In this document: in pieces, positions 1 to 54,147 of the stretch
Position numbering within the stretch: position 1 is the first letter of the stretch
How the letters are laid out: every line of letters starts with the position of its first letter
From: a virus
IMG/VR virus record: IMGVR_UViG_3300020442_002355
Location: 1-54,147 of that record
Length of the DNA stretch: 54,147 nucleotides
Direction: 5' to 3' (one strand)
Position numbers and translations under genes: made by a program
The notes under the pieces: generated by a model
The model's input: only the letters and a program-made list of their open reading frames with translations
Databases searched by the model: none
What the model was told of the DNA's origin: nothing

Positions 1-122
1 TTTTTAGTAAAGTAAACAGGGTCTTGCTTACATTTAATAAACTCTTCAACCTGCTCCTGAGTAAACTCAATAGGAGTATTTGCTTTTTTTAATAACGGAT
101 TACCAAGATATACGTCACTCAT
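1..122 (-). CDS. gp17: Terminase large subunit gp17, N-terminal fragment (partial)
   Basis: The ATPase/nuclease motor that packages DNA into the prohead. Only the first 40 codons are inside the window; the gene continues past base 1. The N terminus (MSDVYLGNPLLKKAN, then FTQEQVEEF and DPVYF) is the pattern I recognise from T4-like cyanophage gp17, upstream of the Walker A domain, which is not visible here. Position supports the call: it follows gp13-gp14-gp15-gp16 in the T4 order. The start lies 10 nt after the stop of the preceding small gene, so the two are probably co-transcribed. The assignment rests on a short stretch plus synteny. Confidence 0.85.
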   Translation of the reverse strand, partial: MSDVYLGNPLLKKANTPIEFTQEQVEEFIKCKQDPVYFTK

Positions 123-132
123 ATCAAAAAAA

Positions 133-417
133 TTATCCCTGATAAACTACCGATGTTGCGTATACATCTGATGCACTTGAATAAATTAAATCTGTTCTTT
201 CCTTGTGAATAATAATTGGGTCTTTCCCTGCCATATGGACACTTCCATATGTAACACCTGCACCAGTCCTCACTTCAACCAAACGGTCTGATGAGTGAGA
301 ATGTTGTACCATTACATACTCTGCACCAACTCCACCATTTGCTGATGAAGGAACAGATGACCCAGAACCAACATTTACTTGAACTGATTCTCCTAAAAGT
401 TTTACTACAAAAGCCAT
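133..417 (-). CDS. Small conserved phage protein, probably virion-associated
   Basis: A 94-residue protein beginning MAFVVKLLGESVQ. The frame is open further upstream, but the ATG at 417 is preferred because it follows the TGA of the preceding gene by one base (TGATATG), a coupling seen elsewhere in the window, and because the longer form would overlap that gene. The sequence is beta-rich with Gly/Ser/Val stretches, and has no membrane segment, Cys pair or catalytic motif that I can recognise. Its place between the gp16-gp15 block and gp17 suggests a late virion or packaging accessory role; that is inference only. Confidence 0.7.
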   Translation of the reverse strand: MAFVVKLLGESVQVNVGSGSSVPSSANGGVGAEYVMVQHSHSSDRLVEVRTGAGVTYGSVHMAGKDPIIIHKERTDLIYSSASDVYATSVVYQG

Positions 418-418
418 A

Positions 419-1942
419 TCAGCAATTCCACGCTCTAAGGGACTTATTGATTCTGCTATCAGGATCATTAGCAGTTTTAGAAGAAGTCAGTTTCTTCTTC
501 ATACCTTTCATTCTCGCACAAAAAGACGCTCTTCTAGGATTGCCAACTTTTTTTGAAGGTGCCTTAAGATCGCTTCCTGGGTTCTCGCGCTCATACGACT
601 TTCTACCTTTTTCATTCAATCCTCCTTTTTCATTTTTACCTGACTTTTTTGTCCAGGCAGCACCCTCAGTAACATGTAAGAATGATTCGCCTGGTTGTGG
701 TTCTACAACCTTGAAATAAGTAACCCTACACTCAGGGTATACCTTTTCCAGTTCTGCTTGAACTTCAGATTTCTTAGGCATTCTAACCTGAGGGAAGAAC
801 ATCTTCATTCCTAAAGTTCTACCTTTCCAGGTTAAAATTACGTGAATGAGATTGCCAGTTTCTGCTTTGACTCTGGTTGCTTCCTCTAATTCATATGTAT
901 CATACTCAGCAGCAGAAGTAACAACTTGAATTGGTTCTGGTTCAATCAAGTTAGTGACTACAGCAAATGTATCACCATATGCATCAGTCAGTTCCAGTTC
1001 TTCTTTCTTAGTCTTATTACCCCAGTTCTTAGCGCCTTTCTTACGGCACTTGACTAAAGCACCAGAAGCATATGCAGAAGGCCATACAGAATAGCGAGAC
1101 TTGACCTTATGGTAACAAGCGTCCTTCTTACCTTCTTCAACTACAATCAGTTCAACTTCTTCTTTCTTGGTCTTTTTCTTCTTGACGCAGTTTGGATATC
1201 TCTTACCAAACATCGTCTTCATACCTTTCTTCTCATATCCATCCCAACAATCTTCTCCGAATTCCATTTCTTCTTTCTTCAGACCTAACCTACCAAGTAA
1301 AGACTTTTTCTTCTTTACAGGAGCATTATATCCCTTCTGACGCTTTGCATAATCCATATACGACTCACCCTTACGCAGTTTCTTGGAGTCGTCTTTCTTA
1401 GCAGAAGAAGATGAGGAGGATGGTTGTGAACCACGGTCTTCACGGTGTCTTGCCTTTGCTTCACCACCATACTGACGATCTTTCTTAGGATCGGGATGCC
1501 AGTAATCTGCTTCGTGGAGTGTTTCTTCTGTCTTCACGTTAATTGCCTTCCCTTTTCTATTTGGATTTGGATCTTCTTTTTGTTTGCGACGGAATGCTGC
1601 TTCCTCTTCACCTTTATCAAGATTGCGCTTCATCTTACTAGAACCACACTTGGGTTTAGTAGTCTGACCAGGTTGTTTAGCACAAGGTTTGCCAGCATAC
1701 TTACCACCTAACTGAACCCAACCTTTCTTCCCGTCAGAAGACTTGGATTTGTTGAACCAGTCATGCAGTGAACTGTCTCCACTCTTATTGCCTTCAGTTA
1801 TACCAGCTTCAGATGCTGCCTCAGCAGTTTCTTTCTCAGTGGCATCATCCACACTGTACTTATCGAACAGTTTAGGACCATAACCACACTGGTTCCTGGT
1901 TTCTTTCTTCTTACAAAGACGGCAATACTTCTTTTCAGACAT
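419..1942 (-). CDS. Lys/Cys-rich multidomain phage protein (DUF5872/DUF6321-like)
   Basis: A 507-residue, highly basic protein of unknown function. It reads as a string of small Trp/Cys/Lys modules: a CRLCKKKETRNQCGYG segment at the start, an HDWFNKSKS...GWVQLGGKYAGKPCAKQ module (~60-100, DUF5872-like), a CYHKVKSRY...VKCRKKGAKNWGNK module (~270-310) and a C-terminal module ending DPDSRINKSLRAWNC that resembles DUF6321. Regularly spaced Cys and Lys suggest metal or nucleic-acid binding, but no fold is certain. Modules of this type recur in T4-like cyanophages near structural genes. A late motif at 1966-1972 precedes it. Family names are from memory and should be treated as provisional. Confidence 0.75.
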   Translation of the reverse strand: MSEKKYCRLCKKKETRNQCGYGPKLFDKYSVDDATEKETAEAASEAGITEGNKSGDSSLHDWFNKSKSSDGKKGWVQLGGKYAGKPCAKQPGQTTKPKCGSSKMKRNLDKGEEEAAFRRKQKEDPNPNRKGKAINVKTEETLHEADYWHPDPKKDRQYGGEAKARHREDRGSQPSSSSSSAKKDDSKKLRKGESYMDYAKRQKGYNAPVKKKKSLLGRLGLKKEEMEFGEDCWDGYEKKGMKTMFGKRYPNCVKKKKTKKEEVELIVVEEGKKDACYHKVKSRYSVWPSAYASGALVKCRKKGAKNWGNKTKKEELELTDAYGDTFAVVTNLIEPEPIQVVTSAAEYDTYELEEATRVKAETGNLIHVILTWKGRTLGMKMFFPQVRMPKKSEVQAELEKVYPECRVTYFKVVEPQPGESFLHVTEGAAWTKKSGKNEKGGLNEKGRKSYERENPGSDLKAPSKKVGNPRRASFCARMKGMKKKLTSSKTANDPDSRINKSLRAWNC

Positions 1943-1965
1943 TATAGCAAGACAATGCTTTCAGT

Positions 1966-1972
1966 TATTTAT
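1966..1972 (-). promoter_or_regulatory. Late promoter motif ATAAATA
   Basis: Minus strand reads GCATAAATAAC 24 nt before the ATG at 1942. It matches the T4-type late (gp55) core TATAAATA except for the first base. The TAA stop of the preceding gene lies inside the motif. Confidence 0.7.
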
Positions 1973-3114
1973 GCCCTTATAAGATTTCTATACATTTTAA
2001 ATACTGTGGAAGTTGCAGAAGTGGGAGTTGCTAATATTCTTACATTTCCTGAGTTTATATCTGCAGTGAATGTTGCTAAAATAGCACCAGTATTAATTGT
2101 TCCAAATTCACTAACATAAACATCTGTTCCGTCATGAACAATATTTAAAGATGTAACGTGATATTCTGTTCCCCTTGTTATTTGTATCTGATAACTTGCA
2201 GATCTATAGTCAGTTACACTAAACGTATCTACAGAATCTTGTGAAGTTGATGTTGTTGTTGAAGTTGATGTATTAAGATTGAGAATTACGGGACCACCAA
2301 TTTCAATTCCAGACCTAGCAGTAATAATTCCAATAGAGTCTACATTAGTTACATCTTCGTATGTTAATGTTCCTCCAATAGAAACATTTCCAGTAAATGT
2401 TGCGCTAGATGCTGTTATTGAATCAACTTCAATATTTGGAGTTCCAGTTAAACCTTGAGATACAGTAGATATCCCTGCTGTGTGAGCATAACCAACAACA
2501 TCATTACTGGTAGCAGTTGTTCCAATAAATTTTCCTGTGGTTTCATTCCAAGCAATAACCTTTCCATCAACTTTTACGGAATCCCTATCAACATCATCTA
2601 AAAACTCAAGACGAACTTCGCCACCACCACCTTGGGCATTAACAAGGTTTTTAAGATACTCTATTTCTCCGCGAATTTTAACAATTTCTGGGTCACTTAC
2701 ATTTTCTCTTACTTCTTCTTTTGACTTAATAGTCTCCAGAATTTTTAGTGCATGATCAACTGCATCTTCTTCTGTTTCTTCTTCTGTTTCTTCTTCTGTT
2801 TCTTCTTCTACCTCTTCCTTCTCCTCAATTACTTCTTCCTCTATTTCATCTTCTTCATATGGAAGAACTATGGGAGTCGATGCTTCAATAATTTCTTCTT
2901 TCTTTTCTTCTACTTCAGTATATAACCAGGATTCAAGTGCTGCTATTTGCTTTTTTTGAGTCTCTTTTTTCTTCTTATCTTCTTCTAATGAGATTTTAAC
3001 CTGAGAAAACATTGAGTCAATATCAATCTCTCCTACAAGAGAACGAACTTCGTCCTCTTTTTCTTTTTTTGCTTTACCAATAGCAGAGAAAAAATCTTTT
3101 AAATCTGATGTCAT
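1969..3114 (-). CDS. Virion structural-type protein with acidic middle and beta-rich C terminus
   Basis: A 381-residue protein. The N-terminal ~100 residues are helical and charged (KKEKEDE..., EEDKKKKETQKKQ). An extremely acidic stretch follows (~85-120) that contains three 12-nt tandem repeats encoding EETE (around 2766-2805). The C-terminal half is beta-rich with segments such as SVKVDGKVIAWNETTGKF and TGIITARSGIEIGG, which recur in cyanophage tail and fibre proteins. No enzyme motif is visible. It lies 4 nt after the 110-residue gene and probably belongs to the same late unit. A tail or neck accessory role is likely but unproven. Confidence 0.7.
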   Translation of the reverse strand: MTSDLKDFFSAIGKAKKEKEDEVRSLVGEIDIDSMFSQVKISLEEDKKKKETQKKQIAALESWLYTEVEEKKEEIIEASTPIVLPYEEDEIEEEVIEEKEEVEEETEEETEEETEEDAVDHALKILETIKSKEEVRENVSDPEIVKIRGEIEYLKNLVNAQGGGGEVRLEFLDDVDRDSVKVDGKVIAWNETTGKFIGTTATSNDVVGYAHTAGISTVSQGLTGTPNIEVDSITASSATFTGNVSIGGTLTYEDVTNVDSIGIITARSGIEIGGPVILNLNTSTSTTTSTSQDSVDTFSVTDYRSASYQIQITRGTEYHVTSLNIVHDGTDVYVSEFGTINTGAILATFTADINSGNVRILATPTSATSTVFKMYRNLIRA

Positions 3115-3118
3115 AATA

Positions 3119-3451
3119 TTATGTGCTGATTCCTGCAGTTACCATTGCCATACCCTCTGCCAATCTTGATTTTGCTCCTGCAGAAGTTGTAAGTCTAACA
3201 TCATAGAGATATCTTCCTGGTTCCAATGGTGTTGTTATACCAGAAGTCATTGCAATAGAAACTTGACCTGTTGATGAGGTTATTCCAACAGTAAAAGAGT
3301 ATGAGGTTGCAGAACCTGAGTGTTTTTTTATTTTTGCTTCTCCAGTATAACCGGTTAAATCAGTTGCAGCACCGTTAGTTTCCAGAGAGGTAAAGGTCTT
3401 TGAAAAATCAGAACCTTGTGGAATAGTTATGTTCGCGACAATTTTCGCCAT
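3119..3451 (-). CDS. Small beta-rich virion protein (BppU/Ig-like)
   Basis: A 110-residue protein starting MAKIVANITIPQGSDFSKTF. Alternating hydrophobic strands, TDLTGYTGEAKIKK and EPGRYLYDVRLTT resemble the N-terminal domain of phage upper-baseplate (BppU-type) or Ig-like accessory proteins. The similarity is by eye only. It is preceded by a late motif (3468-3474) and an AGAGAGAG purine tract just before the ATG that can serve as ribosome binding site. It sits between small terminase and the acidic structural protein. Confidence 0.7.
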   Translation of the reverse strand: MAKIVANITIPQGSDFSKTFTSLETNGAATDLTGYTGEAKIKKHSGSATSYSFTVGITSSTGQVSIAMTSGITTPLEPGRYLYDVRLTTSAGAKSRLAEGMAMVTAGIST

Positions 3452-3462
3452 CTCTCTCTTTT

Positions 3463-3888
3463 TTAACTATTTATGTTTTGGTCTGCCTTTTTAATCATCT
3501 TCTGAAGTTCAGCAGTAGAACCTACAAACAAAGCATTGGTAACATTTGTAGGTCCCTTTTGAACAGTATCTTCTTCCACATCTTTTAACTTCTTCTGAAG
3601 TTCCATCAGTTTATCAGTGGCATCTGAGACACTCTTAATTAACTGACCAGCAACTTCATATGCTCTTGGTTGTTCAGTCTCTTGTGCTAACTCAAGAATT
3701 CCGTTGATTGCTTCCTGTCCCTTTTCAATAATTGAATATAAGTTGCCACGGGTGTATTCATAATCTTTACGAATATCTTGTGGAGAAGAAGACTTAGGTT
3801 TAACCTGCTCTACCTCTTTCTTTTCTGCAGGAAGAATCTCTCCTGCTAAATTAAATGCCTCATCTAAATTGTTAAATTTATCAGTCAT
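3463..3888 (-). CDS. gp16: Terminase small subunit gp16
   Basis: A 141-residue, largely alpha-helical protein. Small terminase recognises DNA and regulates the gp17 motor. The central block (DIRKDYEYTRGNLYSIIEKG, then AINGILELAQ and AYEVAGQLIKSVSDATDKL) is what I recognise from cyanophage gp16. Length and position just after gp15 and upstream of gp17 agree. The stop is followed almost at once by the next gene, and the late motif of that gene (3468-3474) lies within the last codons. It starts 3 nt after gp15 ends. Confidence 0.85.
   Translation of the reverse strand: MTDKFNNLDEAFNLAGEILPAEKKEVEQVKPKSSSPQDIRKDYEYTRGNLYSIIEKGQEAINGILELAQETEQPRAYEVAGQLIKSVSDATDKLMELQKKLKDVEEDTVQKGPTNVTNALFVGSTAELQKMIKKADQNINS
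3468..3474 (-). promoter_or_regulatory. Late promoter motif ATAAATA
   Basis: Minus strand ACATAAATAGTT, 17 nt before the ATG at 3451. The motif lies inside the last codons of the gp16 gene. Confidence 0.65.
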
Positions 3889-3890
3889 AA

Positions 3891-4883
3891 TTACATAAAG
3901 GTATTACCATCAAAACCAAAGTCATCTCCAATCTCAATCAGGTCATTATCTGCTTGTGTAATAGACTTGAGTGCTGAACCCTTAACGTGGTCTTTTGCTA
4001 TTGTATTATCTCTTGCTCTATCAATAGTAATTTGATTATTACTACCAACCTTCTTAATGTAGATTGACTCTCCATCAATTTCAAAGTAAGTATCTGCTGT
4101 GATACCACTATTGTCTGCTACCTTAATTGTAGTAGCACTAGATAAGATATCTTCAGCAAGAGTTGTTACAGTAGAATCATCATAATCCTTGACTGCTCTA
4201 GGAGTAACTCTGTAAGCAAGATCTCTCTTCTCAGCATTATCAGTATAGTAAGAGAGTGTTGCTTGCTTGATTGGTTCGACTCTTGTGACAGGACCGAACA
4301 GATATGTCTTCGCAGTAAATCTTAATGTATAAAGAAGAACTCTTCTAGTACTGTAATCTCCCTCATAATCATCCTGCATTGTAATATTTTCTAATACAAT
4401 AGGAATATCTCTTTTTTCTTTAAGAGTATCAATCAACTCTACGGAAAGATTAAATGCTGGTTGGAAATAAGGTAAAATCTGTTCCACAATTTGAAGTGCA
4501 TCATCATTCAACTTAGACATAATGCTAAGTTCAAACTGCATATTATAAGGAACAGGAGTAAAAACTTTATTTACTTTTTTAGCAGTATTAGGATCCTTTA
4601 CTGCAATTTTTTGAGTTGTAGTTACTTTACGAGCAGCATCGTAAGTGAGACCAGTAAACTCAAAAGACATTCTTGGCAAAGACAAACTAGTAGACTTATT
4701 CAAATCTCCAGATTGCTCAAGTCTCGCCAAAAACTTCTGTGTAGGACCATATGCCAGAGGAATTTTCATTACACTGAAATCCGTATCAGAAGCATCCTTC
4801 TTCTGAATAGTAATATTATTAAAAAGAGTACCAAAAGATATGATAGTCTTTCTTAAGATTTCGTGGTAAAAATGCTCAAACAT
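3891..4883 (-). CDS. gp15: Proximal tail sheath stabiliser gp15
   Basis: A 330-residue homologue of T4 gp15, the protein that caps the contracted tail and joins it to the head. The N terminus (MFEHFYHEILRKTIISFGTLFNNI) and the segment VPLPYNMQFELS-like VPYNMQFELSIM...ILPYFQPAFNLSVELI are characteristic. The C-terminal ~100 residues carry an extra beta module (ILSSATTIKVADNSGITADTYFEIDGESIYIKKV) that resembles repeats in phage structural proteins. Order gp13-gp14-gp15-gp16 is as in other T4-like phages. A CTAAATA motif precedes it. Confidence 0.9.
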   Translation of the reverse strand: MFEHFYHEILRKTIISFGTLFNNITIQKKDASDTDFSVMKIPLAYGPTQKFLARLEQSGDLNKSTSLSLPRMSFEFTGLTYDAARKVTTTQKIAVKDPNTAKKVNKVFTPVPYNMQFELSIMSKLNDDALQIVEQILPYFQPAFNLSVELIDTLKEKRDIPIVLENITMQDDYEGDYSTRRVLLYTLRFTAKTYLFGPVTRVEPIKQATLSYYTDNAEKRDLAYRVTPRAVKDYDDSTVTTLAEDILSSATTIKVADNSGITADTYFEIDGESIYIKKVGSNNQITIDRARDNTIAKDHVKGSALKSITQADNDLIEIGDDFGFDGNTFM

Positions 4884-4903
4884 AATTATTGGTCACTGTA
4901 TAG

Positions 4904-4910
4904 TATTTAG
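4904..4910 (-). promoter_or_regulatory. Late promoter motif CTAAATA
   Basis: Minus strand TAACTAAATACTATAC, 21 nt before the gp15 ATG. The gp14 stop codon TAA abuts the motif directly. Confidence 0.75.
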
Positions 4911-6299
4911 TTATGGAATTCCGAAAGGATTCTTCTCAGTAAAGTCAAGTATTCCATCTGCCTCAAGTTCAATTGTGTCATTTTCAGCATAACCGTCATC
5001 GGCAGGATCATTATCTAATGAGAATATTGTATGTGTGGCAGAAGAATCAGCGCCAACAATATTTTCGCCAACAGTAAATGTACCGCTAACATTACCAAGT
5101 TCAAGGACATTAGTATTTGTGTTCCAAGTTCTGACTCTTGCAGTTGTACCACTTGTAGAACCAGTAACGACTTCGTTGTAAATAAAGTCTCCACTGTCCG
5201 TTAAACTTGGACTGGATATTGTGATTGTTGGAGCAACAGTGTAACCAATACCAGCCTCAGTAATATTGATAGCAGTAATAGTTCCTGCAGCAGAAACAAC
5301 TGCGGTTGCAGCAGCGGATACTGTAGAAATTCCAGTAAAGGTAATTGTTGGAGTAGTTGTATACCCAGAACCGCCACTAGTTACAGTGATAATTCCGACA
5401 GAACCAAAATCTCCAATTGTAGCATCTGCAGTTGCACCAATTCCAGTAGGACTTACAAATACAACTTCAGGAGTAACTGTGTATCCTGCACCAGGATTTG
5501 TTAGAGTAACTGTCTTTAATGCATCTCTATCTAAAGTAACAGTAGCAACACCTGTCGTTCCTCCGGCAGGGGCAGAAGAAATAGTAACTGCTGGTGCAAC
5601 TGTATAGAATGCTCCTTGACTACCAAGGTTTATAGAACGAATAGCACCATCAACTATACCTGTAACAGCAGTAGCAGTCGTCGCGCTGCCAACTAAGGTC
5701 ATAGTCAGAGTTCCACCAAGAATAGTGGAATAACCAGTTTCACCAACTCCATCGGTATCACTACCAACTAAAGTATCATCAATCTCATCAACACCAGTAT
5801 CAATAACCTCGTCCTCATAACGGAAGAGTTCACATCTCAGTTCATAAACATAGTTTTTCTGTAACTGATAGAATGGTTTTTCATGCTCAACAAACTTTAT
5901 TTCAAACATCCTATCACCAAAAGGCATATAGATGATATCACCTTCTTTAGGTCTGGATGTAAGTCTGAGGTTTGCTTTTCCTTCAGTTAAAGGTGTAATA
6001 TAATTTTCAAATCTTTCTTTAGAGATAATAAAGGTCATCTCCTGGGTTGATTGAATACCAAACTTAGATAGTAATGTGCTATTGTCATCATATCCTTCAT
6101 AGTTCTGAACATATGCCTCAATAGGATATGCATTTTCAAAGGAAGATTGAATGACTTCTTCAATAACAGTATTAGTGGTCAGATAAGAACGTGGAAGATA
6201 GTATACCTCCACTCCATACATCCTCAACTGTTCATTGATTAAATCCTGAACAAGATTCTGTTCTCCTCTTGTGCCTTGAGTAAAGAATGGATTTAACAT
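4911..6299 (-). CDS. gp14: Neck protein gp14 with inserted Gly-Tyr beta repeats
   Basis: A 462-residue head-completion/neck protein that attaches the tail to the filled head. The first ~170 residues are gp14-like (MLNPFFTQGTRGEQNLVQDL, YGVEVYYLPR, IIYMPFGDRMFEIKFVEHEKPFYQLQKNYVYEL). T4 gp14 is about 256 residues. The extra length is a beta-repeat region (~200-370) with four copies of a G-x-GYT-x-x-P unit (AGAFYTVAP-like, NPGAGYTVTP, SGGSGYTTTP, EAGIGYTVAP). The same unit occurs in gp8, gp7 and the 2505-residue protein here. It starts 1 nt after gp13 ends. Confidence 0.9.
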   Translation of the reverse strand: MLNPFFTQGTRGEQNLVQDLINEQLRMYGVEVYYLPRSYLTTNTVIEEVIQSSFENAYPIEAYVQNYEGYDDNSTLLSKFGIQSTQEMTFIISKERFENYITPLTEGKANLRLTSRPKEGDIIYMPFGDRMFEIKFVEHEKPFYQLQKNYVYELRCELFRYEDEVIDTGVDEIDDTLVGSDTDGVGETGYSTILGGTLTMTLVGSATTATAVTGIVDGAIRSINLGSQGAFYTVAPAVTISSAPAGGTTGVATVTLDRDALKTVTLTNPGAGYTVTPEVVFVSPTGIGATADATIGDFGSVGIITVTSGGSGYTTTPTITFTGISTVSAAATAVVSAAGTITAINITEAGIGYTVAPTITISSPSLTDSGDFIYNEVVTGSTSGTTARVRTWNTNTNVLELGNVSGTFTVGENIVGADSSATHTIFSLDNDPADDGYAENDTIELEADGILDFTEKNPFGIP

Positions 6300-6300
6300 A

Positions 6301-7149
6301 TCAACCTATCATATCTAAAGGTGGAAGTTCATATGTATTTGACATCTTCTCCATCAAGTCATCAATCTCTTTTACTGCATCATCATAAATCTGTCTTCCA
6401 TTAAGTTCTACTCCACCCGGAAGTTTGACACCCTGGAACTTAATAAGATTCTGACCCCATTGCTTTTTGATAAGCATAGTCAGATATTTTTTGACGAAGG
6501 AATCGTTCCAAACTCTTGAAAAATCATTTGGATCTACTAATCTAGTACAATCAATAATAATATAATCTCCTACGGATACTCCTCCCCAGTCTATATCAAG
6601 ATACAATCTATCCATTCTCTGGTTAAATCTAATTTGCTTATCTGTAGAAAGAAGAAAATCAATATCTTCCAGATAAGTCTTTGTCATCGCATATGTCAAT
6701 AACTCAGATGACCCCCAATAATAAACGTCATTGAGGAACATCTGATATTTGATGCTGAACATATTACTTACAGAAGTATTAGTTCCATCAAATTTAAATA
6801 TTTTTTGAATCCCTATAATATTAGGAGGGACTTGTAAGTAGTTGCTGTTCTCAGTGTAACTGAAGGTAGTTGCTGTACCAACTATAGATGTGCTAGCAGT
6901 GGTCGTTGCTACTCCTGCTGTAGAACTTTCTCCTGCGGGTGCTCTACCTCTATCCTTATCTTCCTGCGTAATCTTATATTTTAAATACACTTGAGCAGCA
7001 CCGTCATAGTGCCGCTCATGCCAATACTGAAGGGCATCATCAACTAAGTCATCAATTTGCTCATCAGCAACGTTGATTTCCAATACAGGAGCACCTAACT
7101 GCCTTTTACAGTAATCTATTAAAGTCTGCCTAGATGATGGTTGTGCCAT
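6301..7149 (-). CDS. gp13: Neck protein gp13
   Basis: A 282-residue head-completion protein that joins gp14 at the portal vertex. The N terminus (SRQTLIDYCKRQLGAPVLEINVADEQIDDLVDDALQ and YWHERHYDGA) is diagnostic of T4-like gp13. The C terminus (KKQWGQNLIKFQGVKLPGGV) also fits. Length is close to T4 gp13 (about 309). It is followed at once by gp14 and has a late motif 25 nt upstream. Confidence 0.92.
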   Translation of the reverse strand: MAQPSSRQTLIDYCKRQLGAPVLEINVADEQIDDLVDDALQYWHERHYDGAAQVYLKYKITQEDKDRGRAPAGESSTAGVATTTASTSIVGTATTFSYTENSNYLQVPPNIIGIQKIFKFDGTNTSVSNMFSIKYQMFLNDVYYWGSSELLTYAMTKTYLEDIDFLLSTDKQIRFNQRMDRLYLDIDWGGVSVGDYIIIDCTRLVDPNDFSRVWNDSFVKKYLTMLIKKQWGQNLIKFQGVKLPGGVELNGRQIYDDAVKEIDDLMEKMSNTYELPPLDMIG

Positions 7150-7173
7150 TTATTCACAAGTTCCCTATGTGTA

Positions 7174-7180
7174 TATTTAT
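7174..7180 (-). promoter_or_regulatory. Late promoter motif ATAAATA
   Basis: Minus strand TAGATAAATATACAC, 25 nt before the gp13 ATG. It directly abuts the TAG stop of the 54-residue gene. Confidence 0.7.
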
Positions 7181-7345
7181 CTATATCGCAGCAATGGTTT
7201 CTTGTTGTTTAAAATACAACTTACAGAATGCTTTTGCCATATTTCTTAACTCATTTGTATCATCACAACCATCAATTTGAGATGCGATTTTGTGATACTC
7301 AAAACTTTTTGTCAGATTTTTGAGTTCAATTTCATTTGGATCCAT
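7181..7345 (-). CDS. Small acidic/helical conserved protein (54 aa)
   Basis: A 54-residue reading frame: MDPNEIELKNLTKSFEY..., then NELRNMAKAFCKLYFKQQ and a C-terminal ETIAAI. It overlaps the end of the 76-residue gene by 14 nt and ends directly at the gp13 late motif. The whole sequence predicts as two helices. I recognise it as a frequent companion of gp13 in cyanophages but know no function. Its size and helical pattern recall NblA, but key NblA positions do not line up convincingly. Confidence 0.7.
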   Translation of the reverse strand: MDPNEIELKNLTKSFEYHKIASQIDGCDDTNELRNMAKAFCKLYFKQQETIAAI

Positions 7346-7562
7346 TTAGTAACTCCTTTAGTAAGTGTTTGATTTCGTTAATATCCTCTTTCATACTAGC
7401 AACTTCTTGCTCAATGTTCTGTACTTTCTGATTCTTTTTATTTTTTGCCTCACGTCTGGCAATATACCTTTCATAACCAAGAGAATCTACATTTACAATT
7501 GAATCATTATTAGGGTCTCTCAAAAGATTTGAGTGACCCTCTACTCCATGATATTCCATCAT
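7332..7562 (-). CDS. Small coiled-coil protein
   Basis: A 76-residue protein. The N-terminal half (MEYHGVEGHSNLLRDPNN) is polar; the C-terminal half is a heptad-patterned helix (VQNIEQEVASMKEDINEIKHLLKELL), predicted to form a coiled coil. Its ATG overlaps the stop of the 2505-residue gene as ATGA, so translation is probably coupled. A virion or assembly role is suggested by the operon only. Confidence 0.75.
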   Translation of the reverse strand: MMEYHGVEGHSNLLRDPNNDSIVNVDSLGYERYIARREAKNKKNQKVQNIEQEVASMKEDINEIKHLLKELLNGSK

Positions 7563-10500
7563 GCTAATGCAATAACCCTGAGGTCTTTAATTCTAGGCAC
7601 ATAAACCTGGTTGGTTGATGTCATTACGAGTTTGATTCTATAGTATCTAAATGGTTCCAAATTATCAATTGTAAAGGTATATTCCTTGTATTCAAGGTTG
7701 TTGCTATTAAAGTCAAGGACATTCGTCTTTTGAATCAATGTATCGGATCTGCCGTCATTGTTCTTAAGATCTATTACATCTCCATTTGATTTTAGATTCA
7801 AATATCCAGGGAAAGGTGTAAATACTGGATTTGCTGTGGGTTCACTACCAACGCAATAGAATGCTCTGATATCGGAGAATGTATTAATGTATCCATTAGT
7901 AATAATCTTAATGGAACTTGCAGAATTCTCTAGTGAAAGTTCTCTAGAGATGTATTGGAATGCTGAAGGATCAGTATCAATACCATTTACTCTAGCATCA
8001 GTAATATAATTTGTGACAGGGTTGTTGATTCTATTAGTAGTGAAAATAGTGTTCATTCTCTGAGAATCAACAACAGGACTTACTCTTGTATCAACAGAAT
8101 TAAGGAACAGTCTAAGAGTCATAGACTTGTTACCTGGAACATTAGTAAGTTTCTGGTCCTCATTAACCTTAGAGAATATTGCTCTTGGTGTGGAGAGGTA
8201 GTTGGGTTTGTTCAATGTAACCTGCTCAAATCCATTATCAACAAATGGAATCTCATTACCACTAATACCAGTCGATGTTGTAGATCTAAACTGAGCACTG
8301 ATTGTAGATCCTTGAACAGTTTGAGAATGAATCATAGGAGTTACAATCTCATATGGAATATTTTGAGATGCATATGCTCCATAACCACCAGCAGACTTAG
8401 TATCCCCAATGTACAATTGAGGGAAGAATGTATCTACGTTTCTTGGTCTAGCATCAACAGTGCCTTTAGTTGAACCGAATACTTCACTCATATCAAGTTT
8501 TACATAGTAAGAATCAAATGTGATAGGATCGGCAACAGTGACATCATTCATATCATGAATCTTATTGATCCTTGCCAGGTTGACACCAGACAACTCATAC
8601 TTATAAACTAAAGTTCCAATTGGATAAGATGCCTGATTTGCTCCTCTAGTAATCGTTCCGCCAATAGTATTAGTTCCTGAAGTAGCACTGTATTCAATAA
8701 TTTCGTCACCAATCTTTAAGAATCCTCTGTTAGTCGTGCCAACATTAGCACCTTCAAATTGCGTAAAGGATGTATTATCTTCAACTGTAATTGAAGCTGC
8801 AGATCCAGCATCATAAGCAACTGTAAGTTTGGTTGGAACTACGTCCGACTCAACCCCAGATATCTCTACTCTGTTGTCCTCAAAATACATTCCATGATTT
8901 GTATGATTAACTTTGATATGTAATCCATCAGAATCATTAGAGAATGAGTTTATGCTAGTAGGATAAACGCCACCAAAAGCAGTATTGGTATGGTTAAATG
9001 ATGTCTCAATACCAGTAGATCTTACATAACGTATCTCTTGGCTGCTATTTGTTGTGAATTGTCCCTGAACATTGTCAAGTATAATTGTATTTGTTGATCC
9101 AATTCCAGCAACAGTTAACTTCAGATCTCTACCAACTTCAGTAGAACTGAGAGAAAGTACATCACCTACTTGATAAGCAGTTCCTCCATTATTGTTAATG
9201 GTTGCTGCAGTAACAGATCCATTGTTGAATGTGACACTTGCGTTGGCACCACTTCCATTGCCGGAAAGAGAAACCAAGGAAAGAGTACGAGTATCAGTAC
9301 CGGTAGAAGGAGTGTAACCAACACCAGCATTGGTTATTGTCAGAGAACCAACAGCAGAAGCACCAGCACCAACAAGATTTCCTGTAGCATTAGTTCCATC
9401 CTGTTTGAAGGTGTTGCCTAATACATAATCGTTGGTAATCAATGAACCTTCAGAGAGTGCAATCTTAATTTTCCTTGATTTTAATTCAAGTGAATCAGGG
9501 AGAAGATTTGAAACCTGTCTATTTCCCTTAGAAAGACGTGGGTTATACAAATCTACAGTACCAGAAGTTTCAAATTCTGCTCTGTAAAGTGTAAACTTAA
9601 GATCTTCCCACTGACTTGCTTCCCAACCAGAAGCATTCTGTGACTTGAACATTGAACCAAGGAAAGGTTGGGTGGAGATTAATGTGTCCGTAAGGAAATC
9701 TTCCTGTCCAATCCTTGATACAAATACATCATATTTTGTGGAGTTTGTTAAGAGACAAATTGCATACTCCTTTCTGCCCTCAAGGTAAATTGGTGCCTTA
9801 AAGGTAAACGATGTAGCAATTGAACTGTCAGTTGAGATAGAAACTTCATCGGGGTCTAAGATTACTTCCGACATTGGAAGAACTTTAGATGTAGGAATTC
9901 CTCCTTCAACAGTTCTAATCTGTAAGGTGATAGGAATATCCATATCATCCTTATCTTTGAAGAAGATGTCGCATCTTGTTAAGAAGATGCCAGTCTCATC
10001 ATCAACAACAAATGTTTGTGCTAATGGATCATACCAAGCAGTAATAGTCTCAGGTGAAGTTCTATTGACTACACTGGTTCCGACAATTTGAGTGCCAGAA
10101 GATCTGCTTACAGTTTGCTGCTCAAACTCTTTCTTGTCTTCAAGTCTGATGCTTCTAATAGAACCTTCATTAGCAATAACACCAGTAGCAGAGTAATGCT
10201 CCGAAGCAATTGTAGTTACATTCTCAGCATCATTATTTTCATTACTAGAAAGTGTAAATGCTCTAATACCAGACTCAAATCTTGGGTGATAAGATGTAAT
10301 TGTTTCTGGGATATAGAAACTGCCAATAACAGAAGACTGATTGTCAACAACCAATCTCAGATTAGATACAGTTGCGGTAGCACCACTGCTTTCGCCTACA
10401 AGTAAAGTTCCAACTTCAACATATCCGTAATACTCACCTTGAGTCTCATTTGACAATGAATATGTATCAATATTCAGAATTGTTGAGGTAGAGGTATATG

Positions 10501-13500
10501 AAGCAGGAATTAGTTGTCCATTATATGGATTCTGCTCATATGTTCTAGTTGCAGAATTATACTCACCTTCTTTATGATTAATCTGGGCAACCCTAGCATA
10601 GAATTTAGGAGCAGTAACACCTTTCTTCAAAGGAATGCTGCGTACATTCTCGCCAACAGTAAACGTGCCTGAAGTCATTGTAATTTCAATGAGTTTAGGA
10701 GTACAGTATCTGGCAACACTAACTCCATCAAAGTAAGGATAGACTTGAGTTCCTGGTTTTAATTTCTTTGACTTAAACTCAATATTTCTAGATCTCATAA
10801 ATGGAACGAGATCTCTACTTACAGTTCTATCGTTTATAGAAGTCTTTTCATACTCTTCATGGACGATAGTTCTTGTTCCACCTCTAGATTCTGTTCCAAG
10901 ATCAAATGTTTCTTGGAATTCTTCTTGTGAAACAGTAGTAGTATTTCTTCTTACCCACTGACCAGGACCAGATGTTCCATCAAGTTTCTTAGTAGATTCT
11001 GAAACAGCATCGGTTGCTGCTCTGCTTTCGGACTCAGCAGTATCTAATACACCAGTCCAGTTGGTCTCCCAAGAATCCCAAAGAATAGGAACAAATCCAG
11101 TTTGAGCATCTAATTCATTTGTTCTTTCATAGTAATCAACCGTAGCAGCATAATTGCCTTCAGTTTCAATGATTCTGGTTTGAACTCTAACAGTATCAAC
11201 CCAAGTATCCGAAGCAGGAGTAAGTTCAATAGTTCCTTGCCAGAAACTTACTGTAAATGGAGTAATAGTTTCTGATCTAGTTGCAAATGTCTGCTGTAAC
11301 CAATTTACTTCAGAGTAATCTAAAGTTAAAATATCATTAGATCTTGAGATATTCTCTCCGTCAATTACATTGAACTTAAAGTCTGTGGTCGAATCTACTC
11401 CTTCAACTGGACCAAAGATAAGGTCTACTGAGTTTGTATAGTGTTTTGGTCTAAGTTCTTTATTCTTTCTATCAATTGAGTTATTAAGAGTTGCTTTTGT
11501 TTCTTGAGATTTGAAGGAATTGAAATTATCTACAAAGAAACCACTCTTAAATCTATTAAAACCGTCACTATCTGCAATAAAGGCACTCTCAGTCTTGGAC
11601 TCAAGCAGAGACAGTGAAGTGTAATACTCAAGATTTCTAATTCTGTTCTCAAGTTGCTTGATATCAGACATTCTATATCTCTTATGCTCTAAGAACTTAA
11701 GAGATGCTTGCTCAGGGTTAAAGAGATAAGGAGGAAGTTTAATTGATGCAATTTCCATCGCATCATCAATTGCTACAGGAGGTTCTGGTCTTTCAGCAGG
11801 TGTTCCATAAACAACTTGGAACTTACCATCCTTGGTAAGGAACAGTCTATCAATTCTTCCAAGATAATGTGAGAAATCAAATACCAGATTTTCTTGGGAA
11901 GCAAGGATATTTGCCCCAGAGTTGCCTGATTGATTATAATATCTTCCTTCAAATTCTAGTGGAGAACGTGCTCCTTCAGTAACTGCATAATTTGAAACTC
12001 TTGGTCTGATATCAATGATATCACTATTAGATATTCCATCAATAGATTGAATCTCTGTCGCATAGTCAAAAGTATTATAACTTTCTACTGTTGTTATATC
12101 GCCAGAATCAGCCGAATCATAAACAGCAGAAGCATAATATACAATTATCTTCTTAGTTGGTGCCGTAGAAGATGCTCTTCTTCTCAGAGAACTGTAAGAG
12201 TAAATTGTTTTCTTTTGACCTGTGCTAAAGGTAAAGTTTGAAGATATATTGAAACTCTCCTCAACAATACCACTGATAGTACCTTCAACTAAACTTTGTT
12301 GGAAAATAACAGTTTCTCCTTCAACAAAATCAATTTGATTTTTTGTGATAAAAGATACGCTTAAATTATCAGGTTTTCCTACAGAAACGGCAATTGCTCC
12401 ACTGGTTTGTCCAATAAGAACTTCACCATCAACAACATCCTGTGTCGTTGAAGACTGACTTGTTATTGCAGAGAAAGTCATCTTAGGAGCAGCAGGAGTT
12501 CCTGTTCCTTCAGACTCATAAACTCCATGAATTTCTAAAACGTCAGGTACGTTTAAAGAAATAACTTCATCTTCAACTCTAGTTCCAAATGGATAGTTTC
12601 CATATTCAAGTCCATTATTTAAAGTTGTTGTGCCAGTACCAGATCCCTCTAATTTTGACTTACTAACAATCAAAGAGGAGACATTAATTTTATTCTTTGT
12701 TTTTGACTTTGGTTTTGACTTTCTTAGAGTTGCAACTAATTTCGCTGCTCCGGCACCGCCAGAGATATTAAATATATTGACAATTTGGTCAGAGCTGACA
12801 GAAAATACAACTTTATCTTCCGTCAATTCAACAGTTTCGCCAGAGTCTTCTCTAATAAGAGAATATCTCTCGGGGGTAAATGGTAAGAATGTTTGATTGA
12901 ATCCTGCTTCCATTGGAGTAGCAGTATCAATAGATCCATTAGCAAGAATATTTACATCATAAACCTTTCTTATGGTTATTGTAGATTCGTTAAGATCTAC
13001 TGTTGCAATATTCTGTTTCGTAAGTTTTGTATATAAACTGTTGTCAGAAGACTTGTCTAATGCAGTCTTTACAACATCCATATCAGCAACATTAATTGCT
13101 GCACCGGGCAGACTGCCATTTACTACTCCGCCTACAGTATGAACACCAGCAACAGTGATATGATCTGTACCAACGGTCTCAACTTTAACCATAATTTTGT
13201 CAGTTGAGGTTGTAAGATCTGAATATGTAATCAGATCGCCAACAGAAACGTTATCCAAGAATCTTGGATTAGCACTTTCAATGCGTCCTGCAGGACTAAC
13301 ACTTGCTACACCAACATTAAAAGATCTGGTTTGAACAACATCAGCAGCAAAAGTGTTGATACCAACTAATCTATCATCAGTTGCATAAACAGATTTAACG
13401 TCCGCAATAGTTTTTTCAGTGATTGCAATAGCAACTCTACCGTCTTGAATTCCATTAAAACTTAATGGTTCATTCTGAATAAATGAACCATTTCTATCAT

Positions 13501-15076
13501 AAAGAGTTAAAGTAGTGCCTGAAGTTACAGCATCTCTAAGAAATGCAGTAGCACCACTGTTTGAACCCTTAACAAAAGTTGGAACAGGTAAAGTATGTGC
13601 CTGATTAAGTGTGACAACTGTAAATGGTTGTACATCAAACAAAGAGAGTCCCCACTGATTAGTATCGGGGTTATCTGCATCATAAGAACCAGACTCTAAT
13701 TTAAAATCATAAACCCTAGCAAGACCAACTTCAGTTCCTGGTGGTGTTGCTGTATCATTTACTTCGGCACTTCTTTCATCTCTTAAGCTTAAGACATATG
13801 TATTACCAATTCCAATACCTGGTGCGGGAGTTCTTAGTACTCTATTGACTCTAAAAGTTGCACCAGTATTATAAGATAAAGACTCTCCACTTACATCGGC
13901 AGTTGTTCTTGGTTTTTCAACATCAATAAAAGTTGGTGTTGAAGTCTCAATATCATAACCTTTTACATATGCTTTACCTGACGAAATCTTTAAGATTGCC
14001 AAGTCATCAGATGCAAGAGATCCCCCGTAAGTAAATTCTCCACCTTCAAATAATCCATTATTACCAAGATTATTATTGAGAGAGTTAAATACTGCTACAT
14101 CAAAAGGTTTTACAACATAATGACCACTTTGCTCAAATGTTCTCTGAGCAAGAGTATCCATCAAGTCTTCACGGAAGACTTTGCCAGATCCAGCGCCTAC
14201 ATCTTTAATCTGTGTTCTTAAAACACCATCTTCAATTACTGCTAATTCGATGAAGTTATTATCATCAAAATCGTCAAGTGGTTTTTTGAAGAGACTTACT
14301 GAAATTTTTAATCTATCAGCACCTGGAGCAGAATAGTTATTAAATCCCTGAGAGTTATCGTTCAGGGTTTCATCTAAATCGGAAGTTATAATTTCTTCTC
14401 TAATCTGAAGACCAACTCTATAGTTTGGTCTATTTGCATATTGATCCAGGATCAGAGTCTCAGTATCTACTTGTACAAAATTTCCTCTGATGAAATATAC
14501 ACCCTGCTGAATTTGAAAAGCAGAACCAACAGAACTTGCATTTTGTGCAATAGTTACAGCAAAAGGACTATTTGCTGGAATTGTGGAATTTCCTAAAAGA
14601 CTAGAATTAATTGAAGTGCTACAAACTAATTCTTCATTATCAAAAAATTCCTGCGTTAAGTTATTTGCAGTATTGGCATTAATATAATTAACATACAGTG
14701 TTAAATTGCCGTTTGCAGAATCTGCAGGAAGAAGAACACTATCAACAACCGCAGTTACACCTGAGTCTTGTCCAGTTATCTTCAACCCTACGAGTTGGTC
14801 AGCATAAGCAGAAACCGGAACACCTTGGTAATTGTTATTTAACTGAACGTTATAATAAAGTTGTGTATATCCTGTATTTCCTGGGATTACTTTAGATCCC
14901 TCTTTGAAAAAGTGCTGTCCAAACTTTTCAATCTGATTTTGTAAAATCGACTGAAGCGTTGTCAGTTCTCTTGCCTGTACTGGATAACCAGGTTTGAACA
15001 GAACTTTATGAAAATCACTAGACGGATCGTAATCATCAAAATATGGCGATACGTTGAGATTAGTTTGTTGTGGCAT
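7559..15076 (-). CDS. Very large baseplate/tail structural protein (DUF4815-like)
   Basis: A 2505-residue virion protein. The N terminus (NVSPYFDDYDPSSDFHKVLFKPGYPVQARELTTLQSILQ) is the conserved start of cyanophage DUF4815 proteins, which lie next to gp8 and are thought to build the baseplate periphery. Long beta-rich stretches follow, including Gly-Tyr units (ITNAGVGYTPS) near residue 1890, and a C-terminal adhesin-like domain ending FRYYRIKLVMTSTNQVYVPRIKDLRV. Position between gp8 and gp13 matches the place of T4 gp9-gp12, so it may do the work of gp10-type tail-pin proteins. That equivalence is inference. Confidence 0.85.
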   Translation of the reverse strand: MPQQTNLNVSPYFDDYDPSSDFHKVLFKPGYPVQARELTTLQSILQNQIEKFGQHFFKEGSKVIPGNTGYTQLYYNVQLNNNYQGVPVSAYADQLVGLKITGQDSGVTAVVDSVLLPADSANGNLTLYVNYINANTANNLTQEFFDNEELVCSTSINSSLLGNSTIPANSPFAVTIAQNASSVGSAFQIQQGVYFIRGNFVQVDTETLILDQYANRPNYRVGLQIREEIITSDLDETLNDNSQGFNNYSAPGADRLKISVSLFKKPLDDFDDNNFIELAVIEDGVLRTQIKDVGAGSGKVFREDLMDTLAQRTFEQSGHYVVKPFDVAVFNSLNNNLGNNGLFEGGEFTYGGSLASDDLAILKISSGKAYVKGYDIETSTPTFIDVEKPRTTADVSGESLSYNTGATFRVNRVLRTPAPGIGIGNTYVLSLRDERSAEVNDTATPPGTEVGLARVYDFKLESGSYDADNPDTNQWGLSLFDVQPFTVVTLNQAHTLPVPTFVKGSNSGATAFLRDAVTSGTTLTLYDRNGSFIQNEPLSFNGIQDGRVAIAITEKTIADVKSVYATDDRLVGINTFAADVVQTRSFNVGVASVSPAGRIESANPRFLDNVSVGDLITYSDLTTSTDKIMVKVETVGTDHITVAGVHTVGGVVNGSLPGAAINVADMDVVKTALDKSSDNSLYTKLTKQNIATVDLNESTITIRKVYDVNILANGSIDTATPMEAGFNQTFLPFTPERYSLIREDSGETVELTEDKVVFSVSSDQIVNIFNISGGAGAAKLVATLRKSKPKSKTKNKINVSSLIVSKSKLEGSGTGTTTLNNGLEYGNYPFGTRVEDEVISLNVPDVLEIHGVYESEGTGTPAAPKMTFSAITSQSSTTQDVVDGEVLIGQTSGAIAVSVGKPDNLSVSFITKNQIDFVEGETVIFQQSLVEGTISGIVEESFNISSNFTFSTGQKKTIYSYSSLRRRASSTAPTKKIIVYYASAVYDSADSGDITTVESYNTFDYATEIQSIDGISNSDIIDIRPRVSNYAVTEGARSPLEFEGRYYNQSGNSGANILASQENLVFDFSHYLGRIDRLFLTKDGKFQVVYGTPAERPEPPVAIDDAMEIASIKLPPYLFNPEQASLKFLEHKRYRMSDIKQLENRIRNLEYYTSLSLLESKTESAFIADSDGFNRFKSGFFVDNFNSFKSQETKATLNNSIDRKNKELRPKHYTNSVDLIFGPVEGVDSTTDFKFNVIDGENISRSNDILTLDYSEVNWLQQTFATRSETITPFTVSFWQGTIELTPASDTWVDTVRVQTRIIETEGNYAATVDYYERTNELDAQTGFVPILWDSWETNWTGVLDTAESESRAATDAVSESTKKLDGTSGPGQWVRRNTTTVSQEEFQETFDLGTESRGGTRTIVHEEYEKTSINDRTVSRDLVPFMRSRNIEFKSKKLKPGTQVYPYFDGVSVARYCTPKLIEITMTSGTFTVGENVRSIPLKKGVTAPKFYARVAQINHKEGEYNSATRTYEQNPYNGQLIPASYTSTSTILNIDTYSLSNETQGEYYGYVEVGTLLVGESSGATATVSNLRLVVDNQSSVIGSFYIPETITSYHPRFESGIRAFTLSSNENNDAENVTTIASEHYSATGVIANEGSIRSIRLEDKKEFEQQTVSRSSGTQIVGTSVVNRTSPETITAWYDPLAQTFVVDDETGIFLTRCDIFFKDKDDMDIPITLQIRTVEGGIPTSKVLPMSEVILDPDEVSISTDSSIATSFTFKAPIYLEGRKEYAICLLTNSTKYDVFVSRIGQEDFLTDTLISTQPFLGSMFKSQNASGWEASQWEDLKFTLYRAEFETSGTVDLYNPRLSKGNRQVSNLLPDSLELKSRKIKIALSEGSLITNDYVLGNTFKQDGTNATGNLVGAGASAVGSLTITNAGVGYTPSTGTDTRTLSLVSLSGNGSGANASVTFNNGSVTAATINNNGGTAYQVGDVLSLSSTEVGRDLKLTVAGIGSTNTIILDNVQGQFTTNSSQEIRYVRSTGIETSFNHTNTAFGGVYPTSINSFSNDSDGLHIKVNHTNHGMYFEDNRVEISGVESDVVPTKLTVAYDAGSAASITVEDNTSFTQFEGANVGTTNRGFLKIGDEIIEYSATSGTNTIGGTITRGANQASYPIGTLVYKYELSGVNLARINKIHDMNDVTVADPITFDSYYVKLDMSEVFGSTKGTVDARPRNVDTFFPQLYIGDTKSAGGYGAYASQNIPYEIVTPMIHSQTVQGSTISAQFRSTTSTGISGNEIPFVDNGFEQVTLNKPNYLSTPRAIFSKVNEDQKLTNVPGNKSMTLRLFLNSVDTRVSPVVDSQRMNTIFTTNRINNPVTNYITDARVNGIDTDPSAFQYISRELSLENSASSIKIITNGYINTFSDIRAFYCVGSEPTANPVFTPFPGYLNLKSNGDVIDLKNNDGRSDTLIQKTNVLDFNSNNLEYKEYTFTIDNLEPFRYYRIKLVMTSTNQVYVPRIKDLRVIALA

Positions 15077-15082
15077 AATCCT

Positions 15083-16645
15083 TTAGAACTGCAAGATAAT
15101 TTTTATGTCTTCCTTTTGATTCGACGATCTAGTAATAGAAGGTCTATTATCAACGTAAATGATATTACCAGATTGTTTTTGAACTTCTGGTAACGCAATA
15201 CCGTCCGTAAAATTAAGACCATAATAGTAGGTCCTATTATTTATTACGGTAGAGGAACCTGTAAAAGAACTATCAATAGTTAATATTGAATTAGTACCAC
15301 TGTCTGGTACAATTGTAAGAGATCCGCCAGTGTCTGGGGTACTTGTAAATTCTGCCAAATCATATCCATATCTTGGATTGATATTTTGAGTTCCATCGGC
15401 AGTATTAAACCCAACCAAATATCTGTCTTGCCAGAATTTCAAAACTCCAGTTGCCTGATCATAACTAACCACTCTACCAAAAGCAGTTGTTCCTGTGGCA
15501 ATAGTTTGCGAAACCATTGAGTTTGCTGTAAACTCTGCAGTGCTATATCCAGTTCCTACAAGTTTCAACGCACCAACAACACTTGCTCTTGGTTTATCCA
15601 AGATAGTATTAGAATTTAACTCTGTTGGATTCTCTACAATACCAACTCTGGCAATTTTATTGCCAGTAATAAAATCTGGGTTCTGACTATCATTTTCAAT
15701 TCTTGCATACATTAAGAGATTAGATGCTCCTAACTCCTTGTATATGTCATGTCCGTGACCTCCTTGAGGAGGAATAATTACATCGAATTTTGGTCTAACT
15801 GTACCTGTTGGTACTGCACCAGCAACTAAATCAACAGTTCCATATGTATATCCAGAACCTTGATTTGATACTTCTACTGAACTGACCTGAGAATTTTCAT
15901 CAATAGTAATAGTACACTCTGCACCAGTTCCATCCCCTTTGATTGGAACGTTTCTATACTGCAAATTTGCTGCTCCTACATTAAGACCTTTATTTGTTAC
16001 TGTAACAATCTTAATAGAACCAGCAACTGCATTATCCCTAACAAGGGCATTATCAGTTGAAGTTTCCCAGTTGTTTGGAACTGGCATGAACTCTGTAGAG
16101 TCAAACTTAATGATATCTGAAGGACTTAAAGTATACAGATATTTCCAAATATATCCATCTCCACTGGAACCAGCAACTCTTGGTTCCAAATCCGTGAACA
16201 ATGGTTCATCCAAAGAGGATTTTCCTGTTGGGTTGTCAGGACTAGTTCCGTTCTGTAAACAAATATAGACCCTAAAGTCTCTATTCATCACATAGAAAAA
16301 TGACGCATATAAATTTGTGGAACTAGAAACTGCAGCAGTGTTGTCAATACTGTAATCATGACGATACATGTCATACTTTGCACCAGAAGACCATATTCTT
16401 TTTGGTATAACATGCATAATATCAGAAGAAGTAATCTTCTTCATAGCAATCATGGTGTCCCAATAATCATTCTCCTGGTTAAAATTATCTCTGGGAGAAG
16501 GAGGAGTCTCCTCCCACTTTTCATTAAAATCAGAAGAATTAGTCAGTCCTACAAAGGTGTAATAAGCATTAGAAGTGCTTAATACACCATTGCGGAAATT
16601 TTTCGCATTTAAAATTCTAATTTGATCTGTAATTATTGCAGACAT
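15083..16645 (-). CDS. gp8: Baseplate wedge protein gp8
   Basis: A 520-residue homologue of T4 gp8, a baseplate wedge component. The N terminus (ITDQIRILNAKNFRNGVLS, YYTFVGLTNSSDF) and the motif SSGDGYIWKYLYTLSPSDIIKFDSTEFMPV are typical. T4 gp8 has 334 residues; the extra ~180 are beta-rich insertions, with one Gly-Tyr unit (VEVSNQGSGYTYG) near residue 265. It is flanked by gp7 upstream and the DUF4815 protein downstream, and has its own CTAAATA motif. Confidence 0.9.
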   Translation of the reverse strand: MSAIITDQIRILNAKNFRNGVLSTSNAYYTFVGLTNSSDFNEKWEETPPSPRDNFNQENDYWDTMIAMKKITSSDIMHVIPKRIWSSGAKYDMYRHDYSIDNTAAVSSSTNLYASFFYVMNRDFRVYICLQNGTSPDNPTGKSSLDEPLFTDLEPRVAGSSGDGYIWKYLYTLSPSDIIKFDSTEFMPVPNNWETSTDNALVRDNAVAGSIKIVTVTNKGLNVGAANLQYRNVPIKGDGTGAECTITIDENSQVSSVEVSNQGSGYTYGTVDLVAGAVPTGTVRPKFDVIIPPQGGHGHDIYKELGASNLLMYARIENDSQNPDFITGNKIARVGIVENPTELNSNTILDKPRASVVGALKLVGTGYSTAEFTANSMVSQTIATGTTAFGRVVSYDQATGVLKFWQDRYLVGFNTADGTQNINPRYGYDLAEFTSTPDTGGSLTIVPDSGTNSILTIDSSFTGSSTVINNRTYYYGLNFTDGIALPEVQKQSGNIIYVDNRPSITRSSNQKEDIKIILQF

Positions 16646-16664
16646 TTTGCCACAGTTTTTTCTT

Positions 16665-16671
16665 TATTTAG
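16665..16671 (-). promoter_or_regulatory. Late promoter motif CTAAATA
   Basis: Minus strand GTAACTAAATAAAG, 20 nt before the gp8 ATG. The gp7 stop TAA abuts it. Confidence 0.75.
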
Positions 16672-19600
16672 TTACAGAGTTTCGTCATATCTTACGAACG
16701 CAAGAGATTTATCTCTTACAACTAACGTAGATGTAGATATGCCACCAAATCCACTCATGTTGTATGCAGTAGAAGCAACCGAAACTCCACTTTCAAGAAT
16801 AATCTTACCCCAACTATAAGAACCCAAATATGTTCCTGTAGTCATTCCAGTAACACCATTGAAATTGGTATCAAAATCATATCCAAGAGGAGGATTATCA
16901 ACCTTAGCACGAACTCTTATCACAGCATCCTGCTCATTACCTATAACAATAGGATGATCTCTTCTTTCTACAACTTCATAAACACCATCCACAAATGATG
17001 TGCTGATACCTAAAACATTACCATTTCCATCATAACTTGTTATAGAAGTTGTTGCTGCTCCTAAGTTTGAATTGAAGATTGTAAATACATCACCTTGCTC
17101 TATCGCAGAAACTGTTATTCCAGTACCAACATACTTAGATTGACTAAAGATATTATCCTGGTCGGGGATAAACAGATCAAACAAAGCATAAGTCTCATTA
17201 CTGATTGAAGTTGTTGCAAAACCAACAATACTACCAGAATCACCTCTATAACCACCAGGGAAAAATACCTTAATAGTTTGAGTTGTACCTTGACTTGGTG
17301 GAGAAATTAAGACTTTAGGAGCAGTTACTGTAGAATAACCAACTCCACCACCTGTTACGGTTATCCCAGTAACAACTCCATTCGTAATAGTAGCTCTTGC
17401 TTTTGCTGTTGTAGTTGTTCCAATACCAACACCAGTAGTACTTGCGATACTTACATTTGGAGCAGATAGATATCCACTTCCTCCATTTGTTATTGTAAAA
17501 CCAGTAACTGTTCCTGCCATAGAAACAGTAGCAGTAGCAGCTGCTGAAACTTTTACCTCTTGCTGGTGAATTTTGATTCTGTTCTGAGACAAACGACCTT
17601 GAGTTGTATCAAATTCATTACGCTGGTTAAACAGTGGTCTAACAGTGCTAAGATTTAATACAGTAGAACCAATTCCAACCGGTTTAAGTAAATAAGCAGC
17701 AGGTAAAATATTTGGTTCATGGAAGGTTCTTGCTTTAGAGACACTCTGTCCATCAATAATCTTATCTTCGGTCTGACGACACCAAGTAACAGGTCTTGTA
17801 AAATTAACATCATCAGTGTTTCCTGGACCAAAATATGGAAGAGTTTCTACAGTATCTGTGGAAACAATATCACTTATAGTTCTCTTATCCTCTTTGTAAA
17901 TTAGATCATCTGAAGTAATCTGAAGAGTATCACCTTCCTTCACAGTTTGAATTACATCAGTTTCAATAACATCATTACCTTCACCATTACCCTTGTAGAA
18001 AACAATTCTCAAGAAATCGCCAACTCTAGGTGCTTCGGAGAATCTAATTCTATTTCCTCCAAAGAAGAAGTAAGAATCACCTGGGACCTGAAGAATATTA
18101 TTCAAGAATACTAAGAGTAACTGATCTGTTTGAATTTTCGACCCTTTAGCAGCAATAATTGAAAGTCTTTCTCCACCTCTAAACAGTGGGAAGAGTTTTC
18201 TCTTACCATCAATATAACTATCAACATTATCCAGAATCTCAAGTTCACCAAGAGACCATCCATTAAAGGTGTCGTCAAAGGTTTTATCTACTGTAATTTG
18301 GAATTCTCTAAAATTAGATGTGGTTGGAATTCCAGTTCTTCCTCCTACAGGAACAGTTAGGATATCACTTTCGCCATAAGCGTAACCATTGTTTGTAATG
18401 TTATACGAAACTACACTAGAACCATTGCCAACCTGAATATCAATTTTACCTTGCGTACCTAATCCAGTTAATACCTGATCATTGGAATATACCAAAGGCA
18501 TATTTGCATATGGTTCTGGATCATCAAATATAATTTGAGGAACAATTGTTAGTGTATTAACACCAACATTAAGGTTGAATCCTGGATTAGTAATATTAAC
18601 ACTAGTAGAAATATTACCAGTGCCAGTAATAACAGTTGCAAAACCAATATGCTGGACAGATGTAGTTGCAACACTTACAACAGCACCAGCATCACTACCA
18701 ACAAAAGTATGTGTATACTGACCACCAGCGCGAACAGCATTTGCCGTTGCACTCACAAATGTATGAGCACCAGAAGCAACAGTTGCTGGGTTAGTCCCAA
18801 CATTGACAGTAATCGTAGTAGAAGTTACTGAACTAATATCGAGAGTTGTATTTGCTGCAGGGTCAGTTGCACGAGGATAAGAATGCTGAGTTGCATTACC
18901 ATCCTGAGCACAGGTAAAGGTCAGTGAATTGGTCTCAAGGGATATGCCTCTGCCAGCAACAAAATTATGACTGCCAATAGTAAGTTCTAAATCGCCAGTG
19001 TTATGGTCATAAACCGCACCGGAAACATTAAAGTAAACAAACGTTGAGAAACCAACAAATACTATAGCATCTTGACCTCGAATCTCTTCAATTCTCAATG
19101 GTCTTCTGCTTGCCCTAGTGTCAAGATTAGGTCTAGGATATGACTTGGTACTAGTATTATTATCACTAGCACAAGTAAAGCGTAGACTATTATCGTTAAT
19201 TGTAATATAATCTCCAGAATTTAACGCATGGTTTGCTGGAAGAGTTATAGACAGGAGTCCAGTTGTAGGAATATAATCTGCATCCAATACATCATAAGTA
19301 AGTCCTGCAACTGCTCCTGGACTAATATTACTAGTAGCAGCACTAACATTAACAATACCAAATGGTAAAGTAACTCCGATACTTACTCTAGTTCCTGCAG
19401 GAACATCATTAACTGGAGCAGCACTCGTAGGAACTTGAATATGAGTAATCCCAGCTCCAACATCGGCACCTAGATAAGCAACTTTAGTACTATCTAATTT
19501 TCTGAAAGTTCCAATTCCAATATAAGCATTATTTCCATCAAATACAGTCTCTAAGACGCCAAATACGCTATTTTCATTAGTCAAATAGATGTTGGTTGAA

Positions 19601-22600
19601 CCTGCAGAAATAGTAGAACTAGTTGATACAAGAATCTCATAATTATCTTTACATCTGTATCCACTTCCAGTATAACCAACAGATATGTTAGTTACTGTTC
19701 CAGCAGCGGAAACGGTAACAGTTCCTGCAGCAGCAACAAGAGGTTGATAACCAAATCCTTCAGTAGAACCAATAGATTGAATAATACCTGCAGCAGGGAA
19801 ACTACTAATTCCAACATCATATCCGATTGATTGAGCACTTCCATTAAATACTAACTGAGTATCCCCAGCAGCTTCTTGGAGGTTGTAATCCTCTTCTACA
19901 GTTATGCCTGGAAGTTGGAATACACTATTGATCAGTACAATAGCATTATCATCAGCAATATTCGTTATACTTTCTCCCTCAGTAGTTTTAATAGGGAAGT
20001 TTCTTTCAATACCATTAAATCTATCAGCAACATCTTTGAAAACATGATTATTAGCATAAGTCTCAGATAATCCTGTAGAGATAGGACCTCTCATATAACT
20101 TCTTCCATGGAAAGAAGAACCTTTAGCAATACCCTCCCAATCAAGGGAATTAGGATCTGAAGGATCTGCTACTGGATCTGGACCATATGGAGGTTCTGCA
20201 AAACTCAGTTTGTTACCAATAATATTGTAGTTTCCAGAGATCTTAGTAACTAAGTCGCCAGCGGTATGATTTGCAAATTGTGTTCCCAATCTTGCTCTTC
20301 TAACTCTAACTTTATTAGGGTCGTTATTTGCTCCAACTCCAGTAACCTTCATAATTTCATCATTAACTTGGAAGAAGTCTCCACCAAAGAATGAAGTAAC
20401 TCCAACAAAATCAACAATGTCAGTTGTAGAAAGAGCATCAGCACTTAATGTCGTCGTAATTGCTGTAGAAACAATTGGACTTTGGATCATATTATCAAGT
20501 GTAATCAACACTCTAGCATTTTGTCGTGTAGTTATAAATCTATGAGAAGTACCACTACCTACATTTGTAATATCAATTAGTGAAGGAGTAACACTTTGAG
20601 CATTTTCGGCACTGGTGCTCAATCCAATATAGTTGTCATCAATCTTAACTGCATAAACATTATCTCCTCCATTAGGAAGAAGCGTTGTTAATCCAACACC
20701 AACAAAGAAAGTTTGTGCAACACCAATTGCAGAAGATTCATCATTAATGTCATTTCTATAGTAACTCAGTCTTTCGCCAGAAACAAAGAAGTGGTTTGGA
20801 AGTCTAATAGTATCGGATGTTGTACTAACAATTCCAACATTTCCACCATCAAACCAATATTGGAATATATCTTGTCCCCCATGTTCTAAATCAAAGTCTG
20901 TTTTGACATCATTAAATGTTCCAATGTAATCATCTCTATCGTCAGTAATAAGACCATTACCAAAATCAAGTTCCGTCTCTACAACATCACTTGTTTCAGA
21001 CTTCAGGTGATGAGCAAAAACATTTACTTCAGTATCAATATTTGGATTTGGAGTAAAATGTAAATGTAATTCAAATCCAGTAGAATCAATTCCTGCTCCA
21101 AAAGTACCAAGACCTGATGAAGTCCTTACATTACCATATTCTGTGAGGAATGCTTCACTAGTAACACCAACAGCATTAATTGTATCCACTGCAACTAATT
21201 CTACAAATTCATGCTCATTATTCGTTTTGTCTGCTACATGTACCCAATACTTGGATGCATGGAATTCTTCACTATTATCAATATAACGATATTTGTTTAC
21301 AGTAGTGATTCCTGGAGATGCTGATGATGCAATAGTGGTGGATTCTGCCTGAATCCTTGCATGGTTCATATTATACGTTGCAATTCCTGATGTTGCTGTC
21401 TGAGCAATACCAATTTGAATTGTATTGATAACCGCAGTTGTACCAATTCCGGCATTAGGAATAAACTCAACTACAAGATTATTATTAGCAAGATACGGCC
21501 AGAATGTTCCATATCCAACAGAAGAATCTATAGATCCTAAATCGGTAGACAGATTTGTAATTTCTCCGCTCGTTGCTATATCTACTCCATCATGAACAAA
21601 GTTCATTTGAGTAAAATTAAATTCCTCATTCTGAGAACCATTATCAGGGTTTATGGAGAACATAACAGAAACAGAATTAAAACTGCTTCCCATAGAAACA
21701 ACTGTAACTCCAGTTCCTACAGTATTAAGTTTAGAACTTGAAGTTTGTATGACAGCAATATCACCAAATGTACTAGTTCCTATTCCAACAAAACTATCTT
21801 CTATCTTATAGGCAACATATGAAACATTAAAGTCATTATATGCTATTTTATCATCGACAGGATAGAATCTAATGAATCCTTGTCCCTCAGAAATAGCAAA
21901 ATCAAATGTACCAATATCACCAACTGTTTGGAGGAATGCATATTCATTAGAATATCCATAAGTGCCGTCGTGAATAACATCAAAAATTGATACTTGTCTT
22001 TCTGAAGTAAATCTTCTATCTCTAACCAAAGTATAATATCTTAAGAATCTTCTCTTATCAAGATCAAACGTATCAATATCAACATATTCTTCTGATCTTG
22101 GGCGATGACTAAATTGATCACTAATATCGTCAATACTTAAGACTCTGTTGAATACTGCCTGGTCAAACGAAGATATGAGTCTACTTTCAAAATAAATCTC
22201 TGTTGAAACTAAATCTCCAACATCAATAAAGTTTTCTCTGACAAGATCAAAGTCATTAACACAATTCATATCAACAGTTTCTACAATATCTTTTATCAAA
22301 TTGAGATAGGTAGATCCTTTTGTTGGATTTGTATCTACTCTAAGTCCTCTTTCATAGGACTCTAATTGATAATTCGCAAACTTCTTATAACCAGAAATGT
22401 GGTTCATCGAAGATATGGGGTCATTCCAAGTTTGTAGAGGTACAGTAGATTTCAAAGAGTAAGAGAAGTTTTGATAATAATCATTGTCAGGTGTTCTCTG
22501 AAGATCATTATTTAAGAATCCTGCTATTTGTTTCCAACCCTTATTTTGCTGTATTGTACTTCCATATCTTCCATATTCTTTGAATGGAAAAATATTTTCG

Positions 22601-25600
22601 CCAACAGTAGCAATTGATTTTGAAGTTCTACCAGAAATAGAATCATTAGTAGAAAATTCATCAATAGAATTAATTTTGAGAATTGAGAATTCTTCATCCC
22701 AGTCTTCTACAACAGCAGTCTTATTGCCGGAGGTAATAATTTCATCAGGGATAAACTTATTCTTCTTAAGTTTAATATCAAATACAGGGAAATCTCTCTC
22801 AGGTAACAATCTTGCAGCAGAGTTAATCTTATCATATGCAGTAACCGTATCTGTTGCTTCCAATTGATCTGCCATACTAAAGGTTACAATTCCAGCCGCA
22901 CCCCCGAAATTGGGATCAACTTCTGTAATAGTGTATAATTTATAGTTGTGCTCAGAACTATTAAATCCTTTTTCTGATCCAATTCCAGGATTAGAACCTT
23001 CAACCATTAATTTTTCGCCAACCACGAATGGATAATAGTCTCCAGTAGAATACTCTGTTTTTATTTGTGCTGCAACTGTTTTGGTCAATGGATCATAAAC
23101 CATACCAATGCTACCTTGACTGTTGTCAACAGGAACTCCTCCACCAGAATTTACTGGATAAATTTTTGGAAGGACATCACTCATTCCGTAAGTATTTTGA
23201 AGTATTTTTACCTGAGGACTAGAACTGTTATATTCTAACTCAATATCCTCTACAATAGTATTAAAAATTCCATCAATAACAACCAACTCCTGTTTTCCTA
23301 AGTACCCTCTTCCGAAAGAAGAAATTCCTACAGAATCCAAAGATGTAAATGGAGTTATCTTCAGCGATTGAGGATAATAGAAAAGAGGTCTGATTGTTTG
23401 ATCATATGGAAAATCATATCCATAATCTGTTATTTCTACCTTATTAATTTTTCCAATATCAGAACTTACTACTTCGATGATGGAATTAGTTCCATCGGCA
23501 GTAGTTATAGTTGTAAATCCAGGAAGAACTTTATAATTATCTCCAGTATTTAAAATTTCAATTTCAGAAATAGGTCCATCAGTATGAGTGCAATCTGTAA
23601 CATAAGACATTTTTGCACTGGAGGACGTATAAGAAGAAGACTCAGGTGCTTCTACTAAATTGTATGTAAATGAAGTGGCAGTAGCAACTTTTACTTTGTG
23701 CGAACCAGAATAACCACTATTAGAAATTGTGATAGATCCAGCACCTTTTATAGACTTATCCAAGTATACGTCTTTTTTGGTATCCGCTAAAGGTACACCT
23801 TGAGTATACTTTGCATTTAAATTATAGAACAAATTCTTCGGAGTATTTGAATCTATAATTAATTTTACAATTCCATCTGTGCCAACAGTACCAGTTTTTA
23901 ATACTTTGAATTCAGTATCATCTATATTTTTTAACCATGGTTTTTCAAGGGTTTCGCCAATATAGAAATCCAAATCAAATGCAGGATAATCGACAAGAGA
24001 ATATTCATACCTCAATGATTCATCACTCAGATCAAAAATTATTTGATTAAATCCTTCACTATCAATAGGAGGATTGACTATACCTAAAGTACCTGCTGTT
24101 GTTGCCACACCGACAACAGTTACGGGTTGATCGAGAGTTGCATTATAAAGGGTTGAAGCAAGTTTAAATTTATCGGAGTCAATCTTAACAGCATAATACG
24201 CAGAATTATTATCAAAGGCAGTGTTTGTCCATTCACTTGTATGAATTAACTTGTCGCCCGTAGAGAAACCATGATCTACAATGGTTACTACACCACTTTC
24301 TGTGTTTACTCCAAGTGGTTCAAAGGATTTAGGATTGAAGATAATATTTCTATTATAATCGTCATACTTTACAATTACAGTCTTTTGACGATTGGGTACA
24401 ACATCAAATACAATTCTATGATCAGAACTTAATCCATGAGTAGTTGCAGTAGAGACTAGTACTCTATTTTTAATCGCGTCTGCAGTAATTTTTGGATATT
24501 GTGTAGTAAAACTATGATACTCATTTGTACCAGCATTAGTAAAATCAAGCAATCCAATATTTCTAGTTGTTAATGCTACACCAGAAAATACGCCAGTCGA
24601 ACCAAGACCAACTTGAACCGTTGCAATGCCAATAAAGTCTTTATCAATTTTAGCAACGTAGTAGTTTTGTCCTCTGGTAAAGAATGATCCGACACCTACG
24701 GTTGTAGTAGAATCTTCATATTTCAGTGCAACAGCAAGAGGATCATTCACTTCGTATTTTACTACATCCCCAGTTTTCAACCCATGATCTTTCAGATACA
24801 AAGATTTTGGTTTTATGTAAACAGAAGTTGCACCCGCTCCTGGAGATGAGAAAAATACTGTGGTGCCAGAACCAGGATTTACATAACTATCAGATAATCC
24901 AACAGATTCTGATGGATCAAAGTAGTACTCTTTATTTGATCTAAATTTAAATGAGTTATCATAGTCGGAATTAAAGAAAAACTGTCTCTGCATCAATGTT
25001 GCAGCTGTGCCGACAGTATGGATGGATGATGAAGATCCATAAAACTCTCTAAGTATCCTAAGTCTACCAGAAAGTTTATCAACATTTAAGACTTTGAATT
25101 TTTCTTGATTGACTTGGAAAACATCATTTTCTCTTACACGATCAAAACTTAACTTGGTAGTATACGCATAAGTGACAATTCCAGTGTTTGCCACTGTATC
25201 CAAAGCATACGTAGTAGAACCAAGACCAACAAGGTTGAATGTTGTTGGTTGAACAGTTACTTCATAACTACCTTGAAATTTAGATTTTACTGTAGAGAAA
25301 TTTGTTAAGGTTATTAATTCTTTATCAAAATAACCATGAGCAGTAGATGCTATTCCAACAAATTGACCTTTCTTATCTGTTGGATAAATTTCAATTTCAG
25401 TTTCTGTAGTATCACACTCAATTTTGCTGATTTCTTTTCCTTTGACGAAAGAAACCTTAGCAGCAACTCCATTACCGCCAGAACCCTCTTGATCAAATAC
25501 TAATCTATCATTTACTTTATAAAAATCTCCACTATTTAAAATCTTAACAGAATCAACCTTTCCATCAGTAACTGTCTTAACTGTTACTTTTTGCTTGAGG

Positions 25601-28600
25601 TCATTTGGAAGAGTTATATATGGATATCTGACATCTTTATCAAAGAAATTATACACTGAGGTATTTCTCTTGTATTCACTACTATTCAGATCAAAATCAT
25701 TTTGGTTTGATTTTCTATCTTTATTAAACTTACTTGGTACAGAGAAATAATTGTCACCGATTAAGTATGGGAATACTGGTCTTCTATAACTTCTAAATGG
25801 ACCAGAGTCTTCAGATGTTCCACTTATTGTTGTAAAATACGCATAAGTTCCGTTTGGAAATTCTGGCGTAACACAATACCTTCCATTATTTTCATCAAGT
25901 ACTGTATCATCATCAACTCTATAGTAAGTGAAGTCTTCAACAAAATACCCCGAAGGATATTTGGGAGGTCTATTGGTTCTCAAAAGCGACTCATCAGAGT
26001 AACCACTCTTCATTCTTACAGCAACGCCACCAGACTTGGAAGAGTATCCATATGGTCCATAAATTGGATTTCCATCATATGCCCATCCAATAATAGGAGA
26101 ATGATTAGGTGAATCAATCTCTACTCTATTAAAAGGAAGATCGCTGGAACCATACTTCTTTTGTCCTTCAGAATCACTAGGGATTAAGATATTTCTTAGA
26201 TATCTTGGAGCAAAAAGATGACAATATTGAATTCCATAATTCTCAAAAAATGATCTAGTTAAAATACCATCGTCATTTTTTAACTTACCTATAGAATCTT
26301 CAAATAAATTTATTTTCCAAGATTGTAGATGTGGTTGAAATTTTGAACGAGAAAGTGATTCTGATGCTACTAAACTAATAGTAGTATTGTTTTGATTATA
26401 ACCTCTACCACCTTCAAGTACAAATATTTCATCTATAGTGCCATCATTCTTTATAGTTGCAGTTAATACTGCTCCAGTTCCATCTCCCTCTACAATAACA
26501 TCAGGTGCAGAAGTAAAAGACTCACCTCTGTTTAGAGGAATTGCTTCTGTTACTGCACCATTATTGACAATTGCCTTTACCTGAGTATTTTTGCCAATAG
26601 AATATGTAACTCTTGGTACTCTTTCAAAATCTTGTATATTGGTTACACCATACCCAACACCACCGTTAGAAATATGAACATTATCAATTGTACCCAAGAA
26701 TTTTGGTTGGAGTTCAGCAACAAACTCAGAACCAACATTAGTTTTTCCGGTTAAAATAACTTGAATTGGTGGATGATTGAAAATATGTGTTCCAACACCA
26801 GCGTTTGTTATATTAACGTATTCTTTTCTATCTGCAAATATGTTGACAGTATTTCCAATACCAGATATGGATAGAGTAAAGTTATCCTTATCCAAAACTG
26901 TAGCAATATAATCAGTATTTAATGAAAGACCTGTTAACTGAGTGTCAGTACCACTAGCAACACCCTTGTAATGAATAATATCGCCATTAGAGTATCCATG
27001 ATTGATACTAGTAATAGTATTTGTTGATGTATTGATTCCTGTGTTTAAACATGTAGTCTTTCTATTTGAATATCCCTCACCAGGTTCAACAACATTAATA
27101 GAATCTATTTGCCTCTTACTAAGAATTGCCTTTAGACTATGGACACCTATTCCGTAGGCAGTAAGATTTATTGTGTTTATTCCAGAAACCGCATCACTAC
27201 GAGAATTGAATAATTTAATATTCTGTAAATCCGTAGATTTAACAAAGTAAGAAGAATTAGTTGTTAAACCGGCAATTGCTCTTTGTCCGTTAGTTTGATA
27301 TACAACTTCTTCATAATCTCTAAACTTATGATAGGTAGAGAATCCAATACTATCACTAGTAAGACTTATACCTCTACTATTAAAAGTTGAAACATGCTCA
27401 GTTTGCTTCATGTTCACTAATACAGAAGCACCTTGACCATTACCACCTACAATCTTAATTGTAGGAGTTCCTTCATAGTCAAAACCTCTATTTACCAACT
27501 TAACATTATTGAGAGATCCTGTTACTCCTAAGTAACCATTTGCATTTTTCCCCTGAGAGTCTTCAATAACTAAATTTGGAGGATTAATAATATCAAATTG
27601 CTCATCTGAGAAAATTACATCAACACTCTTAACTTCACCATAGTAAATGTTATTCTTAGACTTGTAATTTAAGATTTCTACTCCATTCAGAAGCATTCCG
27701 GTTGTACCTGGAAGAGTTTTTATTTTTTCTGCAGAACTCTCTGAAGGTACAGGAATTTCTTTTAATAATCTTTGATCTTCAAGTTTTTGTTCGTAGAAAT
27801 CATATAATCTAATTTTATTATTAGATACAGTTATGGAAGAAAATTCAACAAATTTCTTTGAGAAAATATTCTCCTTACTCAAAGAAAACTTTACAGTTTT
27901 AGAATCGACTTTTGTAATGTAATAAATTCCTTCATTAAATAATTTAGAACCTTCAACTAATCTAGTTGTATAATTGAAGTTCTCATCAATAACTTTCTCC
28001 TCAATAGTCTCAGGATAATAATAAACCTTATCTCCCGTCTTTAAATTGTGATCAGTAGAAAATGTTACTTCTGTTCCACTAAATGTTCCATCAATTTCTA
28101 AATCTATATTCTCAATGCCAATTGATTCTGATGGTATCGAAGAAGAAGCGACTAGTAAATTCTGCCCATCATTAGTATATACATTCTGAACATTAGAATG
28201 ATAGTCCCTTACTAAAGGGAATGAAGCAGAAGTTCCCTTAAGAATAGTTCTCTTAAGTGTATAAATTTTAGTTAAGTCCAGTGTAGAAACAGATCTAACA
28301 TTTATAGATTTTTCATTGATAACTGATTCGACTACTGCATCTACAGTGTTATTTGCATTATCAACAAACTGTACATTATCACCTTTAAAAATATAGTGAA
28401 TATTATTTAAATTTACACGGTATATTTTATCCGTAAGATCAATAGCAGTAGTTGAATCAATAGTAAATATCTTCTTATCATTATAAACCCACTCATTAAA
28501 TTTAAATCCTTCGCCTTCATATCCAAGAGTTTTAACTCTTGAAACAACATCTTTAATATTATAAAGAGATTTTGCTGGATACTTTACATCTGCAATAATT

Positions 28601-29799
28601 GAGGATATGTTACACTCAACCTTCTTTCCATTAATAGTTGCGTATGCAAAAGTATCCTTATCGGTTATATTTTCTTCTTCCTTGATTTCTTTATAGATAT
28701 AATCAATATCTCTGAATTGATTAATTGTTCTAGATCCATAGTATAAAGATCCGCTTGTTCCATCACTATAATTAAATGAGATATTTCCTGTATTCGCAAA
28801 ACCAACGGTTGATTCTACATCAAGGTAAGTTGCTCCAATAGAAACTGGGTTTACCAATTTCGTTTTTGGTGTTACTTTAAAATCGCCGTAGATTGCGCCA
28901 TCAAATGTAATATCTTTATTATATCCTGCATCAATGTCAAGTCTGTAATATACTTTAGAGTCTTTTCCTTGTACTCTTTCTGAGTATGTGATGGGTGCGT
29001 ATGATTTTGATGGAAAATCTTGGAAAAGAGTAATATTTTGAATATTGTCAAATTCGCTTGAGTTGACAGTTGGTTCTACAACTAAACTTTCAACTTTATC
29101 ATATTGTGCGTCTGAAGGTCTAAACAGCAAATCTGCAGGATTTACTAACTCTACATTTACACCATAAAGTGCCTTAAACAGAATTTTAAAAGAATCTTCC
29201 GTTCCTTTTGAAGCATAGAAACTTCTTACTTGCTTTAAGAATGTATTCTGATTCAGTTGAGAATAAAAATCTCTATCATCGAATCCGAGAGCAATTTCTT
29301 TTTTTGTCTTGTTTAAGAACTCTGCTAAGAATAATACACTAAGATTTAAAACTTGTGCTCCCTTTGAATGAACTTCTGCTCTTGTTGATTCAAATAGAAC
29401 TTCATCAGGTGAATTATTTTTTGAAAGATCACAAATTCCACTAAATCCTCTAACACAACCAGTAAAAGTTGTTGGAGTTTTGCCGGTGTAAGTAATGATC
29501 TCATTATCAATCTTTAAAAGACCATAAGAATCTGGAAATCCTTGAGTATCAGACACTTCAATAATAGTGTCTGTTGTACCAATTGATTTTCCAAGATCAA
29601 TGGAATATACTCTATTAGTAAATGAATCAATCTTGAGATATCTATCGATATTACTAATGAGGTCAATAGGACCACTTTGGTATTCCTGTCCCTTGTAATA
29701 CTCTTTTAAAAATTCAGTTATCAGAGGAAAATCTGTCCTAACATAGTCAGGAACTTGACTTTTAACAATTGTGGAAAGTTGAACTCTTTTTTCTGTCAT
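16672..29799 (-). CDS. gp7: Giant baseplate wedge protein gp7 with YHYH domain
   Basis: A 4375-residue protein in the place of T4 gp7, the wedge initiator; T4 gp7 is about 1032 residues. The N terminus (LSTIVKSQVPDYVRTDFPLITEFLKEYYKG, FLNKTKKEIALGF, VRSFYASKGTEDSFKILFKALYG) is the cyanophage gp7-like signature. Around residue 1240 a YHYH-type motif is clear (IIGWAYDGNPIYGPYGY). The rest is mainly beta: many Gly-Tyr units such as ITNGGSGYLSAP and VTGGGVGYSTV, short EITY/DEIMKV-type modules and long linkers. It lies between gp6 and gp8, as expected. One open frame over 13 kb argues against sequencing errors. Confidence 0.88.
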   Translation of the reverse strand: MTEKRVQLSTIVKSQVPDYVRTDFPLITEFLKEYYKGQEYQSGPIDLISNIDRYLKIDSFTNRVYSIDLGKSIGTTDTIIEVSDTQGFPDSYGLLKIDNEIITYTGKTPTTFTGCVRGFSGICDLSKNNSPDEVLFESTRAEVHSKGAQVLNLSVLFLAEFLNKTKKEIALGFDDRDFYSQLNQNTFLKQVRSFYASKGTEDSFKILFKALYGVNVELVNPADLLFRPSDAQYDKVESLVVEPTVNSSEFDNIQNITLFQDFPSKSYAPITYSERVQGKDSKVYYRLDIDAGYNKDITFDGAIYGDFKVTPKTKLVNPVSIGATYLDVESTVGFANTGNISFNYSDGTSGSLYYGSRTINQFRDIDYIYKEIKEEENITDKDTFAYATINGKKVECNISSIIADVKYPAKSLYNIKDVVSRVKTLGYEGEGFKFNEWVYNDKKIFTIDSTTAIDLTDKIYRVNLNNIHYIFKGDNVQFVDNANNTVDAVVESVINEKSINVRSVSTLDLTKIYTLKRTILKGTSASFPLVRDYHSNVQNVYTNDGQNLLVASSSIPSESIGIENIDLEIDGTFSGTEVTFSTDHNLKTGDKVYYYPETIEEKVIDENFNYTTRLVEGSKLFNEGIYYITKVDSKTVKFSLSKENIFSKKFVEFSSITVSNNKIRLYDFYEQKLEDQRLLKEIPVPSESSAEKIKTLPGTTGMLLNGVEILNYKSKNNIYYGEVKSVDVIFSDEQFDIINPPNLVIEDSQGKNANGYLGVTGSLNNVKLVNRGFDYEGTPTIKIVGGNGQGASVLVNMKQTEHVSTFNSRGISLTSDSIGFSTYHKFRDYEEVVYQTNGQRAIAGLTTNSSYFVKSTDLQNIKLFNSRSDAVSGINTINLTAYGIGVHSLKAILSKRQIDSINVVEPGEGYSNRKTTCLNTGINTSTNTITSINHGYSNGDIIHYKGVASGTDTQLTGLSLNTDYIATVLDKDNFTLSISGIGNTVNIFADRKEYVNITNAGVGTHIFNHPPIQVILTGKTNVGSEFVAELQPKFLGTIDNVHISNGGVGYGVTNIQDFERVPRVTYSIGKNTQVKAIVNNGAVTEAIPLNRGESFTSAPDVIVEGDGTGAVLTATIKNDGTIDEIFVLEGGRGYNQNNTTISLVASESLSRSKFQPHLQSWKINLFEDSIGKLKNDDGILTRSFFENYGIQYCHLFAPRYLRNILIPSDSEGQKKYGSSDLPFNRVEIDSPNHSPIIGWAYDGNPIYGPYGYSSKSGGVAVRMKSGYSDESLLRTNRPPKYPSGYFVEDFTYYRVDDDTVLDENNGRYCVTPEFPNGTYAYFTTISGTSEDSGPFRSYRRPVFPYLIGDNYFSVPSKFNKDRKSNQNDFDLNSSEYKRNTSVYNFFDKDVRYPYITLPNDLKQKVTVKTVTDGKVDSVKILNSGDFYKVNDRLVFDQEGSGGNGVAAKVSFVKGKEISKIECDTTETEIEIYPTDKKGQFVGIASTAHGYFDKELITLTNFSTVKSKFQGSYEVTVQPTTFNLVGLGSTTYALDTVANTGIVTYAYTTKLSFDRVRENDVFQVNQEKFKVLNVDKLSGRLRILREFYGSSSSIHTVGTAATLMQRQFFFNSDYDNSFKFRSNKEYYFDPSESVGLSDSYVNPGSGTTVFFSSPGAGATSVYIKPKSLYLKDHGLKTGDVVKYEVNDPLAVALKYEDSTTTVGVGSFFTRGQNYYVAKIDKDFIGIATVQVGLGSTGVFSGVALTTRNIGLLDFTNAGTNEYHSFTTQYPKITADAIKNRVLVSTATTHGLSSDHRIVFDVVPNRQKTVIVKYDDYNRNIIFNPKSFEPLGVNTESGVVTIVDHGFSTGDKLIHTSEWTNTAFDNNSAYYAVKIDSDKFKLASTLYNATLDQPVTVVGVATTAGTLGIVNPPIDSEGFNQIIFDLSDESLRYEYSLVDYPAFDLDFYIGETLEKPWLKNIDDTEFKVLKTGTVGTDGIVKLIIDSNTPKNLFYNLNAKYTQGVPLADTKKDVYLDKSIKGAGSITISNSGYSGSHKVKVATATSFTYNLVEAPESSSYTSSSAKMSYVTDCTHTDGPISEIEILNTGDNYKVLPGFTTITTADGTNSIIEVVSSDIGKINKVEITDYGYDFPYDQTIRPLFYYPQSLKITPFTSLDSVGISSFGRGYLGKQELVVIDGIFNTIVEDIELEYNSSSPQVKILQNTYGMSDVLPKIYPVNSGGGVPVDNSQGSIGMVYDPLTKTVAAQIKTEYSTGDYYPFVVGEKLMVEGSNPGIGSEKGFNSSEHNYKLYTITEVDPNFGGAAGIVTFSMADQLEATDTVTAYDKINSAARLLPERDFPVFDIKLKKNKFIPDEIITSGNKTAVVEDWDEEFSILKINSIDEFSTNDSISGRTSKSIATVGENIFPFKEYGRYGSTIQQNKGWKQIAGFLNNDLQRTPDNDYYQNFSYSLKSTVPLQTWNDPISSMNHISGYKKFANYQLESYERGLRVDTNPTKGSTYLNLIKDIVETVDMNCVNDFDLVRENFIDVGDLVSTEIYFESRLISSFDQAVFNRVLSIDDISDQFSHRPRSEEYVDIDTFDLDKRRFLRYYTLVRDRRFTSERQVSIFDVIHDGTYGYSNEYAFLQTVGDIGTFDFAISEGQGFIRFYPVDDKIAYNDFNVSYVAYKIEDSFVGIGTSTFGDIAVIQTSSSKLNTVGTGVTVVSMGSSFNSVSVMFSINPDNGSQNEEFNFTQMNFVHDGVDIATSGEITNLSTDLGSIDSSVGYGTFWPYLANNNLVVEFIPNAGIGTTAVINTIQIGIAQTATSGIATYNMNHARIQAESTTIASSASPGITTVNKYRYIDNSEEFHASKYWVHVADKTNNEHEFVELVAVDTINAVGVTSEAFLTEYGNVRTSSGLGTFGAGIDSTGFELHLHFTPNPNIDTEVNVFAHHLKSETSDVVETELDFGNGLITDDRDDYIGTFNDVKTDFDLEHGGQDIFQYWFDGGNVGIVSTTSDTIRLPNHFFVSGERLSYYRNDINDESSAIGVAQTFFVGVGLTTLLPNGGDNVYAVKIDDNYIGLSTSAENAQSVTPSLIDITNVGSGTSHRFITTRQNARVLITLDNMIQSPIVSTAITTTLSADALSTTDIVDFVGVTSFFGGDFFQVNDEIMKVTGVGANNDPNKVRVRRARLGTQFANHTAGDLVTKISGNYNIIGNKLSFAEPPYGPDPVADPSDPNSLDWEGIAKGSSFHGRSYMRGPISTGLSETYANNHVFKDVADRFNGIERNFPIKTTEGESITNIADDNAIVLINSVFQLPGITVEEDYNLQEAAGDTQLVFNGSAQSIGYDVGISSFPAAGIIQSIGSTEGFGYQPLVAAAGTVTVSAAGTVTNISVGYTGSGYRCKDNYEILVSTSSTISAGSTNIYLTNENSVFGVLETVFDGNNAYIGIGTFRKLDSTKVAYLGADVGAGITHIQVPTSAAPVNDVPAGTRVSIGVTLPFGIVNVSAATSNISPGAVAGLTYDVLDADYIPTTGLLSITLPANHALNSGDYITINDNSLRFTCASDNNTSTKSYPRPNLDTRASRRPLRIEEIRGQDAIVFVGFSTFVYFNVSGAVYDHNTGDLELTIGSHNFVAGRGISLETNSLTFTCAQDGNATQHSYPRATDPAANTTLDISSVTSTTITVNVGTNPATVASGAHTFVSATANAVRAGGQYTHTFVGSDAGAVVSVATTSVQHIGFATVITGTGNISTSVNITNPGFNLNVGVNTLTIVPQIIFDDPEPYANMPLVYSNDQVLTGLGTQGKIDIQVGNGSSVVSYNITNNGYAYGESDILTVPVGGRTGIPTTSNFREFQITVDKTFDDTFNGWSLGELEILDNVDSYIDGKRKLFPLFRGGERLSIIAAKGSKIQTDQLLLVFLNNILQVPGDSYFFFGGNRIRFSEAPRVGDFLRIVFYKGNGEGNDVIETDVIQTVKEGDTLQITSDDLIYKEDKRTISDIVSTDTVETLPYFGPGNTDDVNFTRPVTWCRQTEDKIIDGQSVSKARTFHEPNILPAAYLLKPVGIGSTVLNLSTVRPLFNQRNEFDTTQGRLSQNRIKIHQQEVKVSAAATATVSMAGTVTGFTITNGGSGYLSAPNVSIASTTGVGIGTTTTAKARATITNGVVTGITVTGGGVGYSTVTAPKVLISPPSQGTTQTIKVFFPGGYRGDSGSIVGFATTSISNETYALFDLFIPDQDNIFSQSKYVGTGITVSAIEQGDVFTIFNSNLGAATTSITSYDGNGNVLGISTSFVDGVYEVVERRDHPIVIGNEQDAVIRVRAKVDNPPLGYDFDTNFNGVTGMTTGTYLGSYSWGKIILESGVSVASTAYNMSGFGGISTSTLVVRDKSLAFVRYDETL

Positions 29800-29812
29800 T
29801 TTAATTTAAGTA

Positions 29813-31984
29813 TTAGTATCCGCTGCTGTAACCGCCACCGCCGGAAGAACCGGAGGAACCTGAGGAACTGGAAGAACCTGAGGAACTGGAAGAACCTGAG
29901 GAACCGGCAAATGAGGAGGAAGAAGATGTAGAGGATGTAGAGGATGATGTGGATGCTGTATTAGTTGCAGGTGAAACGCCAGTGTTATAAACGCTGGTTC
30001 CGCTGGTAGTAGATGCTCTTGCCTGTGCTTCAGCGAGAGGAGTGGATCCTGCTCTTCCGCCAGACCTGACCAAATTACCATTGGCATAACTAGAAGTTGA
30101 CACATAGGTAGATGCTGAAGAATCTACGCCAGAGGCAATATTATCAACCACCATGTCAAAAATGCTATTTCCAATGTCCAATTGTAAATATAGATCTTGT
30201 AATCCAATTACGTCATTTGACTTTGGTGTGGCAGAAATTTCAATAATGGGTTGACCATCACGCAATTTGCCAGAAGTTATATTTACTGGATTCAGAGTTA
30301 CAATTCCATTTACATAATCAATTGTTCCAACATTTCTTCTTATAATCGTGGGATTTTGAGATGTTAGTGTTGGAACAGTAAAGAAGAACAAATCTCCAGT
30401 TTGATTATCAAAGTTTGGTACATCTCCAATATACAGAGTTTCTTGTATTCCACTAACAGTAAAACCAGATGATTTTATGTTGTATCCTTCAAGACTCTTA
30501 ATGTGGAATTCGTTGCCAAATCCAATAGAGTACTCTGCAAAAGTGTTTAAGACAACTCTTAAGTCTCTTCTTATACTAATAGTAGTTATATTAGATGTAA
30601 TTGCCTGATTACTGTCATCAATGATTCTTTGGAACTTGGAATACTTAAATCTTGCTCCATATTTGTTCAACTCTGTGGATTCGCCGTATTTTTGTACATT
30701 ATTTTGCACAATTGAAGAAATACGCTGTGCAGACGGCGTTAAATTTGAGTTATAATAGACTTTTGAGTCAATTTCAATATACAAATACTTCAAATCAAGG
30801 ATTTCAGTGACAATTCCTGCTACAGAGTATCTTTTAAGTTCTTTCTTGATATTTTCTTTAATCAAATTTGGTAAGAAGTCGCCAAATTTCGGTTTTATGC
30901 TAATAAAGACTTTTCCATATTGTGGAGGTACTAATTCTTCACCTCCAAAAACAGAAATTGACTCAGTTTCGGGATAAATCTTTGCAGGAATCAGAGTTTC
31001 ATAATCTGTAGACGTAACTGCTCTATTTTGGGTTGCAAATACCCTTGGAGCAAACTTTTTGATGGATTCTACGCTTTCAATATTTTCACCACCTGAAGAA
31101 GAAACGCCAGTTGTTAATAATGAGATACCATCAGTTACATTATACTCAGTTGCATTTCTTTGATATGTAATTCTGCCATTAAAGGTAAATGCACTAATAC
31201 CATTACCGCTATCGCCATTAGATCTAATGTAATTTACCGTGATAGAATTGCCTTCTTCAAGTTTTTGGGCAAAAATGCCATCTCCAAACAAAATTTCGTA
31301 TCTTTCATCTTCTACTTCTTGCAAAAAGTACGTTTTTGCGTATCTATCAGACCCAAATAGGTTATCTTGTCTTGAATAACGTGTTGCTGCCGTTGCAGTT
31401 TCGCTATCTTTCACAAAAACTGACATTAAATCAACATCAATACCAGAATTTGGTAAAATAAACTTCTGATTATAGTCTCTAGGGTCATAAATAAACGTTT
31501 GAGTCAGTAATGGACCCTCATAAATTGGAATATTGCTGAAAATTGCGATTCCATTGGAAACAGGAACTGTAATATCGTCAATAATTGAGAAAATAAACGA
31601 AGAATTTGCAAAACTTCCCTGAGAAGTTGCAATTGGACCCTTTCTAAGGGTTAATGAGACCGGTGCAGGGGTTACTGTAGAGACATCTACAAAGAAACTG
31701 ACAGTTGCACGCGCTGCTTTTCGCGATCTTGGTAAATATCCAATATTTCTTGCGATAGAAACCACATTTTCTCTTAATGTAGCACTATCAAGGAACACTT
31801 CGTTTGCCACCATGTTGGCATTATACGAAGTGATGTATGTATTATACGCTAAAACGTCAAGTATTGATGACAGGTTAGAACCCTCAAAGTCATAATCCGT
31901 AAAATTGGAGTTTGCCTGAAGATAATCTTTGAGTGATTGTTTAACCTGATCGAAATCTAGGTTAGAAAAATTTGATAACGGCAT
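29813..31984 (-). CDS. gp6: Baseplate wedge protein gp6 with Ser/Gly-rich tail
   Basis: A 723-residue homologue of T4 gp6, the wedge scaffold that surrounds the hub. The N terminus (LDFDQVKQSLKDYLQANSNFTDYDFEGSNLSSILDVLAYNTY) and the baseplate_J-like centre (YEILFGDGIFAQKLEEGNSI) are typical. The last ~50 residues are low-complexity Ser/Gly ending GGGGYSSGY, encoded by 18-nt tandem repeats at 29842-29905; this tail is not part of T4 gp6. It starts 3 nt after gp25 ends and sits before gp7. Confidence 0.92.
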   Translation of the reverse strand: MPLSNFSNLDFDQVKQSLKDYLQANSNFTDYDFEGSNLSSILDVLAYNTYITSYNANMVANEVFLDSATLRENVVSIARNIGYLPRSRKAARATVSFFVDVSTVTPAPVSLTLRKGPIATSQGSFANSSFIFSIIDDITVPVSNGIAIFSNIPIYEGPLLTQTFIYDPRDYNQKFILPNSGIDVDLMSVFVKDSETATAATRYSRQDNLFGSDRYAKTYFLQEVEDERYEILFGDGIFAQKLEEGNSITVNYIRSNGDSGNGISAFTFNGRITYQRNATEYNVTDGISLLTTGVSSSGGENIESVESIKKFAPRVFATQNRAVTSTDYETLIPAKIYPETESISVFGGEELVPPQYGKVFISIKPKFGDFLPNLIKENIKKELKRYSVAGIVTEILDLKYLYIEIDSKVYYNSNLTPSAQRISSIVQNNVQKYGESTELNKYGARFKYSKFQRIIDDSNQAITSNITTISIRRDLRVVLNTFAEYSIGFGNEFHIKSLEGYNIKSSGFTVSGIQETLYIGDVPNFDNQTGDLFFFTVPTLTSQNPTIIRRNVGTIDYVNGIVTLNPVNITSGKLRDGQPIIEISATPKSNDVIGLQDLYLQLDIGNSIFDMVVDNIASGVDSSASTYVSTSSYANGNLVRSGGRAGSTPLAEAQARASTTSGTSVYNTGVSPATNTASTSSSTSSTSSSSSFAGSSGSSSSSGSSSSSGSSGSSGGGGYSSGY
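29842..29905 (-). repeat. Short tandem repeats coding the gp6 Ser/Gly tail
   Basis: Plus strand shows repeated gaagaacctgaggaactg-type units of 18 nt in imperfect tandem. They encode Ser-Ser-Gly steps of the gp6 C terminus. Slippage at such repeats would vary the tail length without a frameshift. Confidence 0.8.
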
Positions 31985-31987
31985 TTT

Positions 31988-32389
31988 TTACCTAGTTGCT
32001 TGCAAAATAAAACTTATTTGTTGCGGATCAATGTCTGCTCCGATGATACTATAAGAAATTTCAACGTCATAACCATTATTATCAAAGTCAGGAGACACAA
32101 TCACATCAATAAGACGGATTCTTTGCTCATATGTCTCTAACGAATACATGATCTGGTCCTTAATTGCTGCCGCAGATGTCTCATCTAAGAGTTCAAAGAG
32201 AGAATCAGTGATGTTTGTACCAAAATCAGGGTTAAACATCTTCTCGCCAGGAACTGTAAAGATGATATTTCTTACAGAACGTGCAATTGCATTTTCATTT
32301 TTAAGGGCAATCAAGTCATTTGACAGGGGATTAACCTGAAATGACATACTTACGTCTTTAAATCCCTTACTAACCCTCTCTAAAGGCAC
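31988..32389 (-). CDS. gp25: Baseplate wedge protein gp25
   Basis: A 133-residue homologue of T4 gp25, the conserved gp25-like wedge subunit that connects baseplate and sheath. The segment RNIIFTVPGEKMFNPDFGTNITDSLFELLDE is the family hallmark, and MYSLETYEQRI-like IMYSLETYEQRIRLIDV follows. The start is a GTG at 32389, chosen because no in-frame ATG lies before the conserved region and the frame is blocked upstream by the 55-residue gene. A late motif lies 22 nt upstream. Confidence 0.93.
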   Translation of the reverse strand: MPLERVSKGFKDVSMSFQVNPLSNDLIALKNENAIARSVRNIIFTVPGEKMFNPDFGTNITDSLFELLDETSAAAIKDQIMYSLETYEQRIRLIDVIVSPDFDNNGYDVEISYSIIGADIDPQQISFILQATR

Positions 32390-32410
32390 TCTAATACAGC
32401 AATTATGAGT

Positions 32411-32417
32411 TATTTAT
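32411..32417 (-). promoter_or_regulatory. Late promoter motif ATAAATA
   Basis: Minus strand TCATAAATAACTC before the GTG of gp25. The TAA stop of the 55-residue gene is inside the motif. Confidence 0.7.
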
Positions 32418-32581
32418 GACCAACGATCGATCATTTCTTGAGACTTTTGCTCTCTTACACGCTCCTCTCTTGCCTTCTTCAAATATTTCTCACTTTCGAC
32501 CTCTGTAATTAAGGTCATTCCATCCTCAATGAAGGATTTTGACTTATCTACTGAACCGTCAAGATGCTGTGGATGACTCAT
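32414..32581 (-). CDS. Small charged protein before gp25 (55 aa)
   Basis: A 55-residue frame starting MSHPQHLDGSVDKSKSFIEDG, with a charged helix in the second half (YLKKAREERVREQKS) and ending MIDRWS. The start is preceded by AAAAAGGG, an acceptable ribosome binding site, and by a late motif. The stop is inside the gp25 late motif. It fits the small conserved genes next to gp25 in cyanophages. No function is known to me. Confidence 0.75.
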   Translation of the reverse strand: MSHPQHLDGSVDKSKSFIEDGMTLITEVESEKYLKKAREERVREQKSQEMIDRWS

Positions 32582-32597
32582 GATACCCTTTTTGAGT

Positions 32598-32604
32598 TAT
32601 TTAT
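32598..32604 (-). promoter_or_regulatory. Late promoter motif ATAAATA
   Basis: Minus strand CAATAAATAACTC, 16 nt before the ATG at 32581. The TAA stop of the 244-residue gene lies inside it. Confidence 0.7.
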
Positions 32605-33335
32605 TGAGTATCTAACGGTCTGTCTTGAGACTTATACATCTCAATTGGGTCTTCATTTACACTAAATCCATCTGCTTTGACAATTTCTTCACGTTCTTTT
32701 GCAGTCTTCCAAAAATATTCATCCTCTCGTCCCATACCAAGTCTATCATTTCCATTCTCAACTTGATAATACTGAGTCGATACCTTAAAATCAGGCATCT
32801 TTGGTTCAACAGGAGTTAAACTATTATCATAGATACGTAACCTATTGTTTGGATATAGTGCATACTGCCCATTTTCAAGTTCAATTAGATTATGTGACTT
32901 ATGTTCTGCAGGATTTTCACTGGTCGCATAATCAACATAATCAGGATCATGATGATAATTGTCAATCGTACAAATATATGTTCCCTTTACATTGCCATGA
33001 TCGCGAGTATAACACTCAAAATCCATACTACCAATAAACTTCTTATCCACTGATACAACCCCATAATCCATACAATTCCAAAATTGTAGGTTAGGTAGAC
33101 TCATATCAGGTTTAGGCGTCTCAGGGGCGCTTACAAAGGCACTGATGGGCAATTTATCGTACATTGCAGCATACTCAGGTAAATACGTCTCAAAGTAAAA
33201 TGCACGTCCAGGTATACTTTTCACTGATACCCATACACCTTTTACAAATTCTCCCCATCCACTTTGATGGTCAGTCAAATACTCCTTTCTTACCCATATC
33301 TCTTGAGAAGGTAAATTTGCAATTAAACATGCCAT
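32601..33335 (-). CDS. Conserved cyanophage hypothetical protein (244 aa)
   Basis: A 244-residue protein starting MACLIANLPSQEIWVRKEYL. It has an aromatic and His-rich middle (CTIDNYHHDPDYVDYA) and a polar C terminus (REEIVKADGFSVNEDPIEMYKSQ). I recognise it as one of the conserved unknowns found near gp25 and other baseplate genes in cyanophages. No transmembrane segment, signal peptide or catalytic motif is visible. A terminator stands just upstream (33367-33394), so it must have its own promoter, but the upstream bases (GTATAGATAAAGAAATATAAAG) match late motifs only weakly. Confidence 0.75.
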   Translation of the reverse strand: MACLIANLPSQEIWVRKEYLTDHQSGWGEFVKGVWVSVKSIPGRAFYFETYLPEYAAMYDKLPISAFVSAPETPKPDMSLPNLQFWNCMDYGVVSVDKKFIGSMDFECYTRDHGNVKGTYICTIDNYHHDPDYVDYATSENPAEHKSHNLIELENGQYALYPNNRLRIYDNSLTPVEPKMPDFKVSTQYYQVENGNDRLGMGREDEYFWKTAKEREEIVKADGFSVNEDPIEMYKSQDRPLDTQ

Positions 33336-33366
33336 AACTCATAACTTTATATTTCTTTATCTATAC

Positions 33367-33394
33367 AAAAAAAGAGGACCCGTAGGTCCCCTTT
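33367..33394 (-). terminator. Rho-independent terminator ending the glycosyltransferase unit
   Basis: On the minus strand GGACC and GGTCC arms form a 5-bp core with a TACG loop. After one mismatch the stem extends by 4 bp, and a run of seven T follows. It lies just after the stop of the 45-residue gene and before the 244-residue gene. Confidence 0.88.
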
Positions 33395-33398
33395 AATA

Positions 33399-33536
33399 TT
33401 ATTTCTTTCCTTGCCCGCGATAACGCTTACGCTTACCATTACGAGAGGATGCACTCAATAATGTATTCTGTGAACATCCCTGACGGGTCTTCTTTGGTTT
33501 GCCAGGAATGTAATTCCCACCTTTCATCATTGCCAT
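33399..33536 (-). CDS. Tiny basic protein (45 aa)
   Basis: A 45-residue frame starting MAMMKGGNYIPGKPKKTRQG and ending RNGKRKRYRGQGKK. Thirteen or more Lys/Arg give a strongly basic, probably nucleic-acid-binding peptide. A textbook ribosome binding site (AAGAGGAGG) lies 9 nt before the ATG, inside the end of the preceding gene. A terminator follows the stop. The strong ribosome site and position as last gene of a short operon argue that it is real. Function is unknown. Confidence 0.8.
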   Translation of the reverse strand: MAMMKGGNYIPGKPKKTRQGCSQNTLLSASSRNGKRKRYRGQGKK

Positions 33537-33539
33537 AAC

Positions 33540-33641
33540 TTAATACCTCCTCTTGGTTGTAATAGACGTTTTATTGCCTGTAACCATCATACCTGAGACG
33601 AGTAAAACGGTCAAGAGCATCACATAAAGAAAACTTCCCAT
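33540..33641 (-). CDS. Tiny single-span membrane protein (33 aa)
   Basis: A 33-residue frame: MGSFLYVMLLTVLLVSGMMV makes one transmembrane helix, followed by a short basic tail (TTKRRY). The ATG overlaps the glycosyltransferase stop as TGATG, so translation is coupled. Its last codons contain the ribosome site of the next gene. It may anchor or modulate the glycosyltransferase at the membrane; this is inference from the operon. Confidence 0.65.
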   Translation of the reverse strand: MGSFLYVMLLTVLLVSGMMVTGNKTSITTKRRY

Positions 33642-34411
33642 CAGATAATACGAGTTTTCTCATGTCCTACTCGAATACGAGGGTCGCACCAAATTTCAAA
33701 ACCCTTCTCCTTTGCATCTAAACAGAAACTTACATCCTCTCCACACATATCTTGCACACTCCCAGACTCAAACACCTGCATCTTAGGAGCAAACCATGGA
33801 TACTCAAGATTCTCAAAGACTCCGTTTTTAATGAGCACCCATCCAAAACCTGTGTAGTCTACAGTGAATGGCTTACGCCGCTTCTGAATCGATTCCACTG
33901 TTTCGTGGTTCATTACTCCACCATTCTGTCGGAAATCATCCTCCTCTAACCAATGTGCCACAGAAGTCGTCTGTCCATCCTCTGTTGCATACCATCCACT
34001 TACAACCTCTCTCTCAGTACCATCTTCATCAATTGCCATATCACACAATTGCCAGAATTGATTACTATTAAACACAATATCACTATCAATCCATAACTGA
34101 TAGTCATACTTCAATTTACCATCCCATGGCACCTGATTCGGTCCACGCAATACATTCGCACCTAAACACTTACATCGTGCAAAATTAACCATCGATGAAT
34201 AATCTTGACTAATCTGAATACTCATACCGTTCTGTACCATGTCAAAACATAACTGTACAAAGTTCTTCAGAAAAATATAAGAACACCCTCGACCAGGAAG
34301 ACAAAATACTATTGTCTTCCCACGCATCCTTTCTTTGATTGCATCAATGTCCCAATCTGCTTTCTTCTCAACAGTTGGCGATTTTGCTTTTACAGTGAAT
34401 CCTTTGGCCAT
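33641..34411 (-). CDS. Glycosyltransferase, GT-A fold
   Basis: A 256-residue enzyme. The catalytic GT-A features are a DxD-type motif (WIDSDIVF, residues 107-114) and a downstream GEDVSFC (~229-235) that would hold the general base. Such proteins transfer a sugar from an NDP-sugar. The acceptor is unknown: phage DNA, a virion protein or host surface sugars are possible. The consensus sigma70 promoter 25 nt upstream indicates early expression, which fits modification of host or DNA better than a virion role. It heads a three-gene unit with the membrane protein and the basic protein. Ribosome site AAAGGA precedes the ATG. Confidence 0.85.
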   Translation of the reverse strand: MAKGFTVKAKSPTVEKKADWDIDAIKERMRGKTIVFCLPGRGCSYIFLKNFVQLCFDMVQNGMSIQISQDYSSMVNFARCKCLGANVLRGPNQVPWDGKLKYDYQLWIDSDIVFNSNQFWQLCDMAIDEDGTEREVVSGWYATEDGQTTSVAHWLEEDDFRQNGGVMNHETVESIQKRRKPFTVDYTGFGWVLIKNGVFENLEYPWFAPKMQVFESGSVQDMCGEDVSFCLDAKEKGFEIWCDPRIRVGHEKTRII

Positions 34412-34435
34412 AAATCGAAAATTCCTTTCAGTTCA

Positions 34436-34464
34436 ATTCTAGTCTATTATGTAGTCAATGTCAA
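34436..34464 (-). promoter_or_regulatory. Sigma70-type promoter for the glycosyltransferase unit
   Basis: Minus strand TTGACA at 34464-34459, a 17-nt spacer and TAGAAT at 34441-34436. This is a full match at -35 and five of six at -10. It lies directly after the stop of the 57-residue gene and 24 nt before the ATG. Confidence 0.88.
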
Positions 34465-34470
34465 GGTAGT

Positions 34471-34644
34471 TCAGGGTAGTACTTTCCCCACCTCTGAATA
34501 CCTATATGATAAATCCTTTGAATCATACTCAGTCTTCATTAACCCTACCATTCCATTCAACTGGTCCCAGGTACTACGAAACTCCTTCTCAGGTAGATTG
34601 TGATATACACACTCTTCCTTAATGTAAATGTTATAAACTTTCAA
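34471..34644 (-). CDS. Small conserved protein with TTG start (57 aa)
   Basis: A 57-residue frame reading (M)KVYNIYIKEECVYHNL, then WDQLNGMVGLMKTEY and a C-terminal YSEVGKVLP. No ATG is available upstream before a stop. TTG at 34644 is chosen because GGAGG stands 8 nt before it. The sequence has the look of a conserved cyanophage small protein with a beta-strand then helix. An ATG lies between GGAGG and the TTG but in another frame and is closed after three codons. Upstream TTAAATA (34671-34677) might act as a weak late promoter. Confidence 0.65.
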   Translation of the reverse strand: MKVYNIYIKEECVYHNLPEKEFRSTWDQLNGMVGLMKTEYDSKDLSYRYSEVGKVLP

Positions 34645-34773
34645 ATGGTCATACCTCCGATTCTTTTCACTATTTAATCAGCGAGACCAGTACGGACCCC
34701 ACTACAACATACATTACATACCTCCCAGTGCTTGCACAAGTGCGTCCTCTCCATATTGCCATTAGTACATCAT

Positions 34774-34812
34774 AAAAAACCCGCGCAGTCACATACGTGA
34801 AAACTACACGGG
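34774..34812 (-). terminator. Rho-independent terminator
   Basis: Minus strand: nine-pair stem (CCCGTGTAG with CTGCGCGGG, two G-U pairs) that encloses an inner TCAC/GTGA hairpin, then six T. It terminates RNA started at the promoter 35016-35044. Its presence argues against the 83-codon frame that spans it. Confidence 0.8.
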
Positions 34813-35009
34813 GGATATTCCAGTACCGCAAATTTTTTTTACTCACGCGAACTCCACAGTCGTTTTTTATATACGCGAAATTTTTTGAAATGAACTTGAT
34901 ATCACTCTCGCGTTTTGTCACCTCTGTAGGTTAGGGTAGTTAGACGTTTTTATATCACGCCCGCCGCCCGCTATAACCAACGGCACGCAAAACACTGTGT
35001 TTCAGTGAT
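34774..35009 (-). ncRNA. Candidate small RNA between strong promoter and terminator
   Basis: A near-consensus promoter (35016-35044) and a good terminator (34774-34812) enclose about 235 nt with no convincing gene. The start would be near 35009. The RNA begins with a GTATCACTGAAACACAGTG segment able to fold, followed by a very GC-rich block (GCGGGCGGCGGGCG) unlike the surrounding AT-rich DNA. I do not recognise a known RNA family. It could instead be the leader of an undetected short peptide. Confidence 0.5.
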
Positions 35010-35015
35010 ACTCTG

Positions 35016-35044
35016 AGTCTAGCACATATGGGGCAGAGTGTCAA
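35016..35044 (-). promoter_or_regulatory. Sigma70-type promoter
   Basis: Minus strand TTGACA (35044-35039), 17-nt spacer, TAGACT (35021-35016). It stands just after the stop of the preceding gene and faces the candidate RNA. Confidence 0.85.
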
Positions 35045-35054
35045 CAACTGCCCC
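35030..35054. promoter_or_regulatory. Inverted repeat around the -35 box (possible operator)
   Basis: Perfect 7-bp arms GGGGCAG and CTGCCCC separated by 11 bp; the TTGACA box lies in between. No T run follows, so it is not a terminator. A repressor or dimeric activator site is a reasonable guess. Confidence 0.45.
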
Positions 35055-35064
35055 GCACTGTGTA

Positions 35065-35298
35065 TCAGAAATCCTCCAACATTTCATTGAGTTCGATGAT
35101 ATCCAACTCAGAGGACTGCCAGTTAACACCATCGGGCGTTTCAGGTCCGAAAAGTTCAACTAACAGGTGGGAGAGAGACTTATAACCATGCTCCGCATAT
35201 CCGCGTGCAAGGTTATACATTCCCTCATCATTACCTAACCAGAGAGCAACATTCCAAGTGGCATGATTAGCGAACCCGTTGTAAGTTTCGGTGGTCAT
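35065..35298 (-). CDS. Small conserved protein with FANHATWNVALW motif (DUF7249-like)
   Basis: A 77-residue protein, MTTETYNGFANHATWNVALWL..., with GMYNLARGY and a C-terminal acidic helix. The YNGFxNxATWNVALW signature is widespread in phages of many kinds; the function is unknown. An in-frame ATG at 35313 (MTQTHMTT...) would begin 2 nt from the 34-bp element. I prefer 35298 because it gives the leader length seen after other copies. The strong promoter 35016-35044 follows its stop. Confidence 0.82.
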   Translation of the reverse strand: MTTETYNGFANHATWNVALWLGNDEGMYNLARGYAEHGYKSLSHLLVELFGPETPDGVNWQSSELDIIELNEMLEDF

Positions 35299-35315
35299 GT
35301 GTGTTTGAGTCATGC

Positions 35316-35349
35316 TTACACTACTGAGACACTTTAGAGGCTTCAGTTA
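35316..35349 (-). repeat. 34-bp element, copy 1
   Basis: Divergent copy with GTGTCTCAG in place of GTGTCC(T/C)AG. It lies 7 nt after the stop of the 57-residue gene and before the FANHATWNVALW gene. Confidence 0.9.
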
Positions 35350-35356
35350 GCATTAC

Positions 35357-35530
35357 TCACCACGTATCAGGTGTATGCAAGTCCTCGACATATGCCTCGC
35401 AGTATTCACTACCCTCCAAACCGAAGAGTTTATCCCAGTTGATATTATGCGGGTCAAAGTCATTCATTGCCTCAATCTCTAAGGTAATGCGATACTTACT
35501 CTTCTGTGCCTGGTGATAGATAGCGGGCAT
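35357..35530 (-). CDS. Small conserved protein (57 aa)
   Basis: A 57-residue acidic frame: MPAIYHQAQKSKYRITLEIEA, then FDPHNINWDKLFGLEG and a C-terminal EDLHTPDTW. It has a ribosome site (AGAGG) 10 nt before the ATG and a good sigma70-type promoter just upstream (35560-35588), unlike most array genes. The pattern suggests a small alpha/beta protein. I know no function. It is the first gene of the unit that continues through element copy 1 into the FANHATWNVALW gene. Confidence 0.75.
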   Translation of the reverse strand: MPAIYHQAQKSKYRITLEIEAMNDFDPHNINWDKLFGLEGSEYCEAYVEDLHTPDTW

Positions 35531-35559
35531 TTGTGAGAACCTCTGAGTGATACTTTGTT

Positions 35560-35588
35560 ATTGTACTATGGACTGAGAGATATAGCAA
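35560..35588 (-). promoter_or_regulatory. Sigma70-type promoter
   Basis: Minus strand TTGCTA (35588-35583), 17-nt spacer, TACAAT (35565-35560), 29 nt before the ATG at 35530. Confidence 0.75.
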
Positions 35589-35838
35589 GCACCTCAAGTC
35601 CTATTTAGAAAGTGTCTGCCGGGTGCTTGACTTTTGGGGGAGTTCGTGTTAGACTGAAGGCCAGGATCACTATGCTGAGAAGGATTTAGAGAGTGTATTC
35701 AGAGGGTCTTCAGAGATACTTAGCAGCGTCTCTGGGGTGTACTTAAGGGCATATTTTCCACAGTTTCTAACACTATTGTGGAAAACATTGTGGAAAAGAT
35801 AAAACGTTCAAATACATTTAAAATAACATTTTTAATAT
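35589..35838. other. Non-coding region with DnaA-box cluster and AT-rich tract
   Basis: About 460 bp (35531-35995) lack a convincing gene. Three perfect TTTTCCACA nonamers occur within 44 bp: 35754-35762 (plus), 35777-35785 and 35789-35797 (minus). TTTTCCACA is the cyanobacterial DnaA-box consensus. A stretch of ~50 bp, almost all A/T, follows at once (35798-35845). This is the arrangement of a DnaA-dependent unwinding region. Nothing recognisable was seen in 35600-35750. Confidence 0.55.
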
Positions 35839-35868
35839 AAAAAAACCCTAATCTTGTATATATCAGGG
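35839..35868 (-). terminator. Rho-independent terminator at the end of the array
   Basis: Minus strand CCCTGAT and ATTAGGG arms (7 pairs, one G-U), 9-nt loop, then seven T. It ends transcription arriving from the small genes at 35996 and above. Confidence 0.85.
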
Positions 35869-35995
35869 CAGAAAAGGTGAGTTTTTGGATATTACAGAGG
35901 TCTTACATGTATTGGTCCATCACACACAACCCGGACCTCAAATGCCTATACTTCACTGTTACATAAGCAATCAAATCATAGGACAGTTACTGTTA

Positions 35996-36145
35996 TCAGA
36001 ACTCAGTAGGATTGCCCTCGAAATCAACAGCAACAGCGCCAGCGTTAGTCATACTTTCGTCGGCAACAATCACGTCCAGGATAGAAAGAATGTCTTCTCC
36101 ATTGTTAGCAGTGGAGAGCATACCAATTGCCAGTTCTTTGTTCAT
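35996..36145 (-). CDS. Small conserved cyanophage protein (49 aa)
   Basis: A 49-residue frame beginning MNKELAIGMLSTANNGEDIL, then SILDVIVADES and ending DFEGNPTEF. I recognise the MNKELAIGML...ILxILD pattern as a very common small gene of T4-like cyanophages. It predicts as one or two helices with an acidic tail. Function is unknown. About 127 nt further down is a terminator, so it is the last gene of its transcript. Confidence 0.8.
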   Translation of the reverse strand: MNKELAIGMLSTANNGEDILSILDVIVADESMTNAGAVAVDFEGNPTEF

Positions 36146-36222
36146 TAGAAAGTGTTAATAAGTGAATGGAGTTGAACGTTAGTGAAACGTCTAGTTAGTT
36201 GTTAATCTAGGTCTTACGTTAC

Positions 36223-36256
36223 TTATAGGTCTCCCTATAACTTACTGCCTAGTAAG
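36223..36256 (-). other. Two adjacent perfect hairpins after a stop codon
   Basis: 36223-36240: TTATAGG and CCTATAA arms with a 4-nt loop. 36241-36256: CTTACT and AGTAAG arms with a 4-nt loop. They follow the stop of the 64-residue gene with no T run. RNA processing or message-end protection is possible. Confidence 0.5.
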
Positions 36257-36258
36257 TG

Positions 36259-36453
36259 TTATTCTAAGAGATCAGGATAGTATTCTTTCACCTCTGTAAT
36301 CAGTTCATCTACGGTATAAGAATCATAACTATTATCTAATTGATCAGCAACTAATTGCATCAATGTTTTGAGGTCCATGTCATCAAGAATCCGATCAATT
36401 AGGTTTTGTTGAAGTTCATCACGATCGATGATGTTGTCTGTGGTAGTGTTCAT
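36259..36453 (-). CDS. Small acidic helical protein, paralogue of its neighbour (64 aa)
   Basis: A 64-residue acidic protein: MNTTTDNIIDRDELQQNLIDRIL, then LKTLMQLVADQL and VDELITEVKEYYPDLLE. Its ending matches that of the preceding gene (DDELVEDVKQYAPHLI), so the two look like an old tandem duplication. The start overlaps the preceding stop as ATGA. No function is known to me; such small acidic helical proteins are frequent among early phage genes. Confidence 0.8.
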   Translation of the reverse strand: MNTTTDNIIDRDELQQNLIDRILDDMDLKTLMQLVADQLDNSYDSYTVDELITEVKEYYPDLLE

Positions 36454-36632
36454 GATTCAGGAATTAGATGTGGGGCATACTGTTTAACGTCTTCTACAAG
36501 TTCATCATCATCAAGGTCATTCAATTCTCTGTTCTGTGTTACAATGAAGAAGTCCCTTAAGTCTTCTTCTGTCATCTGATTTAGATCCCATTCGATGTAC
36601 TCTTCTTGGATTTGTTCTCTTGTTTTGTTCAT
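36450..36632 (-). CDS. Small acidic helical protein (60 aa)
   Basis: A 60-residue acidic protein: MNKTREQIQEEYIEWDLNQM, then EEDLRDFFIVTQNRELND and DDELVEDVKQYAPHLIPES. The C-terminal DELxxxVKxYxPxL motif is shared with the downstream neighbour. It lies 9 nt after the 115-residue gene and overlaps the next by 4 nt, so all three are probably one message. Function is unknown. Confidence 0.8.
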   Translation of the reverse strand: MNKTREQIQEEYIEWDLNQMTEEDLRDFFIVTQNRELNDLDDDELVEDVKQYAPHLIPES

Positions 36633-36641
36633 TGTTTTGTA

Positions 36642-36989
36642 TCAGGCAAAAGTGTAACCATGAGTGAATGATTCGGTTTTGAATACTTTTTCATTACCAA
36701 TTTGACCGACAAACTTTCTTACAAACCATTGATAATTCTTTTGGAAAACTCCTTCTCCAGCAATGCAGAACTCATTACATAGTGCGTTCAATCGTGATTT
36801 GGTTGTTTTAGTTTGCCAACCACCATCATAGATTGTCATGTCAGTATCTGTCACAGTAGCAATCAGATTGCCGTGCAGATATACATTTGAATTGTTTGTA
36901 TCAGGATCAAATGTGACGCTTGTGTTATCCTTTGACCAGTTGCGATTGTTGTTAATTGCACGGATCATTTCAAATTCGATTTTTCTCAT
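36642..36989 (-). CDS. Conserved cyanophage hypothetical protein (115 aa)
   Basis: A 115-residue alpha/beta protein: MRKIEFEMIRAINNNRNWSK, then NVYLHGNLIATV, GWQTKTTKSRLNALCNEFC and FQKNYQWFVRKF. The TTKSRLNAL...F segment is familiar from small conserved proteins of cyanophages. It heads a message after element copy 2, with an A/C-rich leader without ribosome site. No catalytic residues are evident. Confidence 0.82.
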   Translation of the reverse strand: MRKIEFEMIRAINNNRNWSKDNTSVTFDPDTNNSNVYLHGNLIATVTDTDMTIYDGGWQTKTTKSRLNALCNEFCIAGEGVFQKNYQWFVRKFVGQIGNEKVFKTESFTHGYTFA

Positions 36990-37013
36990 GATGTTTGTGT
37001 GTTGAGTGTGTGG

Positions 37014-37047
37014 TTACAATACTAGGACACTTTAGAGGCTTCAGTTA
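37014..37047 (-). repeat. 34-bp element, copy 2
   Basis: Intact copy with TATTGT instead of TAGTGT near its 3' end. It begins 8 nt after the TGA of the 68-residue gene; the next ATG (36989) is 24 nt downstream. Confidence 0.95.
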
Positions 37048-37055
37048 GTATCACC

Positions 37056-37262
37056 TCATATCTCGGCAATTAATAGTTTCAGGCATCTGTCTGCTTCAGT
37101 GAGAACATCATCATCTAATTCATCCCATTCGACTTCAGCATAGGCACTAAATGCCGTTTCATATGTACCATCTGAAAGAAGAGGAGCATAATACAAAACC
37201 GCAGAATGATCAGGGTCTAATGTATAAGTACAACCGTTGATTGATGAAACAAGAAAAACCAT
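37056..37262 (-). CDS. Small hypothetical protein (68 aa)
   Basis: A 68-residue protein: MVFLVSSINGCTYTLDPDHS, then AYAEVEWDELDDDVL and RCLKLLIAEI. The mix of a beta-rich first half and acidic second half is common among cyanophage small genes. It stands alone between element copies 2 and 3, a one-gene cassette. Function is unknown. Confidence 0.75.
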   Translation of the reverse strand: MVFLVSSINGCTYTLDPDHSAVLYYAPLLSDGTYETAFSAYAEVEWDELDDDVLTEADRCLKLLIAEI

Positions 37263-37283
37263 AATGTGAGTTGATTGTGTGAG

Positions 37284-37317
37284 TTACACTACTAGGACAC
37301 TTTAGAGGCTTCAGTTA
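37284..37317 (-). repeat. 34-bp element, copy 3
   Basis: Consensus copy. The TAG stop of the 50-residue gene touches it; the preceding 8 nt (AGGTTTAG) are also shared with copy 4. ATG at 37262 is 21 nt downstream. Confidence 0.95.
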
Positions 37318-37470
37318 CTAAACCTCACGAATTGCATCGATAATAAACTCTTTTTCAGTAGAATGTATGTGATTGATGCAATCATCCATATCTACACATT
37401 CTTCGACCGTGATAAACTTGAATCGGTCGGGATTGTCAATACGAGAAAGAGTGACGTTGAAAGTTTTCAT
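37318..37470 (-). CDS. Small hypothetical protein (50 aa)
   Basis: A 50-residue frame: MKTFNVTLSRIDNPDRFKF, then ITVEECVDMDDCINHIHS and FIIDAIREV. It is a beta-alpha type small protein, and stands alone between element copies 3 and 4. The perfect fit between two elements, with the usual A/C-rich leader, supports it as a real gene. Function is unknown. Confidence 0.75.
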   Translation of the reverse strand: MKTFNVTLSRIDNPDRFKFITVEECVDMDDCINHIHSTEKEFIIDAIREV

Positions 37471-37491
37471 TTAGTGTGTGAATTGTGGGCG

Positions 37492-37525
37492 TTACACTAC
37501 TGGGACACTTTAGAGGCTTCAGTTA
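37492..37525 (-). repeat. 34-bp element, copy 4
   Basis: Copy with CCCAGTAG instead of CCTAGTAG. It begins 7 nt after the stop of the 107-residue gene; ATG at 37470 is 21 nt downstream. Confidence 0.95.
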
Positions 37526-37532
37526 CTAAACC

Positions 37533-37856
37533 TCAGGCATATGACATCTCAGTATCATAAACAACACGGATGTTTGTACCAATCACAGGATCAATCGGTC
37601 CCCACTTATAACATTTTTCGTCAGCAAAATATCGTGCTACCTTACTCATCAGACGATCATCAACTTCACCACTATCACCAAGAATTGTGGTCTCAACATA
37701 TGGATAACCATCAACCTCAATCATATCACGAATCCAACCATACATTTCAACCTTATTATCAAACAACTTACTAGTGCGTAAATCACCACCAGCAACCGCA
37801 AGATATGCTCCTGAAAACTCAGGATTCATTTTGGAGAATGTCATTGAAGAGTGCAT
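37533..37856 (-). CDS. Hypothetical protein (107 aa)
   Basis: A 107-residue protein: MHSSMTFSKMNPEFSGAYLA, then KLFDNKVEMYGWIRDMIEVDG and CYKWGPIDPVIGTNIRVVYD. An alternative start is the Met at residue 5. The pattern is alpha/beta with no membrane segment or catalytic motif I can name. It is a one-gene cassette between element copies 4 and 5. Confidence 0.78.
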   Translation of the reverse strand: MHSSMTFSKMNPEFSGAYLAVAGGDLRTSKLFDNKVEMYGWIRDMIEVDGYPYVETTILGDSGEVDDRLMSKVARYFADEKCYKWGPIDPVIGTNIRVVYDTEMSYA

Positions 37857-37876
37857 AATGTTTGAATGTTGTGTGA

Positions 37877-37910
37877 TTACACTACTAGGACACTTTAGAG
37901 GCTTCAGTTA
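37877..37910 (-). repeat. 34-bp element, copy 5
   Basis: Consensus copy. Its internal TGA (bases 5-7 of the element) is the stop codon of the upstream gene. ATG at 37856 is 20 nt downstream. Confidence 0.95.
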
Positions 37911-38269
37911 CTGACATCATACATTTGTGCCATATATGTCTCATATTGTTGTTGAGTGAAGAGATTACCATCAACCCAGAAAAACTCTTCTTGACCAATA
38001 CAAGAGTCGCCACAATCCTCTAGAAGACCATCAACAATCGTTGCCCATCTACGCGGTACAACTTGAATCAATGCTTCCTCATTATCGTCTAGATTGTTTG
38101 CACACTGAGCATAAACATAGTCATATAAATCACCACCCATCTGCTCAAACCAGTAGGTATCAACAGATTCAATTCTTTCGCCTTCGATAGCATAATCATC
38201 CTCTAATTCAAATTCATATGCTTCAATTGTGAAAAGTTGTGCCTTACCAAGTTCAAGTGTTTGAGTCAT
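37904..38269 (-). CDS. Acidic hypothetical protein (121 aa)
   Basis: A 121-residue, strongly acidic protein starting MTQTLELGKAQLFTIEAYEFE, with WFEQMGGDLYDYVYAQ and a C-terminal FTQQQYETYMAQMYDVSN. The frame stays open upstream. I chose ATG 38269 because many neighbours begin MTQT/MTQ-; ATG 38305 (MSFISS...), 4 nt after the preceding stop, is a real alternative. The stop codon TGA is supplied by element copy 5. The acidic surface suggests a DNA-mimic or protein-binding role, but this is speculation. Confidence 0.72.
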   Translation of the reverse strand: MTQTLELGKAQLFTIEAYEFELEDDYAIEGERIESVDTYWFEQMGGDLYDYVYAQCANNLDDNEEALIQVVPRRWATIVDGLLEDCGDSCIGQEEFFWVDGNLFTQQQYETYMAQMYDVSN

Positions 38270-38309
38270 TGTGTTAGGATCAGTGGGAGAAGAAATAAAG
38301 GACATACTA

Positions 38310-38657
38310 TCAGCGGAGATAAAGGAATGAACCGTAGGCATCAACAACCTCAGGATGATCTACCAGAAAATCCATATAGAATCGGATACCTTTAGCAGGT
38401 GCTTTGTATGATGCAGACTTATAAACTGCACCGTTATTCTTATCAACGAACATGAAGCAACTGCGACCACGCAGCGGCACACCATTGCTCACAAGATAAG
38501 ACCAGACTTTGATATATTTCCGACCAACCTCATACTCAAGTTGAGTATAAGTGTTACGACCGGATTCAAGTGAATCAACCTTGAAACGGTTGTTCACAAC
38601 TTCGAGCAGACATTCAGTCAGATACTCTGCTTTGAGATTAGGAGCGCAAAAAGTCAT
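38310..38657 (-). CDS. Hypothetical protein (115 aa)
   Basis: A 115-residue protein: MTFCAPNLKAEYLTECLLEV, then LEYEVGRKYIKVWSYL, RGRSCFMFVDKNNGAVYKSASYKAPAKG and a C-terminal VDAYGSFLYLR. The FVDKxxGxVYKxASxKAPAKGxR pattern is one I associate with a conserved unknown in marine T4-like phages, which often covers 100-120 residues. It follows element copy 6 with a 23-nt A/C-rich leader. Confidence 0.8.
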   Translation of the reverse strand: MTFCAPNLKAEYLTECLLEVVNNRFKVDSLESGRNTYTQLEYEVGRKYIKVWSYLVSNGVPLRGRSCFMFVDKNNGAVYKSASYKAPAKGIRFYMDFLVDHPEVVDAYGSFLYLR

Positions 38658-38680
38658 TTTAGTGTGTTTGAATTGTGTGC

Positions 38681-38714
38681 TTACACTACTGGGACACTTT
38701 AGAGGCTTCAGTTA
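38681..38714 (-). repeat. 34-bp element, copy 6
   Basis: CCCAGTAG variant. The upstream gene ends TGA-TAG immediately before it. ATG at 38657 is 23 nt downstream. Confidence 0.95.
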
Positions 38715-38717
38715 CTA

Positions 38718-38936
38718 TCACATTGATTCGATGATAGATTGACGTGCCTGATATGCTTCAAATTGACTGTTGAATGTCGCAATCTTAGTCATATCATCTG
38801 CCCAATAGATGGCAAACTTATGTGAACCAAATACACCCTTCACTTTGATAGGGTTGTCGATACCAAGAGGATAAGATTTCATGGTGTAAGAAGAAAGTTC
38901 AGAAAATAATGTGTAAACCTTTGTATCACATTCCAT
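38718..38936 (-). CDS. Small hypothetical protein (72 aa)
   Basis: A 72-residue protein: MECDTKVYTLFSELSSYTMKS, then VFGSHKFAIYWADDMTKIATF and QFEAYQARQSIIESM. Its start overlaps the end of the 59-residue gene by 11 nt, which suggests coupling. If Met 19 (MKSYPLGID) were the start, the overlap would vanish. Function is unknown. Confidence 0.72.
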   Translation of the reverse strand: MECDTKVYTLFSELSSYTMKSYPLGIDNPIKVKGVFGSHKFAIYWADDMTKIATFNSQFEAYQARQSIIESM

Positions 38937-39105
38937 TCATAAACTCATGCAGTTCAGCAAGATACTGTTCTTCAGTTTCAAACTTTCGACCATAGATTTC
39001 ACAAGGGAAAGTTTTCTTTTGGAACATAGTTGATGCCACGCTGACATCTTGTCGATCATAACCCATAGAAATAAGGTTTTCGACGTAGGGATTAGTTTGA
39101 GTCAT
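38926..39105 (-). CDS. Small hypothetical protein (59 aa)
   Basis: A 59-residue frame: MTQTNPYVENLISMGYDRQD, then ASTMFQKKTFPCEIYGRKF and YLAELHEFMNGM. It is short enough to be missed by standard gene finders. It starts 21 nt after element copy 7 with the standard A/C-rich leader and overlaps the next gene. The sequence predicts as helical. Function is unknown. Confidence 0.75.
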   Translation of the reverse strand: MTQTNPYVENLISMGYDRQDVSVASTMFQKKTFPCEIYGRKFETEEQYLAELHEFMNGM

Positions 39106-39126
39106 AATTGTGTTTTGATTGTGTGC

Positions 39127-39160
39127 TTACACTACTAGGACACTTTAGGGGCTTCAGTTA
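39127..39160 (-). repeat. 34-bp element, copy 7
   Basis: GCCCCTAAAG variant. Its internal TGA ends the 61-residue gene. ATG at 39105 is 21 nt downstream. Confidence 0.95.
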
Positions 39161-39339
39161 GACATACCGCCAATGGTCTCATCATAGATTTTCTCTACGA
39201 TTGCCCACTCAGAGTAGGTCAGTGCAGAAACTTGAGAGAGAATATAGTCAGTTGCCATATCCCAGTCAGCATTAGTTTCCTCGATGAATTGTGGGAAACC
39301 TGCAACAACAGAGGAAAAAGGAGTAAGAGAAGTGATCAT
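39154..39339 (-). CDS. Small hypothetical protein (61 aa)
   Basis: A 61-residue protein: MITSLTPFSSVVAGFPQFIEE, then WDMATDYILSQVSAL and SEWAIVEKIYDETIGGMSN. It is a one-gene cassette between element copies 7 and 8, ending in the TGA of copy 7. The pattern is mainly helical and mildly acidic. Function is unknown. Confidence 0.75.
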   Translation of the reverse strand: MITSLTPFSSVVAGFPQFIEETNADWDMATDYILSQVSALTYSEWAIVEKIYDETIGGMSN

Positions 39340-39359
39340 AGTGTGTTTTGATTGTGTGC

Positions 39360-39393
39360 TTACACTACTGGGACACTTTAGAGGCTTCAGTTA
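39360..39393 (-). repeat. 34-bp element, copy 8
   Basis: CCCAGTAG variant. Its first three bases (TAA) are the stop codon of the 68-residue gene. ATG at 39339 is 20 nt downstream. Confidence 0.95.
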
Positions 39394-39597
39394 CTTACTC
39401 TTACGTTTTTTGAGTTTTGTGATAAAGTTCTCTGCACTCTGTTTGTTCCTACACACCTTCATCTTACAGTTATCATATACTACCATATATTTCTTGCCTG
39501 TGCCCATTGGAATTGCCGCAATCTCCCAGTCTTTACCAACAACCCATCCTAATCGTGGTTTAGGTTCTAATATGCTACTGTTTGTTGGATACTTCAT
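39391..39597 (-). CDS. Small basic protein coupled to helicase B (68 aa)
   Basis: A 68-residue basic protein: MKYPTNSSILEPKPRLGWVV, then GKKYMVVYDNCKMKVCRNK and a Lys-rich end FITKLKKRKSK. Its ATG overlaps the helicase stop (TGATGA), so it is translated from the same message. The compact beta-sheet pattern and basic tail could bind nucleic acid. It may be an accessory subunit of the helicase; this is inference from coupling alone. Confidence 0.75.
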   Translation of the reverse strand: MKYPTNSSILEPKPRLGWVVGKDWEIAAIPMGTGKKYMVVYDNCKMKVCRNKQSAENFITKLKKRKSK

Positions 39598-40778
39598 CGG
39601 CGCACAACAGAATCATACAACTCACCTTGCTCAAACACAATATCAACAACCTTCTGCAATGCTTTGGCGGTGCTGATACCAACCTTAGAATAGGAAGGTA
39701 CAACACAGAGACCATAAGTTTTCTTTGCAGCAGGTGCCAAACGCAGAACACGTCCGATTGTTTGTGTCAATTCAATCACGTCCATGTTACGCATAAAGAT
39801 AACACAATCAAGCATGGAAACATTGATACCCTCTGAAAGGATAGAGCGGTGGAGAACAACAAATTTCTTGTCTGATTGGCGTCCCCAAGCGTTCAGAACC
39901 TCGAAGAACTTCTCTCTAGATACTTTCACCCCATCGATGATTGCACCCGTCTTAGAGGTGATATAGAGGTACGAATAACCACGGTCAGCAAGTTGCTGTG
40001 CAAAATCTGTCTGAAAGATTGTAGTCAACTGCTTAGTAGTCTTGGCACAGACCAACACTTTCTTAGTGCCAACTTCGTCGATAGTTGTCAGCACATTGTT
40101 GGATTCAAGGTGTGGAGTGATAGACTGACGGTCAACCTTATCCATCTCAATCACCTTGACTTTAGGCGGTAAGATATAACCACCATCAACCAGTTCAGGT
40201 GCAGAAACCCGACAAATGATGTTGCCATAGACCTCAACATCGTTCATGCCTGGTTTATTGATAGTGACCGAAGTCTTGCGCGTTGCAGTGAAATAGTAGC
40301 AACGTTCTGCCTTGCGTGAGAAATACTCAGTAGCAGGGAAGAAGTTACGCTTGACGCTGTTATGTGCTTCGTCAAAGTAAATCGTATCGACATCAATACC
40401 AGACTCCATCACACGACCAAGAGAATTGTAGGTCGTGAAGATGAGAACATGCTCACGCACTGTCTGACACATATCAACAAACAATTTGATACGCTCAGAC
40501 TTAGTGGTGCTGAAATGTTTTGTCTCGCCACTATGAACGTGCAGCACATTTGCATTAGTGATGTGCTCAAGGTACTCAGAAGAGAGTTGCTCTGCCAACA
40601 GAATACGAGGAGCAACAACAACAATGGTGCGGGGAACTTTGATACTGAAACGACGCACTGCATCTTGAATAGCAATCAAAGTTTTTCCGCCGCCAGTAGG
40701 CACCAAAATCTGACCAATAGCATTAGAAAGCATTGCATCAAGTCCGCGCTGTTGATGAGGGCGAAGGGTGATTGTCAT
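39594..40778 (-). CDS. SF2 DEAH-type helicase/translocase B
   Basis: A 394-residue helicase with both RecA-like lobes: Walker A PTGGGKT (27-33), DEAH box YFDEAHNS (134-141), motif III FTATR (~160) and motif VI TQTIGRVLR (~345). It has the compact form of the ATPase subunit in type I, III and ISP restriction enzymes and of UvsW-like proteins, but lacks the UvsW N-terminal domain. It is clearly a paralogue of the 468-residue helicase at 42956. It lies directly downstream of the methyltransferase-nuclease cassette, separated by element copy 9, and is coupled to the basic 68-residue protein. Confidence 0.88.
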   Translation of the reverse strand: MTITLRPHQQRGLDAMLSNAIGQILVPTGGGKTLIAIQDAVRRFSIKVPRTIVVVAPRILLAEQLSSEYLEHITNANVLHVHSGETKHFSTTKSERIKLFVDMCQTVREHVLIFTTYNSLGRVMESGIDVDTIYFDEAHNSVKRNFFPATEYFSRKAERCYYFTATRKTSVTINKPGMNDVEVYGNIICRVSAPELVDGGYILPPKVKVIEMDKVDRQSITPHLESNNVLTTIDEVGTKKVLVCAKTTKQLTTIFQTDFAQQLADRGYSYLYITSKTGAIIDGVKVSREKFFEVLNAWGRQSDKKFVVLHRSILSEGINVSMLDCVIFMRNMDVIELTQTIGRVLRLAPAAKKTYGLCVVPSYSKVGISTAKALQKVVDIVFEQGELYDSVVRR

Positions 40779-40789
40779 AATGTAGTGTG

Positions 40790-40823
40790 TAGTAATACTA
40801 GGACAGTTTAGAGGCTTCAGTTA
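40790..40823 (-). repeat. 34-bp element, copy 9
   Basis: Variant with AAACTGTCC and TATTAC instead of TAGTGT. Its internal TGA ends the 134-residue methyltransferase fragment. ATG of helicase B (40778) is 12 nt downstream. Confidence 0.92.
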
Positions 40824-41221
40824 AAGAACCCTTCTAATCCAATAGGTTCTCCAAAAGAATAATCATAGGTAAGTGCATCATGACAGACAAAGTGAGGGTG
40901 ATCAACTGCAACACCTAGTTTCTTACACATCTCTGCATGATTATCCTCCATAAGTTCTACTGCATAGAGCATATTATCGTTGATATGTTGTAAAGAGTGA
41001 TATTTCAATAATTCTGTCTGCAGTGCTAGTAGGAAGTTCCCTGACCCTGCCGCCGGATCTAAAAATGTGCTCTTTGCATCTTGCAGCATCGATTGAGGCA
41101 GTTCAGACACCATCTCAGCACACAATTCCATAGGTGTGAATACCTCACCAGTCTGATCAATTCTTTCATCAGATCGTTCAATATCTGATCCTACTGTTGA
41201 ATTGTGTGTGTTCTTAGGCAT
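40817..41221 (-). CDS. N6-adenine methyltransferase fragment with SAM site (motifs X and I)
   Basis: A 134-residue protein containing the SAM-binding half of a gamma-type N6-adenine methyltransferase: motif X GEVFTP (25-30), motif I FLDPAAGSGNF (53-63), an acidic residue at the motif II position (YAVELME) and a motif III-like DALTYD (~114). The chain stops where the catalytic NPPY motif should follow, exactly at the TGA inside element copy 9. It cannot be a complete enzyme alone. The neighbour at 41777 has NPPY. It overlaps the nuclease gene by 8 nt. It may be a truncation, or one half of a two-part enzyme. Confidence 0.85.
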   Translation of the reverse strand: MPKNTHNSTVGSDIERSDERIDQTGEVFTPMELCAEMVSELPQSMLQDAKSTFLDPAAGSGNFLLALQTELLKYHSLQHINDNMLYAVELMEDNHAEMCKKLGVAVDHPHFVCHDALTYDYSFGEPIGLEGFFN

Positions 41222-41780
41222 ACTGCTCCTTTACAATGTTGCGTAAATCATTCCAGAAAATGACATTGTTATCGACACGTCTTGCCATCTTCTCTCTATC
41301 GATGCAATGGACATTTGCCATGGCATGTTTAGGATGAACGCCCTTACATGATGTCACTATTATAACATTCTTTCCATTATATTGCAGTCCTTCGTTCATA
41401 GTTGCATCGGCAGCAATGTTAGAGATATTGTCTGCATTGGTCAATTGAGTGTTAGGATTTGCCTTGAATTTGACCTGAATTACATTAGGTTTGCCGTCAA
41501 TTGTAGAGAGTCCACGTCCATCAATACCGCGATCATAATCGAAATTTGGTTCATAGTTTGCAGTGTATGTGAGTGTATGATCGCCATTGAAGAACTTGAG
41601 GAAGTATTCAACGAACCACTCAAATCCATCTCCCATGAACTTCAATGGGTCATAGAAGTCTGGATCTTGCTTCTTACCAAGGGCAACCAACTTTTTCAGG
41701 AATGAATCTAACTTATTGTCAGAGATTAGAGAGTCAATCTCTTCACAATCAAAACCAAATGTGTGTTGCAGTTTCATCAC
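41214..41780 (-). CDS. PD-(D/E)xK-type restriction endonuclease-like protein
   Basis: A 188-residue nuclease candidate. The core has an acidic helix residue (DGFEWFVEYFL, 51-61), then GIDGRG (86-91) and IQVKFK (101-106), the D-(x)n-QxK signature of Mrr-like and type I/ISP restriction nucleases that cut DNA with metal ions. A second strand (NVIIVTSCKG) fits the fold. There is no DNA-recognition domain of its own, so it probably acts with partners. Its ATG overlaps the stop of the NPPY methyltransferase, and its end overlaps the start of the SAM-site protein. That puts it at the centre of a three-gene coupled cassette. Confidence 0.78.
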   Translation of the reverse strand: MMKLQHTFGFDCEEIDSLISDNKLDSFLKKLVALGKKQDPDFYDPLKFMGDGFEWFVEYFLKFFNGDHTLTYTANYEPNFDYDRGIDGRGLSTIDGKPNVIQVKFKANPNTQLTNADNISNIAADATMNEGLQYNGKNVIIVTSCKGVHPKHAMANVHCIDREKMARRVDNNVIFWNDLRNIVKEQYA

Positions 41781-42907
41781 TTGATGGCAGAGAGGGGGAT
41801 GTAGTTGAGAGGTTTGTCGGAAAGATAACGCTGAGAGAAGAGAATGGATTCTTTGATTTTGTTGAACTTATCGCCGTTCAAGAAATTGACCATCTCCTCT
41901 GAAGTATCGAGAACATAGTAGATGTGTCTACCACAACCTTCGTTCTCAACCCTTGCCATTGATTTGCCCTGATCACGAAACACAGTCTTAGGCACATCGT
42001 GGTGTTCATGCATCTTAGAAGAGTAAAGGTAAGTAATACCTTCGCTGTTCAGTTTTTCAATGATTGAATACTGATGCTGGTCAGTTTTGACCTTACTCAT
42101 GTGCTTCAACCGTGATTCATGAGAATAACTCTGATAAACCTTCAGTTTCTCTTCATCAGACTCAAATGCTTCTGTCCAGAAATCGATGCTGGAATTAGGA
42201 ATGAAAGGAAACTGAGTTACATCATACTCACCTTTGACACCATCAGAAAACTCAATGATTGTTTTCTTGTAAGGTGCAACTTTTTCGATGGTGTAGATAT
42301 CGAAAGGGGTGGATGCTTTGAATACTTTTTTGCCTTCCTTTGCATCATTGATCTTCAATGAGACCAACTGATAATCCTTGTAGATATAAGAAAGTTTGTC
42401 ATTAGGTTGACGCCAACGGGGAGGATTGATGAATGAAAGAAAACCACCATCATTCAACAATTCAAGGGATTGTGCTACAAAGGTGTCCCAGATTGTGTTG
42501 CCAGAGGTCTTAGTACCTGCCTGATATGGAGGGTTGGCAATAACAACATCGAATTTCATGGGGCACCTAGACAGTTTGTTGAAAGGGGGAATATAATAAT
42601 TTATACCAATCTTAGAGCAAATACCTTTGACATTATTATAGTATTTCTCCTCCATTTTTGTCAATCGAACATTAGCACGTTCGATGAGAGTCAGATTGGT
42701 GAATCCATGCTCTTGAAGAGTCAAGCACAGAGTCAAGAAAGTATCAACAACTGCAATAGGTGCATCCTTAGCAACACCAAAAGAAACGAGTTGTTGAACC
42801 ATCTCCTGTGCAATCTCTTCAGAGATAGGACGACGATCGTCAGCAGGTTTGATACCCTGAGAATAAAACTTTCTCAGTGCTTCACGTTTTTGGAATAGAG
42901 TTGCCAT
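41777..42907 (-). CDS. N6-adenine methyltransferase-like protein with NPPY (Eco57I type)
   Basis: A 376-residue protein with the catalytic motif IV FDVVIANPPY (119-128), followed by FLSFINPPRWR and a ~200-residue C-terminal part that could be a target-recognition domain (RHIYYVLDTSEEMVNFLNG...QRYLSDKPLNYIPL). The SAM-binding loop expected before NPPY is degenerate: IAVVDTFLTL (51-60) replaces D-P-x-x-G-x-G. So it may need a partner for SAM binding, for instance the 134-residue protein that has a perfect motif I but no NPPY. It heads the coupled cassette after element copy 10. Confidence 0.85.
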   Translation of the reverse strand: MATLFQKREALRKFYSQGIKPADDRRPISEEIAQEMVQQLVSFGVAKDAPIAVVDTFLTLCLTLQEHGFTNLTLIERANVRLTKMEEKYYNNVKGICSKIGINYYIPPFNKLSRCPMKFDVVIANPPYQAGTKTSGNTIWDTFVAQSLELLNDGGFLSFINPPRWRQPNDKLSYIYKDYQLVSLKINDAKEGKKVFKASTPFDIYTIEKVAPYKKTIIEFSDGVKGEYDVTQFPFIPNSSIDFWTEAFESDEEKLKVYQSYSHESRLKHMSKVKTDQHQYSIIEKLNSEGITYLYSSKMHEHHDVPKTVFRDQGKSMARVENEGCGRHIYYVLDTSEEMVNFLNGDKFNKIKESILFSQRYLSDKPLNYIPLSAIK

Positions 42908-42918
42908 TGGTTGTGTGC

Positions 42919-42952
42919 TTGTATTACTAGGACAGTTTAGAGGCTTCAGTTA
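42919..42952 (-). repeat. 34-bp element, copy 10
   Basis: Variant with AAACTGTCC and TAATAC. It follows TGA-TAG of the helicase A gene; the methyltransferase ATG (42907) is 11 nt downstream. Confidence 0.93.
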
Positions 42953-42955
42953 CTA

Positions 42956-44362
42956 TCAATCAAACATATCCATGGGTTCATCAACACTCATCAGTTCGTC
43001 AATCTTGAGAGTGTGTTGCCATTGAATATCATAATCATTGATACGCTGGCGAATATCTTCTTCAAGATCTTCAACCACTTCATCCTCTTTGCCGCGTCCA
43101 GATACCTCAGTCAGAATACCATCAACAGGAACACCCATGCTGAGAAGTTGGTGGACAATATCACTGATGGCAGTGAAAGCATCATCAGTATCATCAGCGT
43201 GTTGAATGATAGTTACAATACCATACTTTTTGCCAGGGGAGGAACGAATGACCCGACCCATTGCCTGAACTGCTTTGATATTAGAGGAGATATTGCGAAG
43301 GAAAATAGTACCAGTGAATGCCTTCACATCGATACCCTCACCCAGCATATCATAGTGCAGGACAATCATCTTCTGAGTCAGATCCTGACCCAGTTCATCA
43401 AGTTTAGTGATGAACTTACCCTTATCAGAACCGCTGCAAATCTTGTCGTTGTTGATGTAACCACCATTGACAGAATCAACAGTCAGAACATCATAACCCT
43501 TTGCATTTGCCCACTTCATGATGGAATTGCGGATGTCCTGAATGTTCTTGGTTCCGCGACATGCAACCAGAACTTTGTGTGCTCCGGTGTCATAATGCTT
43601 GACTTCATAATAGTTGATGGTCTCCATGATTGCATCAACATCAGTAGAAACCTCATCAAGATTCTTTGCAGAAGCATTAGAAACTTGTAGGTGCAGGTAA
43701 GGGTGAACAATGGACCCCGAATCAATCAGGTCCTTGAACTTTACATTGCAGATGTTCTGACCATATACTTCAGCATTGTCAAATCCTGCACCAGTTGTAG
43801 ACTCACTACGACGGGGAGTTGCAGTAAAGAAATAGCAGTTATTAGCGTTAGAACTAATATATTTGACACTAGGGAAGCAGTTACTATCAGCAGCATTGTG
43901 TGCTTCATCGAAGTAAACTGCATCAATCTTCAGATTAGCAGATACAACCCGCTCAAGACTCTTGTAGGTAGTGAACAGAATCAGAGGTTGATCTGCTTTC
44001 TGTGCAATTCTGTAAGTATCTTGAATATCATCAATGACAGTAGAAGGAGACTGTGGTTGAACTTTAGTTCTGAACTTCAGATTGCGACGATCACGCTGAA
44101 ATGTCTCAGATTCAGAAGAAACTTGACGATAGACAAAATCTACATCAGACAGGTGATAATCGAACTCAGTGAACAACTGCTTAGCAAGAAGCAGTTGAGG
44201 AGCAACAACAACAATGACACTGCCAGGTGTTAGAAACCGGCGAGAATCAGTGATCATTGTGTAAGTTTTACCACCGCCAGTTCCACAGGTGATATAACCT
44301 TTCTTGTTGATTTGCATCGCGGAAAGCATATCTTCCTGATGCTGACGGAGAGTAAAAGTCAT
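42956..44362 (-). CDS. SF2 DEAH-type helicase/translocase A
   Basis: A 468-residue helicase: Walker A GTGGGKT (27-33), DEAH box YFDEAHNA (150-157), motif III FTATPRRS (~179-186) and motif VI QAMGRVIRS (~370). The acidic C-terminal ~70 residues (KEDEVVEDLEEDIRQRI, MSVDEPMDMFD) are absent from helicase B and could contact partners. It aligns by eye with helicase B along both lobes, for example LFTTYKSLERVV with IFTTYNSLGRVM. It stands alone between element copies 10 and 11. Known relatives are restriction-enzyme translocases and UvsW-like repair helicases. Confidence 0.88.
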   Translation of the reverse strand: MTFTLRQHQEDMLSAMQINKKGYITCGTGGGKTYTMITDSRRFLTPGSVIVVVAPQLLLAKQLFTEFDYHLSDVDFVYRQVSSESETFQRDRRNLKFRTKVQPQSPSTVIDDIQDTYRIAQKADQPLILFTTYKSLERVVSANLKIDAVYFDEAHNAADSNCFPSVKYISSNANNCYFFTATPRRSESTTGAGFDNAEVYGQNICNVKFKDLIDSGSIVHPYLHLQVSNASAKNLDEVSTDVDAIMETINYYEVKHYDTGAHKVLVACRGTKNIQDIRNSIMKWANAKGYDVLTVDSVNGGYINNDKICSGSDKGKFITKLDELGQDLTQKMIVLHYDMLGEGIDVKAFTGTIFLRNISSNIKAVQAMGRVIRSSPGKKYGIVTIIQHADDTDDAFTAISDIVHQLLSMGVPVDGILTEVSGRGKEDEVVEDLEEDIRQRINDYDIQWQHTLKIDELMSVDEPMDMFD

Positions 44363-44383
44363 GATGTTGTGTTGGTTGTGTGC

Positions 44384-44417
44384 TTACAATACTAGGACAC
44401 TTTAGAGGCTTCAGTTA
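44384..44417 (-). repeat. 34-bp element, copy 11
   Basis: Copy with TATTGT. Its internal TGA ends the 156-residue membrane protein. Helicase A ATG is 21 nt downstream. Confidence 0.95.
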
Positions 44418-44881
44418 GTTTCATCAATGGTTTGAACCTCTTCGATACCATTCTGAGAGTTGTATTCTGCTTTGATAGCAGTACCGCTAGCAAAACCAAC
44501 AATACTAGATGTTGAAACAATAGCAGCAAGGATTAGAGAGGCATTCTTACCACTCACACGGTTCTTTGCCAGTTTGTAAGAACCAAACCCGGCACCACCT
44601 AGCAGCACCCAAGGAAGCAACCACCAGGCAATCCCAATAGCACAAACAAGACCGATAAGTGCCCAACTTCCCTCAACATCAGAGGCACTGAATGAAGAAC
44701 CAGATGAAGAAGAGGAAGAAGAATTGTCATCGTGAATCTCAAAGATACGATTTACATCACTCTCGTCTACACCCTCACGTCTTGCAATTTGTTTCTTAGC
44801 AGCAAAAACATTTGCAGCATTTACCTCTACTTGGTATGGATGATCTCCAGATACCCAGACTTGTGCTTCAAAACGTGCCAT
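44411..44881 (-). CDS. Membrane protein with Ser-rich linker (156 aa)
   Basis: A 156-residue protein in three parts: a soluble N-terminal domain (MARFEAQVWVSGDHPYQVEV, NVFAAKKQIARREG, residues 1-50), a Ser-rich linker (~54-66), and two or three hydrophobic segments (WALIGLVCAIGIAWWLLPWVLL and ASLILAAIVSTSSIVGFASG). The N-terminal domain resembles small proteins that adapt variable substrates, but I cannot name it. Phage membrane proteins of this type may act in exclusion or lysis control. Its TGA is in element copy 11. Confidence 0.82.
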   Translation of the reverse strand: MARFEAQVWVSGDHPYQVEVNAANVFAAKKQIARREGVDESDVNRIFEIHDDNSSSSSSSGSSFSASDVEGSWALIGLVCAIGIAWWLLPWVLLGGAGFGSYKLAKNRVSGKNASLILAAIVSTSSIVGFASGTAIKAEYNSQNGIEEVQTIDETN

Positions 44882-44902
44882 GATGTTGTGTTGGTTGCGT
44901 GC

Positions 44903-44936
44903 TTACAATACTAGGACAGTTTAGGGGCTTCAGTTA
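44903..44936 (-). repeat. 34-bp element, copy 12
   Basis: Variant GCCCCTAAACTGTCC with TATTGT. Its first TAA is the stop of the 53-residue gene. ATG at 44881 is 21 nt downstream. Confidence 0.94.
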
Positions 44937-45095
44937 CAGTATCTCACCTCGCATCTGTGCAAGTTTAGCAACACTATAGCACTCTAGGATAGTATATGCA
45001 ACCTCACCAGATACCATGTGCTCATCACAAAAATACTCCATTGTGTCCTCAATCAGTTCGATGAGTTGTTGATGCTTTGCTTCAGTGATAGTCAT
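44934..45095 (-). CDS. Small acidic helical protein (53 aa)
   Basis: A 53-residue frame: MTITEAKHQQLIELIEDTME, then YFCDEHMVSGEVAYTILECY and VAKLAQMRGEIL. It is entirely helical by pattern. The ATG overlaps the stop of the ligase-like gene (ATGA), so it is probably translated with it. The stop is the TAA of element copy 12. Function is unknown. Confidence 0.75.
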   Translation of the reverse strand: MTITEAKHQQLIELIEDTMEYFCDEHMVSGEVAYTILECYSVAKLAQMRGEIL

Positions 45096-45967
45096 GCGTT
45101 TGTAGCGAAGTTTGCGAAAGAAAAGGACTCACGATTGACGAGTTTGAACATACCAAACTCATTGGTGCGGACATAACCCTCACCGATGCATTGACGGTTG
45201 CCTAGGAATGCCTTAGGACCGTTATTGCGACAGAGTTTAAGCATGTCCTCCTTGATAGATTTGATGAGGAACCAGTAACTAATCAGACGAGAGTTGTTGA
45301 ACTCCTCAGGGTCAATCTCACGTCCCTCACGAATACACTTGTTCAGTGCAATCTTAAGTTGTGCTGCCTCAGATACAGAGACAAAATCTACCAGTTGTGC
45401 CATCTGACGGGCAAAACCAATAATGTCACTGAAATCTTTGTCAACTGACCAGCAGTCAGGTTGAACAAACTTGACGAACTCATTGTCAGCGAATACCTCC
45501 ATATCTACCATGTCCATGATAGTGTAGGCATCCTTAAGTTCACCATCAGTCGCATAAAGAGTGTGAGGAGCGACAACAATGATTTGCTCAATAGGGTCAG
45601 GGAAGACATAAGTCACGGTATTAGGTGTGAAGGTATCTTCAAACATACCCCAACCTAGGAAGTCACCCTGAACAATGCCATCATATTGAGGCAGGAAAGT
45701 GAGACAATCGTGAAGGATTCGTGCAACCTCACCCTCATAGAGATCGTCAATCTCTTGATGAGAATGTGCAATCTTGATCTTTTTCTTGTTGAATACTGAT
45801 TTAGTGCCAACAAATTTGGTGCCAGTAGCAGGGTCAGTGCCCCACACAATAGCAGGTTTGCCATCAATCTTGACTGACATATCACTGTCAGACATAAACC
45901 AATCAAGGACAGATAAGTCACCCGTAAGGATGCTGTCCTCTGGATGTTCAAGGTGAGTGTTCTTCAT
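45092..45967 (-). CDS. Ligase-like nucleotidyltransferase (DUF6267-like)
   Basis: A 291-residue protein. The segment HLEHPEDSILTGD at the start, the nucleotidyltransferase motif KIDGKPAIVWG (33-43) and TKFVGTKSVFNKKK just after it match the pattern of phage DUF6267 proteins, which are related to ATP-dependent nucleic-acid ligases. In ligases the Lys of KxDG takes the adenylate, so K33 would be the active site. Later motifs are GIVQGDFLG (~96-104) and the end FKLVNRESFSFANF. Substrate (RNA or DNA) is unknown. The start codon directly touches the end of element copy 13, so there is no leader. Confidence 0.8.
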   Translation of the reverse strand: MKNTHLEHPEDSILTGDLSVLDWFMSDSDMSVKIDGKPAIVWGTDPATGTKFVGTKSVFNKKKIKIAHSHQEIDDLYEGEVARILHDCLTFLPQYDGIVQGDFLGWGMFEDTFTPNTVTYVFPDPIEQIIVVAPHTLYATDGELKDAYTIMDMVDMEVFADNEFVKFVQPDCWSVDKDFSDIIGFARQMAQLVDFVSVSEAAQLKIALNKCIREGREIDPEEFNNSRLISYWFLIKSIKEDMLKLCRNNGPKAFLGNRQCIGEGYVRTNEFGMFKLVNRESFSFANFATNA

Positions 45968-45996
45968 ACTACTAGGACAGTTTAGGGGCTTCAGTT
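45967..45996 (-). repeat. 34-bp element, copy 13 (3'-shortened)
   Basis: Variant GAACTGAAG...CCCCTAAACTGTCC. The element ends in the ATG of the ligase-like gene (GTAGTATG), so the final GTGTAAG part is missing. Its internal TGA ends the 62-residue gene. Confidence 0.9.
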
Positions 45997-46179
45997 CTTG
46001 ATAAGCTCAAGAGTTTCAACAATACTAGTCATACAAGAACGTGAATAACCAGTAGCATAAGGATAACTTTTCTCAATTCCATCAGAACTACTATCCACAC
46101 CATGGCAGACAGCAATACTTTCTTTGAGGTTCTGAATCATAAGTTCCAGAACGTATTCGTCAATTTGATAGGTTTTCAT
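45991..46179 (-). CDS. Small hypothetical protein (62 aa)
   Basis: A 62-residue protein: MKTYQIDEYVLELMIQNLKE, then CHGVDSSSDGIEKSYPYATGYSRSCMTSIVETLELIKN. It forms a one-gene cassette between element copies 13 and 14, and its stop is the TGA of copy 13. The arrangement YPYATGYSRSCM between two helices is distinctive, but I do not recognise a family. Confidence 0.76.
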   Translation of the reverse strand: MKTYQIDEYVLELMIQNLKESIAVCHGVDSSSDGIEKSYPYATGYSRSCMTSIVETLELIKN

Positions 46180-46194
46180 AGTTTAGTTGAGTGC

Positions 46195-46228
46195 TTACAC
46201 TACTAGGACACTTTAGGGGCTTCAGTTA
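46195..46228 (-). repeat. 34-bp element, copy 14
   Basis: GCCCCTAAAG variant. The 206-residue gene ends TAA directly before it. ATG at 46179 is 15 nt downstream. Confidence 0.95.
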
Positions 46229-46849
46229 TTACTTGTTAGTTGCCCAAGTTCTACTAAAGTTCTTTAATTTTACATCTTTTGGATTCTTACCTTGCTTTTC
46301 TGCTTCTGCATCTCTAACTCTTCTTTCAAGTTCTCTTTCACCTTGACGCATCAACTTTTGTCTTTCGCTTCTTGTGTATGATTTTTTAGGTTTACCTGCC
46401 TTTGGATCATATTTTGGAGAAACAGTCTTAGTTGTCTTCTTACTCAACAACTGTGATGCTGTAGGTGTTTTCTTTGCTGATGTAGGTGCTGGTTTACCAC
46501 TCTTTCTAGCAGCGATTCGTGCCTGTGCTGCTTTCTTTCTTTCTGCTTTTGCTGCTGCTGCCTGTGCAGATGCTGCACTTCCACGCTCACGGGTAGGTTG
46601 TTGCTCTCTTGTAGATGCTTGACGTTGAGAACCAATATCCTTACGTTTCTTATAGGGAGAAACGGGAGCAGTTTTACCACCACCAATTGCCTTGGTTCTT
46701 CTCATCTCCGGCGCAGACTTCTTACGGTCACGACCTACACGACCATCTGCATCTGTCTTCCTAATCTGACTACGACCCTGAACTTCCTTGTCGTATGCCT
46801 CAAATTGTATAGAATATGCTTCCGAAAGGAATTGTTGGAGAGTCTTCAT
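46229..46849 (-). CDS. Basic low-complexity virion-type protein (206 aa)
   Basis: A 206-residue, very basic protein. The N terminus MKTLQQFLSEAYSIQF is a frequent start in cyanophage proteins that associate with the prohead or virion. The middle is Ala/Lys/Arg-rich (AQAAAAKAERKKAAQARIAARKSG) with further repeats of KPAPTSAKK type. The end is KNPKDVKLKNFSRTWATNK. It has a late motif (46876-46882), unlike its neighbours in the array, so it is probably made late. DNA binding inside the head is a reasonable guess, no more. Confidence 0.78.
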   Translation of the reverse strand: MKTLQQFLSEAYSIQFEAYDKEVQGRSQIRKTDADGRVGRDRKKSAPEMRRTKAIGGGKTAPVSPYKKRKDIGSQRQASTREQQPTRERGSAASAQAAAAKAERKKAAQARIAARKSGKPAPTSAKKTPTASQLLSKKTTKTVSPKYDPKAGKPKKSYTRSERQKLMRQGERELERRVRDAEAEKQGKNPKDVKLKNFSRTWATNK

Positions 46850-46875
46850 CGGTCGTGTTTGTTATTCATATTATA

Positions 46876-46882
46876 TATTTAT
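46876..46882 (-). promoter_or_regulatory. Late promoter motif ATAAATA
   Basis: Minus strand GGATAAATATATAATATG, 26 nt before the ATG at 46849. It follows the 10-bp hairpin directly. Confidence 0.68.
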
Positions 46883-46908
46883 CCCCTGCCCCCGTCAAGG
46901 GGCAGGGG
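46883..46908 (-). other. Perfect 10-bp GC-rich hairpin after a stop codon
   Basis: Arms CCCCTGCCCC and GGGGCAGGGG with a 6-nt loop, starting 8 nt after the TGA of the 75-residue gene. No T run follows on either strand; a late motif does. It may block read-through or protect the 3' end of the message. Confidence 0.7.
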
Positions 46909-46916
46909 ACACTACG

Positions 46917-47144
46917 TCAATCGTCCTCTTCTTCAGTATCTTCAAGACCCCGAATCTTCTTCAGGGATTGATACGGACCTTTCCAAACTAGGTCTTCTTC
47001 ATAGAAGTAATTGACCCGTTCTTTGCGTGCTTGTTGCAACATATCCATTTGCAACTGTTGGTCCTTAGTAAAGACGAAATTCTGCTCCCTCCAAATCTTT
47101 TTCAGTTCGTTAATGTGGGACAGGACGTTTACAGTTTGGGTCAT
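46917..47144 (-). CDS. Small conserved protein (75 aa)
   Basis: A 75-residue protein: MTQTVNVLSHINELKKIWREQ, then FVFTKDQQLQMDMLQQARKERV and an acidic end GLEDTEEEDD. WKGPY in the middle (VWKGPYQSLKK) is typical of a family of small cyanophage proteins. It starts 3 nt after the 41-residue gene ends. It predicts as two helices with an acidic tail. Function is unknown. Confidence 0.8.
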   Translation of the reverse strand: MTQTVNVLSHINELKKIWREQNFVFTKDQQLQMDMLQQARKERVNYFYEEDLVWKGPYQSLKKIRGLEDTEEEDD

Positions 47145-47147
47145 GAT

Positions 47148-47273
47148 TCAGACAGTGTAGGTTTCTTGGGCGAATTCGTCACACTTGACGTTGTTTTCAG
47201 GGTTATCTTCGTCGATAATGTCAAAGATTTCTCCTTGCATATCTTGAATCTCAGACCAAAGTTCGTCGTGCAT
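47148..47273 (-). CDS. Tiny acidic protein (41 aa)
   Basis: A 41-residue frame: MHDELWSEIQDMQGEIFDII, then DEDNPENNVKCDEFAQETYTV. The overall charge is strongly negative. It starts 15 nt after element copy 15, with a CA-rich leader, and ends 3 nt before the next ATG. The MHDELWSEI start recurs in cyanophage small proteins as I remember them. Function is unknown. Confidence 0.75.
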   Translation of the reverse strand: MHDELWSEIQDMQGEIFDIIDEDNPENNVKCDEFAQETYTV

Positions 47274-47288
47274 AATTTTGATTGGTGC

Positions 47289-47321
47289 TTACACTAATGG
47301 GACACTTTAGAGGCTTCAGTT
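47289..47321 (-). repeat. 34-bp element, copy 15
   Basis: Slightly diverged: CAACTGAAG at the start and CCCATTAGTGTAAG at the end. It follows the TAA of the 48-residue gene by 1 nt. ATG at 47273 is 15 nt downstream. Confidence 0.9.
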
Positions 47322-47322
47322 G

Positions 47323-47469
47323 TTATTTGGCAAGGATTTGGATGTTTGTTGCTCCTTGGTCCTTTACAATTCCCTCCCAGAATACAGCATCCTCAATTTT
47401 GTAGAACGTTGCAGTCTGCATTGCGTTGCCTTTTTTCTTCGGTTTGAGATACTTGACTTGATACTTCAT
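47323..47469 (-). CDS. Small conserved protein (48 aa)
   Basis: A 48-residue basic protein: MKYQVKYLKPKKKGNAMQTA, then TFYKIEDAVFWEGIV and KDQGATNIQILAK. This beta-alpha-beta pattern (YLKPK...TATFYKIEDAxxWE) is a common cyanophage small gene. It overlaps the membrane-protein gene in another frame by 77 nt. The clear family resemblance argues that this frame is the real one in the overlap. Function is unknown. Confidence 0.82.
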   Translation of the reverse strand: MKYQVKYLKPKKKGNAMQTATFYKIEDAVFWEGIVKDQGATNIQILAK

Positions 47470-47629
47470 TCCAGTGTCTTAATACTCCAGATACAATAAA
47501 AAGGTTAGTGACCATGTAACTAACAAATATAAGGGTGCGAATGAGAGCAACCCAATCATCATAAGTTTCTGTCTTTGTGTCACTGAAACTCCCTAACGAA
47601 TATTTCCATATCGTCCAAATTCGTCGCAT
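47393..47629 (-). CDS. Small membrane protein with extended C terminus (78 aa)
   Basis: A 78-residue frame. Residues 1-52 (MRRIWTIWKYSLGSFSDTKT, DDWVALIRTLIFVSYMVTNLFIVSGVLRHW) form a recognisable one-helix cyanophage membrane protein that normally ends soon after HW. Here no stop follows, and translation runs another ~25 residues (VSSQVSQTEEKRQRNADC) through the frame of the 48-residue gene. Both starts overlap neighbours: 50 nt with the gene before and 77 nt with the gene after. The extension may be an accident of a lost stop codon. Confidence 0.72.
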   Translation of the reverse strand: MRRIWTIWKYSLGSFSDTKTETYDDWVALIRTLIFVSYMVTNLFIVSGVLRHWNEVSSQVSQTEEKRQRNADCNVLQN

Positions 47630-47843
47630 TCTTATATCTCCTACTCTTCACATATACAAGTTCATCGTAATTATAACTGTTGACTACAATTAGGCAATGA
47701 TGTTTCTTGTGCATAGGCACTAGGTTGTCTGCTTTTGGTTTCACACTTATCTCAATAGTGAGATGATCCTCATCAAGATAATACACCCAACCCTCAACAT
47801 TTCTCCACTTGACGTAGTCATCAATTTTAGGTCGATAAGTCAT
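47580..47843 (-). CDS. Small conserved protein (87 aa)
   Basis: An 87-residue protein: MTYRPKIDDYVKWRNVEGWVY, then LDEDHLTIEISVKPKADN and YDELVYVKSRR. The KIDDYVxW...GWVYxxDEDxLTIEI pattern suggests a small SH3-like beta barrel and is conserved among cyanophages. It overlaps the gene before by 4 nt (ATGA-type) and the gene after by 50 nt. Function is unknown. Confidence 0.82.
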   Translation of the reverse strand: MTYRPKIDDYVKWRNVEGWVYYLDEDHLTIEISVKPKADNLVPMHKKHHCLIVVNSYNYDELVYVKSRRYKNATNLDDMEIFVREFQ

Positions 47844-48148
47844 AGAAAAGCACGCTCTAATGGATTCAGATTGAGAGGCATAGCAGTGTAAGTTCTGGTG
47901 TCAGATAACTGAACTTCCTTACCTACTTTCTTGTGGTTGACTGGAGAATAATACTTTCGTTTTTTTGAATCATAGAACCCCCAGATGGTTCTAACGGGAT
48001 CAGAAGTGTAAGAAAAAGTAGAATGGTTCCGCAACCATATAGCAGTAACATTGCGTTTGAACGAAGTGTACTCATAAGAATAACCTTCAGGTGCTTTGTG
48101 TGTAAAATCAGGCGGACAGAGGTCGATCACTGACGGACAAGGATTCAT
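47840..48148 (-). CDS. Conserved hypothetical protein (102 aa)
   Basis: A 102-residue basic protein: MNPCPSVIDLCPPDFTHKAP, then YEYTSFKRNVTAIWLRNHS and TIWGFYDSKKRKYYSPVNHKKVGKEV. The aromatic-rich centre (VRTIWGFYDSKKRKYYSPVNHK) is one I associate with conserved unknowns of marine T4-like phages. It overlaps the 75-residue gene by 41 nt, so its true start may be the GTG/ATG closer to the IDLCPP segment. It is part of an eight-gene overlapping run. Confidence 0.78.
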   Translation of the reverse strand: MNPCPSVIDLCPPDFTHKAPEGYSYEYTSFKRNVTAIWLRNHSTFSYTSDPVRTIWGFYDSKKRKYYSPVNHKKVGKEVQLSDTRTYTAMPLNLNPLERAFL

Positions 48149-48335
48149 AGTCTGGATACATTGTAGTCACAATATACGTCGCAAGTTGTTGATTTGGTGC
48201 CACTACATCCACTGCCACATCTAACCACTGTGGAGCATCTTCAGGGGCATCTTGCATTGGCAGTTCAATACTGACCCGCCAAATGTTACCGTTCTTGAGA
48301 TGTTTGTCCCAAGATACTATCATATCAGGTTGCAT
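48108..48335 (-). CDS. Small conserved protein (75 aa)
   Basis: A 75-residue protein: MQPDMIVSWDKHLKNGNIWR, then VSIELPMQDAPEDAPQWLDV and QLATYIVTTMYPDYESLSVSD. It reads as a beta-hairpin followed by a helix (NQQLATYIVTTMYPDYES), a form seen in small dsDNA-phage proteins. It overlaps the preceding gene by 11 nt and the following by 41 nt. Function is unknown. Confidence 0.8.
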   Translation of the reverse strand: MQPDMIVSWDKHLKNGNIWRVSIELPMQDAPEDAPQWLDVAVDVVAPNQQLATYIVTTMYPDYESLSVSDRPLSA

Positions 48336-48573
48336 GGTGTGCCTTTAAGTCAGGGTTTGCTTGAGATTTAGTGAGGTCACGACGAGACTGGTTCTTAATA
48401 ATAATGAACGCATCTTTGTTGTATTTGCGTGTGCCGATGGGAGATTGCCACTTTTTGTTGTACTCTTCCCCCACATCAATACCTGATACGGAAGTACCAC
48501 CAATCTCTACAGTGATTTCATCACCATCTTCCCACTTAAGTTTTTCGATGATAGCATTGATTTCATCAATCAT
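48325..48573 (-). CDS. Small hypothetical protein (82 aa)
   Basis: An 82-residue protein: MIDEINAIIEKLKWEDGDEIT, then VEIGGTSVSGIDVGEEYNKKW and AFIIIKNQSRRDLTKSQ. Its ATG overlaps the stop of the 79-residue gene by 4 nt (ATGA). The alternating strands in the middle and polar tail give no recognisable family. Function is unknown. Confidence 0.78.
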   Translation of the reverse strand: MIDEINAIIEKLKWEDGDEITVEIGGTSVSGIDVGEEYNKKWQSPIGTRKYNKDAFIIIKNQSRRDLTKSQANPDLKAHHAT

Positions 48574-48809
48574 GTTGTAAACTGCTCCACAATTTCAGAC
48601 TCAACATCTTCTGCAAGGGCATACGTTGGTGCCTTCAAAATGTTTTCACGAAGACGATTGTAATAATCATCGTTCAATCCATCATCTTCCCTAGCAATCA
48701 AATCAAAACACTCTTCATCACTCTTGGCAACAACATTCCAGATGCCACCATATTCAGAGCGAGGGAATGGAATGAAATGATCAACAACGTAAAGGAATTT
48801 CTGAGTCAT
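48570..48809 (-). CDS. Small hypothetical protein (79 aa)
   Basis: A 79-residue acidic protein: MTQKFLYVVDHFIPFPRSEYG, then GIWNVVAKSDEECFDLIARED and YNRLRENILKAPTYAL. The first half (YVVDHFIPFPRSEYGGIWNVVAKSDEEC) resembles short phage proteins with one beta-alpha unit. A purine-rich AGGAGAC precedes the ATG by 3 nt, a good ribosome site but with short spacing. Function is unknown. Confidence 0.8.
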   Translation of the reverse strand: MTQKFLYVVDHFIPFPRSEYGGIWNVVAKSDEECFDLIAREDDGLNDDYYNRLRENILKAPTYALAEDVESEIVEQFTT

Positions 48810-48838
48810 TGTCTCCTATGAATTACAGTTTGATTATA

Positions 48839-48958
48839 TCAGGAACAGAAAAATTCTGCAAGGTAGTAGTCAACTGTCACCTCAAGTTCTGCTGCTTCTT
48901 TTTCTACTTGATCCCAGAATTCTTGGGCACAAGCATCAAGTGGGTCTTTTTCAATCAT
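48839..48958 (-). CDS. Tiny acidic protein (39 aa)
   Basis: A 39-residue frame: MIEKDPLDACAQEFWDQVEK, then EAAELEVTVDYYLAEFFCS. It is a single acidic helix pair with the start MIxKDPLDACAQEFW that I recognise from small cyanophage genes. It starts 11 nt after element copy 16 and leads the run of overlapping genes. Function is unknown. Confidence 0.78.
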   Translation of the reverse strand: MIEKDPLDACAQEFWDQVEKEAAELEVTVDYYLAEFFCS

Positions 48959-48968
48959 AATCAGGTTG

Positions 48969-49001
48969 CTTACACTCCTAGGACAGTTTAGAGGCTTCAG
49001 T
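48969..49001 (-). repeat. 34-bp element, copy 16
   Basis: Variant starting CACTGAAG, with AAACTGTCC and TAGGAGTGT. Its internal TGA ends the His-rich gene. ATG at 48958 is 11 nt downstream. Confidence 0.9.
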
Positions 49002-49245
49002 GAATATCAATGTGCAGGAAGGGCACTAAGTAATGAGAATGCCCGTGTCCTTTGTGATGATAATGCTTCTTAGGTCCGTGCCATAAACCGTGATGCCTTC
49101 CACTGTGCTTATGGCAGTGATGAATTGCTTTCTTAGGATGAATGTGGCAATGACTATGTTTGTGATGTGAATGATGGTGGTTACTATGTGCCATAGCAGG
49201 AGCACCAACCAATCCAAATAACATCAATGCAGGAAAGAGTTTCAT
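48997..49245 (-). CDS. Secreted His-rich, probably metal-binding protein (82 aa)
   Basis: An 82-residue protein with a signal peptide (MKLFPALMLFGLVGAPAMA, cut expected after AMA) and a mature part of about 63 residues that contains some 25 His, in runs such as HSNHHHSHHKHSHCHIH and HYHHKGHGHSH, plus two Cys. It should be exported to the periplasm and bind Zn, Ni, Cu or Fe. The frame is open up to 49275, but that would put the start within the T run of a terminator, so ATG 49245 is preferred. Its TGA lies in element copy 16. Confidence 0.8.
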   Translation of the reverse strand: MKLFPALMLFGLVGAPAMAHSNHHHSHHKHSHCHIHPKKAIHHCHKHSGRHHGLWHGPKKHYHHKGHGHSHYLVPFLHIDIH

Positions 49246-49273
49246 TAATTTAAGAATTTCTATTAGTATATAC

Positions 49274-49301
49274 AAAAAAAGGGATGCTAGTCAAGCACCC
49301 C
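49274..49301 (-). terminator. Rho-independent terminator
   Basis: Minus strand GGGGTGCT and AGCATCCC arms (8 pairs, one G-U), 5-nt loop, then seven T. It ends the message of the 51-residue gene, upstream of the His-rich gene. Confidence 0.9.
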
Positions 49302-49313
49302 TGTGTCAGTATT

Positions 49314-49469
49314 TCAATTGTCTTCACTTTTCAGTTTTCTGACCAGATGCTCTGCCCATTCTTCCATCTTATCTGGATGAATAGCACGAATACCTGAATC
49401 TTTCACTGCATTCTCAATAGAAGTCATCTCCTTATTACAAAGTTTTTTAGATTTGGAAGGAAGAGTCAT
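49314..49469 (-). CDS. Small hypothetical protein (51 aa)
   Basis: A 51-residue frame: MTLPSKSKKLCNKEMTSIEN, then AVKDSGIRAIHPDKMEEWAEHL and VRKLKSEDN. It is mostly helical and mixed in charge. It has its own candidate promoter (49493-49498) and a terminator right after the stop, so it looks like a single-gene transcript. Function is unknown. Confidence 0.75.
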   Translation of the reverse strand: MTLPSKSKKLCNKEMTSIENAVKDSGIRAIHPDKMEEWAEHLVRKLKSEDN

Positions 49470-49481
49470 ATGCAGATTTGA

Positions 49482-49498
49482 AATACTATAGTATTATA
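49482..49498 (-). promoter_or_regulatory. Extended -10 promoter with 14-bp palindrome
   Basis: Minus strand TGATATAAT (TGn-TATAAT; -10 at 49498-49493) lies 24 nt before the ATG at 49469. The perfect palindrome AATACTATAGTATT (49482-49495) overlaps its 3' end, in the place of an operator. The -35 is weak. A GTAAATA late-like motif (49502-49508) is also near. Confidence 0.5.
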
Positions 49499-49537
49499 TC
49501 AGTATTTACAAACAAACTTCCGTATCTTAATTATCAC

Positions 49538-49714
49538 TTAAGATTCTTGTTTCATTTGCTTACGAACTTTCTTTAACTCTTTAAGTTCACTCTTAATCAT
49601 CTGATATGCGTCTTCCGATGATAGTTTCTTTGCCATTTCCATAGCAGAGATAACTTCTACCCTTGTACCAAAGTGTTGCAATGCTCTTTCAAATGAATCT
49701 AAGTAGCTATACAT
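49538..49714 (-). CDS. Small conserved helical protein (58 aa)
   Basis: A 58-residue protein: MYSYLDSFERALQHFGTRVE, then VISAMEMAKKLSSEDAYQMIKSEL and a basic end KKVRKQMKQES. The frame is open upstream, but ATG 49714 follows the preceding TGA by 1 nt (TGATATG) and begins the conserved part. The SFExALxHFGTRV...GMEMAxxLxxxxAYxMIK pattern is a common small gene in cyanophages. Function is unknown. Confidence 0.8.
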   Translation of the reverse strand: MYSYLDSFERALQHFGTRVEVISAMEMAKKLSSEDAYQMIKSELKELKKVRKQMKQES

Positions 49715-49715
49715 A

Positions 49716-50156
49716 TCAGTTTCGGTTTCGTTTGTAGGGTCCAAGCGGCAACCTCCCAGCAATCCAATCGTCTCCTGGACATTCTACACTACGTTTGTTA
49801 GATTGTCCATTATTCCACCAGGTTGTTCCCTTTTGATTGTTATGAACTCCTGGAAAAGGTTTCCCTTTATATAGTTTGCTTAGTTTCTGTTTAACCTCTT
49901 CTGTGTGTGTCTTCCCCAAAAAGTTGTGAGGATTATTCTTAAGATATTCTTTTGCTCTCTTTGACATTAACTTGCGCGTTTCTGCTGACGCTTCTTTATC
50001 GGCATAATATTCGCGCAGAGTATTAGAAATAGCGTCTCTCATTTTTGGAGACATCCAATCAGCAGTATCAAAAATATATTCTATATTCTCTTCTTCAGGT
50101 AAGAATAAGGGCGCGTCTATTCCGAACGCCCTGTTAAGGGTTGTGTAATCTTTCAT
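49716..50156 (-). CDS. NUMOD3-type protein related to homing endonucleases (146 aa)
   Basis: A 146-residue protein. A DNA-binding NUMOD3-like helix motif is visible (GKTHTEEVKQKLSKLYKGK, ~80-98), followed by GTTWWNNGQSNKRSVECPGDDW (~108-130), a segment often found next to it in phage endonuclease relatives. No GIY-YIG or HNH catalytic motif is present, so it is either a relic or a DNA-binding regulator. A strong sigma70-type promoter and a perfect late promoter TATAAATA stand in front of it, within a 12-bp inverted repeat whose near arm ends 1 nt before the ATG. Confidence 0.75.
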   Translation of the reverse strand: MKDYTTLNRAFGIDAPLFLPEEENIEYIFDTADWMSPKMRDAISNTLREYYADKEASAETRKLMSKRAKEYLKNNPHNFLGKTHTEEVKQKLSKLYKGKPFPGVHNNQKGTTWWNNGQSNKRSVECPGDDWIAGRLPLGPYKRNRN

Positions 50157-50181
50157 AGTAGTCTTGGCGTATGACTATACT

Positions 50182-50189
50182 TATTTATA
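50182..50189 (-). promoter_or_regulatory. Consensus late promoter TATAAATA
   Basis: An eight-of-eight match to the T4 late promoter on the minus strand (TATAAATAAG), 25 nt before the ATG at 50156. It lies inside the inverted repeat. Confidence 0.82.
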
Positions 50190-50192
50190 CAA

Positions 50193-50221
50193 ATTATAAC
50201 ATAAAAGTGGGACTTACGCAA
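50193..50221 (-). promoter_or_regulatory. Sigma70-type promoter
   Basis: Minus strand TTGCGT (50221-50216), 17-nt spacer, TATAAT (50198-50193). It is within the inverted repeat and just upstream of the late promoter. Confidence 0.75.
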
Positions 50222-50257
50222 CTAAATCCGCCAAGACTACCTGTTGCCGCCCACTAA

Positions 50258-50503
50258 TTACTTCTTCTCTTCGTTCATCTCATCGTCCAGAGTATCTAGA
50301 AGGTCTTTCTTCTTGTTTCTGGAGTTCTCAATCGCGTCTCTGACCTTCTCTAGGGTTCTCCTAGATACGTTAGTCTCAATCTCTTTTGTCTGCTGTTTGT
50401 TGGTCTTTTCTTTCTCCAACTTCGCTTCCTGTGCCTTACGATTTGCCAACATATCTTTAGCACGTTGTTCTAAATCTTCAGATAGTTTAGAGAAGGATTT
50501 CAT
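50258..50503 (-). CDS. Small charged coiled-coil protein (81 aa)
   Basis: An 81-residue, highly charged helical protein: MKSFSKLSEDLEQRAKDML, then ANRKAQEAKLEKEKTNKQQ and LEKVRDAIENSRNKKKDLLD. It predicts as one long helix with coiled-coil spacing. The start MKSFSKLSEDL resembles N termini of cyanophage prohead and virion-associated proteins. A late motif precedes it (50524-50530), and AAGAGGC serves as ribosome site. Assembly or scaffold role is possible, not shown. Confidence 0.75.
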   Translation of the reverse strand: MKSFSKLSEDLEQRAKDMLANRKAQEAKLEKEKTNKQQTKEIETNVSRRTLEKVRDAIENSRNKKKDLLDTLDDEMNEEKK

Positions 50504-50522
50504 AAGAGGCAGGATTCTCTAC

Positions 50523-50729
50523 TTATTTATCTTTAGACTCCTTATTTGTTATATTATACACTACTGGTTGAATTTTATCAATCTTTGCCTGTAATCTATT
50601 CTCTAATTCATATAATGCATTAGTCGTTTCTATGTTTTCCATTTCTAATTCATCAACACGACTTTCTAATTCTGAAATATAACGGTACACGGAGACATTA
50701 ACGAATCTCCTTATAAGTTTTCCTAACAT
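50523..50729 (-). CDS. Small coiled-coil protein (68 aa)
   Basis: A 68-residue protein. The N terminus MLGKLIRRFVNVSVYRYISE is amphipathic and may touch membranes; the rest (LESRVDELEMENIETTNALYELENRLQAKI) has clear heptads of a coiled coil. It begins 2 nt after the TAA of the 53-residue gene. The TAA at its end is part of the next late motif. Function is unknown. Confidence 0.75.
   Translation of the reverse strand: MLGKLIRRFVNVSVYRYISELESRVDELEMENIETTNALYELENRLQAKIDKIQPVVYNITNKESKDK
50524..50530 (-). promoter_or_regulatory. Late promoter motif ATAAATA
   Basis: Minus strand AAGATAAATAAGTAG, 20 nt before the ATG at 50503. The stop of the 68-residue gene (TAA) lies within it. Confidence 0.68.
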
Positions 50730-50731
50730 TA

Positions 50732-50893
50732 TTAAATTTTTGGTAATTTACAGTCTCTAGGTGATGCCTCCTTAATTTCATGCAATAGTTCCATCTTTAC
50801 AGAACGCGGAAGGTCTTTTACCTTCTCCAAATTAAGAATCAATCTTTGTGCATCAGAGCAAGATATTATCGTTGATAATAGTATTTCTATCAT
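50732..50893 (-). CDS. Small conserved protein with hydrophobic N terminus (53 aa)
   Basis: A 53-residue frame: MIEILLSTIISCSDAQRLIL, then NLEKVKDLPRSVKMELLHEIKE and SPRDCKLPKI. The N terminus with a Cys (LSTIISCSDAQ) may be a signal or lipoprotein-like segment. The ILLxTxxSCSDAQ...VEMxxExKExxPxDC pattern is a recurrent cyanophage small gene. Ribosome site GCAGGAG precedes the ATG. TTAAATA (50915-50921) might be a late motif. Function is unknown. Confidence 0.8.
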   Translation of the reverse strand: MIEILLSTIISCSDAQRLILNLEKVKDLPRSVKMELLHEIKEASPRDCKLPKI

Positions 50894-50913
50894 AATGCAC
50901 TCCTGCAGTTACA

Positions 50914-51117
50914 CTATTTAATCACAGACCAGTGTTTATCTTCATGTTCATTAATCCAAAAAAAGTAACGTCCATTGATAGATGCTAGAAACACTTTTCC
51001 ATCTTCTCTCTTCTCAACACGACAAGAATGAAGACTATGCATTTCATTAGCAAAGCGATTCTTTGCTTTGGATGTCTTGGGTTGTACGCAAAGAAACTCT
51101 GATTTCATAGTAGTCAT
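50914..51117 (-). CDS. Small conserved protein (67 aa)
   Basis: A 67-residue basic protein: MTTMKSEFLCVQPKTSKAKN, then RFANEMHSLHSCRVEKREDGKV and ASINGRYFFWINEHEDKHW. The LHSCRVExRxDGKVFLxSIxxRYxFWxxE pattern is a well-conserved cyanophage small protein. Met 4 is a possible alternative start. It predicts as helix plus beta-hairpin. Function is unknown. Confidence 0.83.
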   Translation of the reverse strand: MTTMKSEFLCVQPKTSKAKNRFANEMHSLHSCRVEKREDGKVFLASINGRYFFWINEHEDKHWSVIK

Positions 51118-51146
51118 AATTTGTCTTGAACCCCAACAAAGGTATT

Positions 51147-51563
51147 CTACAGGGATTTTAGATACTTGTCAAGTAATACACTTTCCATTGCTTCTGCTTC
51201 AATCTCCCATGGTTGATCCGTATAGTCCATCAGAGAGCAGTCTGTGCCCTTCCAGCAACGTTTACTACGGGCAAAGGATAAATCCCCCCTAACGTGTTGT
51301 AATAGGTGCCACAGTTCGTGTAGAAGGGTAACTGTGTAGGTATCAGCATCTAGGTTGGATTGCATCTCAATCTCAAAATGTCTAGGACGATATTGAGAAC
51401 CAACAGGACCAATCCATGCCAGAGCACAATCACGTCTCATACCACGATGGTTTATATCCACAGTGATTTTGTGTCTTGGTAGATACTCACCAATGAACCA
51501 GTTGACAATACTTTGAGCACGGCGTATACTGTAACCGTACCCATAGGTTTCAAGATACAACAT
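51147..51563 (-). CDS. SprT-like zinc metalloprotease (138 aa)
   Basis: A 138-residue protein with the zinc-protease core LHELWHLLQH (HExxH, about residues 82-86) and a downstream acidic segment PWEIEAEAME that can supply the third ligand, as in SprT/minigluzincin-type peptidases. The N-terminal part (YGYSIRRAQSIVNWFIGEYLP) is helical. The substrate is unknown. The frame is open to a GTG at 51587; ATG 51563 is preferred since it lies in the usual overlap with the small upstream gene (14 nt), but GGGGGG before the GTG makes the longer form possible. Confidence 0.82.
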   Translation of the reverse strand: MLYLETYGYGYSIRRAQSIVNWFIGEYLPRHKITVDINHRGMRRDCALAWIGPVGSQYRPRHFEIEMQSNLDADTYTVTLLHELWHLLQHVRGDLSFARSKRCWKGTDCSLMDYTDQPWEIEAEAMESVLLDKYLKSL

Positions 51564-51651
51564 AACGAATAATAAGTTCAGATACACGAACCCCCCAATT
51601 CATAAGAATGAAGAAGGAGGAGACAAAGATGAGTTTTTCTAAACCAGTCAT
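51550..51651 (-). CDS. Tiny membrane protein (33 aa)
   Basis: A 33-residue frame: MTGLEKLIFVSSFFILMNWG, then VRVSELIIRYVVS. Residues 7-20 are hydrophobic and form one short membrane span. It begins 15 nt after element copy 17, as array genes do, and overlaps the metalloprotease start by 14 nt. It resembles tiny membrane proteins in related cyanophages as I recall them. Function is unknown. Confidence 0.65.
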   Translation of the reverse strand: MTGLEKLIFVSSFFILMNWGVRVSELIIRYVVS

Positions 51652-51665
51652 CCTAGTAGTCTATT

Positions 51666-51696
51666 CACTACTAGGACACTTTAGAGGCTTCAGTTA
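51666..51696 (-). repeat. 34-bp element, copy 17
   Basis: Match ends after TAGTAGTG; the GTGTAAG tail is changed. The first TAA is the stop codon of the tail-fibre gene. ATG at 51651 is 15 nt downstream. Confidence 0.92.
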
Positions 51697-52869
51697 GGTC
51701 AATTCTGCGTCGAAAGCAAAATAAGCATCTGCATTATTGGTTGTGACTATTCCACCATTACCCACAGCCCCATTTGTTCCAGTACCAGTATCGATAGCAG
51801 CACTATTGTTATTCTTTCTAGTTATAGCCATAACATCAAACGCATCAAGAAGACCTGCACTATAAATTCCATAGTATCCAGTGCCAGTTTCATAATCAAG
51901 ATTAGGTGGTATGCGCATAGTTACTGGAAAATGAACAGAAAAGGCAAATAAGGTAGTTGCGTAATAGTGACCAGTCCCTAAATCTTTTAAATTACCTTCA
52001 GCATGTTTGTAATAATATCTCTGACACAATGCTAACTCTTCAGCATAAGAACGATGCTCAAATTCAGTGGCATTTTTACCGACTTCTAGTTGGGCATGAG
52101 CAAATTCTAAAGTTGCACCAACCACATCCATTTGGTCACCAGCACAAGTAGTCAAGTTTGCATAACCTGACGTTGATGCCCAAGCACCTTTTGTTCCACC
52201 AGTAAAATTGGAACCCATTGTCCACATCAGAGTAAATCTTAATCCAGTGCTGTTTCCATATAGATTCCAGGAACCATTTGAATCACCAGGAACAACAATA
52301 ACTTTTTTCTCCCAAGTATCTGCTGTTTTTATAGTGTAGTCTGATGGAAAAACTCTTGTACCATCATGATTTTGGAAACTTGCTGGAAACTTTCCAGTTT
52401 TATTTGACTTTACCCAAAAACTAAATGTAAAAGGTTTTGCTTCACTAGTACCAAATCTAAATCTTCCAAAATCATTTGCTTCTATATGGTATAGAAACTG
52501 TGCAAAGTTGGAAGAAGTAGTACTACTCCTTGCAGTTGTTGTTTCAACTTTTAGGCTATGTGCCCAATATGGTCCATTATTCCAAGCAGTATTCTGAGAA
52601 ACTGTCACTTGAGCATTAGTAGAAGCCTCATACTTCCAACGGTCTACTCCATAAGCACCACTGGCAGCAACAGCAAAACTTGTGCCTCTCTCGGCAATCC
52701 TCATATCACCATTGATAATCAAATTCTTCCTACCAGCACTTACAAGGTCTCTGGCATCTTGAACAGTTTCTGCTGCTGCAAGTTCAGAACCTTTCAGACC
52801 AAAACGTCTTCCAAGTTCAGTAAGTTTCTCTCTAATATTAAAAGAACCTTTGTTGACTCTTACTGCCAT
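51694..52869 (-). CDS. Tail fibre/adhesin-like virion protein (391 aa)
   Basis: A 391-residue structural protein. The N terminus (MAVRVNKGSFNIREKLTELG, then RFGLKGSELAAAETVQDARD) is common to cyanophage fibre proteins. A carbohydrate-binding type beta-sandwich follows (NLIINGDMRIAERGTSF, FTFSFWVKSNKTGKF). The end of the jelly roll (AHAQLEVGKNATEFEHRSYAEELALCQRYY) is widespread in phage and prophage fibres. The C-terminal ~90 residues are probably the variable receptor-binding tip. It lies 3 nt after the previous structural gene, and its TAA is in element copy 17. Confidence 0.87.
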   Translation of the reverse strand: MAVRVNKGSFNIREKLTELGRRFGLKGSELAAAETVQDARDLVSAGRKNLIINGDMRIAERGTSFAVAASGAYGVDRWKYEASTNAQVTVSQNTAWNNGPYWAHSLKVETTTARSSTTSSNFAQFLYHIEANDFGRFRFGTSEAKPFTFSFWVKSNKTGKFPASFQNHDGTRVFPSDYTIKTADTWEKKVIVVPGDSNGSWNLYGNSTGLRFTLMWTMGSNFTGGTKGAWASTSGYANLTTCAGDQMDVVGATLEFAHAQLEVGKNATEFEHRSYAEELALCQRYYYKHAEGNLKDLGTGHYYATTLFAFSVHFPVTMRIPPNLDYETGTGYYGIYSAGLLDAFDVMAITRKNNNSAAIDTGTGTNGAVGNGGIVTTNNADAYFAFDAELT

Positions 52870-52872
52870 TCT

Positions 52873-54147
52873 TTATTCCTCTGCTACAAGACCGTTAGAT
52901 GCTGAAATCGCAGTAGTGACTGCTGTTGTAGTATTATTTATTCTACGCAGTCCTCGGAAATCACTACGACCTGATGATGTACCAACATATAATGTTTCCT
53001 CATCTTCATCATATGCTATTGCTGTTGGTAAATTTGATACACCGTATAAAGTACATTTTGCATTCTCTTGGAAGAGAACTTTTTCATCCTCATAGATTTT
53101 TTTGATTTGTTCTGGGGTTGGTGCTGAACCAGAGATACGAACTAATGCTAATGAACCCCCCCAACCATAAGCATAGTTATACCCATTTCCAATGACTAAT
53201 TTATGATTACTATCGCCAACATTACCCGCCATTGCTGCAGTTCCAACTAATTTGCCATCCATATACAAAGATCCAGTCGAACCTGTTCTTGCATATGTGA
53301 TTTGGGTCCAACGATTTAGTTGTAGAGTAGTATCACTAATCAAAGTGGTACTATTTGCTTCATATAATTCTACAAATCCATTAGTATTATTAAAGTACAA
53401 AGAAACTCTATTAGTTTGAGTTCCATTTTGCCTTGATTTATCAACCATAACAGTTGTCGCGTTCACAGTTCTGTATGCCCATAAGATTATAGAATAATCA
53501 TCAGTTCCAAAATCTAAATCAGAGTTATAAGGTTGTTGCAGAAAATTATTAGAACTAAATCCACTATATGCCACCAAATCTGCACCAGTCGCAACAGCAG
53601 TCTTGGTGATTGTTCCGTATACTTGTAGTCCTTTGTTGTTTACACTGCGGTCTTCTTCTCCTATTTCTGTTAAAGAAACATTATCATAATATGCAACTGC
53701 ACCAGTATTGTTACCTGTTGATAGGTGTATATATCCTGTAACTTGAGTTGCCGTAAAAAATACAGACATAGCTTCCATTGTTGTACTAAAAGTACTTGCA
53801 GAATCAGTAATAAATGGTACGTTGCCAATAGATCCTTTTAAACCTATTGATGCTGCATATGAAGAGTTATTTGTTCTTGCATCAGCAGTTAACACATATT
53901 TTTTTCCTATTTCCATAGTAACTTCTTGAGTTGCAAATCCCCACAGACTAGTTCTTGTAATTTCAAGTTGATTACTGCTAAGAGCAAGAGTTGAATTAAA
54001 AGAACCCCATCCACTAATATTAGTATTAAAAGTTCCATTAGTAACCAACTCAACCCCACTCGCAGTCACATTCGTAGTAGAAGTATCAGACAAGAAAGCA
54101 CCTTTGATGTCTCCGTTCATATATCCAGTGTTATAGGAGGTGGTGGC
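52873..54147 (-). CDS. Large fibre/adhesin protein with LamG-like domain, C-terminal part (partial)
   Basis: At least 424 codons, open to the window edge with no stop, so the start is outside. The segment TGYMNGDIKGAFLSDTSTTN near the visible beginning recurs in cyanophage fibre proteins. Two sugar-binding-type domains follow: a carbohydrate-binding module (~25-155: ELVTNGTFNTNISGWG, VAYYDNVSLTEIG) and a LamG/concanavalin-type domain (~180-340: FGTDDYSIILWAYRT, LYMDGKLVGT, ALVRISGSAPTPEQIKKIYEDE). Probably a receptor-binding or virion surface protein. An internal ATG at 54120 is not the real start. Confidence 0.83.
   Translation of the reverse strand, partial: ATTSYNTGYMNGDIKGAFLSDTSTTNVTASGVELVTNGTFNTNISGWGSFNSTLALSSNQLEITRTSLWGFATQEVTMEIGKKYVLTADARTNNSSYAASIGLKGSIGNVPFITDSASTFSTTMEAMSVFFTATQVTGYIHLSTGNNTGAVAYYDNVSLTEIGEEDRSVNNKGLQVYGTITKTAVATGADLVAYSGFSSNNFLQQPYNSDLDFGTDDYSIILWAYRTVNATTVMVDKSRQNGTQTNRVSLYFNNTNGFVELYEANSTTLISDTTLQLNRWTQITYARTGSTGSLYMDGKLVGTAAMAGNVGDSNHKLVIGNGYNYAYGWGGSLALVRISGSAPTPEQIKKIYEDEKVLFQENAKCTLYGVSNLPTAIAYDEDEETLYVGTSSGRSDFRGLRRINNTTTAVTTAISASNGLVAEE

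Follow-up and report, generated by a model that had tools for sequence, protein, structure and literature searches.

The locus described here raises the question of why one short element should recur again and again between genes, always in the same orientation, and whether it serves the exchange of these genes, their expression, or both. It is found in a 54,147-nt stretch of viral DNA (IMG/VR virus record IMGVR_UViG_3300020442_002355), hereafter the window, which belongs to a T4-like Synechococcus phage. The array is flanked on the left by genes for baseplate wedge, neck and tail-fibre proteins and on the right by a tail-fibre gene. The closest cultured relatives are the Synechococcus phages Bellamy and S-SM2, and SynMITS9220M01 has the same locus. 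In whole-record scans the element was confined to a single strand and formed one local cluster, which lies between genes for the tail fibre and those for the baseplate.

When we scanned the window for GGACACTTTAGAGGCTTCAG with at most 3 mismatches, we obtained exactly 17 matches, all on the minus strand (35327-51693), while 100 shuffles gave 0 matches. The array extends from 35315 to 51696, the element is 34-37 nt in length, and the plus strand contains no copies. Each copy lies where one gene ends and the following gene begins. Counting the C of CTGAAG as position 1, the upstream stop codon is within the element in nine of the 17 copies (TAA at -2 or TGA at +2), and in the remaining eight it begins 5-13 nt before the element. 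In 15 copies the downstream ATG follows at position 34-56, counted from C1; in the copy at 45975 it is inside the element, at position 28, and the first copy in the array (51674) has no ORF nearby. An earlier note on this DNA had reported 17 copies of one orientation between genes, nine of them containing the upstream stop, and our recount gave identical numbers. It had also called the copies near identical, which is true of the box ACTGAAGCC, present in 17 of 17 copies and nowhere else in the window, and not of the 3' half TAGTAGTGTAAG, which is kept approximately and is exact in two of the 17. The features of the array are listed in the Table.

Table. Coordinates of element copies, cassettes and genes in the window.
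Feature	Position	Strand	Remark
Element copy 1	35315..35349	-	core variant GTGTCT
Element copy 2	37013..37047	-	
Element copy 3	37283..37317	-	
Element copy 4	37491..37525	-	
Element copy 5	37876..37910	-	
Element copy 6	38680..38714	-	
Element copy 7	39126..39160	-	
Element copy 8	39359..39393	-	
Element copy 9	40789..40823	-	
Element copy 10	42918..42952	-	
Element copy 11	44383..44417	-	
Element copy 12	44902..44936	-	
Element copy 13	45963..45997	-	ATG of the DUF6267 gene inside core (position 28)
Element copy 14	46194..46228	-	
Element copy 15	47288..47322	-	
Element copy 16	48969..49003	-	
Element copy 17	51662..51696	-	array starts here, following the tail-fibre gene; core palindromic with downstream flank
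4.1-kb block	40827..44898	-	three element-bounded cassettes: 156-aa ORF; 468-aa SF2 helicase; Eco57I/N6-type methyltransferase genes
233-bp cassette	39157..39390	-	61-aa ORF 39154-39339; from DNA alignments with relatives
156-aa ORF, family 74	44411..44881	-	cassette in another slot in L018, between two elements there too
DUF6267 gene, family 03	45092..45967	-	in 459 cyanophage records; element-led in 12/15 arrays
Family 06 gene	46229..46849	-	basic protein, MKTxxQFxxEA N-terminus

Comparison with other phages revealed that the element consists of two parts, a 5' box of about 9-11 nt, which is AACTGAAGCC in the window, and a 3' core, CTAAAGTGTCCYTATAGTRTRA. S-SM2 and SynMITS9220M01 carry 10-12 copies of the 3' half, CTAAAG[TC]GTCCCTATAGTRTRA, at the same locus as the window, and this shared half is preceded not by AACTGAAGCC but by AAGGGGGGTCG in S-SM2 and by GTTACTCACC in SynMITS9220M01. 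Searches with an 18-nt piece of the core and with the full window element matched 112 and 38 stretches of viral DNA, respectively, and the core is common to over 100 marine viral contigs and these two phages. We rejected a host origin of the core, since a 20-nt piece of it had 0 exact matches among 84,980 prokaryote genomes. When we compared 79 arrays with at least three copies each (428 instances), the identity within arrays was 95% for the box and 86% for the core, and that between arrays was 45% and 81-87%, respectively; with permuted array membership the box identity was at most 49%. There are at least 28 box types, and the distance between box and core is fixed in all of them. The complete genome of S-SM2 contains GGGGGGTCG in 12 places, all of them in elements and on a single strand. 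The new feature here is a phage-specific box joined to a shared core. The different behaviour of the two halves between phages, with the 3' half also standing behind other 5' halves, had been overlooked in the earlier note.

Since the box is near-invariant within a phage and freely different between phages, and the core shows the reverse, we infer from the sequence pattern that the box is probably read by a phage-specific trans-acting factor. Concerted evolution alone was rejected as the cause of box uniformity, because under neutral homogenisation by recombination the box would not vary less than the core within a phage. A few arrays (L066, L101, L123 and L135) contain a single element with a foreign box, and in L101 the DNA surrounding this element is most similar to phages with that box. 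Among the array proteins we found none that tracks the box type, and the reader itself was not found. Family 06 was considered for this role because of its distribution: in the phage collection it is confined to S-SM2, SynMITS9220M01, P-TIM68, S-B05, RN05-S, RB11-B and two single-cell viruses, and each of these carries the element or a variant. However, the family 06 sequence is not tied to the box: the box is shared by 36% of nearest neighbours, a value like that of other genes, and family 06 is therefore a lineage marker rather than the reader. The protein looks disordered and virion-targeted, and its N-terminus resembles the capsid-targeting sequence of T4 internal proteins.

Close relatives showed exchange of whole cassettes at the elements. 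The 4.1-kb block is missing in six of them (L021, L033, L035, L036, L042 and L043), in which the DNA alignment shows one element at its place; at the empty site of L021 (7638-7678), both flanks align over a common stretch of about 40 bp, which corresponds to one element. The 233-bp cassette is missing in L021, L033, L035 and L036, and in its place L020 has a different 63-aa gene and L018 a longer stretch including cassette 74. When we compared L169 with L170, which are 96-98% identical in DNA around the site, the order of two units was swapped, one of the swapped units was a different allele (77% identical), and a 321-bp cassette had been gained or lost; every breakpoint of these order and cassette differences lies in an element. 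The earlier note had proposed that the cassettes are exchangeable and that gene order around the copies should be compared in close relatives, and the empty sites, substitutions and relocations support such exchange at the DNA level. It had also seen no integrase or attC-like fold, in agreement with our scan of the array genes (Pfam/PHROG matches), which recognised no integrase or transposase, and with the RNAalifold result given below. Its picture of the element as a recombination repeat is supported as to cassette exchange at the copies, but it does not account for the phage-specific box or for the steady place before the same gene families.

Elements are not the sole break sites. In the same-box group, gene adjacency was kept in 26% of cases at element junctions and in 43% at the others; in all comparisons the values were 18% and 31%, respectively. 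When only the array zone was considered, the values were 26% for elements and 34-36% for non-element junctions. Because the difference shrinks to 26% versus 36% inside the zone, the array zone is labile as a whole, and indels are also found away from elements, as at gene 72 in L170.

With respect to genes, the element stands at the front of units. Regardless of the box, it leads families 23 (8 of 8), 40 (4 of 4), 24 (6 of 7), 02 and 03 (12 of 15 each), and it never leads families 04 (0 of 15), 06 (0 of 13) and 08 (0 of 12), which are genes inside units. A -10-like TAKTRT occupies positions 24-29, and the box is located about 17 nt upstream of it, at the distance of a -35 element, but there is no TTGACA-like hexamer. 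In a consensus promoter scan, none of the elements was scored as a full promoter, apart from one weak overlap, and a terminator scan revealed no terminators at elements. We favour a promoter because the element leads the same families, because the box is at the distance of a -35 element or a MotA box, and because no conserved RNA fold was found (RNAalifold over 24 box types, 0 kcal/mol).

Based on these observations, we lean slightly towards the view, drawn from sequence comparison, that the element is a promoter with a phage-private box which doubles as a recombination site through homologous recombination from copy to copy. In this view the element would be a signal for expression that is private to the phage, probably a promoter, and would lead transcription units of one to four genes in the hypervariable gene cluster that separates the tail-fibre from the baseplate genes. 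Relative to TAKTRT, the 5' box has the position of a -35 element or of a T4 MotA box; it would be read by the putative phage-specific factor, and the 3' core by the shared host machinery. Homologous recombination is the probable route of exchange because the near-identical copies of 34-40 bp are arranged in tandem and in one orientation; it would add, delete, swap and move units, each of which would bring its own signal. A wider version of this idea is more tentative, and we regard it as possible but doubtful: marine T4-like phages may share a private promoter code, in which one core is combined with dozens of exchangeable boxes, each with a matching trans-acting factor, and cassettes would move through the shared core and be expressed only with the box of the recipient.

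The position of start codons has to be considered here. In the phages overall, an ATG lies inside the core, at positions 28-30, in 151 of 374 distinct instances (about 40%), and in 143 of these 151 (95%) the ATG opens, in frame, a downstream ORF of 40 aa or longer; in several phages, families 03 and 07 have no plausible start other than the in-core ATG. If such an ATG is used, the core must belong to the mRNA, and a transcription start after TAKTRT would cut it off, so that an upstream start, read-through or action of the element in RNA has to be assumed. A second -10 candidate, YAAAGT, is present at positions 11-16 (often TAAAGC in S-SM2), and for genes with an in-core ATG either transcription starts near positions 20-25, or there is read-through, or the element acts at the RNA level. 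The last of these leads to the main rival of the promoter reading, in which the array would be transcribed from upstream promoters and the element would be a processing or translation-control site for a phage-specific RNA-binding protein, nuclease or small RNA. Besides the in-core starts, the adjoining upstream stop codons, the classical sigma-70-like sites that are also present in the array and a subclass of hairpins are in its favour; the latter are arm-compensated palindromes across the core in about 16 of 512 instances, which suggest that the core is transcribed. We nevertheless consider it rather unlikely, as the conserved fold is lacking, the distance from element to start codon ranges from 0 to over 100 nt, unlike that of a ribosome-binding signal, Rfam contained no match to the element (Rfam and tRNA searches gave nothing of use), and neither the S-SM2 genome nor the window contains a reverse-complement copy of the box. 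The last result also led us to reject an antisense guide RNA. A conserved RNA hairpin was rejected for want of a conserved fold, the palindromes being limited to a minority subclass, and a promoter for a T7-type polymerase was dismissed as a resemblance in CTATAG only, which is lost in the window copies.

Two further explanations keep one half of the promoter-and-recombination reading and drop the other. The element might be a pure recombination or mobility site, homologous or site-specific, with no role in expression, as the precise empty sites, substitutions and relocations would suggest; this is improbable, since the gene families led by elements stay the same from phage to phage although the boxes differ, a phage-specific box is needless for a site shared between phages, and neither an integrase or transposase among the array genes scanned nor an attC-like fold was found. 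Conversely, the elements might be ordinary promoters without a role in recombination, and the turnover would then reflect transcription units as the unit of selection. The near-equal lability of non-element junctions in the array zone and the indels off elements fit this explanation, but the repeated breakpoints inside a 40-bp element in close pairs, the lower adjacency across elements in all comparisons and the arrays in which one element has a foreign box, in one case beside imported DNA, make it improbable.

Variants of the element are found in further phages. S-B05 and S-B43 carry the variant TTACTCACCTCGAAATGTCCACTATAGTGTAAC in two clusters, and the Prochlorococcus phage P-TIM68 has 13 copies with a known box type, GTTAGTTACC, at the usual spacing and with a more AT-rich core, TATTAATG (CTAAATTGAyATATTAATG). 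A whole-record scan of Bellamy revealed no element, and several of the same gene families are preceded there by longer, promoter-like gaps of 68-85 nt with TATATTA/TATTATTA-like sites (median gap length 68 versus 3, p=0.02).

The element bears both on the turnover of small unknown genes in cyanophages and on the drivers of their middle and early expression. With it, transcription or cassette units can be recognised by sequence in more than 100 viral contigs and several cultured phages, and the box types could mark exchange between phage lineages. The element also predicts a fast-changing regulator, for whose isolation the box could serve as bait, and makes it possible to test whether gene exchange between viruses is steered by regulatory repeats.

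We found no published description of this element in the literature, and the text of Sullivan et al. 2010 contains no mention of MotA. The earlier note knew of no named system with this combination of properties, which was too strong a statement, as both the PeSL cassettes of T4 and the promoter repeats of haloviruses pair repeated promoters with gene shuffling that is proven or proposed. PeSLs (promoter early stem-loops), which belong to T4-type phages, were reportedly described by Arbiol et al. 2010 and Comeau et al. 2014. In passages of two papers, they are repeated intergenic regulatory cassettes in plastic regions and are held to shuffle genes by recombination (PMC4503421, PMC3950731), and a passage of the former reports cyanophage S-PM2 as being without a comparable PeSL density (PMC4503421). 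The element is similarly a small intergenic cassette repeated in a T4-like myovirus, and its copies bound shuffled modules in close relatives, but it has no stem-loop or terminator and no recognisable sigma-70 -35, and has instead a phage-private box and a shared core. Because the defining stem-loop was tested for and is not present, we do not class the element as a PeSL, although it appears to work similarly. For the halovirus HF2, the part of the source dealing with intergenic repeats states that every repeat tested is a promoter whose start site lies within it (PMC8707807), and a motif is noted before most left-arm ORFs of HGTV-1 in the relevant passage (PMC3950731). These are likewise intergenic repeats of similar length in a lytic myovirus; they differ in being archaeal TATA/BRE promoters, in far fewer copies in HF2, and the passages on them describe no change of box from virus to virus. 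In integron attC arrays, gene cassettes lie between repeats of one orientation, as they do here, but the element is linked to the downstream gene, has no conserved fold and is accompanied by no integrase among the array genes scanned. T4 middle promoters consist of a MotA box near -30 and a sigma-70 -10, and the element would resemble them in having a candidate box for a phage factor at about -30, joined at a spacing that is fixed in all box types to a -10-like site presumably read by the host. The in-core ATG conflicts with a downstream start site such as that of a T4 middle promoter, and the element further differs in its conserved AAAGTGTCC in the spacer, its box that differs completely between close phages, and its confinement to a single cluster.

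A palindrome centred on the core of the element, the part shared among phages, and with compensating arms was observed in about 16 of the 512 element instances, compared with one or two in the shuffled control. The arms pair as GTCCC/GGGAC, GTCTC/GAGAC or GTTCC/GGAAC, and such palindromes occur in one copy of the window and in the related viral records L009, L011, L027, L049, L080, L110 and L135. The Prochlorococcus phage P-TIM68 (L192) carries 13 copies at 47.1-56.1 kb of its record, all in a single cluster and on a single strand, in which the box is of known type and the core is altered.

The helicase and methyltransferase genes of the window share 74-78% DNA identity and an identical gene order with those of the cultured relative Bellamy (L047), and despite this shared order Bellamy has no elements at these genes. 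Bellamy contains intergenic modules of another family, in which A[GC]TGTCCAC or AGTGGCACA adjoining the stop codon is followed by a hairpin and TATATTA/TATTATTA, and these modules precede the same genes that have the element in other phages.

Among cultured phages in the phage collection, family 06 is restricted to those bearing the element. Its protein is probably disordered, and its N-terminus resembles the capsid-targeting sequences of T4 internal proteins.

Features of the window outside and within the element array
Feature	Position	Strand	Remark
Helicase and Eco57I-like methyltransferase genes	41777-44362	-	DNA match to Bellamy
Family 06, basic protein	46229-46849	-	N-terminus MKTLQQFLSEA
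Core palindrome of one copy	51652-51675	-	CCTAGTAG..CTACTAGG
Terminator-like hairpin, then T-run	49265-49302	-	AGGGGTGCTTGACTAGCATCCCT
Sigma-70-like site TTGACA-17-TAGACT	35016-35044	-	TG precedes -10

The sigma-70-like site in the table lies a short way downstream of the last element of the array. Another sigma-70-like promoter, TTGACT-18-TATACT, is overlapped by the terminator-like hairpin and its T-run. Together they make up a module within the array that is distinct from the 17 elements and resembles the promoter early stem-loops (PeSLs) of T4-type phages.
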